From assembly GCA_963920705.1 (NCBI GenBank), contig OY987227.1, forward strand, positions 25,897,935 to 25,961,934: a stretch of DNA of 64,000 nt. The letters are read 5' to 3'. A model generated the notes under the pieces. The model was not told the origin of the DNA. It searched no databases and saw nothing but the letters and a program-made list of their open reading frames with translations. Positions 1-64,000 of this stretch are shown piece after piece (position 1 is the stretch's first letter; each line of letters begins with the position of its first letter). The position numbers and the translations under genes are program-made. Source of the DNA: Odiellus spinosus. Its lineage: Eukaryota > Arthropoda > Arachnida > Opiliones > Phalangiidae.

Positions 1-942
1 TGATATTATCTCTTTAACCGAGCACGAGCAGTTCAGGGGCACCGGGCCTGTTTGGGTTCGAGAGACTTTGCGTTATTAAGGTTTTAAGTATTAACGATGC
101 CCATGCCTTTAAATGGTATACGAAGCTAACCATTTTGAAACTATATATGGTCTAACCGCGAATATTTGCATACAAAATATACTAAACATTTGACGCTGAT
201 GGGAGTAATTTCAAATCATGCACATCACGTATATGCTTTCAAGCCCTTTAACAGTTAATAATAATGAATGGGCATTGATGATGTCGCGATAAAGTTCAAG
301 AAAACAGCGTAAATTTGATTAAGCATCACTGAAAATTGGGTTGAAAAGATAAAAACTCAAGCTTCTAAGGGATATAAAACATTTTATAAGCGCCCTGAAT
401 TAAAGTCGATCATAATTTATATTAATTTTCCTTTTAATTCATTCTAGTAGTAAATTTTGAAATGAATTTTCGAATTCCCGAATGCGCAGAGATAACTTGA
501 AATGTGTACCAAATGGTAAACAATTTAATAAGAAATTTATCAAAAATGATTGAAATTTGTTGTTGACTATCGCATTTGGTTTATAATTAAGAAATTTCGG
601 TACAGATGCATCCTTGGAAGGATTAAAATTAACTTTTCAAATTAATTTTTATAATAAAGGAATTAAAGCTCGTTCTAAGATTGGAAATGAAAACGAAGCT
701 TCGCTATATGGTTATGGAACTAATATTAAACTTATTTCATTTCACGAAAAGGACAAATTCTTAAGAAATTATTCAAAATATTTTAGAAACTAACAAATTT
801 TTAATAAGACTTTACTTTGATATAAACCGCGCTTTAGAAATTAAAATTTCATTTCATAGAAGCTAAAGTTTCCAGCCACATTCCTTTTAAACGAAATATA
901 CGATTCCTCAAAATAATCCCGTGGTATTAAATTTATAACAAA
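1..942. other. AT-rich single-copy DNA, no gene seen
   Basis: I see no open reading frame, repeat copy or RNA gene that I can support here. The sequence is AT-rich with scattered short A and T runs. Confidence 0.5.
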
Positions 943-1238
943 AGCTACGGTCACACTTGCATTTTTTAATTGGTTTGAAACGGTAAAATCAAACCGATAT
1001 TCAAATCGCCAGGAATCGTTTTAAGCGTCACGTGTTCAAGCATTATCTTTATAAATCGATTTATTGTAGCTTCATTTATCGGTTGTTGAAACCCAATCGG
1101 TATGAAACTGGTTCCCGAAGCAGTTTCAACAAATAAAATCAAATCGATTCGATAAAAGATGGTTTCCCGTTCACACGAGTCCAGTGAAACGTTTTGCAAC
1201 GGTTTAAATCGATTCTAAGGCCTAGTATGAACACAACT
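943..1238 (-). mobile_element. TTCACACT-end MITE, copy 1
   Basis: The copy begins AAGCTACGGTCACACTTG and ends near CTAGTATGAACACAACTT, so its ends are inverted repeats of the AGCCGCGTTCACACTA type. Its interior matches, in reverse orientation, the copies at 44003-44302 and 44350-44615: shared pieces include AAATCGATTT, the block around GAAACCG and a GTTTCAACAA stretch. A 77-codon frame on the minus strand resembles a 61-codon frame in the 44 kb copy only because both are the same repeat. I do not consider it a gene. No target duplication is clear. Confidence 0.6.
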
Positions 1239-1325
1239 TATACATTTCAATTGACTGAAGAGGCATATATCTGACTAAGTTACAACTCGAGGTCATTGGG
1301 CATTCCGAGTATAAACAATAACTTG

Positions 1326-1480
1326 TAGAGATCGGGGTTTGGACAAAATAATCCACAACTATCAGTTAATCAGTTAATCATAAAAAAATAATCGGAAAAT
1401 TATTCGCGATTACATTGCATTTATCATAGACTTTCCTCGAAAAATAATCATAAATTTTCTTGTCCAAACCCCGATCTCTA
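1326..1480. mobile_element. TA-flanked MITE (GAGATCGGGG family), copy 1
   Basis: Terminal inverted repeats GAGATCGGGGTTTGGACAA and its complement are perfect over about 19 bp. A TA lies on each side, as expected of Tc1/mariner-type insertion. Total length is 155 bp with an AT-rich interior containing CAGTTAATCAGTTAATCA. Related copies lie at 32522-32700 and about 45056-45223. The element is too short to encode a transposase. Confidence 0.75.
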
Positions 1481-1602
1481 ATAACTTGTAGTTAGATTAA
1501 TCTCTCAAAAATAGAGAGATCCTTAACGGCACTAAGCCTATTGATAGTAAAAATCTAAACAGAATTTTCTAAAAAAATCAGAGTTGAATTACAGCAATAT
1601 TT

Positions 1603-1670
1603 AAAGGGAAACTTGGAGCTAAAAATATAACAGCTTTTTTTAATTTATTTTCATAATCACCATGCCAAAA
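1603..1670 (+). repeat. Interspersed repeat fragment W, copy 1
   Basis: The stretch GGAAACTTGGAGCT followed by TTTTTAATTTATTTT and AATCACCATGCCAAAAA recurs at 48938-48985 in the same order. In both places it is followed by TTAAATTAATTTC, after a longer spacer in this copy. It is a fragment of an unidentified interspersed repeat. The ends are not defined. Confidence 0.5.
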
Positions 1671-3027
1671 ACGTATTCGTTAATTTGCATACAATAATTA
1701 GACTTTTATTGGCCTTTAAATTAATTTCGACCGTTTTTAGTTAAGTTTAAGTATAAGTATAAATTCTGGCCAATAATTATTGGAGCCTTCAACAGCGCTA
1801 TCACGATAGAGTTTGTTAAAAAAGTCGCCAGATGGCGCAAGCAACGCCTACAGAATAAATAGGGATTTCGGTACCGTACGTTGAAGGAGGAAGCCGTTGC
1901 GTTCATCTAATTGGTTCGATTTTATACTTCCCTTAAATTCAATGCCATAAAAACCATTTTTAGCCCATAATATACCTTTAAATAAACCTTTCACAATTCC
2001 TTTAAAGAGTCACACGTGTATAATCTTTTTGAAAAGAATAATAAGTAAAGTCCCCATGCACAACGTTTAATACTGATTAGTGGATCTTTCAAAACTATAG
2101 AACGGCAATGATATCTTTAACCGCGTAACAGAGGGTGTCCATTGTATTGGATACGTATATAACTTTTATTTCGATTGTCTAAAAATAAAATCCAAACAAA
2201 ATAAACAGTGGCGGCCCTGAGAAGGCGCTCGGGTCATTACCGCGAGCGTGAAATATCGAAGAGTTGGAAAAGGAGCCCGCTCATGCATTGGAGCGCGGCA
2301 CCCCGCCATCCAACTTAATTAGCGGACCTAATTAAGGGAAAATTTCGGCTCGATCACGTCGCGTCTTCTACGCGGGCATTAAAAATGGCCCGGCTTCTAA
2401 AACCCGTCTCCCGTCTCTAATTATAAATTATGTAACTAGCGAAAACCTAGAACGCTCCGATTTATTCTCGTAATAATAACGGTTTTCAAGCATTGATACA
2501 AAACTCACGTGGGAGCTAGGAGAAACTAAGTTTTTTTTTGTTTTAAACTTTTTTATATCAAATTTAATTAAGCCTCCTTAATATGAATGTTGCATTAAGG
2601 GTCTTTCCCAAAGGTATAATTATGGCACATGCACACATTTTGAGAAAACTAATAGAACTCAGTATAGTTATTTTTTTATTAATAAATAAATTAATATTAG
2701 ATTTTTGTTGTCATATCTATGTCGATAAACGTTATATTTACCTACAATAACAAGGTTAGTAAAGCTACAGGCTAAATGCCAAGACAAGTGACTCTTCGGA
2801 ATTCTGTTTAAATGATATTCACAAAGTTAGATTACGTTTGATTGGTATAAAATCGAACTAATCGATCCCACCTTCAATGCTACAGATTTTCCAATACATT
2901 CTAAGGGAATCGCTCTCGCCATCTGGCGACGTTTTTAAGACTGAAATAATTCACTTTACCCTGAAATTCCGTGTCATCTACCCTTTAATTGAGAAGTAAA
3001 AGTTAGAAACAAATACTAATCTAGGCT
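1671..3027. other. Mostly single-copy DNA with a GC-rich patch
   Basis: No gene is supported. A GC-richer patch lies at about 2210-2300. The near-palindrome CGCCATCTGGCG occurs twice, at about 1828-1840 (complement strand) and 2918-2930, each time next to a run of T on the same side, so these may be remnants of one repeat. Confidence 0.4.
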
Positions 3028-3329
3028 TAACCTGATTTTTCCCTGACCTTTTCCTACGATTTTCCCTGACCGATTAAGCTAATAACTACCCAATTTTTTA
3101 ACCTTTTATTTTTAAATAATTGCGTTCGCCAAACTTTTTGCACGCGTATCTTTGTTCTAATCTACACAACTGACACGGTCAGCTGAGAATCTTTTCCGCA
3201 GATAATGATTGAAATTTCCTGGCTTTAAATTCCCTGACTTTTTAAAATATCTTAAAATTCCCTGACTTTGTTGGTTCATTTTCAAATTCCCCGACTTTTC
3301 CCTGCTTTCCATGATCTGTGACAACCCTG
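3028..3329 (+). mobile_element. CAGGGTTG family (hAT-like) element, 5' truncated
   Basis: This stretch aligns with most of the complete element at 47326-47661: it shares a TTTTCCTACGATTTTCCCTGAC-type region, the CTGACACGGTCAGCT core and the right end TGTGACAACCCTG. The left terminus CAGGGTTG is missing or too diverged to see. The short motif TTCCCTGAC or a one-base variant of it occurs many times. No coding capacity is visible. Confidence 0.7.
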
Positions 3330-3898
3330 TATATTGACTTTTAAAATTTTACTAGCGAATAAGGCTTATTTTTAAAGATAATGTATAGAAAAATCACTAA
3401 TAAAGCGCTTCATTCTCCCTTTATTTACTGAGAACTTATTTACTAAGCGTTAGTAATGTGCCAGCTATAAAAGAATAAGCTTTTTAAGGCATATGGTTTG
3501 CGTTATTGATCAATTAAAATTTAATCAATTTTAAAGATAATAAAAAATTTGCATAAAATTTAAAAACAAATTATAACTTCCTAAAAGGGGCCATATAGTT
3601 TTAAAGATAACAAAAACAAGAGCTTAGAGGTGTGGCTAAAAAATGAGTGATGGTGTTGTAACGTTATAAAATACGCAAACAAAATTTTAATGTTTGACAA
3701 TATATCCCTCATTTTCCGCAAAGAGAGAGAAAGAGAGAGATAAGAGTTAGGGCAATTTTGAGATAAGGCTTGGAATTAATTAAGCGGAAAACGGGAGATG
3801 GATTGGGCATAAAAAAGGGGGAGTTAAAAAAGATGGAAGTCGGCTTCAACGTAGCACAACTGAAATAATTTTGCTAATAATGTATTATCAAGAATCCA
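3330..3898. other. AT-rich single-copy DNA with GA tract
   Basis: A purine tract of GAGAGAAAGAGAGAGA type lies at about 3720-3742. No gene or repeat copy is otherwise visible. TTCTCCCTTTATTTA at about 3413 resembles a degraded TTAA-family end. Confidence 0.4.
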
Positions 3899-4205
3899 TT
3901 CAGATTCCATAAGAATATGGGAGGGCCGCGATTCAATAACCATCCTCCCAAACTTTGTAGCAAAAGTTCGTCCGCTTCGAATCGATATTTCAAGTAAATC
4001 GCTCCTGACATCTATTATTAACCCGCGCCACTAACGACCTTGACATAATATTTTGGGTAATAAAAATGGAGCCGACCGAAAAAAGATCTAAGCGTACAAA
4101 TGTTGCGAAAATTGCAGGACGAACTTTTGTTAAAAAGTTTGGGAGGATGGTACCAGAGGCTAAAGCTATGCTCCCATATTCTTATGGAACCTGAATAGAT
4201 TCTTG
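3899..4205 (+). mobile_element. CAAGAATCC-family MITE, copy 1
   Basis: Terminal inverted repeats run from CAAGAATCCATTCAG inward for about 35 bp (through ATATGGGAG) and are mirrored at the right end. A second inner inverted pair contains AAAAGTTCGTCCG. Flanking 7-mers GTATTAT (left) and GTAATAT (right) match at 5 of 7 positions, consistent with an aged 7-bp duplication. The copy at 24300-24613 is inverted relative to this one and keeps a perfect duplication. There is no coding capacity. Length is 307 bp. Confidence 0.85.
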
Positions 4206-4777
4206 GTAATATTGTATTAAATATTTTAGTACGGTCATTTAAATTGAATAAACAATATCAATAAAATTCGTATATAATAAATGCAGAGTAAATGAGATTG
4301 AATAATGAACCTCTAAAGTTTTAAACTGTGTTCTCTTTCGATATCTGACTTAACCGTTTAGGCCTATTTCGTTTTATCGAATGAAATTAGATAATAAAAA
4401 TAAATTCCATCATTTCACTAGATATTCCTATATCCGCGACAAATCTTAGATCTAAAGCGATTACCCATAGCTTAGGGGCCTTTCAAGAAAACACTTAGGA
4501 GGCCCTCATACACAAGACGAACAATCGCGACGATAAAGCAATTGATCGGTGGAACGTTCCTAGGTTAATTTTATAGACAATGTAATATTAAAAAGTGACT
4601 AATATAACAATTTTAAAGGGATATTACCATGATCTTGTCAAAATTTTAATTATGGTTAATTTCGTTCAAGAAGCAAAACTAATTCATATCGTAAAAAAAA
4701 AAATATTTCCGACATTTTAATTTCGAAGTGTCTTCAAAACAAGTTAACCTAGAGTTATAAAATTTTGAATATGCCGT
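4206..4777. other. AT-rich single-copy DNA
   Basis: No gene or repeat copy that I can support. TTTTAAAGGGATATT at about 4612 resembles a TTAAAGGGA terminus but has no partner nearby. Confidence 0.4.
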
Positions 4778-5114
4778 CAGAAGTAGATGAAACCCTCCTT
4801 TGAAGTCTACAACTCTAATGTTTCATATAGCGCTCCTCTCTGTATGGATAAAATTCCCAATTTTACGAGATCGGAGGGGTCCTACTTCATACCCCCTGTC
4901 TACGCAAAATTGGAAATTCTCTCTCTCCACAAACGACGAGGTTTTTTTGACGAACTCCAAGGCTGCTAGAGATATTCGCTCGACGAATTCCCGCTCCGAA
5001 AATATCTACCGTTAGGAGGCGTACGAATCGCGCTTTTTGAAACTAACCCATACAGAGAGGGGTAGACAAGACCATGGAGTAATAGACTTCAAAGGAGGGT
5101 TTCATCGGCTTCTG
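4778..5114 (+). mobile_element. CAGAAG-family MITE, copy 1 (subfamily A)
   Basis: The element starts CAGAAGTAGATGAAACC and ends with the inverted form GGGTTTCATCGGCTTCTG, so its two ends differ by the TA/CC change described in the findings. The outer inverted repeat is about 32 bp; a second inverted pair, CCTCTCTGTATGGGT, lies about 60 bp further in. The interior carries the subfamily A markers GAGATCGGAG and TTTTTGAAACTAACCC. The flanking 7-mers (ATGCCGT and ATATAAA) do not match, so no duplication is retained. Short reading frames inside it recur in every copy and are by-products of the repeat. Confidence 0.9.
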
Positions 5115-5132
5115 ATATAAACCATAGACATT

Positions 5133-5160
5133 CGAAAAAATAGTGACAGCCTCACTTTAA
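5133..5160 (+). mobile_element. Solo right end of a TTAA element (GAGGCTG family)
   Basis: AGTGACAGCCTCACTTTAA matches the right end of the 634-bp element at 39591-40224, which reads GGTGGCAGCCTCACTTTAA. No matching left end is visible, so this is a fragment. Confidence 0.45.
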
Positions 5161-6296
5161 ATATATTATATCAAAGAACGCGATAGTAAAAAAAAAAAAA
5201 AAAAAACATTCATAATTAACGATAGACTTAAAGATAAATGAATATGAATAATTCTGGATTTCCGCTCCCAGGGTAAGACATCTTTTAATTCAAGATTTAT
5301 TTCTTTGACGGTATTAAAAAAAGTCGCGCGAAGCCCTAGTGTCCTTGACCTACGAACGTATCGTTAATCCTAAGATGGAATGGGTGTAACGGAGAGAAAT
5401 GTCATTGTCGATTCAAGAGTCGTAATTTTAAAGAAAGAAAGAAGAAGAAAAAAAAAAGCTTAATGAAGTTGAAAAGAGAAAGAGAGAAAGGTCCCAATTA
5501 CGAGGTAATTTAGAAACTGGAAATTTAATTTGTCTAGTTTTTTTCTCAGCTCCTAAATGAAGAGGAAAAGAATTGCGTGCTTCATATCGCCGGCGTCGAC
5601 GCCTTTTCAGTTAAAAGTCGCTGTATACTAGGTAATCAATGCGATTAGAACGTATTATTAACGGTTGTAAATTTAATAATAAAGTTGCTTATTTTGAGAT
5701 TATGATTTAGAATTAAGATTTCGTACCCGCGATAAATTTAATGGTTTTATTATTTGAATGATATTTAATTATAATAGTGTTTTAACGAATAGTATATTTT
5801 ATCAATGCAATAAGGGTGTATTCTTAAAAGTTAATTTAATTAATGATGTTGCTTATTTTGTGTGTATAAAGATCGTGGTAAAAATAATGCCTTATGATTT
5901 GTAAAATATTTAATTATGTTCATTGTTCTAACGAAGCACGATTGAAATAATTAAACGCCTGATTCATGGCGTCAAAGATCATGTCATAACTTTTTCAATT
6001 ACGCTTAATTAGATGGGGCACTACTTTTAATGATAAAACCCATATCTTTTCAGATTTTTGCTCAAATCAGAGGTACCATGGGTTAATCATGCTTTACTTG
6101 TGGAGTTACTAAAGGTTTTTGGTGTACAGATTTTAAGGAAATGGTTTAAATAACACAATTTACAAATCGCATAAATTAAAATGGCTTATCTACGGTACTC
6201 CAAATAGAAAAATTTAGCTAACAAAATCGAATTATTAAAGTTACAAAGAATATTTTTAATTGAAATCTGTTAATTAACCAATTATGGATAGGGCCT
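5161..6296. other. AT-rich DNA with 19-A run; no gene
   Basis: A run of 19 A lies at 5188-5206. There is a purine-rich patch at about 5430-5490. No gene, terminus pair or repeat copy is otherwise visible. Confidence 0.4.
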
Positions 6297-8037
6297 CGCA
6301 ATTTCTTTGGGAAAAAATCCCCCGGCTATAATCAATTTCTTTGGGAAAAAATCCCCTGCCTATAGTCAATTTCTTTGGGAAAAAAATCCCCTGGCTATAA
6401 TCAATTTCTTTGGGAAAAAAATCCCCTGGCTATAATCAATTTCTTTGGGAAAAAAATCCCCTGGCTATAATCAATTTCTTTGGGAAAAAAATCCCCTGGC
6501 TATAATCAATTTCTTTGGGAAAAAAATCCCCTGGCTATAATCAATTTCTTTGGGAAAAATCCCCTGGCTATAATCAATTTCTTTGGGAAAAATCCCCTGG
6601 CTATAATCAATTTCTTTGGGAAAATCCCCTGGCTATAATCAATTTCATTGGGAAAATCCCCTGGCTATAATCAATTTCTTTGGGAAAAATCCCCTGGCTA
6701 TAATCAATTTCTTTGGGAAAAATCCCCCGGCTATAATAAATTTCTTTGGGAAAAATCCCCCGGCTATAATCAATTTCTTTGGGAAATTTCCCCGGCTATA
6801 ATCAATTTCTTTGGGAAATTTCCCCGGCTATAATCAATTTCTTTGGGAAAAATCCCCTGGCTATAATCAATTTCTTTGGGAAAAATCCCCTGGCTATAAT
6901 AAATTTCTTTGGGAAAAATCCCCGGCTATAATCAATTTCTTTGGGAAAAATCCCCTGGCTATAATAAATTTCTTTGGGAAAAATCCCTGGCTATAATCAA
7001 TTTCTTTGGGAAAAATCCCGTGCCTATAATCAATTTCTTTGGGAAAAATCCCTGGCTATAATCAATTTCTTTGGGAAAAATCCCCTGGCTATAATCAATT
7101 TCATTGGGAAAAAATCCCCTGGCTATAATCAATTTCATTGGGAAAGTCCCCTGGCTAAAATAAATTTCTTTGGGAAAATCCCCTGGCTATAATCAATTTC
7201 TTTGGGAAAATCCCTTGGCTATAATCAATTTCTTTGGGAAAATCCCCTGGCTATAATCAATTTCTTTGGGAAAATCCCCTGGCTATAATCAATTTCTTTG
7301 GGAAAATCCCCTGGCTATAATAAATTTCTTTGGGAAAATCCCTGGCTATAATCAATTTCTTTGGGAAAAAATCCCCTGGCTATAATCAATTTCTTTGGGA
7401 AAAAATCCCCTGGCTATAATCAATTTCTTTGGGAAAAATCCCTGGCTATAATCAATTTCTTTGGGAAAAATCCCTGGCTATAATCAATTTCTTTGGGAAA
7501 AATCCCCTAGCTATAATCAATTTCTTTGGGAAAAAATCCCCTAGCTATAATCAATTTCTTTGGGAAAAAATCCCCTGGCTATAATCAATTTCTTTGGGAA
7601 AAAATCCCCTGGCTATAATCACTTTCTTTGGGAAAAAATCCCCTGGCTATAATCAATTTCTTTGGGAAAAAAATCCCCGGCTATATTCAATTTCTTTGGG
7701 AAAAATCCCCTGGCTATATTCAATTTCTTTGGGAAAAATCCCCTGGCTATAATCAATTTCTTTGGGAAAAATCCCCTAGCTATACTCAATTTCTTTGGGA
7801 AAAAATCCCCTGGCTATAATCAATTTCTTTGGGAAAAATCCCCTGGCTATAATCAATTTCTTTGGGAAAAATCCCCTAGCTATAATCAATTTCTTTGGGA
7901 AAAATCCCCTAGCTATAATCAATTTCTTTGGGAAAAATCCCTAGCTATAATCAATTTCTTTGGGAAAAATCCCTGGCTATAATCAATTTCTTTGGGAAAA
8001 ATCCCCTGGCTATAATAAATTTCTTTGGGAAATCCCT
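6297..8037 (+). repeat. Minisatellite of 32-35 bp units (about 50 copies)
   Basis: The unit reads TTTCTTTGGGAAAAATCCCC followed by TGGCTATAATCAA and repeats without interruption for 1.74 kb. Unit length varies from 32 to 35 bp, mainly through the A run between GGG and TCCC (3 to 7 A). Common variants are CTAGC for CTGGC, ATAATAAA for ATAATCAA, CATTGGG for CTTTGGG, and GGGAAATTTCCC in two adjacent units at about 6780-6830. Neighbouring units share the same variant. Frames such as NPLAIINFFGK run through parts of it on the plus strand, but they break whenever the A run changes length, so I do not regard it as coding. Confidence 0.97.
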
Positions 8038-9640
8038 TAAGATTTTAAAACTAATCAAATTTCCCCAAGGTACGTGCCTCTATTACCCCAACCCTCTAAA
8101 CAGGCATGTATATGCGTACAAACCCTCGTTATTTATCTAAAAGAAGTAGAGTCAATTTAAATTAAAAATTATCAATAATAAACTATAGTCTTACCGTAAT
8201 TCTCACTAGATGTTAAACCCGCAACTAATTAAAATAGAAGACGCGTCCGTTGTGGCCACTTAAGCGTACTAATAATTAATCCTAGGAAATAAGTTTTTAC
8301 GTTTAAAAGTTAAAGAAGAAAACGCGGCTAATTTAAATCCACAGAGAGATTATTTTTAAGTATTTTAAATACGACGAACTCAGGTGAACCGGAACAATTA
8401 CGCTTGGAAATTTTAGAAAAACAAAAGAGGATTTTTTTTTTGTTCCCTTAATGAACATTAAAGAAAGATTGACAGATTTTTTTCCCAATTTTTATGAATT
8501 ATAATATTTAGCGGCTAAAGTCGATTTTTTAAGAACATCCTAAAGCTAATGAGTAACTCGACAGGAAGTCCATTGTCTTTCGACGACGAACCATCGCGCC
8601 TAAAACACGGGATTCGACCCCTGTAGTCGTAACCGGTTGAAAAATTAAAGAAAAAGTGAAATCATCTTATTTTTCTATTAGTTAAACCTAAAAAACAAAT
8701 ATCTTCGGGGGTCAGGGTTCGAATTTCAAAAATCTATTCCCCAAAAACACACCACATGTTTTTATGCTCCATAAAAACCCATTTAAATATAATTTCTTAA
8801 ACTAAAGGCTACTTTTTACACGAATCTGTACATCAACTGAGCGATTATGCAACTGATTTCAGCCTTTAGTAATGCTAAACACGTCGTGAGTTACGCAATC
8901 AGTTTAGTACAGTCAAAACTATAGTCTTGTACAACGATTACGTTGAATGGAAGGTCAAAGTTCGAATTTGCGCCTTTTCAAGTTTCATTAAAAAAATAAG
9001 TAATTGTGGAATTTTATTTTTAAAAACTAATAAGTCTATCAAAACTTTATCAATTTTCTATTGGCTCACTCGAACTTATGTTCAGGTTACGTTGTTGACG
9101 AGAGAAGGAAAATAATTTAGGGAGACCACCATCGGGCCCAGAACTGTCAAACACACCTCTCTTTCGTACCATCCCCTATCACGCTAAGGCCTGTTGATCA
9201 TTCCCTGAATTGTAAAATAACATTTTCAAAACAAGATAAATGAATAGATTCACGGCTCCTTTGAAAACCTAACCCAATTTTGCTTCGGGGCTTTAGTCGC
9301 TAGTTTCAAATTCGAATAGGATCTTCGATTTATTTTTTAATACGAGCGAGCGCAGCCACGGGGGATTCGCGTGGTAAAACGTCGGCTGGGGGTATAGGTT
9401 AATGATAAACGCTATTCAGGGCATAACAGGAAATTAGGTAAAAGTCTTCCAACGAAAAAAAAAAAAAGTGGCCTCGCGCCTGATTAAAGAAAAACAAAGG
9501 CAAAAGCACAGAGCCCTTTTTAGAAAAGTATAAGTTGCCTTTGTTTTTAAGAGCAGTTTAAAGTGAAGATAACATCCAGAAAATTTGGCTGATTCGCGTA
9601 AAATTATCGTTTAATAATATTAAAGGGAAAATGATTGTAA
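8038..9640. other. AT-rich single-copy DNA
   Basis: No supported gene. GGGATTCGACCCCTG at about 8610 and GGGTTCGAATTTC at about 8716 faintly resemble a tRNA B box, but no cloverleaf can be folded around either. Confidence 0.4.
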
Positions 9641-9826
9641 AGCCGCGTTCACACTACAGACTTTGAAACCGTTTTAAACCGTTTTGGAAAGGTCAAATTA
9701 TAAAATTTTGGGGTCATCCGTGTAGATCTTTGACCAAGAAAAAAAAATATGATGCGTGAATCGATGAAGCTTAAAACGATTTATACCATTTAAAATCGAT
9801 TGAGATACGGTAGTGTGAACGTAGCT
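9641..9826 (+). mobile_element. TTCACACT-end MITE, copy 2
   Basis: The ends are AGCCGCGTTCACACTA and TAGTGTGAACGTAGCT, an inverted pair of about 16 bp. The left half (GAAACCGTTTTAAACCG, then GGAAAGGTCAAATTATAAAA and TTTGGGGTCA) matches the complement of the right half of the copy at 42544-42726. Length is 186 bp with no coding capacity. The preceding TTAAAGGGAAAATGA (9620) looks like a stray TTAA-family end. Confidence 0.75.
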
Positions 9827-11323
9827 AATTAATAACTTCAAAATCGACTAATAAATAACGAAGTTATTAATTTTTAAAGTTAATTAAACTGTCTTTTTGG
9901 AAACCACTCCTACTATAAAATATCGAAATTAATACGCCCACAATTTTTATGTCGTAAATTTGATGAAATATAATTATTAAATCGTCGTGTGACTCTAATA
10001 TCGAAGGTGTGGTCTCGCACCACGCTCAAGTAGATGTAAAAATCGAATTTTAAAAATTAGGCCAACTTTGTTCGCCACTGAATTTAGTGCAGAACTGTGG
10101 AACGAATCGGGAAACATTTGTCTTTCAATGAGTTCAATTTCAATATTTTGTTATAATTTAAATAAAAACGTGGAATTACACGAGTCCTTTCTTTAATTTA
10201 TGCTTGCCTGATATCCGTTTTTATCAAAAAATAGCCTTATCTTAGAAATTAACCGCGTTATACGTTCGGATAAAAAAATTCTAAATTTATTTTCGTGAAA
10301 AATAATGAATAAAAAGATGATTTAAAATCTTAGTTTCGTTGTTTTATTTATATTCTTCAAATTAAAAGTCAATTTGAAATATTTTTCTTATATTTTGGAC
10401 TAATTCTGGAAATGTGAATTTTCTTATCCATCGTTATACGTTTGATAACGAGTAGTTCGTAGATAAAGCGCCAAATACTTATCTTCGGGTAAACCTTATA
10501 CTAATATACAAATTTCATTTTTTAGCTCCAAACAATTTATCCGAAAATAAAATATCTTCAGAGTTCTAACTTTTCGTTTACTTTCCCTTTAACACGCGTT
10601 AGATATGTTCCCAGCTGAAGAGTCTTATGGGCGAGGCAAATATAAGTAGTACAATTTTTAGTATAGAAGTATAGCAACGTGAAAATTAAAGCTATATAAT
10701 AACCCACCTTACAAACACCCCCCCTTTTCTTTTGTCTCTCTCACTCATTCTCTTTCACTTTCAGAGGTCTCTTCTCTCGGCTCTACAAGACGTTGCTTTT
10801 AAGACAAAGAGATTGGCGACACGGGGGTTGAAGGGGAGAGCTCGGTAGCCTAAAGGGAACTATTAAAAGAGACTGATTTAAGAGGGCGTTCAAACGACGT
10901 GTCTAAATTGTTGTAAATTTGATTTAAATTGCTAAATGATGTACTTCGCGAGCCTTTAAAGGATGGAGGGGGTGGAGGACGTAAAGGAGTGAGCTGAAAT
11001 TTCAGAGTTAATCTACTATTTAACAGGTCATTGTGTTTAGGGAGACTACAAGTAGTCGTTTAAAAGCAAAGTATTTTACTATTAGCAACGTACAAGAGGA
11101 AAGAAGATTATTGTATACAAATCTAGAAAATGTCGTGAGCTACAGAAACTCGAGATAAAGTTAGAAATGAAGAGTGCCCCAACGTTTCGAATGGAATGTC
11201 TAATCTTTAAAGTTTTGAAATAACACTAAATAAACCAGGCAAATTATACTATTCAGTTACTAGAATTTTATACAGCTCACTTATCTTGATATGTCATTGT
11301 ACAAAGTTGAGAATTTCACACTA
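9827..11323. other. AT-rich single-copy DNA
   Basis: No supported gene. A pyrimidine tract (about 10719-10765) followed by a purine-richer patch at 10800-10870 is the only compositional feature. Confidence 0.4.
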
Positions 11324-11584
11324 TTAAAGGGAGAGTGAAGACGACAATGAAGTGCTTCTACAAAGAATATTTGTTTGGATATAGTAAAACATTCAGGAAG
11401 TAGCAAACCACATACTTTATGAAGTCAAAGGTTAGGAGTTCTTTTGATTAGTCGATAGGTTCTCCTTTAAATTGAATATCAGATTTTTTTGCACAATTCT
11501 TAGACATTTCCAGAATGTCAAGTCTTATTCTTAATAATACAATGGATAAAAATCTTTTGACTTTCCTTTTCACACTCCCTTTAA
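11324..11584. mobile_element. TTAA-flanked MITE (TTAAAGGGAGWGTGAA ends)
   Basis: The left end TTAAAGGGAGAGTGAAGA and the complement of the right end TTAAAGGGAGTGTGAAAA form an inverted repeat of about 17 bp including the TTAA. Length is 261 bp. Its ends resemble those of the 440-bp hairpin family and the 52.1 kb family, but the interior differs. A 63-codon minus-strand frame covers part of it and is not convincing. Confidence 0.6.
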
Positions 11585-12558
11585 AGCGACGATAAAGAGA
11601 AGATAAAGGCACTAATGGTCTTGCAAGAAGTACAAACAAAGAAGGACAAAGTCTACAATTCTTTTAAGATTTAAATGATATGTAATCTTTTACAATTGCA
11701 ATTTTAACGAAAAAGGAGTTGATAAATTTATTTGTTGTGAGGCTTTATTCCCCCTTTAAGTTGGAAACTTCTTACCGCTTGAGTTACATCTACAAAACTA
11801 ACATTCATTTTCAAAACACGCCTTCCACTAAATAAATTTCTTAAATGTCACTGGACCATGCTGACCAATTACATCATCGTCATTATAATCCAGCGTAAAA
11901 CTAAATCTATATAAATTTAAAACCTTAAATCACGACAAAATTGATTTCTCTCCGTTCGTTCTAAAAATAGTATACATATATGATATAGAGCAGAGCTATA
12001 AGAGATAATGAGTTCCTTCGAAACTCTGGCGCTAAAGTTCTTATAGAACAAGCAGCCGCATTTGGTCCCACGACCATCTATACGTTAGAGCAGCGTATTC
12101 ATGGACCTATAATCCCTGGACGTAGATAAGCCACCCTTATATAAAAGGGTTGCCTATACTCTTACTAAGATTGGCGAAAGAACGGAAGACTACGTCTAGG
12201 GGAGAAGGTTGGTTGGGGAAAGGCTTTAGCACGCGGATTATAGAGTCGATATTAAAACAAATGCTGCGGGGCTGAGGCGTATTAAAAGCGGTCGCGTAGA
12301 AGAAACCATAAGTCTTTCGGGTCTCTTTTCCAATCTTTCGTGTGGCAGCTGACCGATAAGACGCGGGCGGCAAAAGACGCTTCCCTTTCCTAACTTCGCT
12401 CATATAATCATTCCTTCATCCCGCCATTCCTTACTACTATTTCCGAGGCTTTCTTTGGTCAAAAAACATACTATAAAAACATATAGGAGCAAAGATATTT
12501 GAAATCTATCCTACAATATTTAAAATTTAAAATATTACAGTACAGTAAAAGTTTATAT
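11585..12558. other. Single-copy DNA, no supported gene
   Basis: An 88-codon minus-strand frame at 12137-12403 lies in a GC-richer patch but has no recognisable motif or splice context. Nothing else is visible. Confidence 0.35.
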
Positions 12559-12699
12559 CCTTTTCAGACGAGCGTAACTAGCCGGTTTAATCAGATTTAA
12601 CTGAGGTTTATTCACGATTAACCGAGGTTTATTGAACTTTCCCGAGAAGACTATTTACATCTGATTAAAACAAGGCTAATTACACCTCGTTTGAAAAGG
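12559..12699. mobile_element. Short palindromic MITE (CCTTTTCARACGAG ends)
   Basis: The left arm CCTTTTCAGACGAG, GTAACTAGCC, TTTAATCAGATTTAA is mirrored by the right arm, whose complement reads CCTTTTCAAACGAG, GTAATTAGCC, TTTTAATCAGATGTAA. The arms extend about 45 bp each in a 141-bp element. A TA lies just outside both ends, suggesting a TA target. It is a single copy in this window. Confidence 0.65.
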
Positions 12700-14063
12700 G
12701 TATTAAGGGAATCGCCTTATTAAGAATGAAATGACCCGTCAGAGTGAGCTCTGATTCTTTATAAAGGTTTGAAGTAACGAAAAGCAGAGAAATTATTAAA
12801 TATAGAAAATATGCGAGGATGGTAACAAAGGCGTATACTGTATCCTAATGATCTTAGACACATAAACGAATTCTTGATATATGCAACCAAAAACTATATA
12901 TTTTATGTATATAAAGGAAGGTAAACTTGGGTTTTGTTGAGATATTCTGTTTTTCTACACTGTATTCGCTCTAAATTCCTTACTAGAGATAAAGATCTAT
13001 TCAGTCATAAATACTGAATGATTTAGTAGATTGGATAGATTCATAATCTATTCATATATTAAATTTAAGTATTAAATAAACTAGATGAAACTTCGATGTC
13101 ATGTATGAGAGTTAAAGCCGAATCAAATATTATTTCACACCAACTATACCTCTGATTGGACGACCAAATCTACCATCTAGCAGTCCTGACAATAAAATAT
13201 CCAATAGACTCAGTTATATAATGTCCTCGTCACTCAAAAATACTATTTTCTTCTCTATGAAAGTATGATTCCAAGTATCACTCCGCCGTAACATTGCCAA
13301 TTATATTTTTGTCTACTTCATATACTCAAGGAGGAAAAGAAGAAAAGGGGTGTGAATAAAATATTATCCCGGCATATCGCTTAAGAATTCTATAGAAAAC
13401 TTTATCATAGCCAGTGGAGCGAGTCCAGTTCGCTCTCGCGCATGCCACGGTATTCAAGCTCGTTCGCAGTTGGCTCTTTGACCCAAACTTCATATTGCAG
13501 CTTGATCGCCAATTTTCCAAAAGTTATAGGTTGCGTCAAAGAAAATTACTCATGGTTGGATGGTTAGGTTATAGAGATCGACTATACAATATATCTACTG
13601 CAAAAATGGTTTATGAAGCTATTGAAAGGAACAGTTAGGCAGTAAAAGTATATCTTTCACCTTTAGATAACTTGCCAAATATCACGCAGGCTTTATCTGC
13701 TCTAGAATTTTCCCCTTATGCACACAGCCTAGTTTTGACTTTACAATTTATGATGAACAACGTCGTCTGCTAAGCAAGAAGGCGCCAAGAAGATGAAAAT
13801 CTATTTAATTTTTAATCTTAATAGTCTTAACTAAGATTATTCTTAGTTTTGTTTGCATAATCAAAGAACAAGATGAGAAATTTTTACCTAGAACGCGTTA
13901 TGTAAAGGTGAAACTAACTTCTATTTTTTGGACAAGTGTAATAAAAGAAAGTGGTGTTTTAGTTTGGTATAAAGAAAAGAAGTGGTCTTCTCCGGTGATG
14001 AAGTCACTACACTACATATGGAAGGGATTTCATTCGCTAACCTCTATCGACAATAACAGTTAC
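12700..14063. other. Single-copy DNA; weak open stretch at 13.4 kb
   Basis: A 74-codon plus-strand frame at 13414-13638 (starting GTG) has less AT-biased codons at its start (FALAHATVFKLVRSWLFDP) than its surroundings and could be a coding relic. I recognise no family and see no clear splice sites. The rest shows nothing. Confidence 0.3.
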
Positions 14064-14401
14064 CAGAAGCCGATGAAACCCTCCTTTGAAGTCTATTACT
14101 TCCGGGTCTTGTCTACCCCTCTCTGTATGGGTTAGTTTCAAAAAGCGCGATTCGAACGCCTCCTAACGGTAGATATTTTCGGAACGGGAGTTCGTCGAGC
14201 GAATATCTCTAGCAGCCTCGGAGTTCGTCAAAAAAACGTCGTCGTTTGTGGAGAGAGAGAATTTCCAATTTTCCGTAGACAGGGGGGTATGAAGTAGGAC
14301 CCCTCCGATCTCGTAAAATTGGGAATTTTACCCATACAGAGAGGAGCGCTATATGGAACATTAGAGTAGTAGACTTCAAAGGAGGGTTTCATCGGCTTCT
14401 G
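14064..14401 (-). mobile_element. CAGAAG-family MITE, copy 2 (subfamily A)
   Basis: Both ends are CAGAAGCCGATGAAACCCTC and its complement. Flanking 7-mers CAGTTAC (14057-14063) and CCGTTAC (14402-14408) match at 6 of 7 positions. The interior has the subfamily A markers (TCCGATCTCG, AGTTTCAAAAAGCGCG). It is inverted relative to copy 1. Confidence 0.95.
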
Positions 14402-16579
14402 CCGTTACTAATGTGGTATGTAAGCCCGTCGCGTGTCCAGGGTGAAACCATTTCTTTGTCTATGGATATACCAAGCTAAAATATAGTTGTTAGCAAGTTT
14501 TAGCACGTATTAGGTAAATATTAAGCGCAATTGATCAATGGGGTCAATGTTTTATAGGTATACATATTGAAATCAATCCATTTCACATAGTTCATAAAAC
14601 TTGGACAGTTCCAAAATAGAGAGAGGGAGAGAGACATAGATGGAGGAAGTATTTTCTATCATACCACACTCGAAATATATATATTATTTTTCCAAGAATT
14701 TCATACAACAGCTCTAATGATTTATGTTTCTAATCCATCGCGTGGCCATCCAGGAAATAACACAACAATAGAATTTTTTCGGCTAAAAATTCTCCGCATC
14801 TCTCGCAACAATGGTGAAAGACATATCAGACTTCGCGGACCTAATATTACGAATACGGGGTACTATAAGGGAGATGACAGTTAAAAGGCATAACTCAACG
14901 CCATAAAAATACGCTAGTGTTGGTGCATGGCGGTCAAAAATAAGAGATGAGACGATAAATCAAATATCGCTTGATAGGAGGTTCCGAGGGGTTTTCCAAC
15001 GTTTCTTCCGTATAAAGGTTGAAAAAAAAAAAGGTTTTTTGGCTACCACCCCTATAAGATAGTACCCTAGCATATTACCCAACGTAACGAGGATAATACG
15101 TTTAGGTTGGGAACTTAATAAAGAGCTCATCGAAAAAGAAAAAAAAAACCTTAGAGCCGCGCTTGGGACCCCACCCACCTCTGACACTGTTATTACGAAA
15201 CACCCCTTTTACGCCACAAAAGGTTCGCGTAGTGTTCTTTAATATTGAAAGAACAGTGATCTACAGTTTCGATATTACAGATTTTTTCAAGTTCACGAGT
15301 ATCCCTACATTAACCAGGTCCAAAGAGTACAAATTTCACCACTCTTGACTGATTTAAAAGCCGCCCTCTACCCGAACCTTACCGATCGCAACCCTTGGGT
15401 GTCTTTAGAGTATATCTGTTCCGTGTGACCGGGACTCTTCTCTCAACGCTAAATTCCCGCCGTTACTTTAAAAGCAACGAAGTAATACGTTATTGTAAAG
15501 AAATATCCGTAAGAACGTCTTACATTGATATGGTTTTCGAGCTATTGCGTGAAAACCAATGGACGAAATGAAGTCGGACCCAATTTGAGTTTACAGCGAA
15601 TACTAAGTTTTGCCCTGGTTTATAATATAGACGAACTTGCGTGGGTGTAGAATGCTTTGTAGTTTCGTACGCGCTGAAAGTCAGGATCGTAACAACACAT
15701 AGAAAAAGAGATGAAGAACGAGCCACCGAAGGGAAAAGAGCCTAAAACTTTCGGGCAGCAAAGTTTTCGTCGACTTTATAGGTTCATCCCTGGCGCGCGT
15801 ACATCATATACAGGAACGCAAGCGGGGCGCATCAATTTCTTGGCAGCCAGATCGAACGTGACGTCAAAAGACGACGCTAAGATGGATGGTGCGAAACGAC
15901 CCATGGTTTTTCTTCGTTTATTTTTCTTTCTTATAACCCCTTATTCTATAGTTCCGAGAAGCTTTATAGAGCGCATGAGGGTAACGTATAAGGGCATGCA
16001 TTTGGTCCTTTAATGCCTACCTCACCTAACTCTTATTGTATAGAAGAAGAGCACAGTCGTAAAGCGCGTTGTACCTCATCTTAAGAGCAAGAAAATCTTA
16101 ACTATAGTAATGATGAAGATTCAAGGCTCGAAATTTTTCGAATATATCAGTTTGTACGAGTGACAGCGTGAAAATAGAACTTAAAATTGTTATCCAATTC
16201 ATCTTAGGTTCTTATAAAGCGATACAAATTATCTGGGCAATCATTTTGGTTGAAGATAATGGGAATGGCGCTGATTAAGTCATGTGGTCTTCGTGTTCAG
16301 CTTATTTTTGGTTTCCTTTAAACCTTTTTGATCTAATTCCTTACACACTTAAGAAATATTCGAGCTTAACTTTATACATAGGATGATTGAAAAACATTAA
16401 AGGTCGATGATTAATTCAAATTAAACCAAACTAACTATAATAAAACTAATCTGAAAAAAGGTATGGATTTTAATTGGTTTAAACGGCTCAGAATTAAGCT
16501 CTAATCGATGTTAAATTTTCCAACTAAATAAATGAAGTGTTTTCAAAGTTTTAATGTAATACGCGTTATTAGGTATAAA
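14402..16579. other. Single-copy DNA, GC-richer from 15.1 to 16.0 kb
   Basis: A 100-codon plus-strand frame at 15711-16013 and shorter frames nearby lie in a GC-richer patch. Their peptides show no domain I recognise and no convincing splice sites, so none is called. No repeat copy is visible. Confidence 0.35.
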
Positions 16580-16969
16580 CAGAGGTATATAATAACCCCC
16601 TTCGGGGGGAAGTATGAAAGCCCCTATACTACCAATGCTAAAAATCACGAACAACAAGAGCCCGCTGCTGACTATCTAGGCCACTAGCTCGCGCTGGACT
16701 TCTCAATGTCGCTACTCTAGTAAATGGTCTTTGTATAAACAAGACGGCTCGATTTGTGTTTAGAACTTCCTGTCTCGGGAGTCAGGCTGTCTGTTAAAAC
16801 GGAGTCGAAGGTTGACTTCAGCTCGCGAGTTCCGGAAGTGTGCGTAGGGAAAATTTAGTGAGGTTCAAAATGGTGTAACTATTTTTTGGGAGTAAAGCGG
16901 TGTGTCGATCTGCCGCGATTTATGCCTACCTTTCATACTTCCCCCGAAAGGGGTTATTATATACCTCTG
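16580..16969 (+). mobile_element. CAGAGG-family MITE, copy 1
   Basis: Terminal inverted repeats CAGAGGTATATAATAACCCC continue through the CTTCGGGG palindrome to GAAGTATGAAAG, about 40 bp, and are mirrored at the right end. A perfect 7-bp duplication GTATAAA lies at 16573-16579 and 16970-16976. Compared with the copies at 33.8 and 62.0 kb this one lacks about 25 bp near 16921, between two GATTT repeats. There is no coding capacity. Length is 390 bp. Confidence 0.95.
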
Positions 16970-19900
16970 GTATAAAACATTTCTGCTCATATTTCGACCT
17001 AAAATAAATTTAACCCTATTTATACTTTCAGATATCTTCTCGGCTATATTTTTCAAAAACAACGCCCTAATTTGCATATATTTTCACGAGAGTGTTTAAA
17101 ATAGATTACAACATTTGTTTATCTTCCCAAAAGGAAAAGGTTTAACTCCTTTATTATATCCTAAAAGAATTCCACGTCAAAATTTGATAAAACGAACAGA
17201 CCAAAAAAAAATGTAGCCTATATTCCGACTTGAAACGAAGTTGCAACATTTTAGCATCAAGGTCACCAAAGTTACGAAGATCCTAGCCTTTTCTCTGTCT
17301 CTTTCTTATACGTCTCTCCGCTGGGCGAGCTACACACCCAACCCATCATTGGAACATTAATAAAACATAACCTTTTCCCTTCTTTCTCTATTTGGAACCT
17401 CTCTCTGACTCGCCTCCCTTAGTCCTGACGCTATCAGAACCCAAGCAAACCGATATATATACCATCCTAGCCCAAGGATTGTCTCTCTTTTTAGGAACTG
17501 AATATCTCTTCTCGATCCTTTCTCAGTCAGAAACTTCAGCCAGTATCCAAAGATAACTAACACTTCTAGAGACATTTAGTATAGTATACTCAATGTAATC
17601 TTTGGCTGATATTGAATGACCTGGTAAAAAAGAAGAGAAAAACTTTGCGCCGCACGAATAACGTCACGGTACGTGTAAAAAGGGGACCGAGGCCCATCGT
17701 GAGTTATGTTCTTTTAAACATTACGGGGGAGGAAGATACGGGCCGGCTTAATAAGGGCTTTTTGTCGAGATATCTCTCGCGAAAAGGTTAGCGCTCACAA
17801 AAGCTGCTGAAAAAAAAAGTAACGGTCTCGGCTACTCATTTTTTATCTAGCCGGGTGTCGTTCCCTTTTCTCACTAAAAAAACTTGGCATTGAAGACGAG
17901 CTCGGCGAGACGACAAGAAAAGTAGAAGTATAAAAGAATATAATACACGGATAGGAAAGATAGCTTAATGTTTGGTAAACAATTCAGCAAGCAGCCAGCG
18001 ATATCGAGTATATACGGCTCGATTTCTCAGCTTCCGGAATTTTTTTTTTTTTATACCTTTGTTGTGGAGTTTTATAATGGGTTTCACGCTAAAGGTTTTC
18101 TGATTTCATGGACAGACAATCCATCGGACTAATTTTATCATTTTCGGTGTGATTTATTTTAGTATTAAGCTAGGTTCTTCTAGGTCCCTGGATTTTGACT
18201 TAGGAAGTTTAAAGTTTGGTTGAAAATTTAGGCTTAACTTCAAAGTTTCGTATTTGAAATATTTATCATTGTTTGGTGAAATATTTAAGGGATAATGAAA
18301 AGTAATTATGTTATGTTTAATTAAGTATGACGCGTAAAAACATTAATCAACTCTACATAGTTTCTCGTTAATTTACAATGGCGGGACTGTGAAATTTCAA
18401 ATTAAATGGGCATAATAAACTCAGTTTTAGTTAATTTTTGCTCCTAGATGCGACTTCTCCACGTTTAAACTAACTTCTTAAAAATAAATATAACAGTGAA
18501 TCATAATATATTTTTGGTCGTAGTATAGCGAAGGACGGGGCAATCTCCCGGAATGGAATGAGTTAAATTTGTTTTTCGACGACGCGCACTAGACAGATAA
18601 AGTGGTCTATTTATATGAACGAACAGGGAACACCATGTAACCCGATGTACTGAGCTAGTAGACGCGGTAAAAACTTACGCGACGAAAGGGAATAAATAGA
18701 ATCTGAAATATGAGAGAGCGTCATTCTCTAGCCCTTTTTCTTCTGACACGATCTCGAACGCGATGGGGGAAAAAAAACTTCATTTCCGTTATTATAGCGT
18801 CGGTCTCCCCTAAAACGAGCCAGAAATAAGGAACGGAAAGGTTTCCTATAGTTACATAACCGGGTTACAGGCTCACTTGACACTTAAGACAAGGGCTACG
18901 AGACGCTATACTCGTTCCTGGAGTTTGGTGTCAGGAAATACCCGACGAGATGAAGAAACCTGTACAATACTTGGTCAACGAGCTCTTGCACACAAGATCG
19001 CGTACCCAATTGATCTTTAAAGTGTCAGTGACTGGTTATCTCGACAGTGGGGAAAGCACAAGTGAATTTATAAACAAAGGTTTCATGTTTTCAAATATGC
19101 GTGTGATGCAATTCTCTCAGTAAATCGCCTCGCCTCTAATATAAGTTTAACAGAAGTTTACGTCACAATTTTACTTAATTCAGCCCCCTTTCAGACCAAT
19201 ATCAGGTTGGTCGGGCCTTGGCCCAACTGGTCCTACATGTGCGCACGCCTATGGTGCATAGAATTATTTTATGGACTGTTTTTCCAATAAAAAACCAGTG
19301 TCATCTTTACTTTAAAAAAAAAGACGTCTTCTGGAGATGGTTGGGGATAGAATTGAGGTTGGTGTGACGAGAAATTAGCGAAATCCCATAGAGCACCGCA
19401 CGCGCGAAAGATACGTACAGCGGTTCCTTACGCTCGCACAAACCCTTATCCCAGTTCGTTCGTTTCCGCCTTAAGTCCATACTCTTTTCGCTACAGGAAA
19501 TGGAAGTACGCTCTTTGTTCCCCAAGTAAAAAAAATAAAGAAAAAGGGATAAAGAGAGAAAAAGAGCGAGAGAGTGAACGATAAATAAAATTACTTCCCG
19601 ACCAAGTTTTAACGAAGAAAAACTATAGAGGCTGCTACCCTCTACGACTAAAAATAAGAAACCCTAACTCTGGACTCGAGCTGAGAGAATTTCAGGGGCG
19701 GAAAAGCGGAGAGGGGAATAGTAATTCGATTACTAAAAGTCGAAACTTGACTTGGGGCCGGGGACGAAGAGCTAAGACCCGTTTTCATGTGAACCAGGGC
19801 TTCTGGTAACGTAGAATATATACTGATATATATACAAAATCTCAGAAATTCAAACCGTTAGTTTGTCATTTCACGTCTGGCTTCCTTAAGATCCCTTCAC

Positions 19901-20010
19901 AAACCCAAAACTCTGTTTGGAGCGATCCACGATTTTAAGTATTCTTAGCCAATTCTTTTATCGATCTCAAAATTAAGACCTTGAGAAAATTAGAACCATC
20001 CAGGTAATAT
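16970..20010. other. Single-copy DNA without supported genes
   Basis: Three kilobases without a repeat copy I can identify. GC-richer patches at about 17640-17900 and 18520-19030 contain only short frames. A run of 13 T lies at about 18040. The 72-codon minus-strand frames at 17357-17575 and 19307-19525 have no recognisable motif. Confidence 0.35.
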
Positions 20011-20348
20011 CAGAAGCCGATGAAACCCTCCTTTGAAGTCTACTACTCTAATGTTCCATATAGCGCGCCTCTCTGTATGGGTAAAATTCACGATCTTACG
20101 AGATCGGAGGGGTTCTACTTCATACCCCCCTGTCTACGGAAAATTGGAAATTCTCTCTCTCCACAAACGACGACGTTTTTTTGACGAACTCTAAGGCTGC
20201 TGGAGATATTCGATCGACGAACTCCCGCTCAGAAAATATCTACCGTTAGGAGGCGTACGAATCGCGCTTTTTGAAACTAACCCATACAGAGAGGGGTAGA
20301 CAAGACCCGGGAGTAATAGACTTCAAAGGAGGGTTTCATCGGCTTCTG
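20011..20348 (+). mobile_element. CAGAAG-family MITE, copy 3 (subfamily A)
   Basis: Both CAGAAGCCGATGAAACC ends are intact. Flanking 7-mers GTAATAT and TTTATAT match at 5 of 7 positions, so the duplication has decayed. The interior is subfamily A (GAGATCGGAG, GAAACTAACCC). Confidence 0.93.
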
Positions 20349-21382
20349 TTTATATTAGCCATATCAATTGTTGTTCATTTTAACCTCGGACTTTGAGTGC
20401 TTATCCTAACCCATAGCTCCTACATAATAATTTTAACTTCATCAAAATAGGCTTAGCTAGGTAATGGAGATCATCTGAACTCCACATAATAAGGACTAGC
20501 GGTTGTATTTCCCTATTTAGGGAAAGGTTTTCGCACTTTGTTTCCCAGGTAGCCCGGAATTGGGAAGGAAATTCATGTATACGTTAATTACGCTTAACCA
20601 AAGAATCAACGCAACCCTTTTCATACTCCATTTCTGAATGTTAAAGTCAGCTTTATTCCAATGATGCCCATTTCTTTGGTGCTTGTGAAGGTGCCTTTAA
20701 AGAGTAGTAGCAAATACAGTAACTGTCCGAGAAAGACACGAGGAAACCCGGACGTTTCGAGATTAACAATTTAATTAAAGAGCCTAACTCTCCTCCAGTC
20801 CCCGGGCCAACATCTCAGTTTCGGAATCGATTTTTGGGTATACGGTGTTCGACCTAGTAATCCCTTTTCTCTATACGATTTTGCATTTATGAACCGAGAA
20901 GGTAAACGCGAGAATATTTGCTTGGAAATTCCTAGAATTAGAATTCCCTCTTAAATTCCACCAATTAGAATGAAGTCTCTTAGGCCACCCTCTATGTGTT
21001 TGTCTCTATAATTTGTCGCGTGTGAAATTGATCCAATTAAAAGGTTGCAAAAATGAAAGTTTCAAATCAATCCAACGCATTTCGGTTCAATCTCGGAAAA
21101 GGCAAAGGATACCTAACTACTTGAGTGCTTGGTATTAGTTAGCGTTACTATATTTCTACTCCTACACAGGCTATAAGTCAGTCTCACCTTTCCAATTTGG
21201 CACCATCGTTCTAATTAATTTATTACTTCAAGCCTAAAAAACTAGGATTTTGACCTATTAGTGTCAAGGGGGAGGGCTGAAGAGAAGATGTTTCAAAATT
21301 ACGAAACTAAATTGGTTTATTTGAATCATTGATCGCCCCAAAATCGAATTTCAACTTAAATTATATAAAATTCTAAGTAAAA
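20349..21382. other. AT-rich single-copy DNA
   Basis: I see no gene, RNA or repeat copy here that I can support. Confidence 0.4.
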
Positions 21383-21583
21383 ATGAAACTTAAATCCATT
21401 GGGTTCCATTATACAACAGGGAAAACTCCCGACATGCATTGCGGATTTTTCGGGGATCCCGACATGCATTGCGGATTTTTCGGGGATCCCGACATGCATT
21501 GCGGATTTTTCGGGGAGTCTTCTGATAAGACTTTTATAAGGGTTAGAAATATTTATAGAGTTTACGTTCGATACTTTATATAG
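21383..21583 (+). CDS. Possible small ORF carrying a decapeptide repeat
   Basis: An ATG-started frame of 66 codons runs across three perfect 30-bp tandem repeats. Because 30 is divisible by 3, the repeats encode the decapeptide PDMHCGFFGD three times in frame, with the third ending in E. The N-terminus (MKLKSIGFHYTTGKT) is not a signal peptide and there are no dibasic cleavage sites between repeats, so a neuropeptide precursor is unlikely. The tail after the repeats has no motif I recognise. It could equally be a chance frame over a recently expanded minisatellite, and I favour that reading. Confidence 0.15.
   Translation: MKLKSIGFHYTTGKTPDMHCGFFGDPDMHCGFFGDPDMHCGFFGESSDKTFIRVRNIYRVYVRYFI
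21428..21517 (+). repeat. Perfect 30-bp tandem repeat, 3 units
   Basis: The unit CCCGACATGCATTGCGGATT plus TTTCGGGGAT occurs at 21428, 21458 and 21488 with no differences except at the last two bases of the third unit. Each unit contains ATGCAT and a CCCGA...TCGGGG inverted pair, so a single unit can fold. Perfect identity implies a recent expansion. Confidence 0.95.
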
Positions 21584-22371
21584 CCTTAAGGTTTAAGTGA
21601 CCCTTAACCCCGAAGGCCTTCACACGCCCACCCAGTCCCCGAAGAACCCAACCTTCCGTTAACCCAACGAAATTAAGGTCGCGCGCGGAGCTTTACTAGT
21701 TCAAATAAACTATTTTTATTTTTATTTTCTCCGTATACTCTCCCCCCTAAATATCATTCTCCCTAAAGGTCTCTTCGGGTTCTCTCCCTCACTCGAAAAA
21801 GCTCTTAAAACCCGCACGGGTCGTTCTTGTTTCCAGCATTTCAGTTCGACCGTTACCAAATAAAAGTAAAGACGGAGTCTATACTCAAGTTCAAGACGAG
21901 TTAGCATAGGGTGAAAAAGTTTAGGAGCTATGATACCAAATATTAAACGTGATAGGACACGAAGTATTTTCCCTTGAAAGTGAAGAGAGACAAAATGATA
22001 CGGGTGTGGGATGAGGCACACAGAAAGAGAAGAGTGAAAAGAAGAAGAGAGGACTCGGAGGAGAAAAATAAAGAGAGAAATCAAGTGCATGGGGGCAAAA
22101 CGTTCTCGAAAAGATCTATTGAAAGAATCGAATAAAAAAGAAGCTAGAGAAATCCAGGACGAAAAAAAGTAAATATGGCAAAAAATATCTGCAAAAGTAT
22201 GACTGTCTTTAGTAGGCTATATTTTTTTTCAGGTTTTGATTGCAATATGGTCCCAAGGAAGAACATCGTGGGTCCTCGTTTGTATTGAATACAAGTTGAA
22301 GAAATGTTGTAAGAATATACCGGTAAGAGAGAACTTTATCTAACAAAATCATTGTGAAATAGAAGTAAAAC
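21584..22371. other. C-rich patch then polypyrimidine/purine tract
   Basis: At 21601-21690 the plus strand is unusually C-rich (CTTAACCCCGAAGG, CACACGCCCACCC). From 21720 to 22160 one strand is purine-rich, which gives a 122-codon minus-strand frame at 21722-22090. That frame is rich in L, S, F and R and looks like a composition effect. Confidence 0.4.
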
Positions 22372-22711
22372 CAGAAGCCGATGAAACCCTCCTTTGAAGT
22401 CTACTACCACTCCAATGTTCCATATAGCGGTCCTCTCTGTATGGGTAAAATTCCCAATTTTACGAGTTAGAAGGGGTCCTACTTCATCCCCCCTGTCTAC
22501 GGAAAATTGGAAATTTTCTCTCTCCACAAACGACGACGTTTTTTGGACGAACTCCAAGGCTGCTAGAGATATTCGCTCGACGAACTCCCGCTCCGAAAAC
22601 ATCTACCGTTAGGAGGCGTACGGATCGCGCCTTTTGAGAATAACCCATACAGAGAGGGGTAGACAAGACCCGGGAGTAATAGACTTCAAAGGAGGGTTTC
22701 ATCGGCTTCTG
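22372..22711 (+). mobile_element. CAGAAG-family MITE, copy 4 (subfamily B)
   Basis: Both ends are intact. A perfect 7-bp duplication GTAAAAC lies at 22365-22371 and 22712-22718. The interior has the subfamily B markers GAGTTAGAAGG, GGATCGCGCC and TTTTGAGAATAACCC. Confidence 0.97.
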
Positions 22712-22898
22712 GTAAAACTAATTTATCACGCAATTTAATTATTTAATGTCCAGATTAAATTTGGAATATCAGATACGCTTCTAAATTCCCAGGTTAAACC
22801 TAACTATAATTAAAATAAATTAAAATTATAGTTTATCTCGCAGTCTCATTCGTGAAAGTACTTTGTTTCCAGAAAATCCCGACTTTAATTTGAAACTT

Positions 22899-23012
22899 AA
22901 GCCGGATGCACACAGACCTATTTTCACGCGTTTCACAGTCGTGCGCTCATGGAAGTACAATTAGCGCGCGAGCGTCAAACGCGTGAAAATAGGTCTGTGT
23001 GAATCTGGCTTT
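22899..23012. mobile_element. Short palindromic element (AAGCCGGATGCACAC ends)
   Basis: The left arm AAGCCGGATGCACACAGACC, continuing TATTTTCACGCGTTT, is mirrored by the right arm ending GAATCTGGCTTT, giving a 35-bp inverted repeat around a loop of about 45 bp. The AGCC...CACAC ends resemble the TTCACACT family, but the interior differs. TTAA precedes the left arm. Length is 114 bp. Confidence 0.7.
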
Positions 23013-23140
23013 ATCCTTAAATTTAACGTCACCACGAAGGAAAATTAAAATATGTAAATTTAATTTGGAAGATTCATAAAACGCGTCAACTCAAATATAA
23101 TTCTAATATAGGATTTTTTTAAAAATGTTACAAATAATAT

Positions 23141-23477
23141 CAGAAGCCGATGAAACCCTCCTTTGAAGTCTACTACTCTAATGTTCGATATAGCGCTCCT
23201 CTCTGTATGGGTAAAATTCCCAATTTTACGAGATCGGAGGGGTCCTACTTCATACCCCTTGTCTACGCAAAATTGGAAATTCTCTCGCTCCAAAAACGAC
23301 GACGTTTTTTTGACGAACTCCAAGGCTGCTAGAGATATTCGCTCGACGAACTCCCGCTCCGAAAATATCTACCGTTAGGAGGCGTACGAATCGCGCTTTT
23401 TGAAACTAACCCATACAGAGAGGGGTAGACAAGACCAGGGAGTAATAGACTTCAAAGGAGGGTTTCATCTACTTCTG
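23141..23477 (+). mobile_element. CAGAAG-family MITE, copy 5 (subfamily A)
   Basis: The left end is CAGAAGCCGATG and the right end is CATCTACTTCTG, so here the variant TA dinucleotide is at the right end. A perfect 7-bp duplication ATAATAT lies at 23134-23140 and 23478-23484. The interior is subfamily A. Confidence 0.97.
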
Positions 23478-24299
23478 ATAATATCGATGTAGGCCTTTGA
23501 AAATCATTGCTTTTTCTTATACAGCATCCAGTTAAAAAGCATTGCGTACTTGGGTTGTCAAATACCTTCTTGTCTCTACACTGAAACGACCCTCGAGTTG
23601 ACCAAAAAAAAAAATCCAGTATAGAGGTATTCTAGAAATAGAACGTACGTCAAATGTGTATGGCTTGGTGGTATCTAAAAAAGCAAGGGCGTAAATTTGG
23701 ACGACTGGCCACGTACGTTTTTGGATCGGGCTAAAAAAAAAAAAAAAAAAAAAAAAAACGTGCCATGGCCATCCAGAGATGAAATATTTCCAGGGTAGCG
23801 AACCACAAAAACTGCCCGTGTCAGCCCGTATTCCCGCACACAGCCTTGCATTACCTAAGCTAGCCCTCTCTCAGCCTAAGTCTCCCCATAAACGCTCGGA
23901 CAAGCTCGGTGTAAAAATCCGAAGGGAGCTATAGCTAAAAAAGAAAAACTATATATATATATCCCAAAAGCTCTCGCAATGATGAGGGTGTCAGGGTGTA
24001 TGCTGGCATTGCGCGGTCAATACATGGAGGTTTAGGTTTTTTCGCTAAGGGAATAGAGCCGAGGGTTTTAGTATCCAACATCTTAAAGAAACCGGTTTTC
24101 TCTCTCTGTTACTCTCTAGAACAAGGTGTCAATATACAACGATCCATAACTCGGTTGTTATTCCAGAAGGGTGTCTATTCGCGCGAAGTTAGTTCGATTT
24201 AAAGAGATAGTATCACGATTGGATCAAAATTATAATTGAGACGAAAACATTTCTAAGGAAAAAGAAAATATTCGGTTGTCTACAATGTATTCGTTATAT
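23478..24299. other. Single-copy DNA with a 26-A run
   Basis: A run of 26 A lies at 23733-23758. No gene is supported. A 68-codon frame at 23996-24202 starts at GTG and shows no motif. Confidence 0.4.
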
Positions 24300-24613
24300 C
24301 AAGAATCCATTCAGGTTCCATAAGAATATGGGAGCATAGCTTTAGCCTCTGGTACCATCCTTCCAAAACTTTGTAACAAAAGTTCGTCCGCAATTTTCGC
24401 AACATTTGTACGCTTAGATCTTTTTTCGGTCGGCTCCATTTTTATTACCCAAAATATTATGTCAAGGTCGTTAGTGGCGCGGGTTAATAGATGTCAGGAG
24501 CGATTTACTTAAAAAATCGATTCGAAGCGGACGAACTTTTGCTACAAAGTTTAGGAGGATGGTTATTGAATCGCGGCCCTCCCATATTCTTATGGAACCT
24601 GAATGGATTCATG
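24300..24613 (-). mobile_element. CAAGAATCC-family MITE, copy 2
   Basis: This is the reverse complement of the copy at 3899-4205 with few differences, including the inner AAAAGTTCGTCCG pair. A perfect 7-bp duplication GTTATAT lies at 24293-24299 and 24614-24620, which fixes the element ends as CAAGAATCC and its complement. There is no coding capacity. Length is 314 bp. Confidence 0.95.
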
Positions 24614-24849
24614 GTTATATTACAAGAAATCTATTGATTGAAATATTTACAACATTGCTATGACATCACGGACGTATTAAAACCAAATGTAAAACTACAT
24701 TTTACGTCGAGAACGTTTGTTTTTCCCAGCCTTTAGTATCGGGAATATTTCTATTTTTAGGATAAAAAATACAGATGCTTGAGCAAGCTTTTTTATTACG
24801 TTCCTTTTTGGGGTTGAATTTATCGGAATTTTAAAGTTATTCCTCCAGT

Positions 24850-25213
24850 GTATCTATTTTTACAGCTGCGAACTATTGAGCGCAAAAGAAAAGTAACAAT
24901 GACGTAGAAGGTGTATTAAATTTTGAAATAGAGGGATATTTATATTGTAAGATGGTTTTCAAATTTATGTAAGGGCACGTAACCTTCACACCTACTAAAC
25001 TTATCTTCAAAAACATGTGATAACGCAATGGGATCATTGTGATGACGTAGTATAACGGAGAAATTTTGATTTTAAAAATTTCAAAAATGGCTATTATAAT
25101 CTGTTTTACTGTCGCTGTAATTTTTGTATAGTATATTTGTATATTTTTAATCGTTTTTAACAATTTTTTCATTTGTAGTTCGTGAAGAATTCGTGACCGC
25201 CTCACTCTAAAAC
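24850..25213 (-). mobile_element. Diverged element related to the 39.6 kb TTAA family
   Basis: Read on the minus strand from 25213, it begins TTTAGAGTGAGGCGGTCAC, close to the end TTAAAGCGAGGCTGTCACGG of the element at 39591. It then shares AAAAACGATT, ACAGYGACAGTAAAA (also present at 39070) and the block around GAAATTTTTAAAAT plus ACTACGTCAT. The far end is uncertain, so 24850 is approximate. A 121-codon minus-strand frame crosses this region and shares the peptide IIAIFEIFKIKIS with a 66-codon frame in the 39.6 kb copy. This reflects the shared repeat and gives no evidence of a gene. Confidence 0.6.
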
Positions 25214-26261
25214 ATTTTCCAAGACGGTCTTTTCTCACAACTCAACAAACGTACTACAATTGAAAAATGAGACACGTGCATTGTCAAAAAGAACAAAATA
25301 GGGTTATGGATCTAACGTTTGTAGAGTACGACAAAAACTACAAAAACCATAAAAAAAAATTGTAACCGTTGTTCGCAATCCACAAATAGAAAAAGAACTC
25401 AATCACATTTATTTCAAACGAAATATAGTGGATCTTCGGTTAAAAGGTACATTTTCCGACCAAAATATAAAAGAAATTCACCTTTGACACGCGTAAAATT
25501 GAAGAAAAAAATATATATCATTTTATCTAACCGTAGAGAGAAATTGACAGAAATTCGGCAACTTTGTAATTATCGGAATCTGTCAAACCAATGTGCGCGG
25601 GCGCCTGTCATCTCGGGGGGATAACTTTAACGTCTTGTTTCGACTCTCTTTTCCTTTTTGGATCCTTGCCCGAAATGCCCGGGCATTCCAAGAAGGAAGA
25701 GAGTTGGGTGGGAAAAAAAATGTCCATTGGAAAAAAAAAGCTACCCCGAAAAATATTTCCAAGCCGAAGGGTTTTTGTCGACGTGACGAGCATTTGAAAC
25801 AAGTTTTGAAGAGGGGCGATTAGCGAATTTGAGAAACAGAGGCTTCCAGCGAAATGGAAGGAAGAGGGATTTGAAAGGACCAAAGCCTATGAAGATGTTG
25901 TTATTCTTGTTATTCTTACCACCCACAGCCAATATTTCTCCCCGAAAAAGGGGACTGTACTACGATATAACGAATTCTCTCCGTCTAGTTTTTCGAACAG
26001 CGATTATCGCGCTCACAAACAACGGCGACGTCACGATGGAAAAAATGTTTTTAAATGCCCGTAGGCACGTTTCTAGACCCTCTTCTTGTTATTTCAAGGT
26101 GTATACTCGTGACCCTTAGGCCCCGGCACCGAAATAATTCCCATCCAATACCGCCAAATAACGATTGCTTCTGATGTAGGATATACTCGTTTTAACTGGA
26201 TTTTCACGAAGCCTTTTTTCGCTCCGTACTTGACAAAAAGAAAAATGTATGTCGGTATAGA
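25214..26261. other. Single-copy DNA; GC-richer 25.56-26.12 kb
   Basis: Several overlapping frames (25591-25797, 25608-25883, 25829-26119) occur on both strands in this GC-richer patch. None has a recognisable motif, and their overlap on opposite strands argues that at most one could be real. Confidence 0.35.
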
Positions 26262-26598
26262 CAGAAGCCGATGAAACCCTCCTTTGAAGTCTATTACTCC
26301 CGGGTCTTGTCTACCCCTCTCTGTATGGGTTAGTTTCAAAAGGCGCGATTCGTACGACTCCTAACGGTAGATATTTTCGGAGCGGGAGTTCGTCGAGCGA
26401 ATATCTCTAGCAGCCTTTGGAGTTCATCAAAAAAACGTCGTCGTTTCTGGAGAGAGAATTTTCAGTTTTCCGTAGACAGGGGGGTATGAAGTAGGACCCC
26501 TCCGATTTCGTAAAATTGGGAATTTTACCCATACAGAGAGGAGCTCTATATCGAACATTTGAGTAGTAGACTTCAAAGGAGGGTTTCATCGGCTTCTG
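26262..26598 (-). mobile_element. CAGAAG-family MITE, copy 6 (subfamily A)
   Basis: Both ends are CAGAAGCCGATGAAACC. A perfect 7-bp duplication GTATAGA lies at 26255-26261 and 26599-26605. The interior is mostly subfamily A but carries AGGCGCGATT, which is otherwise the B form. This could reflect recombination between copies or a single parallel change. Confidence 0.97.
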
Positions 26599-27052
26599 GT
26601 ATAGAGGAGGATGGAATTTGTCGTACTATTGTGAATTTAACTTCAATAATGTAATACTAACGAGAGCTGGAGTTGGTATTAGATGAATCAACTCTGGATT
26701 ATTTGAAATTTACGATATATGACGTATTTTATCTTTGAAACGTTTTTAATTATAATTTTCGTACGAAAGATAGCTAGGGCTTTCTGGATTAAGTATTTTT
26801 ACGAAAAGGACCGCGCGAAATTAATACCTTATCACATGTCAGAACACGAGAGAATTAACTGTAGGCTCTACAATTTTAAAAAAATTTAAATTTCTAACAT
26901 ATTGTTTTAAACAACATTTCGAAAATGCTATTCAATTTCTAGGTGCAGTTTATATAAACAAGAACTCATTCAAGTACATAAGAACCTGGGACTACAGAAT
27001 TAGCGTATTTTGTAGCCCAAATTAGTCTGTACTTCTCTGGTTCAAAACGTCA
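26599..27052. other. AT-rich single-copy DNA
   Basis: Nothing I can support. Confidence 0.4.
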
Positions 27053-27494
27053 TTAAAGGGAGGATGCAACCTAACAACAAGTGATTTTTTATCGATTCCT
27101 TATTGTTTAAATAGGCCTAATCCACTACTGAAAATATTTACAAACAAATATTAAACTAGAAATAAATTTAAAACTTACCTTGAAAATAGGCTTAGTGGGA
27201 TTCATGGAGGTCCTGTTTTCCTCGCGTGTAAGGTCTAGCGACCAATCGCGCGCGACGTAAGTCTCGTGGAGATCTCGCGTGAACGACGGGCCTTCGCTCA
27301 TTGGTCGCTAGACCTTACACGGACGCGATTCAGGATCTCCATCAATCCCGCTAAGCCTATTTTCAGGGTAAGTTTTAAATTTTTTTCTAGTTTAATATTT
27401 GTATTGTAAACTTTTTATAGATGGATTAGGCCTATTTAAACGATAAGGAAGATAAAAAAAAATCACTTGTAATTAGGTTGCATTCTCCCTTTAA
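27053..27494 (+). mobile_element. 440-bp TTAA hairpin element, copy 1
   Basis: The element is TTAA-bounded with ends TTAAAGGGAGGATGCAACC and its complement. The two arms, about 190 bp each, are imperfect complements of one another along their whole length (GGCCTAATCCA, AACTAGAAA, AACTTACC, AATAGGCTTAG and GGTCTAGCGACCAAT occur in both). They enclose a loop of about 50 bp that is CpG-rich. It has no coding capacity. TTAA targets are typical of piggyBac-like and Kolobok transposons. Related copies lie at 28522, 38202 (inverted), 46862 and, diverged, 29789. Confidence 0.93.
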
Positions 27495-28521
27495 AGTATA
27501 GAGTGCACCCTGGCGTTTCATTACAAACCCACGGCTTCCCTAAGCTAGCTATGCCTTAACGATTATAGTGTAAAACGATATAACTATTTATGACTCACGC
27601 TTTTTATACCAATCTACATCAAGAATGCAAGGATAGGTTAAGAATAGTATTTCCCCTATTTTATTACGTGCATAAATGTGTTCTTGATATGCTATACTGA
27701 ATATCTCGGTATAGAAAAAATTCATTTTGTTTTAACTGTTAAAAGAAAAGCTTTTTTTTTAACCATAAGAGTGGCAAAAAGATAAAAATCCGTATTAGAA
27801 AGATAACACAATTAACAAGTCCTATCTACAAGTGTTTTCTAGCAAAGAAATTCCCCTAGCTAAAAGTCGCGACGCGAGAAAAACCTAATGCCAGCGCGAA
27901 ATGGAGAAAAAAAAATTTTTCTTTTTCACCCCAGAGATTTAATTGAATTTCGTTATTATTTCTTTTTCTCGAACTCTTTGTACAAGAGGAGTTGACCAAA
28001 TGTGATAAACTAACGCGGAGTTTTAAACAAAGTTAAACCATATAGGAATAAAAGTAGTCCTTGCCAACTTTCCTCGAACTCGAGTCCTTCTTTTAAACCC
28101 TGAAGGTTTTTCGTTCGGAGCTTCAAACAATTCCAGTAAAAGTTTTCTTTGATTTCCGGCCCAAAAGGAATTTCAATAAGATCCACTTACTCTATCATTT
28201 TTCTTTCGAATACCCCGGCCATAAGAACAAAAGAGGTGGATATGGGGATATAGAGAGAGAAATTCCTGAGCTTCTATTACTAGTCCGACGAAATTCTCTA
28301 GGAAATGTAATGGCAGTTTTAGTAATTTCCTTATATTTGCCCGTTAAAGATCAAAGAACGTAACAAAAAGGTATTATATCATATCACGGAGGAAAATATG
28401 TACATAGGAAAGTAATAAGGATTCGGTATCGGTATGTCAAAATTAGAAAACAAATGTTTTTGTAGATAAAGCGGTGAAAATAATAACGTATGGCTAATTT
28501 TAATTTTAAATTGGGATACCA
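27495..28521. other. AT-rich DNA between two hairpin elements
   Basis: No supported gene. CATCAAGAATGCAAGG (27618) and GTGTTCTTGATAT (27680) form a weak inverted pair reminiscent of CAAGAATCC ends, but the match is too short to call. Confidence 0.35.
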
Positions 28522-28962
28522 TTAAAGGGAGGATGCAACCTAACAACAAGTGATTTTTTATCGATTCCTTATTGTTTAAATAGGCCTAATCCACTACTGA
28601 AAATATTTACAAACAAATATTAAACTAGAAATAAATTTAAAACTTACCCTGAAAATAGGCTTAGTTATATTCATGGAGCTCCTGATTTCCTCGCGTGTAA
28701 GGTCTAGCGACCAATCGCGCGCGACGTAAGTCTCCTGGAGATCTCGAGTGAACGACGGGCCTTCGCTCATTGGTCGCTAGACCTTACAGGGACGCGATTC
28801 AGGATGTCCATGAGTCCCGCTAAGCCTATTTTCAGGGTAAGTTTTAAATTTATTTCTAGTTTAATATTTGTATTGTAAACTTTTTATCGATGGATTAGGC
28901 CTATTTAAACAATAAGGAATCGATAAAAAAGCACTTGTAATTAGGTTGCATTCTCCCTTTAA
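28522..28962 (+). mobile_element. 440-bp TTAA hairpin element, copy 2
   Basis: Same orientation and structure as copy 1, with TTAA at both ends. Differences from copy 1 are scattered single bases, for example TTATATTCATGG in place of GTGGGATTCATGG in the left arm. The first 150 bp are nearly identical to copy 1, suggesting recent origin or local gene conversion. Confidence 0.93.
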
Positions 28963-28979
28963 ATTAAAAATGAGCCTCC

Positions 28980-29104
28980 AATAAGATGAACCCAACTGCT
29001 CCCGTCTTCAAAAGTACAATTTTAGAGCTTAGTTCGTTCGGAATGCAAGAATAAAATTGAACCAATCAGATGAACCCAACTGCTCCCGCCTTTAAAAGTA
29101 CAAA
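28980..29104 (+). repeat. Direct repeat of about 38 bp, 85 bp apart
   Basis: AGATGAACCCAACTGCTCCC followed by GTCTTCAAAAGTACAA at 28983-29018 recurs at 29068-29103 with two changes (GCCTTTAAAAGTACAA). The spacer is unrelated to the repeat. It may be a small tandem duplication of 85 bp whose remaining sequence has diverged. Confidence 0.8.
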
Positions 29105-29788
29105 GAAACTTAACTGTAGAAGGTTTAAATAATAAAATTGGTCCATATTTACCCTACGCTGAAATTAATACCTAACTATCTTCAGAACTAAAATGTCGTT
29201 CAAAAAATGTGCAAATATAATTTTAATAAAACTTTTGGGTGCAGATTTTGAGAATTTAAATTAAAAGGAATATTAATTAATATATATTTTTTCCTTTATT
29301 CTGAAAACCATTTAAAAGCTGTTCCATTTTATCTCGTAATATGCGTTTAATTAATATTGCACAATTTCAATATTGGGTTTTTAATATGTAATTTTTTTTT
29401 CCCTAATTGAGGTTTATTTTAATGTCTTCCGAACTCAAAGTTAAATTAAAATTAATATAATTGGGTTGAAAATGAGAGTGTATGCTCAAAAATTCTCCCC
29501 AAATATATTAAAGTTTTTTAGTTTAAAACCATTAAGAATTAGTCTCGTTAATTCAGGTTGATTAAATATTAAATTAAAACATTAAATAATTAACAAATGA
29601 AATCAAATTTATAAGGGGCTATAGACGATCCATTGATTTAAAATATACTTCTTTTTTAGCATTATTGCGAGGCAGTATAAACACTTTTACAGGCGCACAA
29701 TCATAATGTTAATTCCCATAGCCCCTGTAAATGTATTTCACCGGTCGCGCATTGTTAATTTTGTTGAATTTTTAATAAAATATTTTGT
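29105..29788. other. Very AT-rich single-copy DNA
   Basis: Nothing I can support beyond strong AT bias. Confidence 0.4.
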
Positions 29789-30462
29789 TTAAGGAGAGAC
29801 TGGAAGCTAACAAGTGATTTTTTACCGATTCCTTATAGTTTAAATAGGCCTAATCCACATGTAAAATAGTTTACCAACAAATATTAAACTAGAAATCTAA
29901 AACCGCTACCAGGGTGACCACTGAAAATTTGTAAATCCTATATAGGAAATATAGGAAATTTCTTTGCGAAATATAGGAAAAATATAGGAAGAATTTTATG
30001 TAAAATATAGGATAAAATAGGAAGAAATAAGTGTAAAATATATAATAAAATAGGAAAATAATTAAAAGTAGGAACCATGTTTATTATTGCGTCACAACGG
30101 TCGCCACCGGTTTCAACATGTTATTAATATGACCCAATTGCTTAAATTGTATGGAATTTTACAGACTATTTTAACTGGAAAATGTACAGTTAAGCTAAAA
30201 TAATATTATACAGCCACAGCTGACAGTATGATTTATAACTTTACCCCTTCACTAGAGATTTTGAGTAGAAATATAGGATATTCTAGGAATTGACATTAAA
30301 TTATAGGAGAAAATAGGAAGGAGATGAAAATATAGGAAAAAAAAAATAGGAAATATAGGAAAAGTGGTCACCCTGTCCATGAGATTGGTAGCCGACCCAT
30401 CAATGGGAAGAAATTCAGGATGTTAATAAATCCAGCTAAGCCTATTTTCATTCTCCCTTTAA
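29789..30462 (+). mobile_element. Diverged TTAA hairpin element, split by an insertion
   Basis: The left arm (AACAAGTGATTTTTTACCGA, TAAATAGGCCTAATCCAC, AATATTAAACTAGAAAT) is clearly that of the 440-bp family, and the right part (CCAGCTAAGCCTATTTTCA, TTCTCCCTTTAA) is its right arm with an internal deletion. TTAA remains at both ends, although the left terminus has changed to TTAAGGAGAGACTGG. A hAT-like element occupies 29910-30375. This is an old member of the family compared with the other four. Confidence 0.8.
29910..30375. mobile_element. hAT-like MITE nested in a TTAA element
   Basis: Terminal inverted repeats CAGGGTGACCACT and AGTGGTCACCCTG are perfect over 13 bp. Inside each end, the motif AAATATAGGAAA or a close variant is repeated many times in direct orientation. 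Length is 466 bp, without coding capacity. hAT elements normally leave 8-bp duplications, but the flanks ACCGCTAC and TCCATGAG do not match. The assignment rests on the CAGGGT end and the subterminal repeats only. Confidence 0.75.
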
Positions 30463-30929
30463 CTACTCTTAAAATAACTACGACAAAGTATATTTAAAAA
30501 CTTTTCACTCCAACAAGTAAAAAATTCCATCGTCATAAACTTTTTAAAAAATAAATACAATATATCTTAGCTACGGCCGGGAAATACACAGATTTTTCCA
30601 ATATGTTATGCAAAATCTATAAAATGGGCCGAGTAGCCGAGACACGAGATATAGTGAGATTATTAATTCATAAGCGCGCTAGGGAAAGAGTTTTGCATAG
30701 AGGTACGATCAATAAGTAATGACTCGAGAACGAAACTTTGCTATCTTTAATATTGCATTCTTAAAGGACAGGTTTCAAGAAAAATCCAAGTTTTGGTCAA
30801 CATCATAATACCGAAATTAAATATAAGAAGAAAAAGTCTAGGACGGGCCATGGAGGAGCAACCTCTTAGGGGGTAAGTAAAATTCCATTCCCCTTGCCTC
30901 TTCACCGAAATAAAAACGTTTAGTATTAT
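30463..30929. other. AT-rich single-copy DNA
   Basis: Nothing I can support. Confidence 0.4.
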
Positions 30930-31267
30930 CAGAAGCCGATGAAACCCTCCTTTGAAGTCTATTACTCCCTGGTCTTGTCTACCCCTCTCTGTATGGGTTA
31001 GTTTCAAAAAGCGCGATTCGTACGACTCCTAACGGTAGATATTATCGGAGCGGGAGTTCGTCGAGCGAATATCTCTAGCAGCCTTGGAGTTCGTCAAAAA
31101 AACGTCGTCGTTTGTGGAGAGAGAGAATTTCCAATTTTCCGTAGACAGGGGGGTATGAAGTAGGACCCCTCTGATCTCGTAAAATTGTGAATTTTACCCA
31201 TACAGAGAGGAGCGCTATATGGAACATTAGAGTAGTAGACTTCAAAGGAGGGTTTCATCTACTTCTG
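30930..31267 (-). mobile_element. CAGAAG-family MITE, copy 7 (subfamily A)
   Basis: The left end is CAGAAGCCGATG and the right end CATCTACTTCTG. A perfect 7-bp duplication GTATTAT lies at 30923-30929 and 31268-31274. The interior is subfamily A. Confidence 0.97.
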
Positions 31268-31274
31268 GTATTAT

Positions 31275-31345
31275 CTATACGCGCTTAAAAATAGTTCGTG
31301 TCTGCAGGCGTGGAGAGAAGAAGGATAGTTTTTCCTCGTCCTGCT
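31275..31345 (+). repeat. Interspersed repeat fragment X, copy 1
   Basis: ATAGTTCGTGTCTGC followed by a GGAG.GAAGA stretch, TTTTTCCTCG and CTGCTTACGCT aligns with 61784-61858 (ATAGTTCGTGTCTGC, TTTTTTCATCG, CTGCCTACGCT). The family and its ends are unknown. Confidence 0.65.
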
Positions 31346-32521
31346 TACGCTGCTTTTTATTGGGTTGTTATATCACGTGTCTATATAAGGAGTTTAATAC
31401 GGGCAGAGACACGAAGGTCGGTCTATAATTTTTTTAAACTTAAAATAATATCAAAAATATCAAAATCAGTCAACATATAAATTTTAAAATTCACTAAAAA
31501 TTCTCTCTTAAACAATATCGGATTTGTCATATGCAAATTTCGGTTTGTCCTTTAAAGAATCTGAATATAGGCATAGATCGTGATATATTTTTAATAAAAT
31601 TATATAACTATCTTGCGCGTGTTATAGTTTCAAAATATCCCCCCCCCCTTTTAAATTTATTTATAATATTTCGAAAGATTTTGGTAATATAAGAAAAGCG
31701 TAGGCGAATTGATACATAATGTTAAAAAACTTTAGGAAAGTAGTCGGTATAAACTCTACTTAAAGATATGATAATATATAATGAATGGAACATGAAAATA
31801 AATATTTCGATGTTATTTGAAACATTTTAGATTATGGAAAGTCAGTTTTTTTTATTTTAAAGGGAAGGTGAAGAGGAAAATGATAAAAAAATATATTGAT
31901 AACTAAAACACGTTTGCGAAGTAGGAATTTAAAAACGGTCTCTAAACTGTAAAGCCCACTTTGAATCGCACTATAATATTTGAATATACACGACGTCGAG
32001 TGAAAAGATAGTAACATTATAAAGATAACGCATTTATAGCCTTGTGGTCAATAATCGGAAGATATCTAGCATGAACAACCGTAATTATGATTCCAAGTTC
32101 TTGGTCCTTCTCTACATATTGTAAGCCATAGGATAACTTGATAAGACATTCAGGAAATTGGTCGTTAAAAATCGATATTGAACATCGATACGTACTTAGA
32201 CAAAGGCCTAACTGATCAATTGAATTTGTTAAATTGGGGGCGGGTTAGTTTGCATAATAATATGAAGAGTATAGATCTCAGCCACTAACACGACCCACCA
32301 TATAAAAATATTTGTGGCCCGGCAGAACAAAAATTATTTTTCCATGGGCTGATCGCTCCACGTTCATGTCTGTAACTTTGAGTGTAATAAAGTAAATACG
32401 TAACTGAGTACTAATTTAGCATTATTAAAAGCTGTAATCACTAATCAAACCACGTAGGAGTAAGGAAATGTTAACCCTACTTTATTATTAAGCTTTTAGT
32501 TGAATATGAAATCATCAGAAT
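31346..32521. other. AT-rich DNA with a 10-C run
   Basis: Ten C at 31639-31648. TTTTAAAGGGAAGGTGAAGA at about 31855 resembles a TTAA-family left end without a partner. No gene is supported. Confidence 0.4.
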
Positions 32522-32700
32522 TAGAGGTCGGGGTTTGGATAAGATTTCCGTTTTTTTTTTTATCTTTATTCATAATTTTGAATTATCCAGGGGAATTCTA
32601 TGATAAATGGAATGTAATCGAAATATTTAACCGATTATTATTAATAATTAACTGATTAACTAAATAATTGTAGATTATCTTGTCCAAACCCCGATCTCTA
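32522..32700. mobile_element. TA-flanked MITE (GAGATCGGGG family), copy 2
   Basis: Ends GAGGTCGGGGTTTGGATAA and the complement of GAGATCGGGGTTTGGACAA, with TA outside each. The interior contains ATTACATTCC (complement) and GATTATTATTAATAATTA, related to the copy at 45 kb. Length is 179 bp. Confidence 0.78.
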
Positions 32701-33811
32701 ATCAATCCTACGTCCTCATTCCGTTGCTCATCATAAAAAAAGTAGCTTGTTCTGACGATGACCTCGCTGACCGTCTGATTCCATGAATTGTAATTAAACT
32801 TATATATCTGTCCATTGCAAGAAGTCATTTAATATCTGCCCATTTTGAGTTGTAATATCTATCACAAATAACCCTCCCTTCTAAATGGGCAGCGCAACTT
32901 GATTTTAATTAATAATAATTGGTATAGATAAAGACGGTAAGCTCTTCTCAGGCCTTTTTTTTTAAATAAGGATGAAGATTACGTTTAAGCTTAGTAAAAA
33001 CGTCCCTGGTCCTAAAAGAAAATTAAGCGCGCAGAGGATTGAGAGGGATTAAAAAGCGGGGGCCTGCAATTCCGCGTAACCAAAAATATTTAATTTCGAT
33101 AATTAAATGGCGCGCGCAGCATGGTCTTAAAACGGAGAAGTGACGGAGGCGAAATCCCTTCGTTCTTTATAATAATGGGAAGAGTAACAAATTAGGGGTC
33201 CGTTCATAAATTTCATAAGGAATCATTGTAAAGATTTTGGTGATTCCGAAAATAAATAAGCTCATAGTTTCCCTTTAACGCTAATTTTATACATATAATT
33301 CTACGAGTATATCGTGAGTTTTAACTTTAATATTTTCAAAAAATATTTAAGGGGGCGTAGAAACCAGTTTTGAGTAAGACAAGGGGCGCTAGTGGCCGCC
33401 TGGAATTTTGACTAATGTTAATACCTCCAGCATTGGATCAATAACAATAGGATATTTAGGTTCTACAACAGCAATGTTGAACAATATTAGCGTCTAGATC
33501 TCTTATAATTAGCGTTCGGAATCGGATAACCATAATCTTCTGGTATTTCAAATATAATTTTCGGATTAATGGTATATGTAAACAAATATGAATCTTCTAT
33601 ATTCGGATAATATTTAATAAGACCAAGATAAATATCATGGCTATATTTAAAAACAAATTACTAAGAAAATGAACTTTTCTCGGAATATTTGGCAATTAAA
33701 ATTTCAGTAGATCTTATCAAAGTTGAACGAACTCCGAGAACTAAACATGATTATTGCTCGACATTTGCTGCTGAACCTTGACTTCAGATGTAAGGGTGAA
33801 ATAAGTGGAAG
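32701..33811. other. Mostly single-copy DNA
   Basis: TATATCTGTCCATTGCAAG (32803) and ATATCTGCCCATTTTGAGTT (32832) resemble the tandem units at 40.70-40.83 kb. No gene is supported. Confidence 0.4.
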
Positions 33812-34208
33812 CAGAGGTATATAATAACCCCCTTCGGGGGGAAGTATGAAAGCCCCTATACTACCAATGCTAAAAATCACGAACAACAAGAGCCCGCTGC
33901 TGATTATCTAGACCACTAGCTCGCGCTGGACTTCTCAATGTCGCAACTTTAGTAAATGGTCTTTGTATAAACAAGACGGCTCGATTTGTGTTTAGAACTT
34001 CCTGTCTCGGGAGTCAGGCTGCCTGTTAAAATGGAGTCGAAGGTTGACTTCAGCTCGCGAGTTCCGGAAGTGCGCGTAGGGAAAATTTTGTGAGGTTCAA
34101 AATGGTGTAACTATTTTTTGGGAGTAAAGCGGTGTGTCGATCCGCCGCGATTTACGCCGGGCACTTGTTGTTCGTCGATTTTGCCTACCTTTCATACTTC
34201 CCCCTCTG
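33812..34208 (+). mobile_element. CAGAGG-family MITE, copy 2 (right end truncated inside)
   Basis: The left inverted repeat is complete. At the right end the order is TTTCATACTTCCCC then CTCTG, so about 22 bp of the inverted repeat are missing while the last bases remain. A perfect 7-bp duplication GTGGAAG lies at 33805-33811 and 34209-34215, so the outer boundary is exact. The interior keeps the segment that copy 1 lost. Length is 397 bp. Confidence 0.95.
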
Positions 34209-34215
34209 GTGGAAG

Positions 34216-34879
34216 CATGTTTCCAAAAAACAATTTCGCCAGTACGTGACGTATTTTATGAGCGTCCCCCTTATTGAAATATTTTCCCCCGCAAGCTGGA
34301 CAGCCATAAGGGAAATCTAGAGGCTTCCCAAAACAAAATTAATTTATAACTTAAGAAAGGAGTAATTATTAACGGAAGCCAAAGTAAAAGGGATTCGACA
34401 GGGAGGAAAGGACAAAGGATGGGTTTAGTTAACGTTCTATCTTATACTCTAGGGACCGGGACATCTCCGCTTTTTGGTTTTCTCGTCCACACTTTATACC
34501 ACGAGCGCAAAGCGACCGAGAGAAACAAAAGAAAAATCAAAAGAGCGGTTTATTATTAAACAAAGAGAAAATCCTAAGAACCAGACGAATCATAATATAT
34601 ATTTGAATAGAGTACTAGTTAGTGATTTCTGCAGTTAACGAAATTGTCTCCAAATATATTTAAGACAGCTAAAACACTAACAATTTGTTAACTTGCCAAT
34701 AATGGAAAACACTTGATGTTAAATTAGTATTTGCCAAATGCGGAGATATTTCTTTCCGGTCCATAGAGAAAACTGACATTTTTTTAACCGGTTCGAAATC
34801 GGATAAACAAATTTTTTAATCTAACCACAAGAAACGGATACCGGTTAAGCTCTTACCTGAAGATTTGCATAATATTTTT
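34216..34879. other. Single-copy DNA
   Basis: No gene or repeat I can support. The 62-codon frame at 34132-34320 begins inside the MITE. Confidence 0.4.
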
Positions 34880-34915
34880 AACTTTCCCTGTTTTCCCTGA
34901 CATGTGACAACCCTG
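34880..34915 (+). mobile_element. CAGGGTTG family right-end fragment
   Basis: AACTTTCCCTGTTTTCCCTG followed by ACATGTGACAACCCTG matches the last 36 bp or so of the element at 47326-47661. No left part is visible. Confidence 0.65.
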
Positions 34916-36040
34916 TAAATATAAGTTTTTAAACCATAACCCAAGAAGTCAAGTACCTTAAATAGTGTTTCGGTCACAGTTAAAATGCATCTAGCCGACC
35001 AAATTAAATTAATAGACGAGTTTATCATTAAAACGTACAATTTTAATTATATGCCCCACTAATTTCAAATTATCATGGAATCAATTTCACGTATCATATT
35101 ATAAATTAAGGTTTGAAACTGAATCAATATATATTTAGTCCACGGTTTCGGATGCAATTAGTTGCGAAGCTGGCCTAGCTGCGTGACTTAGATTTGCGTA
35201 ATGACTCGAGCCAATGATTTTATAACAATCCCACCTTTTATCCCTATTGCGTGTAATCTTGTGAACGAATTAAGACCGCTTGGTCACTCAATCCAATTTA
35301 TGAAATGTATAATTACAGTCAATATCATATATCAATTACAGTACATTCAAAGCTATAGGTATCAAGTTCTATTACCTTTTTGGAATCGAATTCAAGTAAA
35401 GATATTACGCACTCTATTATAGATTAGTATGTGCTGAAATTTCATAGTTCACCACCATACTGTACAGTATATTAATGACGTTCTCATTAATATCATACAA
35501 TTGCTATTAAAGAGATAGCATCACATGGTTTTGGGAACATTGCTTCATTATTCTAACGTGTTTAGGGGGATAATAATGTTGATTTTGCTACGTAGAAGGC
35601 AACCACCGGGGCTTAGCCAATAATATGTGGTTGCCTGAACAATACACAGTATAGCAGGTAAATCATGCTTCAAGTTTACAAGGCATATTATGATTGGTAT
35701 GTGGTTCTGAATGTTTTGTCGTCAGAGCTTTCGCCCGAGGAGAGGAAAAATCCATAAACTCTAAACGGTCGAGATTCGGAATTCGAAATCTAGCGGTTGA
35801 GATTGGAACTAAGTAAGCAGTGCTAATATTGCATTGAACTTTCTAGACGTTTACGGGGGTGCAACTCTGGCTTTCAAGTTTGATGAAAATTAATTAGATT
35901 ATTACGCGTCAAACGCAATCCTGTATAAATCACTAGCCTATCAACTGAACTTACTAACTCGTCCTAGTCCAATATATTATTAACGTTCTTTAAAACAAAA
36001 ACGTAAAAACCTATATTTCTTAGCCATGAAGTAGTAACCA
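34916..36040. other. Single-copy DNA with a small hairpin
   Basis: AGGCAACCAC and GTGGTTGCCT, about 20 bp apart at 35588-35628, form a perfect 10-bp stem. No gene is supported. Confidence 0.4.
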
Positions 36041-36254
36041 TTCGTTTAATACACCATTTAGCCATTACTTGGGGCGTCATATCGGCATAGGGCGAACTTT
36101 CACTTGGTGAAAATGGCAGGAAAAAACCAACATGGGGTAATACGCGGGATACTACGCGCGCCTCACCAAGTGAACGTTCTTTTTCTCGCCACTAGTAAGC
36201 GTTTCGAGCGCGGGCATGCGCACTATGGAAGAGCAAAGTGGTGTATTGAATAAT
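36041..36254. mobile_element. Palindromic MITE (AATACACCA ends, CACTTGGTGA core)
   Basis: TTTAATACACCATTT near the left end is mirrored by AAAGTGGTGTATTGAA at the right. Further in, TTCACTTGGTGA (36109) is mirrored by TCACCAAGTGAA (36163). The two nested inverted pairs and a length near 215 bp suggest a degraded MITE. Exact ends and target site are uncertain. The middle is GC-richer (CGCGGGATACTACGCGCG). Confidence 0.55.
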
Positions 36255-38201
36255 AATCATACATGTTCTTCATTTAAATTATCTCCCCATTTAAAAAAAA
36301 AATGTTTTCGTACCAATTAAAAGTTTGACGAGATGATGATTTCCCTTTAATAATTATCTTAAAGTTCGGTATATTTGATATTCTATATTAATACCCTGAT
36401 TAAATTTCTAAGAGAAACACAAAGCGTGATTGAAACATATCCTTTATTTTATATTAGAAAATTTCAAGCTCAAAATTTTCCACAATGGGTATATGTTGCA
36501 GAGGGCTTTATAATATGCTGCGGAGCAAAAGGGTTGAGATTTTAAGCGAGGGAACGGGGTCGTTATTATAGTATATATATACATTGTGTCGTGTCAAGCC
36601 CTGGCGTCCTGCCGAGATTGGGAAATCTTTAACTAACTTATAAGGGTAGTTGAGGGCTCGGGTAGGCCCAACTATAGTCACGTTCAATTACAACCCTGGC
36701 GTGATATTCGGACTAATACGGCGCTGGTTCCTCGCGGGAGAGAATCAAGAAGGGAAAGCTACGCGTAGGAAATCTTATTATATAACTTAAAGTCCGGTTA
36801 TAGTTATACTTTAGGTAAACTCCGAGGCTCTATGAGCTACTTAGCTTGATTAAAAGTAAATTAAAGCTTTATCATTTATTTTTGAAGTCGCAAACCCCAT
36901 TATTTCATGGCGTCAAGCCTACTTATTTTAATAGTCAGCACGCGGTTCTTAAAATATTAAGACAAAATTGTATACGTATAACCAACGCGAAGTTACAAAA
37001 TTTTAAAGGCTGGATGAAGAGGATTATGCAGATATTTTGGTATTATAATGAAAAGCACACAGTTGAGAACGTTTGAAGTTTGCATGGTTAAGTAGGGGAG
37101 GGTGCTTGAAAAGCTCCGGCAATTGGAGCATTAGCCATGCGACCATAATGTTTTCTATGAAACATTAAATCAATTTTAAAGATATTTCTGAAATTCATGA
37201 AAAATTCATGACATCCTCACTTTAAATGGCGCGTATACCATAAGAGCTGTATATAATATATTAGATTCAACGAGTATAACTTCTACTATTAACATTTATA
37301 ATTAACTACGGGCGTTTAACGCAAAAAACTACACCTCAAAAAAGCTATTTGTTTAATTAAATTTAGGAGGTTTTTCCTATTATATATGTAACACAGCGGT
37401 AATTCTAAGGATTTTGTAAGGGTAAAAAATTCTAGCAAGCCGAGGAGAGGAAGAACAAAATAAATAAGGTAAACCTTCGGTAAATGAGATTTCTGCCTGG
37501 TTAAATATTAAAACATAAGCCTTGGAAAATGACGTAAAATACGTTTCTAACCCAAAATAATATCTCGCAGACAGTTTGAGGGAAAAGGTTTGCCGCGTTC
37601 GTTGTATCACTCTGCTTTCACTGGCGATTTTTCTCAAAGAAGGCGGAAGACGGAAATTTCGCTTCAAAATTTACATTTTTCGAATGCAAATTTGTTTCGG
37701 ATGGAAACAAATTCTCGGCTGCAATTGTTTAAATTGTTCCTATTCGCGTATTCTATTAAAAATGAATGAAACCTAGCAACACGTGATTTCAAATCAATGT
37801 TCATAAGCGCCTTATTGCGCTCGTCAAAAATATCAGAGTTAATGATTAAAAGTGTCCATGATTGGCCTGGGAAAAAATTTGAAAGGGCAAAAAGCCATAA
37901 AAGAAAATTCGAAGCGTCAAAAGGCGAAAACCCTGAAAATTCGCCCAGTGGGAACAGGTTATTGAAGATACTGGACATAGAAATAACAGGTCGATGATTT
38001 TATCAACTAAATAATAGGGTGCGCAGCCGTAAGAATCGTAACCAAGTGTACACGCGAGACACGACATGTCCCTTACCCGAAATGATAAAACGCATTAACT
38101 TTAAATATTTAAGTTACCGAAAAGTAAATATTACAAATCGAAAAAAACTTCAAAAAAGTATATTTAGATTGGAATGTTTTGAATAACTTTATAAATTTCC
38201 A
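36255..38201. other. Single-copy DNA without supported genes
   Basis: The frames at 37380-37978 overlap on both strands and show no recognised motif. ATCCTCACTTTAA at 37213 resembles a TTAA GAGGCTG-family right end but is isolated. Confidence 0.35.
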
Positions 38202-38644
38202 TTAAAGGGAGAATGCAACCTAATTACAAGTGATTTTTTGATGGATTCCTTATCATTTAAATAGGCCTAATCCATCGATAAAAAGTTTACAATACAAATA
38301 TTAAACTAGAAATAAATTTAAAACTTACCCTGGAAATAGGCTTAGTGGGATTCATGGAGATCCTGAATCGCGTCCGTGTAAGGTCTAGCGACCAATGAGC
38401 AAAGGCCCGTCGTTCACGCGAGATCTCCGCGAGACTTACGTCGCGCGCGATTGGTCGCTAAACCTTACACGCGAGGAAAACAGGACCTCCATGAATCCCA
38501 TTAAGCCTATTTTCAGGCTAAGTTTTAAATTTATTTCTAGTTTAATACTTGTTTGTAAATATTTTCAGTAGTGGATTAGTTCTATTTAAACAACAAGGAA
38601 TCGATAAAAAAATCACTTGTTGTTAGGTTGCATTCTCCCTTTAA
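38202..38644 (-). mobile_element. 440-bp TTAA hairpin element, copy 3 (inverted)
   Basis: The whole unit including the asymmetric loop is the reverse complement of copies 1, 2 and 4. The loop segment GAGCAAAGGCCCGTCG here corresponds to CGACGGGCCTTCGCTC in copy 1. TTAA is intact at both ends and the arms complement each other. Confidence 0.93.
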
Positions 38645-38707
38645 GAACAATAAAACGAATTACGAGCAGTGTTTATTTATTATTTTTTGAAGGAAAGAAG
38701 GATTAAC

Positions 38708-38925
38708 TTAAGCCCCGTTTTCAATCAAGATTTTTTTAATCAAAAAAAGTAACTAAACAAATTAACAAGTTACTTTTTTGGCCGGTTACGTTAGTGATCT
38801 ACAAAATAATTATACGCTGATTACAAAATAATATTTCACCTAAAAAGATCATTGAGTACTTGCTTCCAATAAAGCCAACTACACATCATGGCCAAAAGAA
38901 ACCTTGATTGAAAACGCATCTTTAA
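38708..38925. mobile_element. TTAA-flanked MITE (CGTTTTCAATCAAG ends)
   Basis: CGTTTTCAATCAAGATTT near the left end pairs with the complement of AAACCTTGATTGAAAACG at the right, and TTAA borders both sides. The arms are about 25 bp and the length is 218 bp. It starts 64 bp after the hairpin element. Confidence 0.7.
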
Positions 38926-38960
38926 GCTACCTATTTGCTAACCGACTTAATATATATTAC

Positions 38961-39150
38961 TTAAAGTAAGGCTGTGACTTCACGAAATAGAAATTGAGTA
39001 GCATTTTCGGACAAATCGTAAAAATAAAAAAAACTATTCAAAATATATGCAGCGTAGAAAAAATTACAATGACAGTAAAAATTCAGTTACAACAATTTTG
39101 CCCATAGGTAACGATATCCAAAAATAGTCTACATAGACTAAAAAAAAACG
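38961..39150 (+). mobile_element. Partial TTAA GAGGCTG-family element
   Basis: TTAAAGTAAGGCTGTGAC at the left and then AAATTGAGTAGCATTTTCGG are shared with the element at 39591, and TTACAATGACAGTAAAA is shared with the 25 kb copy. No right end is visible, and the boundary at 39150 is approximate. Confidence 0.6.
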
Positions 39151-39590
39151 TTTCCGGAATATTTAGTACACATAGAGAGCACTATTATTTCTACTCCGAA
39201 ATCGGCTTTAATAATTGACTACGGTACTATAGCGTGGAATAGGTAGTATTTTATACACACGTAATTATATAAAGAGTGACGTAGATCGTACATTAACTAT
39301 AATTAAATATTTCCCGAAGTATACGGAGGTCGTATACGTAATTCGGAACTATATAAGTATATATTATATTGATCCGATGGTGAGGAGTTAGGGGGCCAGC
39401 AAAATTATTTACGAAGCGAACCATACGTATTTAGCGATTAAAAAGAAACGGAAGGCGAAAGAAATAACTTATTCCCACCACGCGATCGATCACGCGAGGT
39501 TAAAAAATAAATATTATACGAAAGAGAAAATTAATTATTAATAAACTGCACTGTTATCAATATTCGTTATTGGATTGTTAGTACGCTTGT

Positions 39591-40224
39591 TTAAAGCGAG
39601 GCTGTCACGGTTTATTCATTTTCAAATGGAAATTGAGTAGCATTTTCGGAAAACTCGTTAAAAAACGATTCAAAATATATATATACATATGAGAAGGTTT
39701 ATCAATTTATTCCGTAATACTTAAAACGAAACAAAAAATCATCACCCCTATCTGGCTCGAGTGATTTGGACTCTTCCTCGATATTTTGAGTCGGGGGAGA
39801 GGGACGAAATTTAGGCGGGCCGCGCTTGCCTATATTGTCTTCCCCACTAACAAAAAATACAAATTTATAATCGCCATTTTCGAAATTTTTAAAATAAAAA
39901 TTTCCCGCAAATACTACGTCATCCCTTTCATCACGTGGCTATTGATGAGTCTACAGTTGATTCTCGCGTATTATGGCACATGGTAAGGTTGCTTTCGCGC
40001 GGTATTTTTCGTAAAAGTACTTAATCCTGAAAGCCCTACCTTTGATATGAAAATTATCACGAATTATGTCATATATCTGGGATCAAAATTATCTATTTTT
40101 TCAAACCATTTCTTAAATACGCCTCAACCCAGAGATGGTTTAACATTTTGAATATGATTTTTTAATATTATGATAGAAAATATAATCCATATGCATTAAA
40201 AAAATGGTGGCAGCCTCACTTTAA
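39591..40224 (+). mobile_element. 634-bp TTAA element (GAGGCTG family)
   Basis: Left end TTAAAGCGAGGCTGTCAC and right end GTGGCAGCCTCACTTTAA form a 17-bp inverted repeat with TTAA at each side. The interior includes AAATTGAGTAGCATTTTCGG (shared with 38961) and a block around ACTACGTCAT (shared with 25.0 kb). It also holds the 50-bp block at 39733-39782 that recurs at 54352. No transposase is encoded; the 66-codon frame inside is repeat-derived. Confidence 0.7.
39733..39782 (+). repeat. 50-bp conserved block Y, copy 1
   Basis: TCATCACCCCTATCTGGCTC followed by GAGTGATTTGGACTCTTCCT and CGAT is almost identical to 54352-54402, while flanks on both sides are unrelated. Only two or three bases differ. 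Confidence 0.8.
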
Positions 40225-41162
40225 CCATTGGCAAAGACTTAATCGTTGTTTATCCATATAAAATATCTGGGAAATAAGCAATATCCTCTTCACAGATATA
40301 CAGATAAATATATAATAGTATGCTATGAATTCTCGATTACATATTTATATCTATGTTTCTCGTGGCTTCATGACGTCAAATGAAAAAGAAAAATAAGTGG
40401 AAATGTCGAATATTTTATTTCGCGGCATAAAATGCATTTTGAGGAGACATTTCAAGTCTAGGTTCTTGATTTTTCAAAGGCGATACTAATGTATGTGAGA
40501 CGTTCATTTCATACTGCATACACAGCCAATCAACGTATTCCCACAATATTTTACTTCACCACGTATAAATTTATGTTTAAATACTCTTTAGTCCAGCTTG
40601 ATTAAATAATCATTTAAGTAAAAAAATGTAAAATTCAATCAATTTTGGCAGAGTTATTCGTGAAAGCTAGGTTTCGATGAATGGCACCGACGATTTAAAA
40701 TGAGAATATATGTCCATTCAAAAATGAAACTTTGGTAAACGGACTCGAAATTATATCTGTCCATTCCAAATTGTAACTTTGGTTAAGAGACTAATTATAT
40801 CTGTCCATTCCAAGTTGTAATTTACAACTGTGACACTAACCTAGTACTTGTGACACAAATACAATTACTTTCTAGTTGCCTAGCAATTAGGTTTTTTATT
40901 AATTATTGGGCCTAATTTCGGCAATTTTTCTTAATTAATATGGATAATATTGACAATCATCTGATTTAACGTAATTCATGATCCCTGACATTAATAGCTT
41001 CAATTAGAATAAAAGGATACAGCGGTTAGACCATTTAGACCACAAAATTAAATTTATATAAACTATAAAGAAATTCTGATATAAAAAAATGATTTTCATG
41101 ATTTCTCTTTAAACTTCTAGAATTCTCTAAAACCAGCCCCTAAATTTTACAGGTCTTAAATA
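40225..41162. other. AT-rich DNA containing a short tandem array
   Basis: Apart from the array at 40703-40830 I see nothing to support. Confidence 0.4.
40703..40830 (+). repeat. Imperfect tandem array of 43-48 bp units
   Basis: ATATGTCCATTCAAAAATG, ATATCTGTCCATTCCAAATT and ATATCTGTCCATTCCAAGTT occur at about 40708, 40753 and 40798, the first two followed by GAAACTTTGGTAAA or GTAACTTTGGTTAA. Related units lie at 32803-32850. Confidence 0.75.
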
Positions 41163-41180
41163 CTCTAGTGTGAACGAACC
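41163..41180 (+). mobile_element. Solo right end of the TTCACACT family
   Basis: CTCTAGTGTGAACGAACC matches the right end CTCTAGTGTGAACGCGGC of the copy at 42544-42726. No left part is visible. Confidence 0.4.
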
Positions 41181-41212
41181 TTCAATGTTCTGATATCTAA
41201 CTTACTTAATAG

Positions 41213-41549
41213 CAGAAGCCGATGAAACCCTCCTTTGAAGTCTACTACTCCAATGTTCCATATAGCGCTCCTCTCTGTATGGGTAAAATTCCCAATTTTA
41301 CGAGTTAGAAGGGGTCCTACTTCATCCCCCCTGTCTACGGAAAATAGGAAATTCTCTCTCTCCACAAACGACGACGTTTTTTGGACGAACTCCAAGGCTG
41401 CTAGAGATATTCGCTCGACGAGCTCCCGCTCCGAAAATATCTACCGTTAGGAGGCGTACGGATCGCGCCTTTTGAGAATAACCCATACAGAGAGGGGTAG
41501 ACAAGACCCGGGAGTAATAGACTTCGAAGGAGGGTGTCATCGGCTTCTG
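41213..41549 (+). mobile_element. CAGAAG-family MITE, copy 8 (subfamily B)
   Basis: Both ends are intact, with one change in the right repeat (GGGTGTCATC). A perfect 7-bp duplication TTAATAG lies at 41206-41212 and 41550-41556. The interior is subfamily B (GAGTTAGAAGG, GAGAATAACCC). Confidence 0.97.
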
Positions 41550-41556
41550 TTAATAG

Positions 41557-42543
41557 CTATAGGCTCGTACGAACCAAGTTGCGCAAATTAATCCCAGGTG
41601 CGCAAAATAGTACAATTACATTTAAGACAACAGCGACGCTGTTTACTCTCCCGAGACTATATAATCTAGTGCCAATGCATAAATAATCTTAATACATGGA
41701 AATCAAAACGACCTAACTGTCCATTTTCGGCGAATAACGTATGGTTCGATCCACCCGATCATTTTCATGACGAATCCCTTTTTGCAAAATATGATTGATG
41801 TATAAAAAGGAAAAAGGAAATAAGAAACTTAACCTTCTCCTTCTTGGGGCATAAACTCTTCCTATCAACTCGCGGTTCCAACCCTCTCAATTAAGGCCAT
41901 CGCTGAAGCAACGGCCACTGGTCAAAAGCCCATCTTTATTTCCTTTGTTCTGTCTTAGCATTTTTTGTTTTTTATTCTAGGGCCCTTTTTTTTGGTGTCC
42001 GTTTAAAATAAATGGGTTAAGATATTACGGGGGCCATTCTATAGTTGCGCGTTGTTTTTATGTCGTCGAAAAACGCGACACGACGCGCTATCTTTAGGAT
42101 AAAAAGAAGGCGCGAGAGGTTATGACAACGGAACAGCGAAATCTGGCACGCGGGAAGCCAATATCCGAACGGACAGTTTACCGATTAGGCCACTATCTTA
42201 AACCAGTCATCTCTGGAATGCCGGTCAAGCTTCAACCTCCTCAGGCCTCTTCCGACCCCAATTTCGTTTCTGCACTGTACCATATCGTTTCAGGATGAAG
42301 ATACGGCAGAAATGGATGACCGAAACTATACCGAGCCTGTCTAAAAACGAAAAGCTGAAAAGGGATACTTAAAGAAAAAGCCACGTGAAAAATTGAGATT
42401 TCAATATATTTTGAACAATTACAACAAAATCGGCTAACAAACAATATACCTGTTTTAGAATATCAGAATTAATTTAAATCGAAGTTAAAACTAACTGAAG
42501 AACGGCTTCTACTCAAAACGTCTCGTTAATTAAGTTTATCTAA
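41557..42543. other. Single-copy DNA without supported genes
   Basis: A GC-richer patch at about 42040-42270 has only short frames. Nothing else is visible. Confidence 0.4.
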
Positions 42544-42726
42544 AGCTACGTTCACACTTGACATTTTGAAAGCGTTTTCAAACCGTTTCTAATGTTCAAA
42601 TCGACTCTTTAAGATATTTATTGGGTTTCTTATTCAAAGATATACACGGCTGACCCCATAATTTTATAGTTTGACCTTTCCAAAACGGTTTATAACAGTT
42701 TCAAAGTCTCTAGTGTGAACGCGGCT
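42544..42726 (-). mobile_element. TTCACACT-end MITE, copy 3
   Basis: Ends AGCTACGTTCACACTTG and TAGTGTGAACGCGGCT form an inverted pair. Inner blocks CAAACCGTTTC at left and CCAAAACGGTTTATAAC at right extend the symmetry. It aligns closely with 56640-56803, and the complement of its right half matches the left half of 9641-9826. Confidence 0.75.
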
Positions 42727-42860
42727 TAAATATACCATACCGTTTTCTTTTAAAAAAAATTAATTTATATATTAACCATGGAAAATAACAAGTTTAATAA
42801 ATCAGAATTAATATTTTTCCAAGTCTGTGACTCGGTTTTAGCTTTCCCAATGTACGTGAC

Positions 42861-43198
42861 CAGAAGCCGATGAAACCCTCCTTTGAAGTCTATTACTACC
42901 GGGTCTTGTCTACCCCTCTCTGTATGGGTTATTCTCAAAAGGCGCGATCCGTACGCCTCCTAACGGTAGATGTTTTCGGAGCGGGAGTTCGTCGAGCGAA
43001 TATCTCTAGCAGCCTTGGAGTTCGTCCAAAAAACGTCGTCGTTTGTGGAGAGAGAGAATTTCCAATTTTCCGTAGACAGGGGGGGATGAAGTAGGACCCC
43101 TTCTAACTCGTAAAATTGGGAATTGTACCCATACAGAGAGGAGCGCTATATGGAACATTGGAGTAGTAGACTTCAAAGGAGGGTTTCATCGGCTTCTG
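42861..43198 (-). mobile_element. CAGAAG-family MITE, copy 9 (subfamily B)
   Basis: Both ends are intact. A perfect 7-bp duplication ACGTGAC lies at 42854-42860 and 43199-43205. The interior is subfamily B. Confidence 0.97.
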
Positions 43199-43205
43199 AC
43201 GTGAC

Positions 43206-44002
43206 GTAATATTCTTTAAACATCTTTAAATATTCGTAACTTTTTTTATTTAAACGAAATTAATTTTTAAATAACCATTTGCTTACACCTTTAGGGAAAA
43301 GGGTTGGCTTCTGGTTTGGAAGAACGCTATCCATGAGATAAACCACCGAAGGAAACGAAGAAATAGGAGATGAGAGAAAGGCAGGCGTGAGGAGCTAGGA
43401 CTTTGGGGCAAAAATGCGATCTAAAATCAATTTCTGTCGTATGCCAGGAAACGGTGCGGGCATTAATCAGGGCTTTTCCGCTTCTCGACTCTGATATACG
43501 TTCTTCTCCTCGTTTTAAGAAGAGATAGCGAGCAATACGGCCGCGTCTTTAAAAGGCCGGTTGGCCACTAGCGGGCTTAAAGCGGCTAACAACCCTTTTT
43601 CCTCCACCCCTCTTAGTGTCCTTATAGAGAAGGCCGACTTTTTATGACCAAAGTCTTAAACTGGATAGACGCGTTAGGCGAACTATATGACGCGGACAAG
43701 AGATCAGTTACCGTATTTTCGGCGTTAACGCTTTACGAGAAAACAGGGCCTTGTTTCATCTTATAAGACCCAAGTCTCTAATAGAGTTTATAAGAGAAAG
43801 AGCTAAGCGCTAATAGGACGTTTAAAAGAAGTAATTAATGAAGATAGACATTGTAAATATAAGAACCTTCATGCGATTAAAAAAAGGTTTAAAAAAAGGT
43901 TTGAAAATTTTACACGCTACTTTAATATTTATCGAAACTTTAAATTCAATTATTTTAAGTTTAAAGGGAGAATGAAGAGCAAAATTAAAAGATTTTTACA
44001 TT
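43206..44002. other. Single-copy DNA
   Basis: GTTTAAAGGGAGAATGAAGA at about 43960 matches a TTAA-family left end but lacks a right partner. No gene is supported. Confidence 0.4.
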
Positions 44003-44302
44003 AGCCGCGTTCATACTAGGCCTTTGAATCGATTTAAACCGTTTCAAAACGTTTCGCTAGAGTCGCATGAACAGGAAACCGTCTTTTCTGAAATCGATTT
44101 GATTCGATTTCTCGAAACCGCTTCGAGAACCAGTTTCATACCGATTCGGCTGGTTTCAACAACCGCTAGATTAAGCTACGATAAATCGATTTATAAAGAT
44201 AAAGTGTGAACGCGAGACGCTTAAAAAGATTCCTGCCGATATGAATATCGGTTTGATTTTACCGTTTCAAATCGATTAAGAAATGCTAGTGTGACCGTAG
44301 CT
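44003..44302 (+). mobile_element. TTCACACT-end MITE, copy 4 (long form)
   Basis: Ends AGCCGCGTTCATACTAGG and CTAGTGTGACCGTAGCT are an inverted pair. Its interior (AACAGGAAACCGTCTTTTCT, TTTCTCGAAACCGCTTCGAG) is shared with the adjacent copy at 44350 and, inverted, with 943-1238. Length is 300 bp. Confidence 0.8.
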
Positions 44303-44349
44303 ATATTCTACTAAGGCACTAATAATTAGGGCTTTTTCTGTATTACAAT

Positions 44350-44615
44350 AGCCGCGTACATACTAGGACTTGGAATCGATTTATACCTTTTGAAGATGTT
44401 TCGTTAGAGTCGTGTAAACAGGAAACCGTCTTTTCTCGAATCGATTTGATTCGATTTCTCGAAACCGCTTCGAGAACCAGTTCCATACCGATTCGGTTTC
44501 AACAAGCTACGATAAATCGATTTAACAAAGATAATTTGTGAACACATGACGTATAAAATTCGAATATCAGTTTGATTTCACCGATTTAAATCGATTAAGA
44601 AATGTGACCGTAGCT
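44350..44615 (+). mobile_element. TTCACACT-end MITE, copy 5 (long form)
   Basis: It lies 48 bp after copy 4, in the same orientation, and shares most of its interior, with small deletions (for example the GGTTTCAACA region is shortened). Ends are AGCCGCGTACATACTAGG and GTGACCGTAGCT. The pair could be two insertions or a tandem duplication followed by divergence. Confidence 0.8.
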
Positions 44616-45055
44616 AGTGTTTTTGAATTTTGGAAAAAATCGGAAAGATTCAGATTTTAGAAAATAAGTTCTTAAATTGACGGGAAAAAGGTGTAGAGTT
44701 TTTTAATTTGTAGGCAAATACTGATTACTAAAACTACACCACCATTTCACATTTTATTTCTCTGGGATGCCGGGTAACCCGTAACGCCATCTATCGAGAT
44801 TGTAATTTCAAAGAGTACTGAAGAATATTCCCCAAACAGTAGAGAACAAAGAACAAAAGCCATTTCAAAGAATCAGACTTTGCTTTTTAACGATTTGAGT
44901 GGAAGGTTCGGTTCATTTTTTATAATGGCATCCACTACCTTTGTAGACTTACTTTCCCACCAATATACCTTAAATCTGTTCACTCGGGCTTTTTTCAAGG
45001 TAGATCGACGTGTATGTAACAACATTTAAACATCGCTAAAAGAAGGACTTCAAAC
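44616..45055. other. Single-copy DNA
   Basis: Nothing I can support. Confidence 0.4.
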
Positions 45056-45223
45056 TTTTGGGGTTTGAACAAGATAATCCACAAATATTTGGTTTAATCA
45101 GTTAACTATTATTAATAATAATCAGTTAAATATTTCGATTACATTGGACTTTCCGTGGATAATTTCAAATTACGAATAAAAATAAAATAATCTGAAAATA
45201 TATCTTCCAAACCCCATCCTCTA
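45056..45223. mobile_element. TA-flanked MITE (GAGATCGGGG family), copy 3, degraded
   Basis: The ends GGGGTTTGAACAAGATAAT and CTTCCAAACCCCATCCTC are eroded versions of the family's repeats. Interior blocks ATCCACAA, AATCAGTTAA and TTCGATTACATTGGACTTTC match copies 1 and 2. Confidence 0.6.
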
Positions 45224-46861
45224 AAAGAGCTCTAGTCAGAAAACATAGCTTATGTGGTCCTAAAAACTTGTTTTAATGTAAATTAATTGAGAGCCCACCG
45301 ACCAATCGAGCTGTGGGCACGCTCTTAAAATTGTATCGCGCGTTTTTTGAATATCACAATATTAAGCCAATGCCCGAAGGTGAAATGTCTTGGCCAGAGT
45401 TCCTTCAATTAATTAAACGCCAAAATCAGAATTTTTCCACAATTCAGAGACATTTACCGAATGCTTTAATAATGAAACATACCTTAGTAAAATAATCAAT
45501 AAAATTGAATTTTCTATTCACCATCACTTGGTATATATTTTTTTGGGTCACGCATGCGTGGTTAGAAGAAGCTACGAGGATATTCAAGTCCCTATACGCG
45601 CCATTCTCCGTCTATATATAAAATCTAACGAATGAAAAGTTTGAAAGGATAAAAAAACCTTGGCAAATTTTTAAATGAGATGTCATTTTAATCCCGAGAG
45701 GCTTCTTTGAAGAAGAGAGCAAAAAATATTCTCCTTCGAGGAAAGGAAAGAGGAGGATCTTCATTATATGTAAAAAGAAAATGTAAAAAAATAAAATAGA
45801 AGCCAGCTGCGATGCCTCGCTCCCGGAAGATTGGGCGCCCAACCACTCTCTTAATTAACCTAATTTTAAAATTATATTTTTCCATCGGCCCCTTAACAAA
45901 TTACTTTGAAAATTAGATCTTATATTAAAATGGAAATAGAAATCATACATGTATGTAAAAAAATTAGATTCATATTCGCATCACTTAGGCTAAATAAATT
46001 GTTAAAACAAAATTAGTGTAAGTTATTGAGTCATTTTTAGTTTTCAGTAAATATAAAGCTATGGCGGAAGAAACACGAGTATTTTTAGAAAATCAGCTAT
46101 ACAGTACACGCCTAATTTAATATTTGATAATTAAATTGTACCTTCAAAGAAAAAGATTTATCTTCATAGTAATATAGAAATTAATTCAAGCCCCAAGGGC
46201 TTTCAATTTAGGCCTAACTTTTAAAGAAATATTGCTTCATCCTTTAAATAGATATGGAAATGGAAAAACTTGATTTTCATTCCAGTATGGGAAAAAATAA
46301 TCTGGATAAAACCATTTCTATGGACGAATTTCTTTTTTTATAAGGATTCCAGAGATATACAGTTATTCAAAAGGACTTTATGTAATGGAAAAAATACGTG
46401 GTGGATTCTTACTCAATGATAAACTACGTTAAAAAGAAAATAGTCCGTACAAAATTCTCTCGAACTCGAGGATAGGGACCGGAGGAATCAAAAAGAAAGG
46501 TTTACCGAATAAAATTCGATGGACCACTAGATACTCGCCATGGCTCCGAATATCGCGGGAAGAGAGAGATCGATCAAAAGTAATTCTAGCTTCTAGGATC
46601 CGCGAGAAAAACGCGTTTGAAGAAGAAAAAGAAGACCAAGAGGAAAAAAGTTTTGATTTGGTTCGGCATCAGATTACTATTTTTGATGTCTCTTCGCCGA
46701 ATAAGAGAACCGCCAAGAAGGCTTTTCCCTAAGAGATTATAAAAAATAAGGATAAAATGTTGGCCTAACTCCCCAGTAGTCTCGGCTCTCAATTCCTTCG
46801 ACTGGTGAAAAAATACGTTTACAAGAAACCAGTTAAATAACAGAATAAGACGTCTCTCACC
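45224..46861. other. AT-rich DNA; one possible coding relic
   Basis: Aside from the short frame at 45313-45495, listed separately, I see no gene or repeat copy. Confidence 0.4.
45313..45495 (+). CDS. Possible coding relic, 60 codons
   Basis: This open stretch starts with GTG, so it would have to be an internal exon or relic and not a complete gene. The peptide (for example EYHNIKPMPEGEMSW and PEFLQLIKRQNQNF) has a mixed, amphipathic composition unlike the low-complexity peptides of most frames here. I recognise no family and cannot place splice sites with confidence. A degraded transposon gene is one possibility. Confidence 0.12.
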   Translation: MGTLLKLYRAFFEYHNIKPMPEGEMSWPEFLQLIKRQNQNFSTIQRHLPNALIMKHTLVK

Positions 46862-47302
46862 TTAAAGGGAGGATGCAACCTAAAAACAAGTGCTTTTTTA
46901 TCGATTCCTTATTGTTTAAATAGGCCTAATCCACTATTTAAAAAATTTACAAACAAATATTAAACTAGAAATAAATTTAAAACTTACCCTGAAAATAGGC
47001 TTAGTGGGATTCATGGAGCTCCTGATTTACTCGCGTGTAAGGTCTAGCGACCAATCGCGCGCGACGTAAGTCTCCTGGAGATCTCGCGTGAACGACGGAC
47101 CTTTGCTCATTGGTCGCTAGACCTTACACGGACGCGATTCAGGATCTCCATGAGTCCCGCTAAGCCTATTTTCAGGGTAAGTTTTATATTTATTTCTAGT
47201 TTAATATTTGTATTGTAAACTTTTTATCGGTGGATTAGGCCTATTTAAACGATAAGGAATCGATAAAAAATCACTTGTAATTAGGTTGCATTCTCCCTTT
47301 AA
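46862..47302 (+). mobile_element. 440-bp TTAA hairpin element, copy 4
   Basis: TTAA-bounded, same orientation and arm structure as copies 1 and 2, with the same loop. Its right TTAA is only 24 bp before the CAGGGTTG element. Confidence 0.93.
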
Positions 47303-47325
47303 GGAGAAAAAAATATATACTAGAA

Positions 47326-47661
47326 CAGGGTTGCCACAGTTTTTTCAGATACTAATTCCCAGACTTTTCCAGGTTTTTCCCTGGCCTTTTTCCAAAGATT
47401 TTTCCTGACCGTTTCGGCTAATACTACCCAATTTTTAACCTTTTATTTTAAATATAATCGCGTTGGCCAAAACCTTTTGCGTCCATATCTTTGATCTAAT
47501 CTATACAGCTGACACAGTCAGCTTTAAATCTTTTCTGCGGATAATGATTGTAATTCCCTGGCTTCTTGAAAAATCTTTAAATTCCCTGACGTTTTTGGTT
47601 CATTTTCAAATTCCCTGCCTTTCCCTGTTTTTCCTGTTTCCCCTGACCTGTGGCAACCCTG
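47326..47661 (+). mobile_element. Complete CAGGGTTG (hAT-like) MITE
   Basis: Ends CAGGGTTGCCACAG and CCTGTGGCAACCCTG are perfect inverted repeats of about 14 bp. Subterminal regions are filled with direct repeats of TTCCCTGRC-like motifs. The middle contains CAGCTGACACAGTCAGCT. TAGAA lies immediately outside both ends (47321-47325 and 47662-47666), a possible 5-bp duplication, although hAT elements usually leave 8 bp. Length is 336 bp, non-coding. A frame at 47463-47744 is a by-product. Confidence 0.85.
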
Positions 47662-47970
47662 TAGAAGGGTTCATTCAAACCAGGAACACATGGAATATTT
47701 GGAAATATCAGGGAATTCAAATATTGTCAAAACAATTAGGGTAATATCAGAAAAAAAAAAAAAAAATCTTAAAACTTGTAAGTACAAGTATTTGATCAAT
47801 TCAATGATGGCTACATTATTTAACTTGTAGCGAGTTAGTAATTATCTTATGGTTGTTACAAAGTGAAATACGTTCCTATATATATCAAAATCGTTTAATA
47901 AAAGTAACGATAAGAAAGCATCAGTCCTGAAGTGTTCTCGCCAACAAACGACAATTTAAACACGATAGAT

Positions 47971-48159
47971 ATGAATGAAACTCATCAGAGTCAAACCCAT
48001 GCAAACCCCTTATATCTCCCAAAACCATTTCTCTTCTTGGTTCGTGAATCAGAAAAAAAATATGGGTCTGAATCACGAAAAAGCATCGTTTATCTTCTAT
48101 ATGCATACAGCCAATATCTACATATCGAAAACTTCCCTACAAATACCATCCCGAAATAA
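47971..48159 (+). CDS. Possible small ORF or exon relic
   Basis: An ATG at 47971 opens a frame of 62 codons (MNETHQSQTHANPLYLPKPF...) ending TAA at 48157-48159. A second frame overlaps it from 47975. Codon use is less biased than in surrounding DNA, but I recognise no family. It lies about 190 bp upstream of the candidate exon at 48351 and might belong to the same unit. This is weak evidence. Confidence 0.12.
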   Translation: MNETHQSQTHANPLYLPKPFLFLVRESEKKYGSESRKSIVYLLYAYSQYLHIENFPTNTIPK

Positions 48160-48232
48160 ACAAGGTGGTTATAGGTTCCAAAGTGAAGCCACACCTCGAA
48201 AAGTTACTGTTACGCCAAGCATAATCCACTCA

Positions 48233-48305
48233 TAGGTGCTAAGCCTAGTCCTAAGACTCGCGGAAAAGCGTATTTCTATCTTAGGTGCTAAGCCTAGTCC
48301 TAAGA
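48233..48305 (+). repeat. 24-bp direct repeat, 49 bp apart
   Basis: TAGGTGCTAAGCCTAGTCCT followed by AAGA occurs at 48233-48256 and 48282-48305 without change. The segment between them is unrelated. Confidence 0.9.
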
Positions 48306-48350
48306 AGTATATTTGAACTATTTTTCCTGCTGCATTCTCCCATTACGTAG

Positions 48351-48603
48351 AAATCAAATGTTTGTTACGCTGTATATTGGGGTTAAATTTATCCCTAAGC
48401 CTAATCCCGTAATTAGAGCAAAATCCCGCTATAATCCAATCCCATCGTCTCAGTCTCCAAAAACCTCTCAAATGAAATATTCTCTAGTATCCTCGCTTAA
48501 TGACGAAAATTATATGCACTACGATTACGCTGCCGACGACGCCAATTCAACGAATATAAAAGCTACACCACCCCACTTAGAGGGTGAGGCTAAAAACCTC
48601 TAG
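48351..48603 (+). CDS. Candidate terminal coding exon
   Basis: A pyrimidine-rich tract (TATTTTTCCTGCTGCATTCT then CCCATTACGTAG) ends at 48350 and would serve as a 3' splice site. The frame then stays open for 84 codons to a TAG at 48601-48603. The peptide includes FIPKPNPVIRAKSRYNPIPS and SLVSSLNDENYMHYDYAADD, a hydrophilic, tyrosine-containing tail such as is seen in cytoplasmic tails of membrane proteins. I cannot name a family. No matching upstream donor is identified, and no poly-A signal AATAAA lies just downstream. It could also be a chance open frame or a retained relic. Confidence 0.25.
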
Positions 48604-50604
48604 CAAGAAAAGAAAGAAAAAATTCTATCTAAAGCAGAGAAAAAGAATATCAGAAAAGGAAGGAACTGTGAAAATTTTCGATACTCGTCCGTGGTCGTAA
48701 GAAATCTTCTGAATCACTGTCTTGGAAAGGACCAAACTTTCATTGAAAAATATGTTTTTATATGAGAGTTTAAGTTCGTTCCAAGATTGAAATCTAGTAC
48801 TTAAACTTGAAATGGCGGCTCAATTTTTATTTTTGACAATCGTTAGTTCCACCACTTAAAGATAGGTCATGTACCTTTAAGAGGAATAAGGTTTTTGGTG
48901 ATCTAAGAAAATACTTAAAACGGAAACTTGGAGCTTTTTAATTTATTTTTGGAATCACCATGCCAAAAAACATTTAAATTAATTTCTAAAGCTGTTCCAC
49001 GCGACTTGTTACATCCTTAGAGGATATCATTTACATACGAAGGTGAGAAACGCGAAGGGATAACGCTCCCGGTAATCGGAGAATGGTATTATTAGTCTTG
49101 ATTAACCAACGTATGCAAAATAAGGTTGTATTAATTATCATAACGTTAACACTGACAAGATTTTGTGTTTGAAACAGCATCTCTTCCGTGACAATGCAAG
49201 AACCCGATAAATAATAGATTCACGAGATATTATTCTACCGAACGGAAACTATACTAAAACAGGAACAAACAACGTATCAGAGATAACCTATTTGGTTGGC
49301 CCATTCGCAAAATGCATAAAATTACAGGTTTGTAACAATAAACTTATACTAAACCAATACGTCTATTATCTTACTGTAGACGTAATATAAATGCAATTAA
49401 AGTCAGGTATGATAAGATATAATCATTAATTCATTTTTATACACATGAATACATTAAATTAGCATTTCTTGCATGCAATTCAGGGAGGTGCAGGGTATAC
49501 AATTCTAGAAATATAATGTCCAGAGGCAATTAGAATGAGAGGAACTTAAAGTTTCGCGTTCGACTTAGCAAAAGCTTGCGATTGACGGTTTGACGATCCC
49601 TGTATTAACAGTAGTAGGAATCTTAAGCCTTGGTTTGAAAAATAGTGAGAAAATACCAAGTATACGAAGTCCCTTCCATCCCTGAATATATGTACTAAAT
49701 GAATATACCTTCACGTTCCTCTCCCTCTGCCTTTCACGATACATTGTCTCAAAGAAAAATGGATATTCAAGATTTCCTGGACACTTGAAACAACGCGAAA
49801 GTGAAACCGTCATCATTTTACACTCCCCCGTCTTGTTCGAGTGTAGAAGATAGTTTTTTTCGATCTACCGGAATTTTATTTTCCAATCAATTGTTTCCGG
49901 ATTTTCAGTCTATATTTTTCTTTTTTTTTTTTTCGATATTTCATAAACTAGGATGAGTCGCGCCTTCATCCCAAAAGTTAGAAAGTTTTGAGCCCCTGAA
50001 CAGGCGCACGTACTTGGCGTCCAACTCGGGAAGAAAGCGAAAGAGAGTAGAGAGAGAGAGAGAGAGAGAGAATTCAATAATCCATTATCAATTTTTCCTT
50101 CCAACTATACGAAAGAAAACTTACAAGAAAACCTGACGGAAGAGAAGAGGGTTTTCAAAAGATAAAGATAGTTACAAAAAAGAAACGTTTATAAGTTCAT
50201 CCTTCTACTTCTCGTCCGAAAGATGGCCAACAGTTCTTTTCTTTTTATTAATAACTAAAGTTTTTTTTAAGTGTTCGGTCAATTAAGCAATATGAAAATA
50301 TATAGATTTGGAAAACGTAAAAAACTTTCGCAGACATACGTTAATACCTATCATTTCTGTCTGGTTATTTTAAACGGCAGATTTTTATTGGGAGATCGAT
50401 TTCACGAAAGATTAATTTTCGATCATTACTCATTCCGGTCTTTGCATGGAAAGATTCAAGGTATCATCACAAGTACTGAAGCTGTGAGTATATATTTACT
50501 TTAAAGTGGACGCTATCACTATATTTTTTTCGAAGGACTATGTATAATATTTTTAATGGTTTAATTTAATTAAAAACTTATATGAAAGGTCGAGCTTTAT
50601 GGAT
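48604..50604. other. Mostly single-copy DNA with GA microsatellite
   Basis: (GA)n at about 50048-50071. A fragment of repeat W lies at 48938-48985. No gene is supported; frames at 49565-49816 and 49910-50104 are low-complexity. Confidence 0.4.
48938..48985 (+). repeat. Interspersed repeat fragment W, copy 2
   Basis: GGAAACTTGGAGCTTTTTAA and GGAATCACCATGCCAAAAA match 1603-1670 in order and orientation. Confidence 0.5.
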
Positions 50605-50968
50605 TTGAAGGGAGAATGAAAGGCCAAAACAACCTATTTTTAATCGATTAAGAATGCTAAAATTATGAGAAAAACAATAATATAATTCACCAAAAATATT
50701 TCGTTATTTTATAATCAATTTCCAAAGTTCCGAAACTTGCGGATGCTAAGCCTTGGCTGCTGCCTAGCTCGGCGAACTAGCCGTATTTTTTTAATATTCC
50801 CGTCTGATCTAATCGCCAATCACGAACGTGTACGCGTATTTTTAAAATACGCGTACTCGATCGTGATTGGCGACAAGAACAGCCGCAAATATTTAAAAAA
50901 ATACAGGTCGTGCTAGCCTAGTTCACCGAGCTAGGCAGCCTAGGCTTAGCATCGGAACTTTGGAAATT
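50605..50968 (+). mobile_element. TTAA palindromic element (AAAGGCC family), right end lost
   Basis: The left end TTGAAGGGAGAATGAAAGGCC is a one-base variant of the TTAA terminus of the 52.1 kb copy. The arms (TTCCAAAGTTCCG, GGATGCTAAGCC, TAGCTCGGYGAACTAG) meet at a core with GCCAATCACGA, ACGCGTATTTT and their complements, so the element is nearly a full palindrome. The symmetry stops after CTTTGGAAATTA at 50968, and the right terminus is absent. Confidence 0.8.
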
Positions 50969-52096
50969 AAGGATTTTATTTCTTGCCTAAATTGGCATTG
51001 GATTGAATTGTTTAATTTCCTGAATTTCAAATGACTTTTGAGACCATTTGTTCACATCCCATTATTTTACAATGAAATTTCGCAAAAATTACATTCATTG
51101 ATTTGTTTCAATACCCTTAATATTCAATTTTTAATTTACATCACTTTCCAATGACCTCTTGGAGAAATTCCACCCATCTATATATCTTTAACTTTAAAAC
51201 GGAAACTGAATTTCTCTCTTTTGTAATAGCATCTTTTATAAAACGTTCAATTTTTGAAGTTGTTTGCAGTTTAAAGGGGGTGAAAGTTTCTGGAAAAGAC
51301 GCGAGAGCTACAAAATTCAAATTAGGCTTAAAATACGAGTAAAAGAGCCGAATTTATATTAAATCCGTGCCCTAAATCCCGACGCTGTCGGCTAGTAATC
51401 CTTCGTATAATAGTTGCCGGGATACGAGAGTAAAACGCTGAACCAACAATTAAAAGTCGAGAGCGATGCGGAGCGAACGCGCGAAGCATGATTATGTCCG
51501 AATTATTTGACCATTATTATTCGGGTCGTCTGTTTTGGGGAAGAAAATTGCTGCACATTGGAATGTGTTTGGGATAAGTGATCTAGCTTACAGGCTTGAG
51601 GGACGAGCTTACAAGGTTAGTTCTCATTTCACCATAATGTTTACGCGCTGTTTTGATATAAAAACATTAAACGGATTTATCTAGAACATTGCTAGTCATC
51701 AAAAAACCAAGGGTTTAAGGGAGCAAGTATAGGGTTTGGACACTTGCCATTATATTGGGATTTCAATGTTAAATGTTAATTTTTTTATAGAGAACAATCA
51801 GAGATATTAGATTTAGGCCAAAGTGTACATGATTCTGGCACGTGTGTCCGACACCTCGGGTTCAAGAGCGTCGATCATACCGTAATTCGACCCAAAACTA
51901 ATTTCCATGTTCGAATTGTACAAATTATTTTATTCACCAATGAATCAGTCTACCCAAAAATGTTGGTAGCCTACGATTATATTCATTTTTAATTAAAATT
52001 TCAGACACTATTCATGCTCAGTACACTAAATACACACTAGAGAAGACACTTTCCACAAAGGAACACCGACAAAGCTGTGTGGTTAATTATTACTAC
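50969..52096. other. AT-rich single-copy DNA
   Basis: Nothing I can support. Confidence 0.4.
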
Positions 52097-52373
52097 TTAA
52101 AGGGAGAATGAAAGGCCGAAACAACATATTTTTAATCGAATAAGAATGCTAAAATAATGAGAAAAACAATAATATTACTCACCAAAAATATTTCGTTATT
52201 TTATAATCAATTTCCAAAGTTCCGAAACTTGAAGATGCTAAGCCTTGGCTGCCTAGCTCGGCGAACTAGGCAAGCACGAGCCGTATAATTAGTTATATTA
52301 TTGTTTTTCTCATTATTTTAGCATTCTTAATCGATTAAAAATAGGTTGTTTTGGCCTTTCATTCTCCCTTTAA
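52097..52373 (+). mobile_element. TTAA palindromic element (AAAGGCC family), internally deleted
   Basis: Both TTAA-flanked ends are present (TTAAAGGGAGAATGAAAGG and its complement). The left arm matches 50605-50830 almost base for base up to GGCGAACTAG. It then jumps to the outer right arm (TAATTAGTTATATTATTG to the end), losing the core and inner right arm. Length is 277 bp. Confidence 0.88.
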
Positions 52374-54351
52374 AGCTTGTAATCTTATTAACTTCCCACA
52401 TTTAATTTCGTAACAATTTTTGTAAAAAAAAAAAAAAATCCTGATTGAATGCGAACGGGCTATGACTATTAATACAAGTTTTCGATGTAGCGGCCGGCCA
52501 CTTTGGCCATTTCCGGACTGGGTTCTCAATCCTGTATAATACCGCCGTATTGATACAAAAATCTATCAAGAGCTCGAGGGCCTCGACCGTTAGAGCCAAA
52601 GAGTTTAAGTTTATACGTGGCTGGTGGAAGCCAATTTGGAGTCGCTTAATTAAACCCAATGTCGGCTTATATAGTGAAGCCATTTTCCCAAGCTGTTCCC
52701 GAACTCCGTATACTATTCCTAACCCTATAACGGCAGCCTGCCAGAACTACGAGTCAAGCCGAGAGTAAAAGAGAGGATACTGCCGAGCTAACTGTACCCC
52801 AGGATTGAAATTATACAACCTCATTAAGGAACGAAGTTAAGGGGCAATGGATCATGAATTCCAGGGATAGGGGATGGAAGGATATAGACTAAGAGTTGTT
52901 TAATGGAAATCGGATTATTTAAAAGACACCCCTTTCTCTATTTTCTCGCTAATCGTAGCGATGGCGAAGCTAACTCATTAAAACACTTGTACATGAGAAT
53001 TATATGACACCCAAGTGACAATAAGACTAAAGCCGGATTAAAGGGGTGCAAAGGGATTCAGCGAAAATCGTGGCGCTTCAGTTTCTTCTGAACGATAATA
53101 AAACACTCCATTTTGAGGTGCCCACTATTGTTCCGGAATTAACACGTTATATAATTAAATTACTATCTAGGATTGGAAATATTTACATTGAAAAACGTCG
53201 TGAATCTTTCGGGAATTGTCCAACACAGATATATAGAAAATAGTATTTAAAAGAAAATTTTGCAATCGACCCACAGTTTAGACTACTCCTTCAATACGTC
53301 AATACGTCAATTTCCTTAGCAAAATCAATAAAGCCTCAATATACGCCTAGTTTATTTATAATAATTTCAATCATATTTCATTTACTATTTTTGTATTTTT
53401 ATGTAATTTGTATTGAATGAATTATTAATTTATTTACCCTCTATACAAAATATCAGTTTTAAATCAGGGAACCAGGTAGGACAATGTTTTAAGACTAACC
53501 ACCAATAAAAACGTTACACGTAGTTAACCATTATCTACGCGGGAAATTGGGCCTAATAGTTTAATTCTACAAACAACTGAATAATTTAGAAAAATTAAAG
53601 CTTAAGAAATTTATTGGAATGATTATGAAAGCATACTCGATTCCGTAGCTTGCTCATTTGTAAATAGAAACCAAGGAAACAAACGCAAAACCCTAACGAT
53701 CCATATTTCTCGACAATACACGCGTAAAACGCTTATTAAAATATCTGGCTCGAAGACGAGACACGCCGAGAATACGAAGAATGGTTTTAATTAAAAGTTA
53801 GACCAAACTGTTTTATTTTTCTGTCCCTTTTATATTTCCCATACCAGGTTAACAATCCCAGATAGCTGGGATTTACCGTAATGTCTACAAAGAGACAATC
53901 GACGAGCTTTACTTCTCATCAACAGCTAAAAGGATAGGCGAGATTGTAAAACAATCTTTTGGGAAATGCTAGGCCTAAAAAGACATTTAAAATACCCCCT
54001 AATATTTGAAATCTACGTAATACGAAACGTACGATTTTTAATTAAAAGTTTCGATCTAATTCTGATTTCAAATTAATAATTCTAATTAGCGTTAGTCTTT
54101 AAAACTAATAATTTGGAAAAATTTATATTCATCAATAATAAAATTTGGCCTCAGTTTTGGAACTTTATTCAAATGACCTAGTTTCTTTCCTGTAACCGAC
54201 ATTTTCTTGGGGCCATCATGATTGGGCAATCAATATTAACATAACCCGAATCTATGTGGGCAAAAGTCTATTAAATTATTACACAAAAGTAAACAGCACC
54301 GCGTGGCTTAAGGCTCAGTTTTACGTCATATCAGATCACTTAAAAATAGCA
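52374..54351. other. Mostly single-copy DNA with weak open stretches
   Basis: Apart from the frame at 52402-52683, listed separately, a 65-codon frame at 53046-53243 (GTG start) has no recognisable motif. No repeat copy is visible. Confidence 0.35.
52402..52683 (-). CDS. Possible coding stretch, 93 codons
   Basis: The frame starts with ATG at 52683 (MASLYKPTLGLIKRLQIGF...) in a GC-richer patch and runs through VEALELLIDFCINTAVLYRI before degenerating at an A-rich tract near its end. It lies close to the end of a TTAA element. I recognise no family, and a plus-strand frame overlaps it, so coding status is uncertain. Confidence 0.12.
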   Translation of the reverse strand: MASLYKPTLGLIKRLQIGFHQPRINLNSLALTVEALELLIDFCINTAVLYRIENPVRKWPKWPAATSKTCINSHSPFAFNQDFFFFLQKLLRN

Positions 54352-54402
54352 AAAAAAGTCATCACCCCTGTCTGACTCGAGTGATTTGGACTCTTCCTCG
54401 AT
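54352..54402 (+). repeat. 50-bp conserved block Y, copy 2
   Basis: TCATCACCCCTGTCTGACTC and GAGTGATTTGGACTCTTCCT then CGAT are nearly identical to 39733-39782. Here the block is not inside a recognisable TTAA element. Confidence 0.8.
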
Positions 54403-54804
54403 TTACACGGCGACTACGGCAGCTAGAGTGTCTCAAATCAGAATCTGCCGGTATATTTACCTGGACCTTCGTGATAACATTAAGCTAAAGGGTGTTGTTT
54501 ACTTTTATGGAATGAAGTGGACTTCTGGGCGTGGACTATCTTCCGCGTTAACGACAGCGAAACTTTGCTTTACTACGTTAATTTCCCCGATTCCTCTGAG
54601 AATCCAACAAACCATAAAAATATATATTCATCTAAATTAAAAACTTCAACTAACGATATGAGGATATCCCTTCAAATTAGAGTTCGTATTTCTTCCATAT
54701 ACGTTGCACACCAACAGCATTTATTATCTTCCATATATATATACTTCTATTCCCGGCTGCAACAAAAGAAATGGAGGAAACTGTCTGGACAAGTCATATC
54801 TTAA
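54386..54804 (+). pseudogene. Possible frameshifted coding relic
   Basis: Two overlapping plus-strand frames (54386-54640 and 54517-54804) read as one continuous protein-like stretch if the frame changes near 54510. The first contributes YLDLRDNIKLKGVVYFYG and the second DFWAWTIFRVNDSETLLYYV and NFPDSSENPTNHKN. The peptides have a balanced composition, unlike other frames in the window. I recognise no family. A single-base indel in a former exon or TE gene would explain it, as would chance. Confidence 0.18.
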
Positions 54805-55330
54805 AGCGGGCGGGGAAAATTTTCTCTTATATCGTTTCCCTTCATTTTTGGATCAGTAATATAAAACGTAATAAATATCGTTCCATTCCCATGATCCCCT
54901 ACACTTCCTATATTATATTCAACCTAAAATTGTACCAAAGGATAAACCACGTCCCTAAAGGAAAGGGCTGTACATGATAGGGAAGTCGAAAAGAATTTTG
55001 TTATTTAAAAAAAATTTGGTTTCGATAGTAAAAATCTCGAGGAAGGGTCTCTGAATTGTATGAAAAATTATGACTTTGGCAGAGAATTAAAAAAGCAGTC
55101 TGACCAATCAAAAGACGCCTTAACTCTGATGTAATCGAGCAGCGTCACACGCAGTACCACATCACATGTCGCGTAGACTTTAAGCTAAATGTGTGGCATC
55201 TTTTAAGTAGTCCGTTTATTGACACAATTCGGAAGAACTTCCTGAATACTTGGGATAAAACTATGTTTCGCTAGCAAAGGGGCAGGATCGTTTCAAATTG
55301 TCGTGTTGGCAAACGCGCTTTGCCTTTCAC
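54805..55330. other. AT-rich single-copy DNA
   Basis: Nothing I can support. Confidence 0.4.
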
Positions 55331-55669
55331 CAGAAGCCGATGAAACCCTCCTTTGAAGTCTACTACTCTAATGTTCCATATAGCGCTCCTCTCTGTATGG
55401 GTAAAATTCACAATTTTACGAGTTAGAAGGGGTCCTACTTCATCCCCCCTGTCTACGGAAAATTGGAAATTCTCTCTCTCCACAAACGACGACGTTTTTG
55501 GACGAACTCGAAGGCTGCTAGAGATATTCGCTCGACGAACTCCCGCTCCGAAAACATCTACCGTTAGGAGGCGTACGAATCGCGCCTTTTGAGAATAACC
55601 CATACAGAGAGGGGTAGACAAGACCCGCCCGGAGTAATAGACTTCAAAGGAGGGTTGCATCGGCTTCTG
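55331..55669 (+). mobile_element. CAGAAG-family MITE, copy 10 (subfamily B)
   Basis: Both ends are intact apart from GGGTTGCATC at the right. A perfect 7-bp duplication CTTTCAC lies at 55324-55330 and 55670-55676. The interior is subfamily B, with GAATCGCGCC in place of GGATCGCGCC. A 129-codon minus-strand frame covers the whole element and is only a by-product of its indels. Confidence 0.97.
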
Positions 55670-55676
55670 CTTTCAC

Positions 55677-56639
55677 GAAGATTCGACCAGTGATCTTCAA
55701 CCAAGGCGTAAGATACTTTTTGCGGATTGCCCTGCCTTTAAAATAAGGTTTGAAAAAATACGACCGTAGACTTCTATCGTAATAAACACTCATTCTGATA
55801 AATACCGCGGTAGATTAGAGTTAGAACCACTTTAGGTTTATAGCAAGTACATTTCTAATATCCTGTCTTTCACTTATAGCAAAACTAAATCGTCGCAATA
55901 GTTTGGTACGCGCTAGAAACCAATACAGAAACCTTCGTCTATAGCCAGGTTTTACTCATAAAAATCTCTTATATCAAACGAATTCCCCCCCCCCCCCTCC
56001 CAAAGTAGGGATAATATAAGATTTTCGTGGCGGCGATGATTAATAGAAGTAAAGGCAATTTGACTTAAGTTTGAAGGAACGTTCCACGCCTTTCATTCAT
56101 TGATAATTTCATTTCAAACACACCGGATAACCTTAACGGATGGTATAGGGGCAATAAAACCAGGAGGGAGAGAGAGAGAGGAGAGAAAGAAAGGAAGAGT
56201 TGAACTCCAGTATACCGTCCATGGAACAGCCAATTTATTTTAAGGTCACGAGGTAGTCAATTCCATATAACCATTACACGAAAATTTTCCATCCCCCTTA
56301 TATGGGAATTACTTGTATTTCATTGAACAAATTTATAGTTTTGGAAACAATCCAAAAACTGACTTTTATTTTTTTTTAAAGAACGGCATAAGAAAAAATC
56401 TAAAGAAGGAATGCGAGCCCTTGTTTCCTTAGAGTTCATCTCAAGTAGAGTATACAATAAAAGAAAGTCTACCTTCCATTTGTTATCTGATAGACACACG
56501 GGTTATACAAGTAAAATTACTTATTATACACTCTAGGTGAACAAAATGTTCGAGAATCATTCCAGAAGACGTTTGTCCGCATTATAGGTCGCATCGTTGG
56601 AATGAGAAGTTTCTCCGATCATTCTATATATATCACAAA
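55677..56639. other. Single-copy DNA with a 13-C run
   Basis: C run at 55985-55997 and a GA-rich patch at about 56166-56200. No gene is supported. Confidence 0.4.
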
Positions 56640-56803
56640 AACTACGTTCACACTTGATACTTTGAAACCGTTTTCAAACCGTTTCGAGTCGTCAAATCGA
56701 CTTTTTTAGATATTAATTTGGTTTCTTGATCAAAGGTCTACACGGGTGACCCCAAAATTTTATTATTTGACCTTTCCAAAACAGTTTAAAACGGTTTCAA
56801 AGT
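56640..56803 (-). mobile_element. TTCACACT-end MITE, copy 6, right end lost
   Basis: CTACGTTCACACTTGATA, AAACCGTTTTCAAACCGTTT and TTTGACCTTTCCAAAACAG align with 42544-42726. The right terminus CTAGTGTGAACGCGGCT is missing after TTTCAAAGT. Confidence 0.7.
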
Positions 56804-57651
56804 GGAGCATCAGCTTCGTACTCGTTGCTCATTATGTAAAATAAATATCAATGGTAGACTATAAAGTATAAGCAGAAGAATATTAAGATAAGGGAGACAC
56901 TATTTTAGGCAATTATAAAGTGCTGACCCTCCAACCTCAGTAATTGCGGATAAATTAATTGAATTAATTTTTAACCTCTTTTCTGGTCAGCTCTTATATA
57001 TAAATTTGAACAGTTTTTGGCTGTACTATCGTTCATAAATTTAAGATCTATCTTCACGCCCTGTCTCTAAAGCGTTAGCGAGATACGGTGTTACCCTTTT
57101 CATAATATCTCCTTCTGGTACTAGAATATTCCGTCCCTTACTCAATAAGATACGCGCCATAGAATTAGAATGTGTTGGAACGGAAACTACTTTTGTAAAG
57201 TGGACGCGCTTATAAAATGTCCGAAAACGAGTGGTGCCTGGGGGTGAGTAGAGAAAATTGGCTTAATGGACAGGGACTGTCTCGTTTTTGGATAAAATGG
57301 CAATTAAATGGCTTTTCCGTCTGTACAAGGTCTGTTTTATAAATCTTTATAGTATTTTCTGACAATACGAGTAAACAATGGGCTCTAAGGGAATTCGTAT
57401 AAACAACTAGCTTTCAATCGAATCTAACACTGAATAGAATAGGAAATTTAATTAAAATCTAGTTTATTTCGTAAACATTCAAAATCGAACATTTTATTGG
57501 ATTTTAACCGGTATAACTTTTGTACGAGCTCTGATGAGCATTTAGTAGAATGAGTTCTTTCCCACGAATAATTATTTTTCAATGGGAGAAGTAAATACAA
57601 ATTAAATTTAATTATATTAATTCATACATACTCTCTAAATTTAATTTTTAA
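56804..57651. other. AT-rich single-copy DNA
   Basis: Nothing I can support. Confidence 0.4.
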
Positions 57652-57990
57652 CAGAAGTAGATGAAACCTTCCTTTGAAGTCTACTACTCTAATGTTCGAT
57701 ATAGCGCTCCTCTCTGTATGGGTAAAATTCCCAATTTTACGAGATCGGAGGGGTCCTACTTCATCCCCCCTGTCTACGGAAAACTGGAAATTCTCTCTCT
57801 CCACAAACGACGACGTTTTTTTTTGACGAACTCCAAGGCTGCTAGAGATATTCGCTGGACGAACTCCCGCTCCGAAAATATCTACCGTTAGGAGGCGTAC
57901 GAATCGCGCTTTTTGAAACTAACCCATACAGAGAGGGGTAGACAAGACCCGAGAGTAATAGACTTCAAAGGAGGGTTTCATCGGCTTCTG
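57652..57990 (+). mobile_element. CAGAAG-family MITE, copy 11 (subfamily A)
   Basis: The left end is CAGAAGTAGATGAAACC and the right end CATCGGCTTCTG. Flanking 7-mers TTTTTAA and CTTTTAA match at 6 of 7 positions. The interior is subfamily A. Confidence 0.95.
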
Positions 57991-60073
57991 CTTTTAACTA
58001 TAAAGAGACGCTGGAAACTTATTTTTGTTCTTGTTTCTCTGGCTTACCTACAGACCTATACTTTACAGGTTGGTTCATAACTAGGCTAATTGTAGCAAAG
58101 ACTAACTAGCGAGGGATACCGCCTACCGGACTAAGACCAACTTTTAGATCAACTCCTACGTTGCTTAAATATTGCATACTCTTCTTGAACTTGAACACTA
58201 ACATATTTTCTTTTATACGATTATTAGAATAAGCGCCACTGAAGCTGGCTAGTCTTACAGGCCGATTTAAGTTGGCCGTGACCAGACGCTTTGGTACGCG
58301 TCGCTGAAGACGGCCATTGTGTAATAAAACGATAGTTCATTTGTGAGACAAAATTAGCGAGAAGAAATTACCTGCAACGGCGTGCACTTTTGAAAAGTTC
58401 AAGGTTTGTTTACTTTCACAAGTCATTAATCATGTGACAAGACCTTTTTCTTTAAAAGTATAGCTATAGTACGAGTACACGTACTCATTCTTCGTTCGTT
58501 TTCTCTCGTGTTTGCATGACTAAATTACGCTATATTTGCTTAACCCATTGCATTAAATAGTCTACCTATTCAGGGATAGAAATAACTTCATATTCGAAGT
58601 TATTAAAAATAAATATTTGCCCCGGGCAATATCTAGGAGAACACGTCACTGCGCTATTTGGAAATCCAAATTTTTTGTTAAGAATACAATGACGTTGTTT
58701 CATCCAATGCGCGCGCAGGTTATCGTTGTCAAGCTCATCCCTGTGCAAATTAATTTTGCCTCAGACTCAAGATGTGGTTTGTGGTTCTAATTGACCGATT
58801 GACCCCTGACGATCTAAAAAGGTGCCTAATTAATGCCTAAATTTAAATAACATTTCTTTGAAATACAAACAATACTATCTACAAAATTTAAACAACAAAA
58901 ACCAAAACTATTTCAACGTTTACTTCAAAATAACTTAAAGTCAAATGCTTCAAGATTCAAGACTGTTTTGAGTTTTTCTAAAAAAAATACTACAAAATTA
59001 GCATTTTCAGAACCTACTTATAAATTCCTATGAGAATTAGTATATAAGGTATCCCTGCGCCATACCTTTCACGGTGCTGAAACAACCTAATTTCAACTAT
59101 ACTACCTTCGAAAAAAACCTTCTTTCATTCTTACAAGGGAGTTTAAAACTACGTAAACTTGAAAAATTCTGAGAATTTTTTTTTAAGCGATGGGATATAA
59201 CGCTAGGGCGCAAATTACTTACGCGTGTCAACCCAACTAGACAAGTATCTAAGCGTAAGCGGAAGAAAGAGAAAAAAAAAGCGGGCTTATTACTTAAGTC
59301 ATCCGAGAAACTCTGGGATGTGCGTGTACGTGTAAAAGTAAGAACGCAAACGAGATGGCTGGGTCGGGGGTTACGGGAGAAAAAAAAATACCAACCCTCT
59401 GAACATAATTTGATTAAACCCCAAACAAAGTTAAAGAAGCTGTGTTGAAGAAAGACTAGGATATATGTAAGGAAGAGAAGGAAAAAAAAAATGTATATAA
59501 GCTTCAATATCTCCTATCTATACGCGGGAGAAAATTGTTCTGACCTTAAGCGGTGAATTTTTATATTAAAATGGACGCACCATATTGAGTAGAAGAAAGA
59601 TCGTTAAAGTTTACTCTCCTTCGCAAAACCCAGTTGCCTGCTCTTTTCATTTTAATATCAGTGGGAGCTAGATAGACGTACAGATCTTAAGAGGTTCAGG
59701 ATAGTAGTGAAGAACTAACAGTACTAAAGGGATCTCTATTTTAAAAGGGCAGTGAAACCAACCAACATTTAAAATTTATATTTTTAAAACTTGTTTGGAG
59801 TAGAGGAATCTCTCAAGAGACTATCCGTGGACATACCCATACCTTCGATAATTCAATGAGAAATTGTAACACTAAAGATATCTTATGTCTTTTGTGACGT
59901 TAAATTTAGTTAATATAACACAATTGTGTAGAAATTTGATTATTTTTGGGCCCTGTTTTAAAACTGAAAAAATAATTCGTTCTCATTTATCCTTATGTGG
60001 AAGGATATTCAATACACTCCGTTATGCCGTCATTATAACGGTAAAGGTAATTGTTATGGTATCCTTATAATTA
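57991..60073. other. Single-copy DNA without supported genes
   Basis: The 136-codon minus-strand frame at 59097-59507 is the longest in the window. It lies in a pyrimidine-biased strand and is dominated by F, L, S and R. I regard it as a composition artefact. No repeat copy is visible. Confidence 0.4.
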
Positions 60074-60487
60074 CTGCTAAGTTATGATTAATTGGAATTT
60101 AATTGTCAATACCAGAAGCCGATGAAACCCTCCTTTGAAGTCTATTACTCCCGGGTCTTGTCTACCCCTCTCTGTATGGGTTATTCTCAAAAGGCGCGAT
60201 TCGTACGCCTCCTAACGGTAGATGTTTTCGGAGCGGGAGCTCGTCGAGCGAATATCTCTAGCAGCCTTGGAGTTCGTCCAAAAAACATCGTCGTTGGTGG
60301 AGAGAGAGAATTTCCAATTTTCCGTAGACAGGGGGGATGAAGTAGGACCCCTTCTAACTCGTAAAATTGGGAATTTTACCCATACAGAGAGGAGCGCTAT
60401 ATGGAACATTGGAGTAGTAGACTTCAAAGGAGGGTTTCATCGGCTTCTGCTGTATGTTATGATTGATTGGAATTTAATTGTCAACAC
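60074..60487. repeat. Direct repeat of about 38 bp bordering a MITE
   Basis: The left unit runs from CTGCTAA at 60074 through GTTATGATTAATTGGAATTT to GTCAATAC at 60112. The right unit runs from CTGTAT at 60450 through GTTATGATTGATTGGAATTT to GTCAACAC at 60487. The last 32 bp of the units match at 30 positions. The MITE at 60113-60449 sits exactly between them. Confidence 0.85.
60113..60449 (-). mobile_element. CAGAAG-family MITE, copy 12 (subfamily B)
   Basis: Both ends are CAGAAGCCGATGAAACC. The adjacent 7-mers TCAATAC and CTGTATG do not match. Instead the element sits between two direct repeats of about 38 bp. The interior is subfamily B. A 119-codon frame through it is a by-product. Confidence 0.95.
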
Positions 60488-61783
60488 GGTATGTGTATTA
60501 AAATTGAACTGTAAAGATTTCACCTGCCCTTTAAACACTTTTGGAGAACGCCCGAAACAAAAAAAAATGAATTATTTATGACTTCATTACCTTACGCTTG
60601 AATTACGTATTTTTTTTTTATTTATTCCGAAGTATAGTTTAGGTTAAGCTACAAGACGGTGAAAGTCATAGTTCGTCAGGGCTAGACTTTTAAAGCTTAG
60701 TGAAGTAATTTTATAAGGAAGAGGCCTCAAAAAAGGGGTGTTTCCTTTTCCTGAGAGGTTGGAGATTTCTGAGTAGTCACGTTTGCGGAGAGACATTTAA
60801 TAAAAAAGAAAGCAAGTAAGGTGTAAAACGCTGCTGATAATTTGATAAGACAATCCCACCTATCATAAGCTCCATTTACATTAATCCTTTTAACGCGAAT
60901 AGTATCTTAAGAGGATGCCCCATTACGTCGGAAGGATGCAAAACTATGCGTAAAATTCTGAGGGGATAAAACGGCCTGTCGTTATGGTATAAGAGCGCCT
61001 CTATAATAAGAAGCCAAAGGGCATAATGGCTTTCGGCCGTTTCAGGGTGATCCAAAAATTTTTTGGAAGGATTAAACGACTCTTAAACTTATTCGACTAT
61101 AGCGCCTCCTTTTTTGAGAGCTTGAAACTATCCAGAAAAAAAAAAACATGGATGGAAAAATTCTTCTCCAGAGGTTTGCATTAGAGAACCTTTGGACTCT
61201 TTCCGCTAATAGACCAAGAAGGAACCGTCACTTGCTTAATGGGGTTTGTCCAAAAGTCGCGCTAAGCGTATGACTAACTATACAATCCGTTACATGCTTA
61301 AAAATCAACTTTTGACGTACAAAATAAGAGGTTTTACTGGATAAAATCTTGAGTTTTAAGACTGTTAACAGATTTAGCGAACCCCCGTTCCTCGATTCAA
61401 ATCCCACGGGGTAATATCCTTTTATTTGGGATTTTTTTCATCTTAAGGGAAAGTAGCCTAGTTTCCAGATGGATTAGGATTTAAATTATAAATGGTAGAA
61501 ACGCAAAAGGAATTGGAATTTAAAAATGGAACAAAAAGAGACCCCAAACAAAGTCACGGTAACGTTGTTTAACAATCCGACTCAGGTTGGGTTATTTTGA
61601 TAACTCGTCTTGAACAAAAGAATGAGATGATCAAATTTAATTACTGTAGAGGTGAATTGAAATACTACTTTTCGTCCTATGAGGCCCGGGCCCCGTAATT
61701 AGGGTTAATATAAGAATCCGATCACGTGATTTATAATGACTGCAATCGAAAGTATGACCAAAAACCTAGTTTTCAAACGCGCT
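60488..61783. other. Single-copy DNA without supported genes
   Basis: CCCCGT and ACGGGG around GATTCAAATCCC at about 61383-61411 form a short hairpin that superficially resembles a tRNA T-arm, with no other tRNA part nearby. Confidence 0.4.
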
Positions 61784-61858
61784 TCTAAATAATAGTTCGT
61801 GTCTGCGGATGCGGAGGGAAGAGTGATATTTTTTCATCGCTCTGCCTACGCTAGACCG
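61784..61858 (+). repeat. Interspersed repeat fragment X, copy 2
   Basis: Aligned with 31275-31345, sharing CGCTT, ATAGTTCGTGTCTGC and a CTGCYTACGCT end. Outside this stretch the two places do not match. Confidence 0.65.
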
Positions 61859-61970
61859 TGAGTCTCCAGACTAGAGATATTCGCGGGGTATGATTACCTC
61901 TCTATAAAAGAATTGTGTGTTTGAGAACCTGTTTTCTACAGGCATATAGGCAGGAAAATATACATATAAC

Positions 61971-62388
61971 CAGAGGTATATAATAACCCCCTTCGGGGGG
62001 AAGTATGAAAGCCCCTATACTACCAATGCTAAAAATCACGAACAACAAGAGCCCGCTGTTGACTATCTAGGCCACTAGCTCGCGCTGGACTTCTCAATGT
62101 CGCTACTCTAGTAAATGGTCTTTGTATAAACAAGACGGCTCGATTTGTGTTTAGAACTTCCGGTCTCAGGAGTCAGGCTATCTGTTAAAATGGAGTCGAA
62201 GGTTGACTTCAGCTCGCAAGTTCCGGAAGTGCGCGTAGGGAAAATTTAGTGAGGTTCAAAATGGTGTAACTATTTTTTGGGAGTAAAGCGGTGTGTCGAT
62301 CCGCCGCGATTTACGCCGGGCACTCGTTGTTCGTCGATTTTGCCTACCTTTCATACTTCCCCCCGAAGGGAGTTATTATATGCCTCTG
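61971..62388 (+). mobile_element. CAGAGG-family MITE, copy 3 (full length)
   Basis: Both inverted repeats are complete (CAGAGGTATATAATAACCCC and, at the right, TTCGGG-containing complement). A perfect 7-bp duplication ATATAAC lies at 61964-61970 and 62389-62395. At 418 bp it is the longest and apparently most complete copy. Its interior includes AGTTCCGGAAGTGCGCG and the GCACTCGTTGTTCGTCG segment lost from copy 1. Confidence 0.96.
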
Positions 62389-62395
62389 ATATAAC

Positions 62396-64000
62396 ATGTT
62401 ATGTTTATGGGTAGGAAAGGCCTATCTCATCCTATTTGAATAAAAGTTAACAAGGCCTAGATTAAATTATACGAAATTTAAAAAATAATTCTGTCCCAGT
62501 TTAAATACTCCCAATATGGGTTTAAGAGATATGCAATTGGTTGTTGCGATTGAACATGAAGGAAAGCGCGAAACGTTAAGACCTTGCTTTAGCTATAACT
62601 AGTAGATGTCCCACGTTCTCCCTCACCTTTTTCTAAAGTCTCTTTTAATACCGGCTATTTTTTGGCCCCCAAACACACTTATCTTCCACTACTTCAAAGG
62701 CCCTACCAGAGCAGTCAACAATAATTAGATATTTTTGGCATATTAAACGAATTACCCTAACTATTTCGAAACATAATTCGAATATTTTAATATCCCGCAC
62801 ACATATCACTCGATTTAGAATAAAATTAGAGAAGACTAGGTCTTTCTGGTATATTTATTTGACAGGCAAAAATTGCGGAGATAAATCGCAATTTATATTC
62901 GAATGAAATAGGAGAGCCTCCAAAGGGTTAAACGTCATTAGATTCGACGTAGAAAGAGTTCCATAAAAATAAATAACTGCCGCCATTAAGTGAAATTAAA
63001 GTTCTCTGACAAAGATTGGAAGAAAACCAAAAAAATTTAGGAGTAGAACCGCAAACAGAAAAGAGTACTCGAGCTCCCTTTTCATTTAATGGTGGCAGAT
63101 AAAAGCAAAAATAAAAGCCTAAAACCAGAGTCAGTTGGAGGTTTTAACTTGTACTTAAAGCAATAAATATTCCCATCTAATCCTATGCGCTGAACATTTA
63201 ATATGGATATATATATATTTAAATATAAGTGGTAATATTTTTACCGGTATATATTTATATACTCTATGTAGGTTAATTTTAATCTTTAGGATAGTTTTGG
63301 AAAGGAATAGTACCACAGTTTGTTCTAATTAATATAAATAGGGCCGAAAAAGGCTAGTATTTTGGTGATTCAACCCCTACAAGTTATATTTATTTATCAT
63401 TGATCCATTTTGATCTAACAGTTGCGGATCAGTTTTTCAAATTTTGACTCAACTATAATTTATTAGTTCAGTCACTGATCCAGTTTATTGAAACGAAACT
63501 TTCTGGTAAATAAACCCAAGCAGCTTATTGTAATACTTATTTTTGACAAAACTCAAGTTGTCTAAAGAAGTTGGATATCTGAACAAGCCTAAAGAGTGAA
63601 ATGGGGTTATGGGTGTAAAGGTAAAAGGTTACGGATAAAGTTATACGAAATAAAATCCGAATGCGGTCCAGTTATAATCCAACCTCCGTATTTGGTTTCA
63701 GCGAGATGACAGCGAGGACCAGCGGAAGATTTAGACGAAATTTTAGCCTCCCTAGATTCGCTCGGCGCAAGCGGTTAAAGCTCGGTCAACTCGGGAAATA
63801 TAATTCCAGAAATTCAAAACCCGTTCTTTAGCCAGACGTCGCAGCTATAGGGTTTGAAGTTACGCCTCGACTAAAAATTCGGGCCTTTTCATAACGACTT
63901 ACCCCCCCCCCCCCATACACCCCTCTCACTCCATCTAGCAAAATTCTTTTATAATAATATTTATATTTAATGAAATGTTTGCTTAACGTTTTGATTGCGC
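62396..64000. other. Single-copy DNA with a 13-C run
   Basis: C run at 63902-63914 and a GC-richer patch at about 63650-63870. No gene or repeat copy is supported. Confidence 0.4.

Follow-up and report, generated by a model that had tools for sequence, protein, structure and literature searches.

Two Drosophila members of the P superfamily are described as leaving 7-bp target duplications, i.e., Galileo, for which the cited accounts give a GTANTAC target within a 15-bp palindrome, very long repeats and 191 copies characterised in D. willistoni (PMC4168063, PMC2775673), and 1360/Hoppel of D. melanogaster, for which a GTTNAAC target is given (PMC3276498). As presented in the latter source, the P element makes 8-bp duplications at the target GTCCGGAC, and the hAT element hobo, with the target GTNCGNAC, made 8-bp duplications in 1,196 of 1,198 insertions (PMC3276498). 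The P-type MITEs described for Anopheles gambiae have 8-bp duplications and 44 to 571 copies per family, and similarity of their ends to those of master elements is shown there (PMC1562414).

The window analysed here, a stretch of 64,000 nt, contains 17 copies of three element families, A (CAGAAG, 12 copies), B (CAGAGG, three) and C (CAAGAATC, two), all of which start with CA and end with TG and measure between 314 and 418 bp (Table 1). An earlier note on this DNA had described these copies, their ends and exact 7-bp duplications at 11 of them, and all of this was borne out, except that the first copy starts at 3889 and not at 3899. Three further copies are flanked by 7-mers with one mismatch. 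Random pairs of 7-mers drawn at similar spacing from the same window matched in only 127 of 200,000 draws.

Table 1 Copies of the three MITE families in the window, with their flanking 7-bp sequences
Family	Start	End	Strand	Length (bp)	Flanking duplication
C	3889	4205	-	317	GTATTAT/GTAATAT, 1 mismatch
A	4778	5114	+	337	none
A	14064	14401	-		1 mismatch
B	16580	16969	+	390	GTATAAA
A	20011	20348	+		2 mismatches in 7, scored as none
A	22372	22711	+		GTAAAAC
A	23141	23477	+		ATAATAT
C	24300	24613	+	314	GTTATAT
A	26262	26598	-		GTATAGA (+ strand)
A	30930	31267	-		GTATTAT (+ strand)
B	33812	34208	+	397 (3' end shortened)	GTGGAAG
A	41213	41549	+		TTAATAG
A	42861	43198	-		ACGTGAC (+ strand)
A	55331	55669	+		CTTTCAC
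A	57652	57990	+		1 mismatch
A	60113	60449	-		none
B	61971	62388	+	418	ATATAAC

All three families are MITEs, i.e., non-autonomous cut-and-paste DNA transposons with terminal inverted repeats (TIRs): they are short and non-coding, carry TIRs and target duplications, and A and C have high copy numbers. The TIR of A is imperfect and extends over 72 bp (78%), while the majority sequence of B has TIRs of 41 bp and an inner repeat in which bases 62–85 pair with 347–371, set back 61 bp from one end and 47 bp from the other. In C, bases 1–92 match bases 228–314 at 80%, where the automated repeat step gave only a 7-bp pair, and, as judged by eye, an inner repeat is set in from the ends by about 55 and 51 bp. 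The note had described the families as unrelated in sequence; comparison between them brought up a single 13-base match, of B with C (E 0.48–0.64). A 129-aa frame spanning one A copy has no Pfam match. Genome-wide, pattern searches returned 26,471 TIR ends of A and 5,740 of C, with none for the reversed-pattern controls, which suggests about 13,000 and 2,900 copies, respectively; by this count, about 1% of the 443-Mb genome would consist of family A.

A longer variant of C, of 710–740 bp (loci L066 and L067), gave 106 first-look candidates, 40 of which were scored, and its two longest frames have no Pfam match above cut-off. Its flanks, which differ by eye at two and one of seven positions, were kept out of the duplication census. 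Pairs of C ends about 5 kb apart in L064 and L065 were rejected as long elements, each being two separate MITEs. Searches with joined flanks in the DNA examined gave no empty site for A, B or C, the single C match being the window site itself; the same search found one empty site for a P element in L024.

In the census of window and other genome copies, exact 7-bp duplications flank 24 of 33 A, 19 of 25 B and 16 of 26 C copies, and a further four, three and seven copies, respectively, show one mismatch in seven. Exact duplications of the other lengths scored, i.e., 4, 5, 6, 8, 9 and 10 bp, which the note had regarded as evidence against its reading, were found at none of the 84 copies. One C insertion occurred twice, and removal of the duplicate leaves 83 distinct insertions, of which 58 have exact 7-bp duplications, 14 one mismatch and 11 neither.

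Among the 11 exact duplications in the window, six begin with GT, four end with AC and nine have one or both, as tallied in the note, which proposed a symmetric GTNNNAC target. The bias towards GT/AC is real: in 47 exact insertions outside that initial set, 34 of 94 half-sites carry it against a background of 4.7% (p 2.5e-21), and the enrichment beyond composition holds in each family (A, p 2.1e-5; B, p 6.1e-11; C, p 2.8e-8), where these p values treat half-sites as independent. The proposed motif is, however, a simplification, as it is complete in only nine of the 58 exact duplications, and RTANTAY is a better description. T at position 2 or A at position 6 is found in 98 of 116 half-sites, and a purine at position 1 or a pyrimidine at position 7 in 85 of 118, the latter counted before the duplicate C insertion was removed. 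In A and B, the RTANTAY core lies inside TANRTANTAYNTA.

The ends, the duplication length, the symmetry of the target, the copy number of A and C and the occurrence of P transposases in this genome are directly observed; we infer that one or more 1360/Galileo-like P-superfamily transposases of the 7-bp kind probably mobilised A, B and C in trans. The 7-bp duplications lie within the 7 or 8 bp published for the superfamily, and the target is palindromic with GT...AC halves, a feature that is not diagnostic of P because the hAT element hobo has GTNCGNAC. The two-tier ends, in which the TIR is followed by an inner inverted repeat that in B is unequally spaced from the two termini, resemble those of P elements, to which the comparison of this feature was confined. 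Such a transposase would bind the TIR and the inner repeat at both ends, would then cut the element out and would join its ends to the two strands of the partly palindromic target at points 7 bp apart; gap repair would leave the 7-bp duplication.

P transposases of several clades occur in the genome, with 68 domain matches to PF12017 and 71 to PF21789. The L033 locus encodes a 929-aa protein in which THAP, HTH, two RNase H and a GTP-binding domain exceed their cut-offs; it matches the chain of the fly P transposase at 8.3e-88. CA...TG-ended P elements of this genome show 8-bp duplications, e.g., GTTATAAC and GTTTGAAC; against a P-type origin of the MITEs, however, the P elements with definable ends give 8 bp (seven insertions) or apparently 9 bp (three insertions) and never 7 bp. 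We tentatively suggest, at somewhat under an even chance, that P clades within this one genome differ in stagger, with 8 bp for THAP9-like elements, 9 bp for CAAGG-ended ones and 7 bp for the putative masters of A, B and C; on that reading, the spacing of strand transfer would be able to evolve, and its changes could be traced within a single family of transposases.

The autonomous partners whose search the note had recommended, i.e., elements with A, B or C ends around a transposase, were not found among 20 P loci of 10 kb and additional short loci, and this too weighs against the P assignment. The sole match of the three families to the 20 loci is an A MITE in L040, which was also all that was recovered when the three families and the long C variant were compared with the P loci in translation. 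Apart from this MITE, a 21-base TIR scan of L001–L043 gave nothing nearer than five mismatches to any A, B or C end, the best stretches having five to seven, and scans for CA...TG ends with duplications around P reading frames placed no P transposase within A, B or C ends. Searching for an inner repeat followed by a different interior gave one place for B and none for C. Three candidates were rejected: a B-like stretch at L022:3561 is internal, not terminal, in a P element; a P frame in L034 with a candidate 7-bp duplication (ATAATTT, 9 of 12 TIR bases) is AT-rich and roughly at chance level over the loci scanned; and a TGACGTCA pair in L037 is no 8-bp duplication, as the surrounding stretch is found again at either end of L033 and of L039.

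The note had attributed all three families to one related group of transposases, and this is plausible because they share ends, duplication length and core target, although the searches did not turn up the enzyme. One enzyme may have served A and B, and a related one C; that one and the same transposase moved all the families is doubtful because C lacks the outer target bases common to A and B. At the third base outside the duplication, T/A is found in 22 of 34 new half-sites of A and 26 of 32 of B but in 11 of 28 of C (p 0.21), which counts against a common P-type origin and for the view that one transposase, perhaps P, served A and B and a different one C. The ends of C also resemble by eye those of a separate 7-bp element, L040:6778–7107 (CAAGAATAG). 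However, duplication length, CA...TG ends and core target are identical across the families, and C contributes only 14 new exact insertions. We regard this division as unlikely, if with an appreciable chance; it overlaps the P assignment if both enzymes are P-type.

The main rival to a P-type enzyme, in our judgement improbable, is a hAT transposase with an unusual 7-bp instead of 8-bp stagger. hATs commonly have CA ends and an NTNNNNAN target, hobo shares the GT...AC-type target, and hAT transposases are abundant in the genome, with at least 150 PF05699 matches (all 150 scored of 220 candidates). hAT duplications are, however, 8 bp long and rarely 5 or 6, and the absence of exact 8-bp duplications here stands against their near uniformity in hobo; the hAT end motif, YARNG, is matched by B and not by A or C. 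Still less probable is the undescribed superfamily with a fixed 7-bp stagger that the note had envisaged: the searches gave no transposase between A, B or C ends, and three further 7-bp CA...TG elements lie within the approximately 280 kb scanned, yet a new superfamily is unneeded because Galileo and 1360 already supply this length and target within P, which the end architecture resembles. Dada elements, offered in the note as a parallel, share 6–7-bp duplications but have no TIRs and reside in small RNA genes, which, set against the long TIRs of A, B and C, leaves them virtually no chance.

By their integration footprint, abundant families of orphan MITEs can be assigned, most likely, to P, a superfamily already known, in a genome that allows P-type stagger length to be compared across clades. 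Set beside the published accounts as cited here, hobo-type hATs have the same GT...AC target halves yet 8-bp duplications. The A. gambiae P-MITEs are likewise MITEs with TIRs, but differ in their 8-bp duplications, in copy numbers far from the thousands of A and C and in having masters where none was found here. 1360/Hoppel, likened by description and not by sequence, agrees in duplication length and target and differs in its outer motif tendency, ANAGT. Galileo, likened on the same basis, has 7-bp duplications, this type of target, inverted repeats and many non-autonomous copies, with AANGT as the outer motif compared with TANRT in A and B. If P-type, the three families would extend to another lineage the 7-bp branch that these accounts describe for Drosophila.

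The three MITE families are present in the window as the earlier note had described them, with CA...TG ends (17 of 17 copies) and exact 7-bp duplications at 11 of the 17 copies confirmed; three further copies show one mismatch, three were counted as having none, and randomly drawn 7-mer pairs, used as a chance control, were identical in 127 of 200,000 draws. The claimed dissimilarity of the interiors also holds, the sole match common to any of the majority sequences being 13 bases between B and C (E ~0.5). Throughout the surrounding genome (443 Mb, 286 contigs), the terminal inverted repeat (TIR) pattern with at most three mismatches has 26,471 matches for A and 5,740 for C, and the reversed patterns, serving as controls, have none. 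This corresponds to roughly 13,000 A and 2,900 C elements if both ends are usually retained, and to a density of A in the window about six times the genome mean. For B, 1,315 first-look candidates were obtained, a kind of figure that for A (1,800) is far too low.

For a census of 84 copies, 20 of each family (for B the ends only) were taken from outside the window and copies lying in other loci were added; those taken were the closest to a window copy and do not form a random sample. Exact 7-bp duplications flank 24/33 A, 19/25 B and 16/26 C copies, and one-mismatch duplications a further 4, 3 and 7, respectively; none of the 84 copies has an exact duplication of 4-6 or 8-10 bp. Counting only once a C insertion that was represented twice leaves 83 distinct insertions: 58 exact, 14 with one mismatch and 11 others. 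Mean identity to the family majority is 0.979 for A (32 copies), 0.984 for B (4) and 0.988 for C (22), values that may overstate likeness, as the copies are mostly best matches.

The target preference was assessed in the 47 exact insertions that were new relative to the earlier note, where 34 of 94 half-sites have an initial GT or a terminal AC, vs 4.7% in the flanks (binomial p 2.5e-21, treating half-sites as independent). The bias is significant in each family (A 9/34, B 14/32, C 11/28). The earlier observation stands, and more strongly than its author could demonstrate. Over all 58 exact insertions, 98/116 half-sites carry T as the second base or A as the sixth, and the full GTNNNAC occurs in nine insertions. 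At the third base beyond the duplication, T on the left side or A on the right occurs in 22/34 new half-sites of A and 26/32 of B, but in 11/28 of C, near the 31% background; hence, the three families have the core preference in common, whereas for C an outer preference is not shown. Of the proposal that one related group of transposases moved all three, a shared kind of transposase remains reasonable.

We regard A, B and C as MITEs that probably belong to the 7-bp branch of the P superfamily, a putative assignment, as no transposase link was found. The genome holds at least 68 matches to the P-transposase profile PF12017 and at least 71 to PF21789; the hAT profile PF05699 matches in 150/150 candidates scored. 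When 16 domain fragments of the 10-kb P loci are placed in a tree, in which long branches meet and deeper joins are unsure, two clades are supported: L022-L026, named THAP9-like since L022 and L023 match PF22824, and L032, L033, L036-L039 and L041. Loci L029-L031 group with L034 at lower support. Among 11 loci of the THAP9-like clade and its relatives (L011, L017-L026), seven insertions have exact 8-bp duplications (ATTTCAGC, GTTTGAAC, ACTTTAAC, GTTATAAC, GATGTGAC, GTTATACC, GTTCCATT), and no complete end pair was found in the remaining four. For the P element in L024, the joined flanks align at 93% to an uninterrupted relative in L040, i.e., an empty site. Of the seven loci in the second clade, L033, L036 and L039 have CAAGG/CAACG-type ends and exact 9-bp direct repeats; the scan that showed these also yields chance 9-bp pairs, and TIRs are weak in these and at the three loci alike (4 to 6 of 10 bases), yet the repeats are credible because CAAGG ends are common to all three. 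The L033 protein (929 aa) has five P-type domains above cut-off, with the P C-terminal family below the threshold set for it; its match to the fly P transposase chain is at 8.3e-88.

None of the P elements with defined ends (8-bp or 9-bp duplications) has A, B or C ends or a 7-bp duplication. No autonomous master for A, B or C was found among the P loci examined with flanks, a minority of P matches, and the inner-repeat patterns used would miss masters with more MITE interior or diverged inner repeats. CA...TG pairs were sought in ~280 kb (window, L001, L022-L043, L064 and L065), requiring at least 14/20 TIR bases and a duplication that is exact and not palindromic; there were 2 matches at 5 bp, 0 at 6 bp, 16 at 7 bp, 3 at 8 bp (all P elements), 1 at 9 bp and 145 at 10 bp, the last all in one L037 satellite. 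The 7-bp matches include three elements of other types, of which only the L040 MITE has a relative among the fetched loci. The L034 element, a longer 7-bp relative, contains a 157-aa frame without Pfam match. The ends of the L040 type resemble those of C.

Features in the window and in loci (L numbers) fetched from the same genome
Feature	Sequence	Position	Length	Ends and repeats	Duplication or flank
Family A, 12 copies	window		337-340 bp
Family B, 3 copies	window		390-418 bp
Family C, 2 copies	window		314-317 bp
Minisatellite arrays	window	6305-8000		units ~33 and ~35 bp
Repeat, four copies	window	27053-27494, 28522-28963, 38203-38645, 46862-47303	~440 bp	internal inverted repeats
Element	window	47326-47661	336 bp	14-base perfect TIR CAGGGTTGCCACAG	5-bp repeat TAGAA
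CAAGG-type P-transposase locus	L033	3587-7379			exact 9 bp, CCAAGGCTT
CAAGG-type P-transposase locus	L036	2235-6938			exact 9 bp, GACGGAGTT
CAAGG-type P-transposase locus	L039	2271-6252			exact 9 bp, ACCAAGTTT
Element with P-transposase matches inside	L028	2157-8977	6.8 kb	40-bp perfect TIR (CAAAGACTATC...)	exact 9 bp, CATTATCTT
Inverted-repeat element	L064	2417-2893	477 bp	CAAGG ends	8/9 flank bases matching (by eye)
Other-type 7-bp element	L029	1162-1471			ATATAAC
Other-type 7-bp element	L034	2251-3489	1,239 bp	37-bp perfect TIRs CATGAGTGAATC...	GTTAAAG
Other-type 7-bp MITE	L040	6778-7107		CAAGAATAGATTTAAC...	GTGGTAT
Relative of the L040 MITE, split by 8-bp P element	L024	9043-9323

Among published systems, the P element has the 8-bp target GTCCGGAC, 1360 the 7-bp target GTTNAAC and hobo (hAT) the 8-bp target GTNCGNAC (PMC3276498), and Galileo uses 7-bp GTANTAC inside a 15-bp palindrome, with three D. 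willistoni copies showing 8 bp (PMC4168063, PMC2775673). In P elements, TIRs are accompanied by inner inverted repeats, and the transposase sites are spaced unequally at the two ends (PMC7776569), and P-derived MITEs of Anopheles have 8-bp duplications (PMC1562414). Dada is described as being without TIRs and targeting small RNA genes (PMC3706591), and 7-bp duplications are mentioned for an unclassified inverted-repeat element of 936 bp in a root-knot nematode (PMC3169594). The only 7-bp duplications among P elements in the literature searched are those of Drosophila; coverage was partial, with Repbase outside it, and we therefore claim no priority. Since 7-bp duplications with GT...AC-type targets are already published for the P superfamily, the poorly described superfamily that the earlier note had considered is not needed. 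On target alone, hAT would fit A, B and C equally with the P superfamily, but once duplication length is considered as well, the sole match found among the systems in this partial coverage is the P superfamily.
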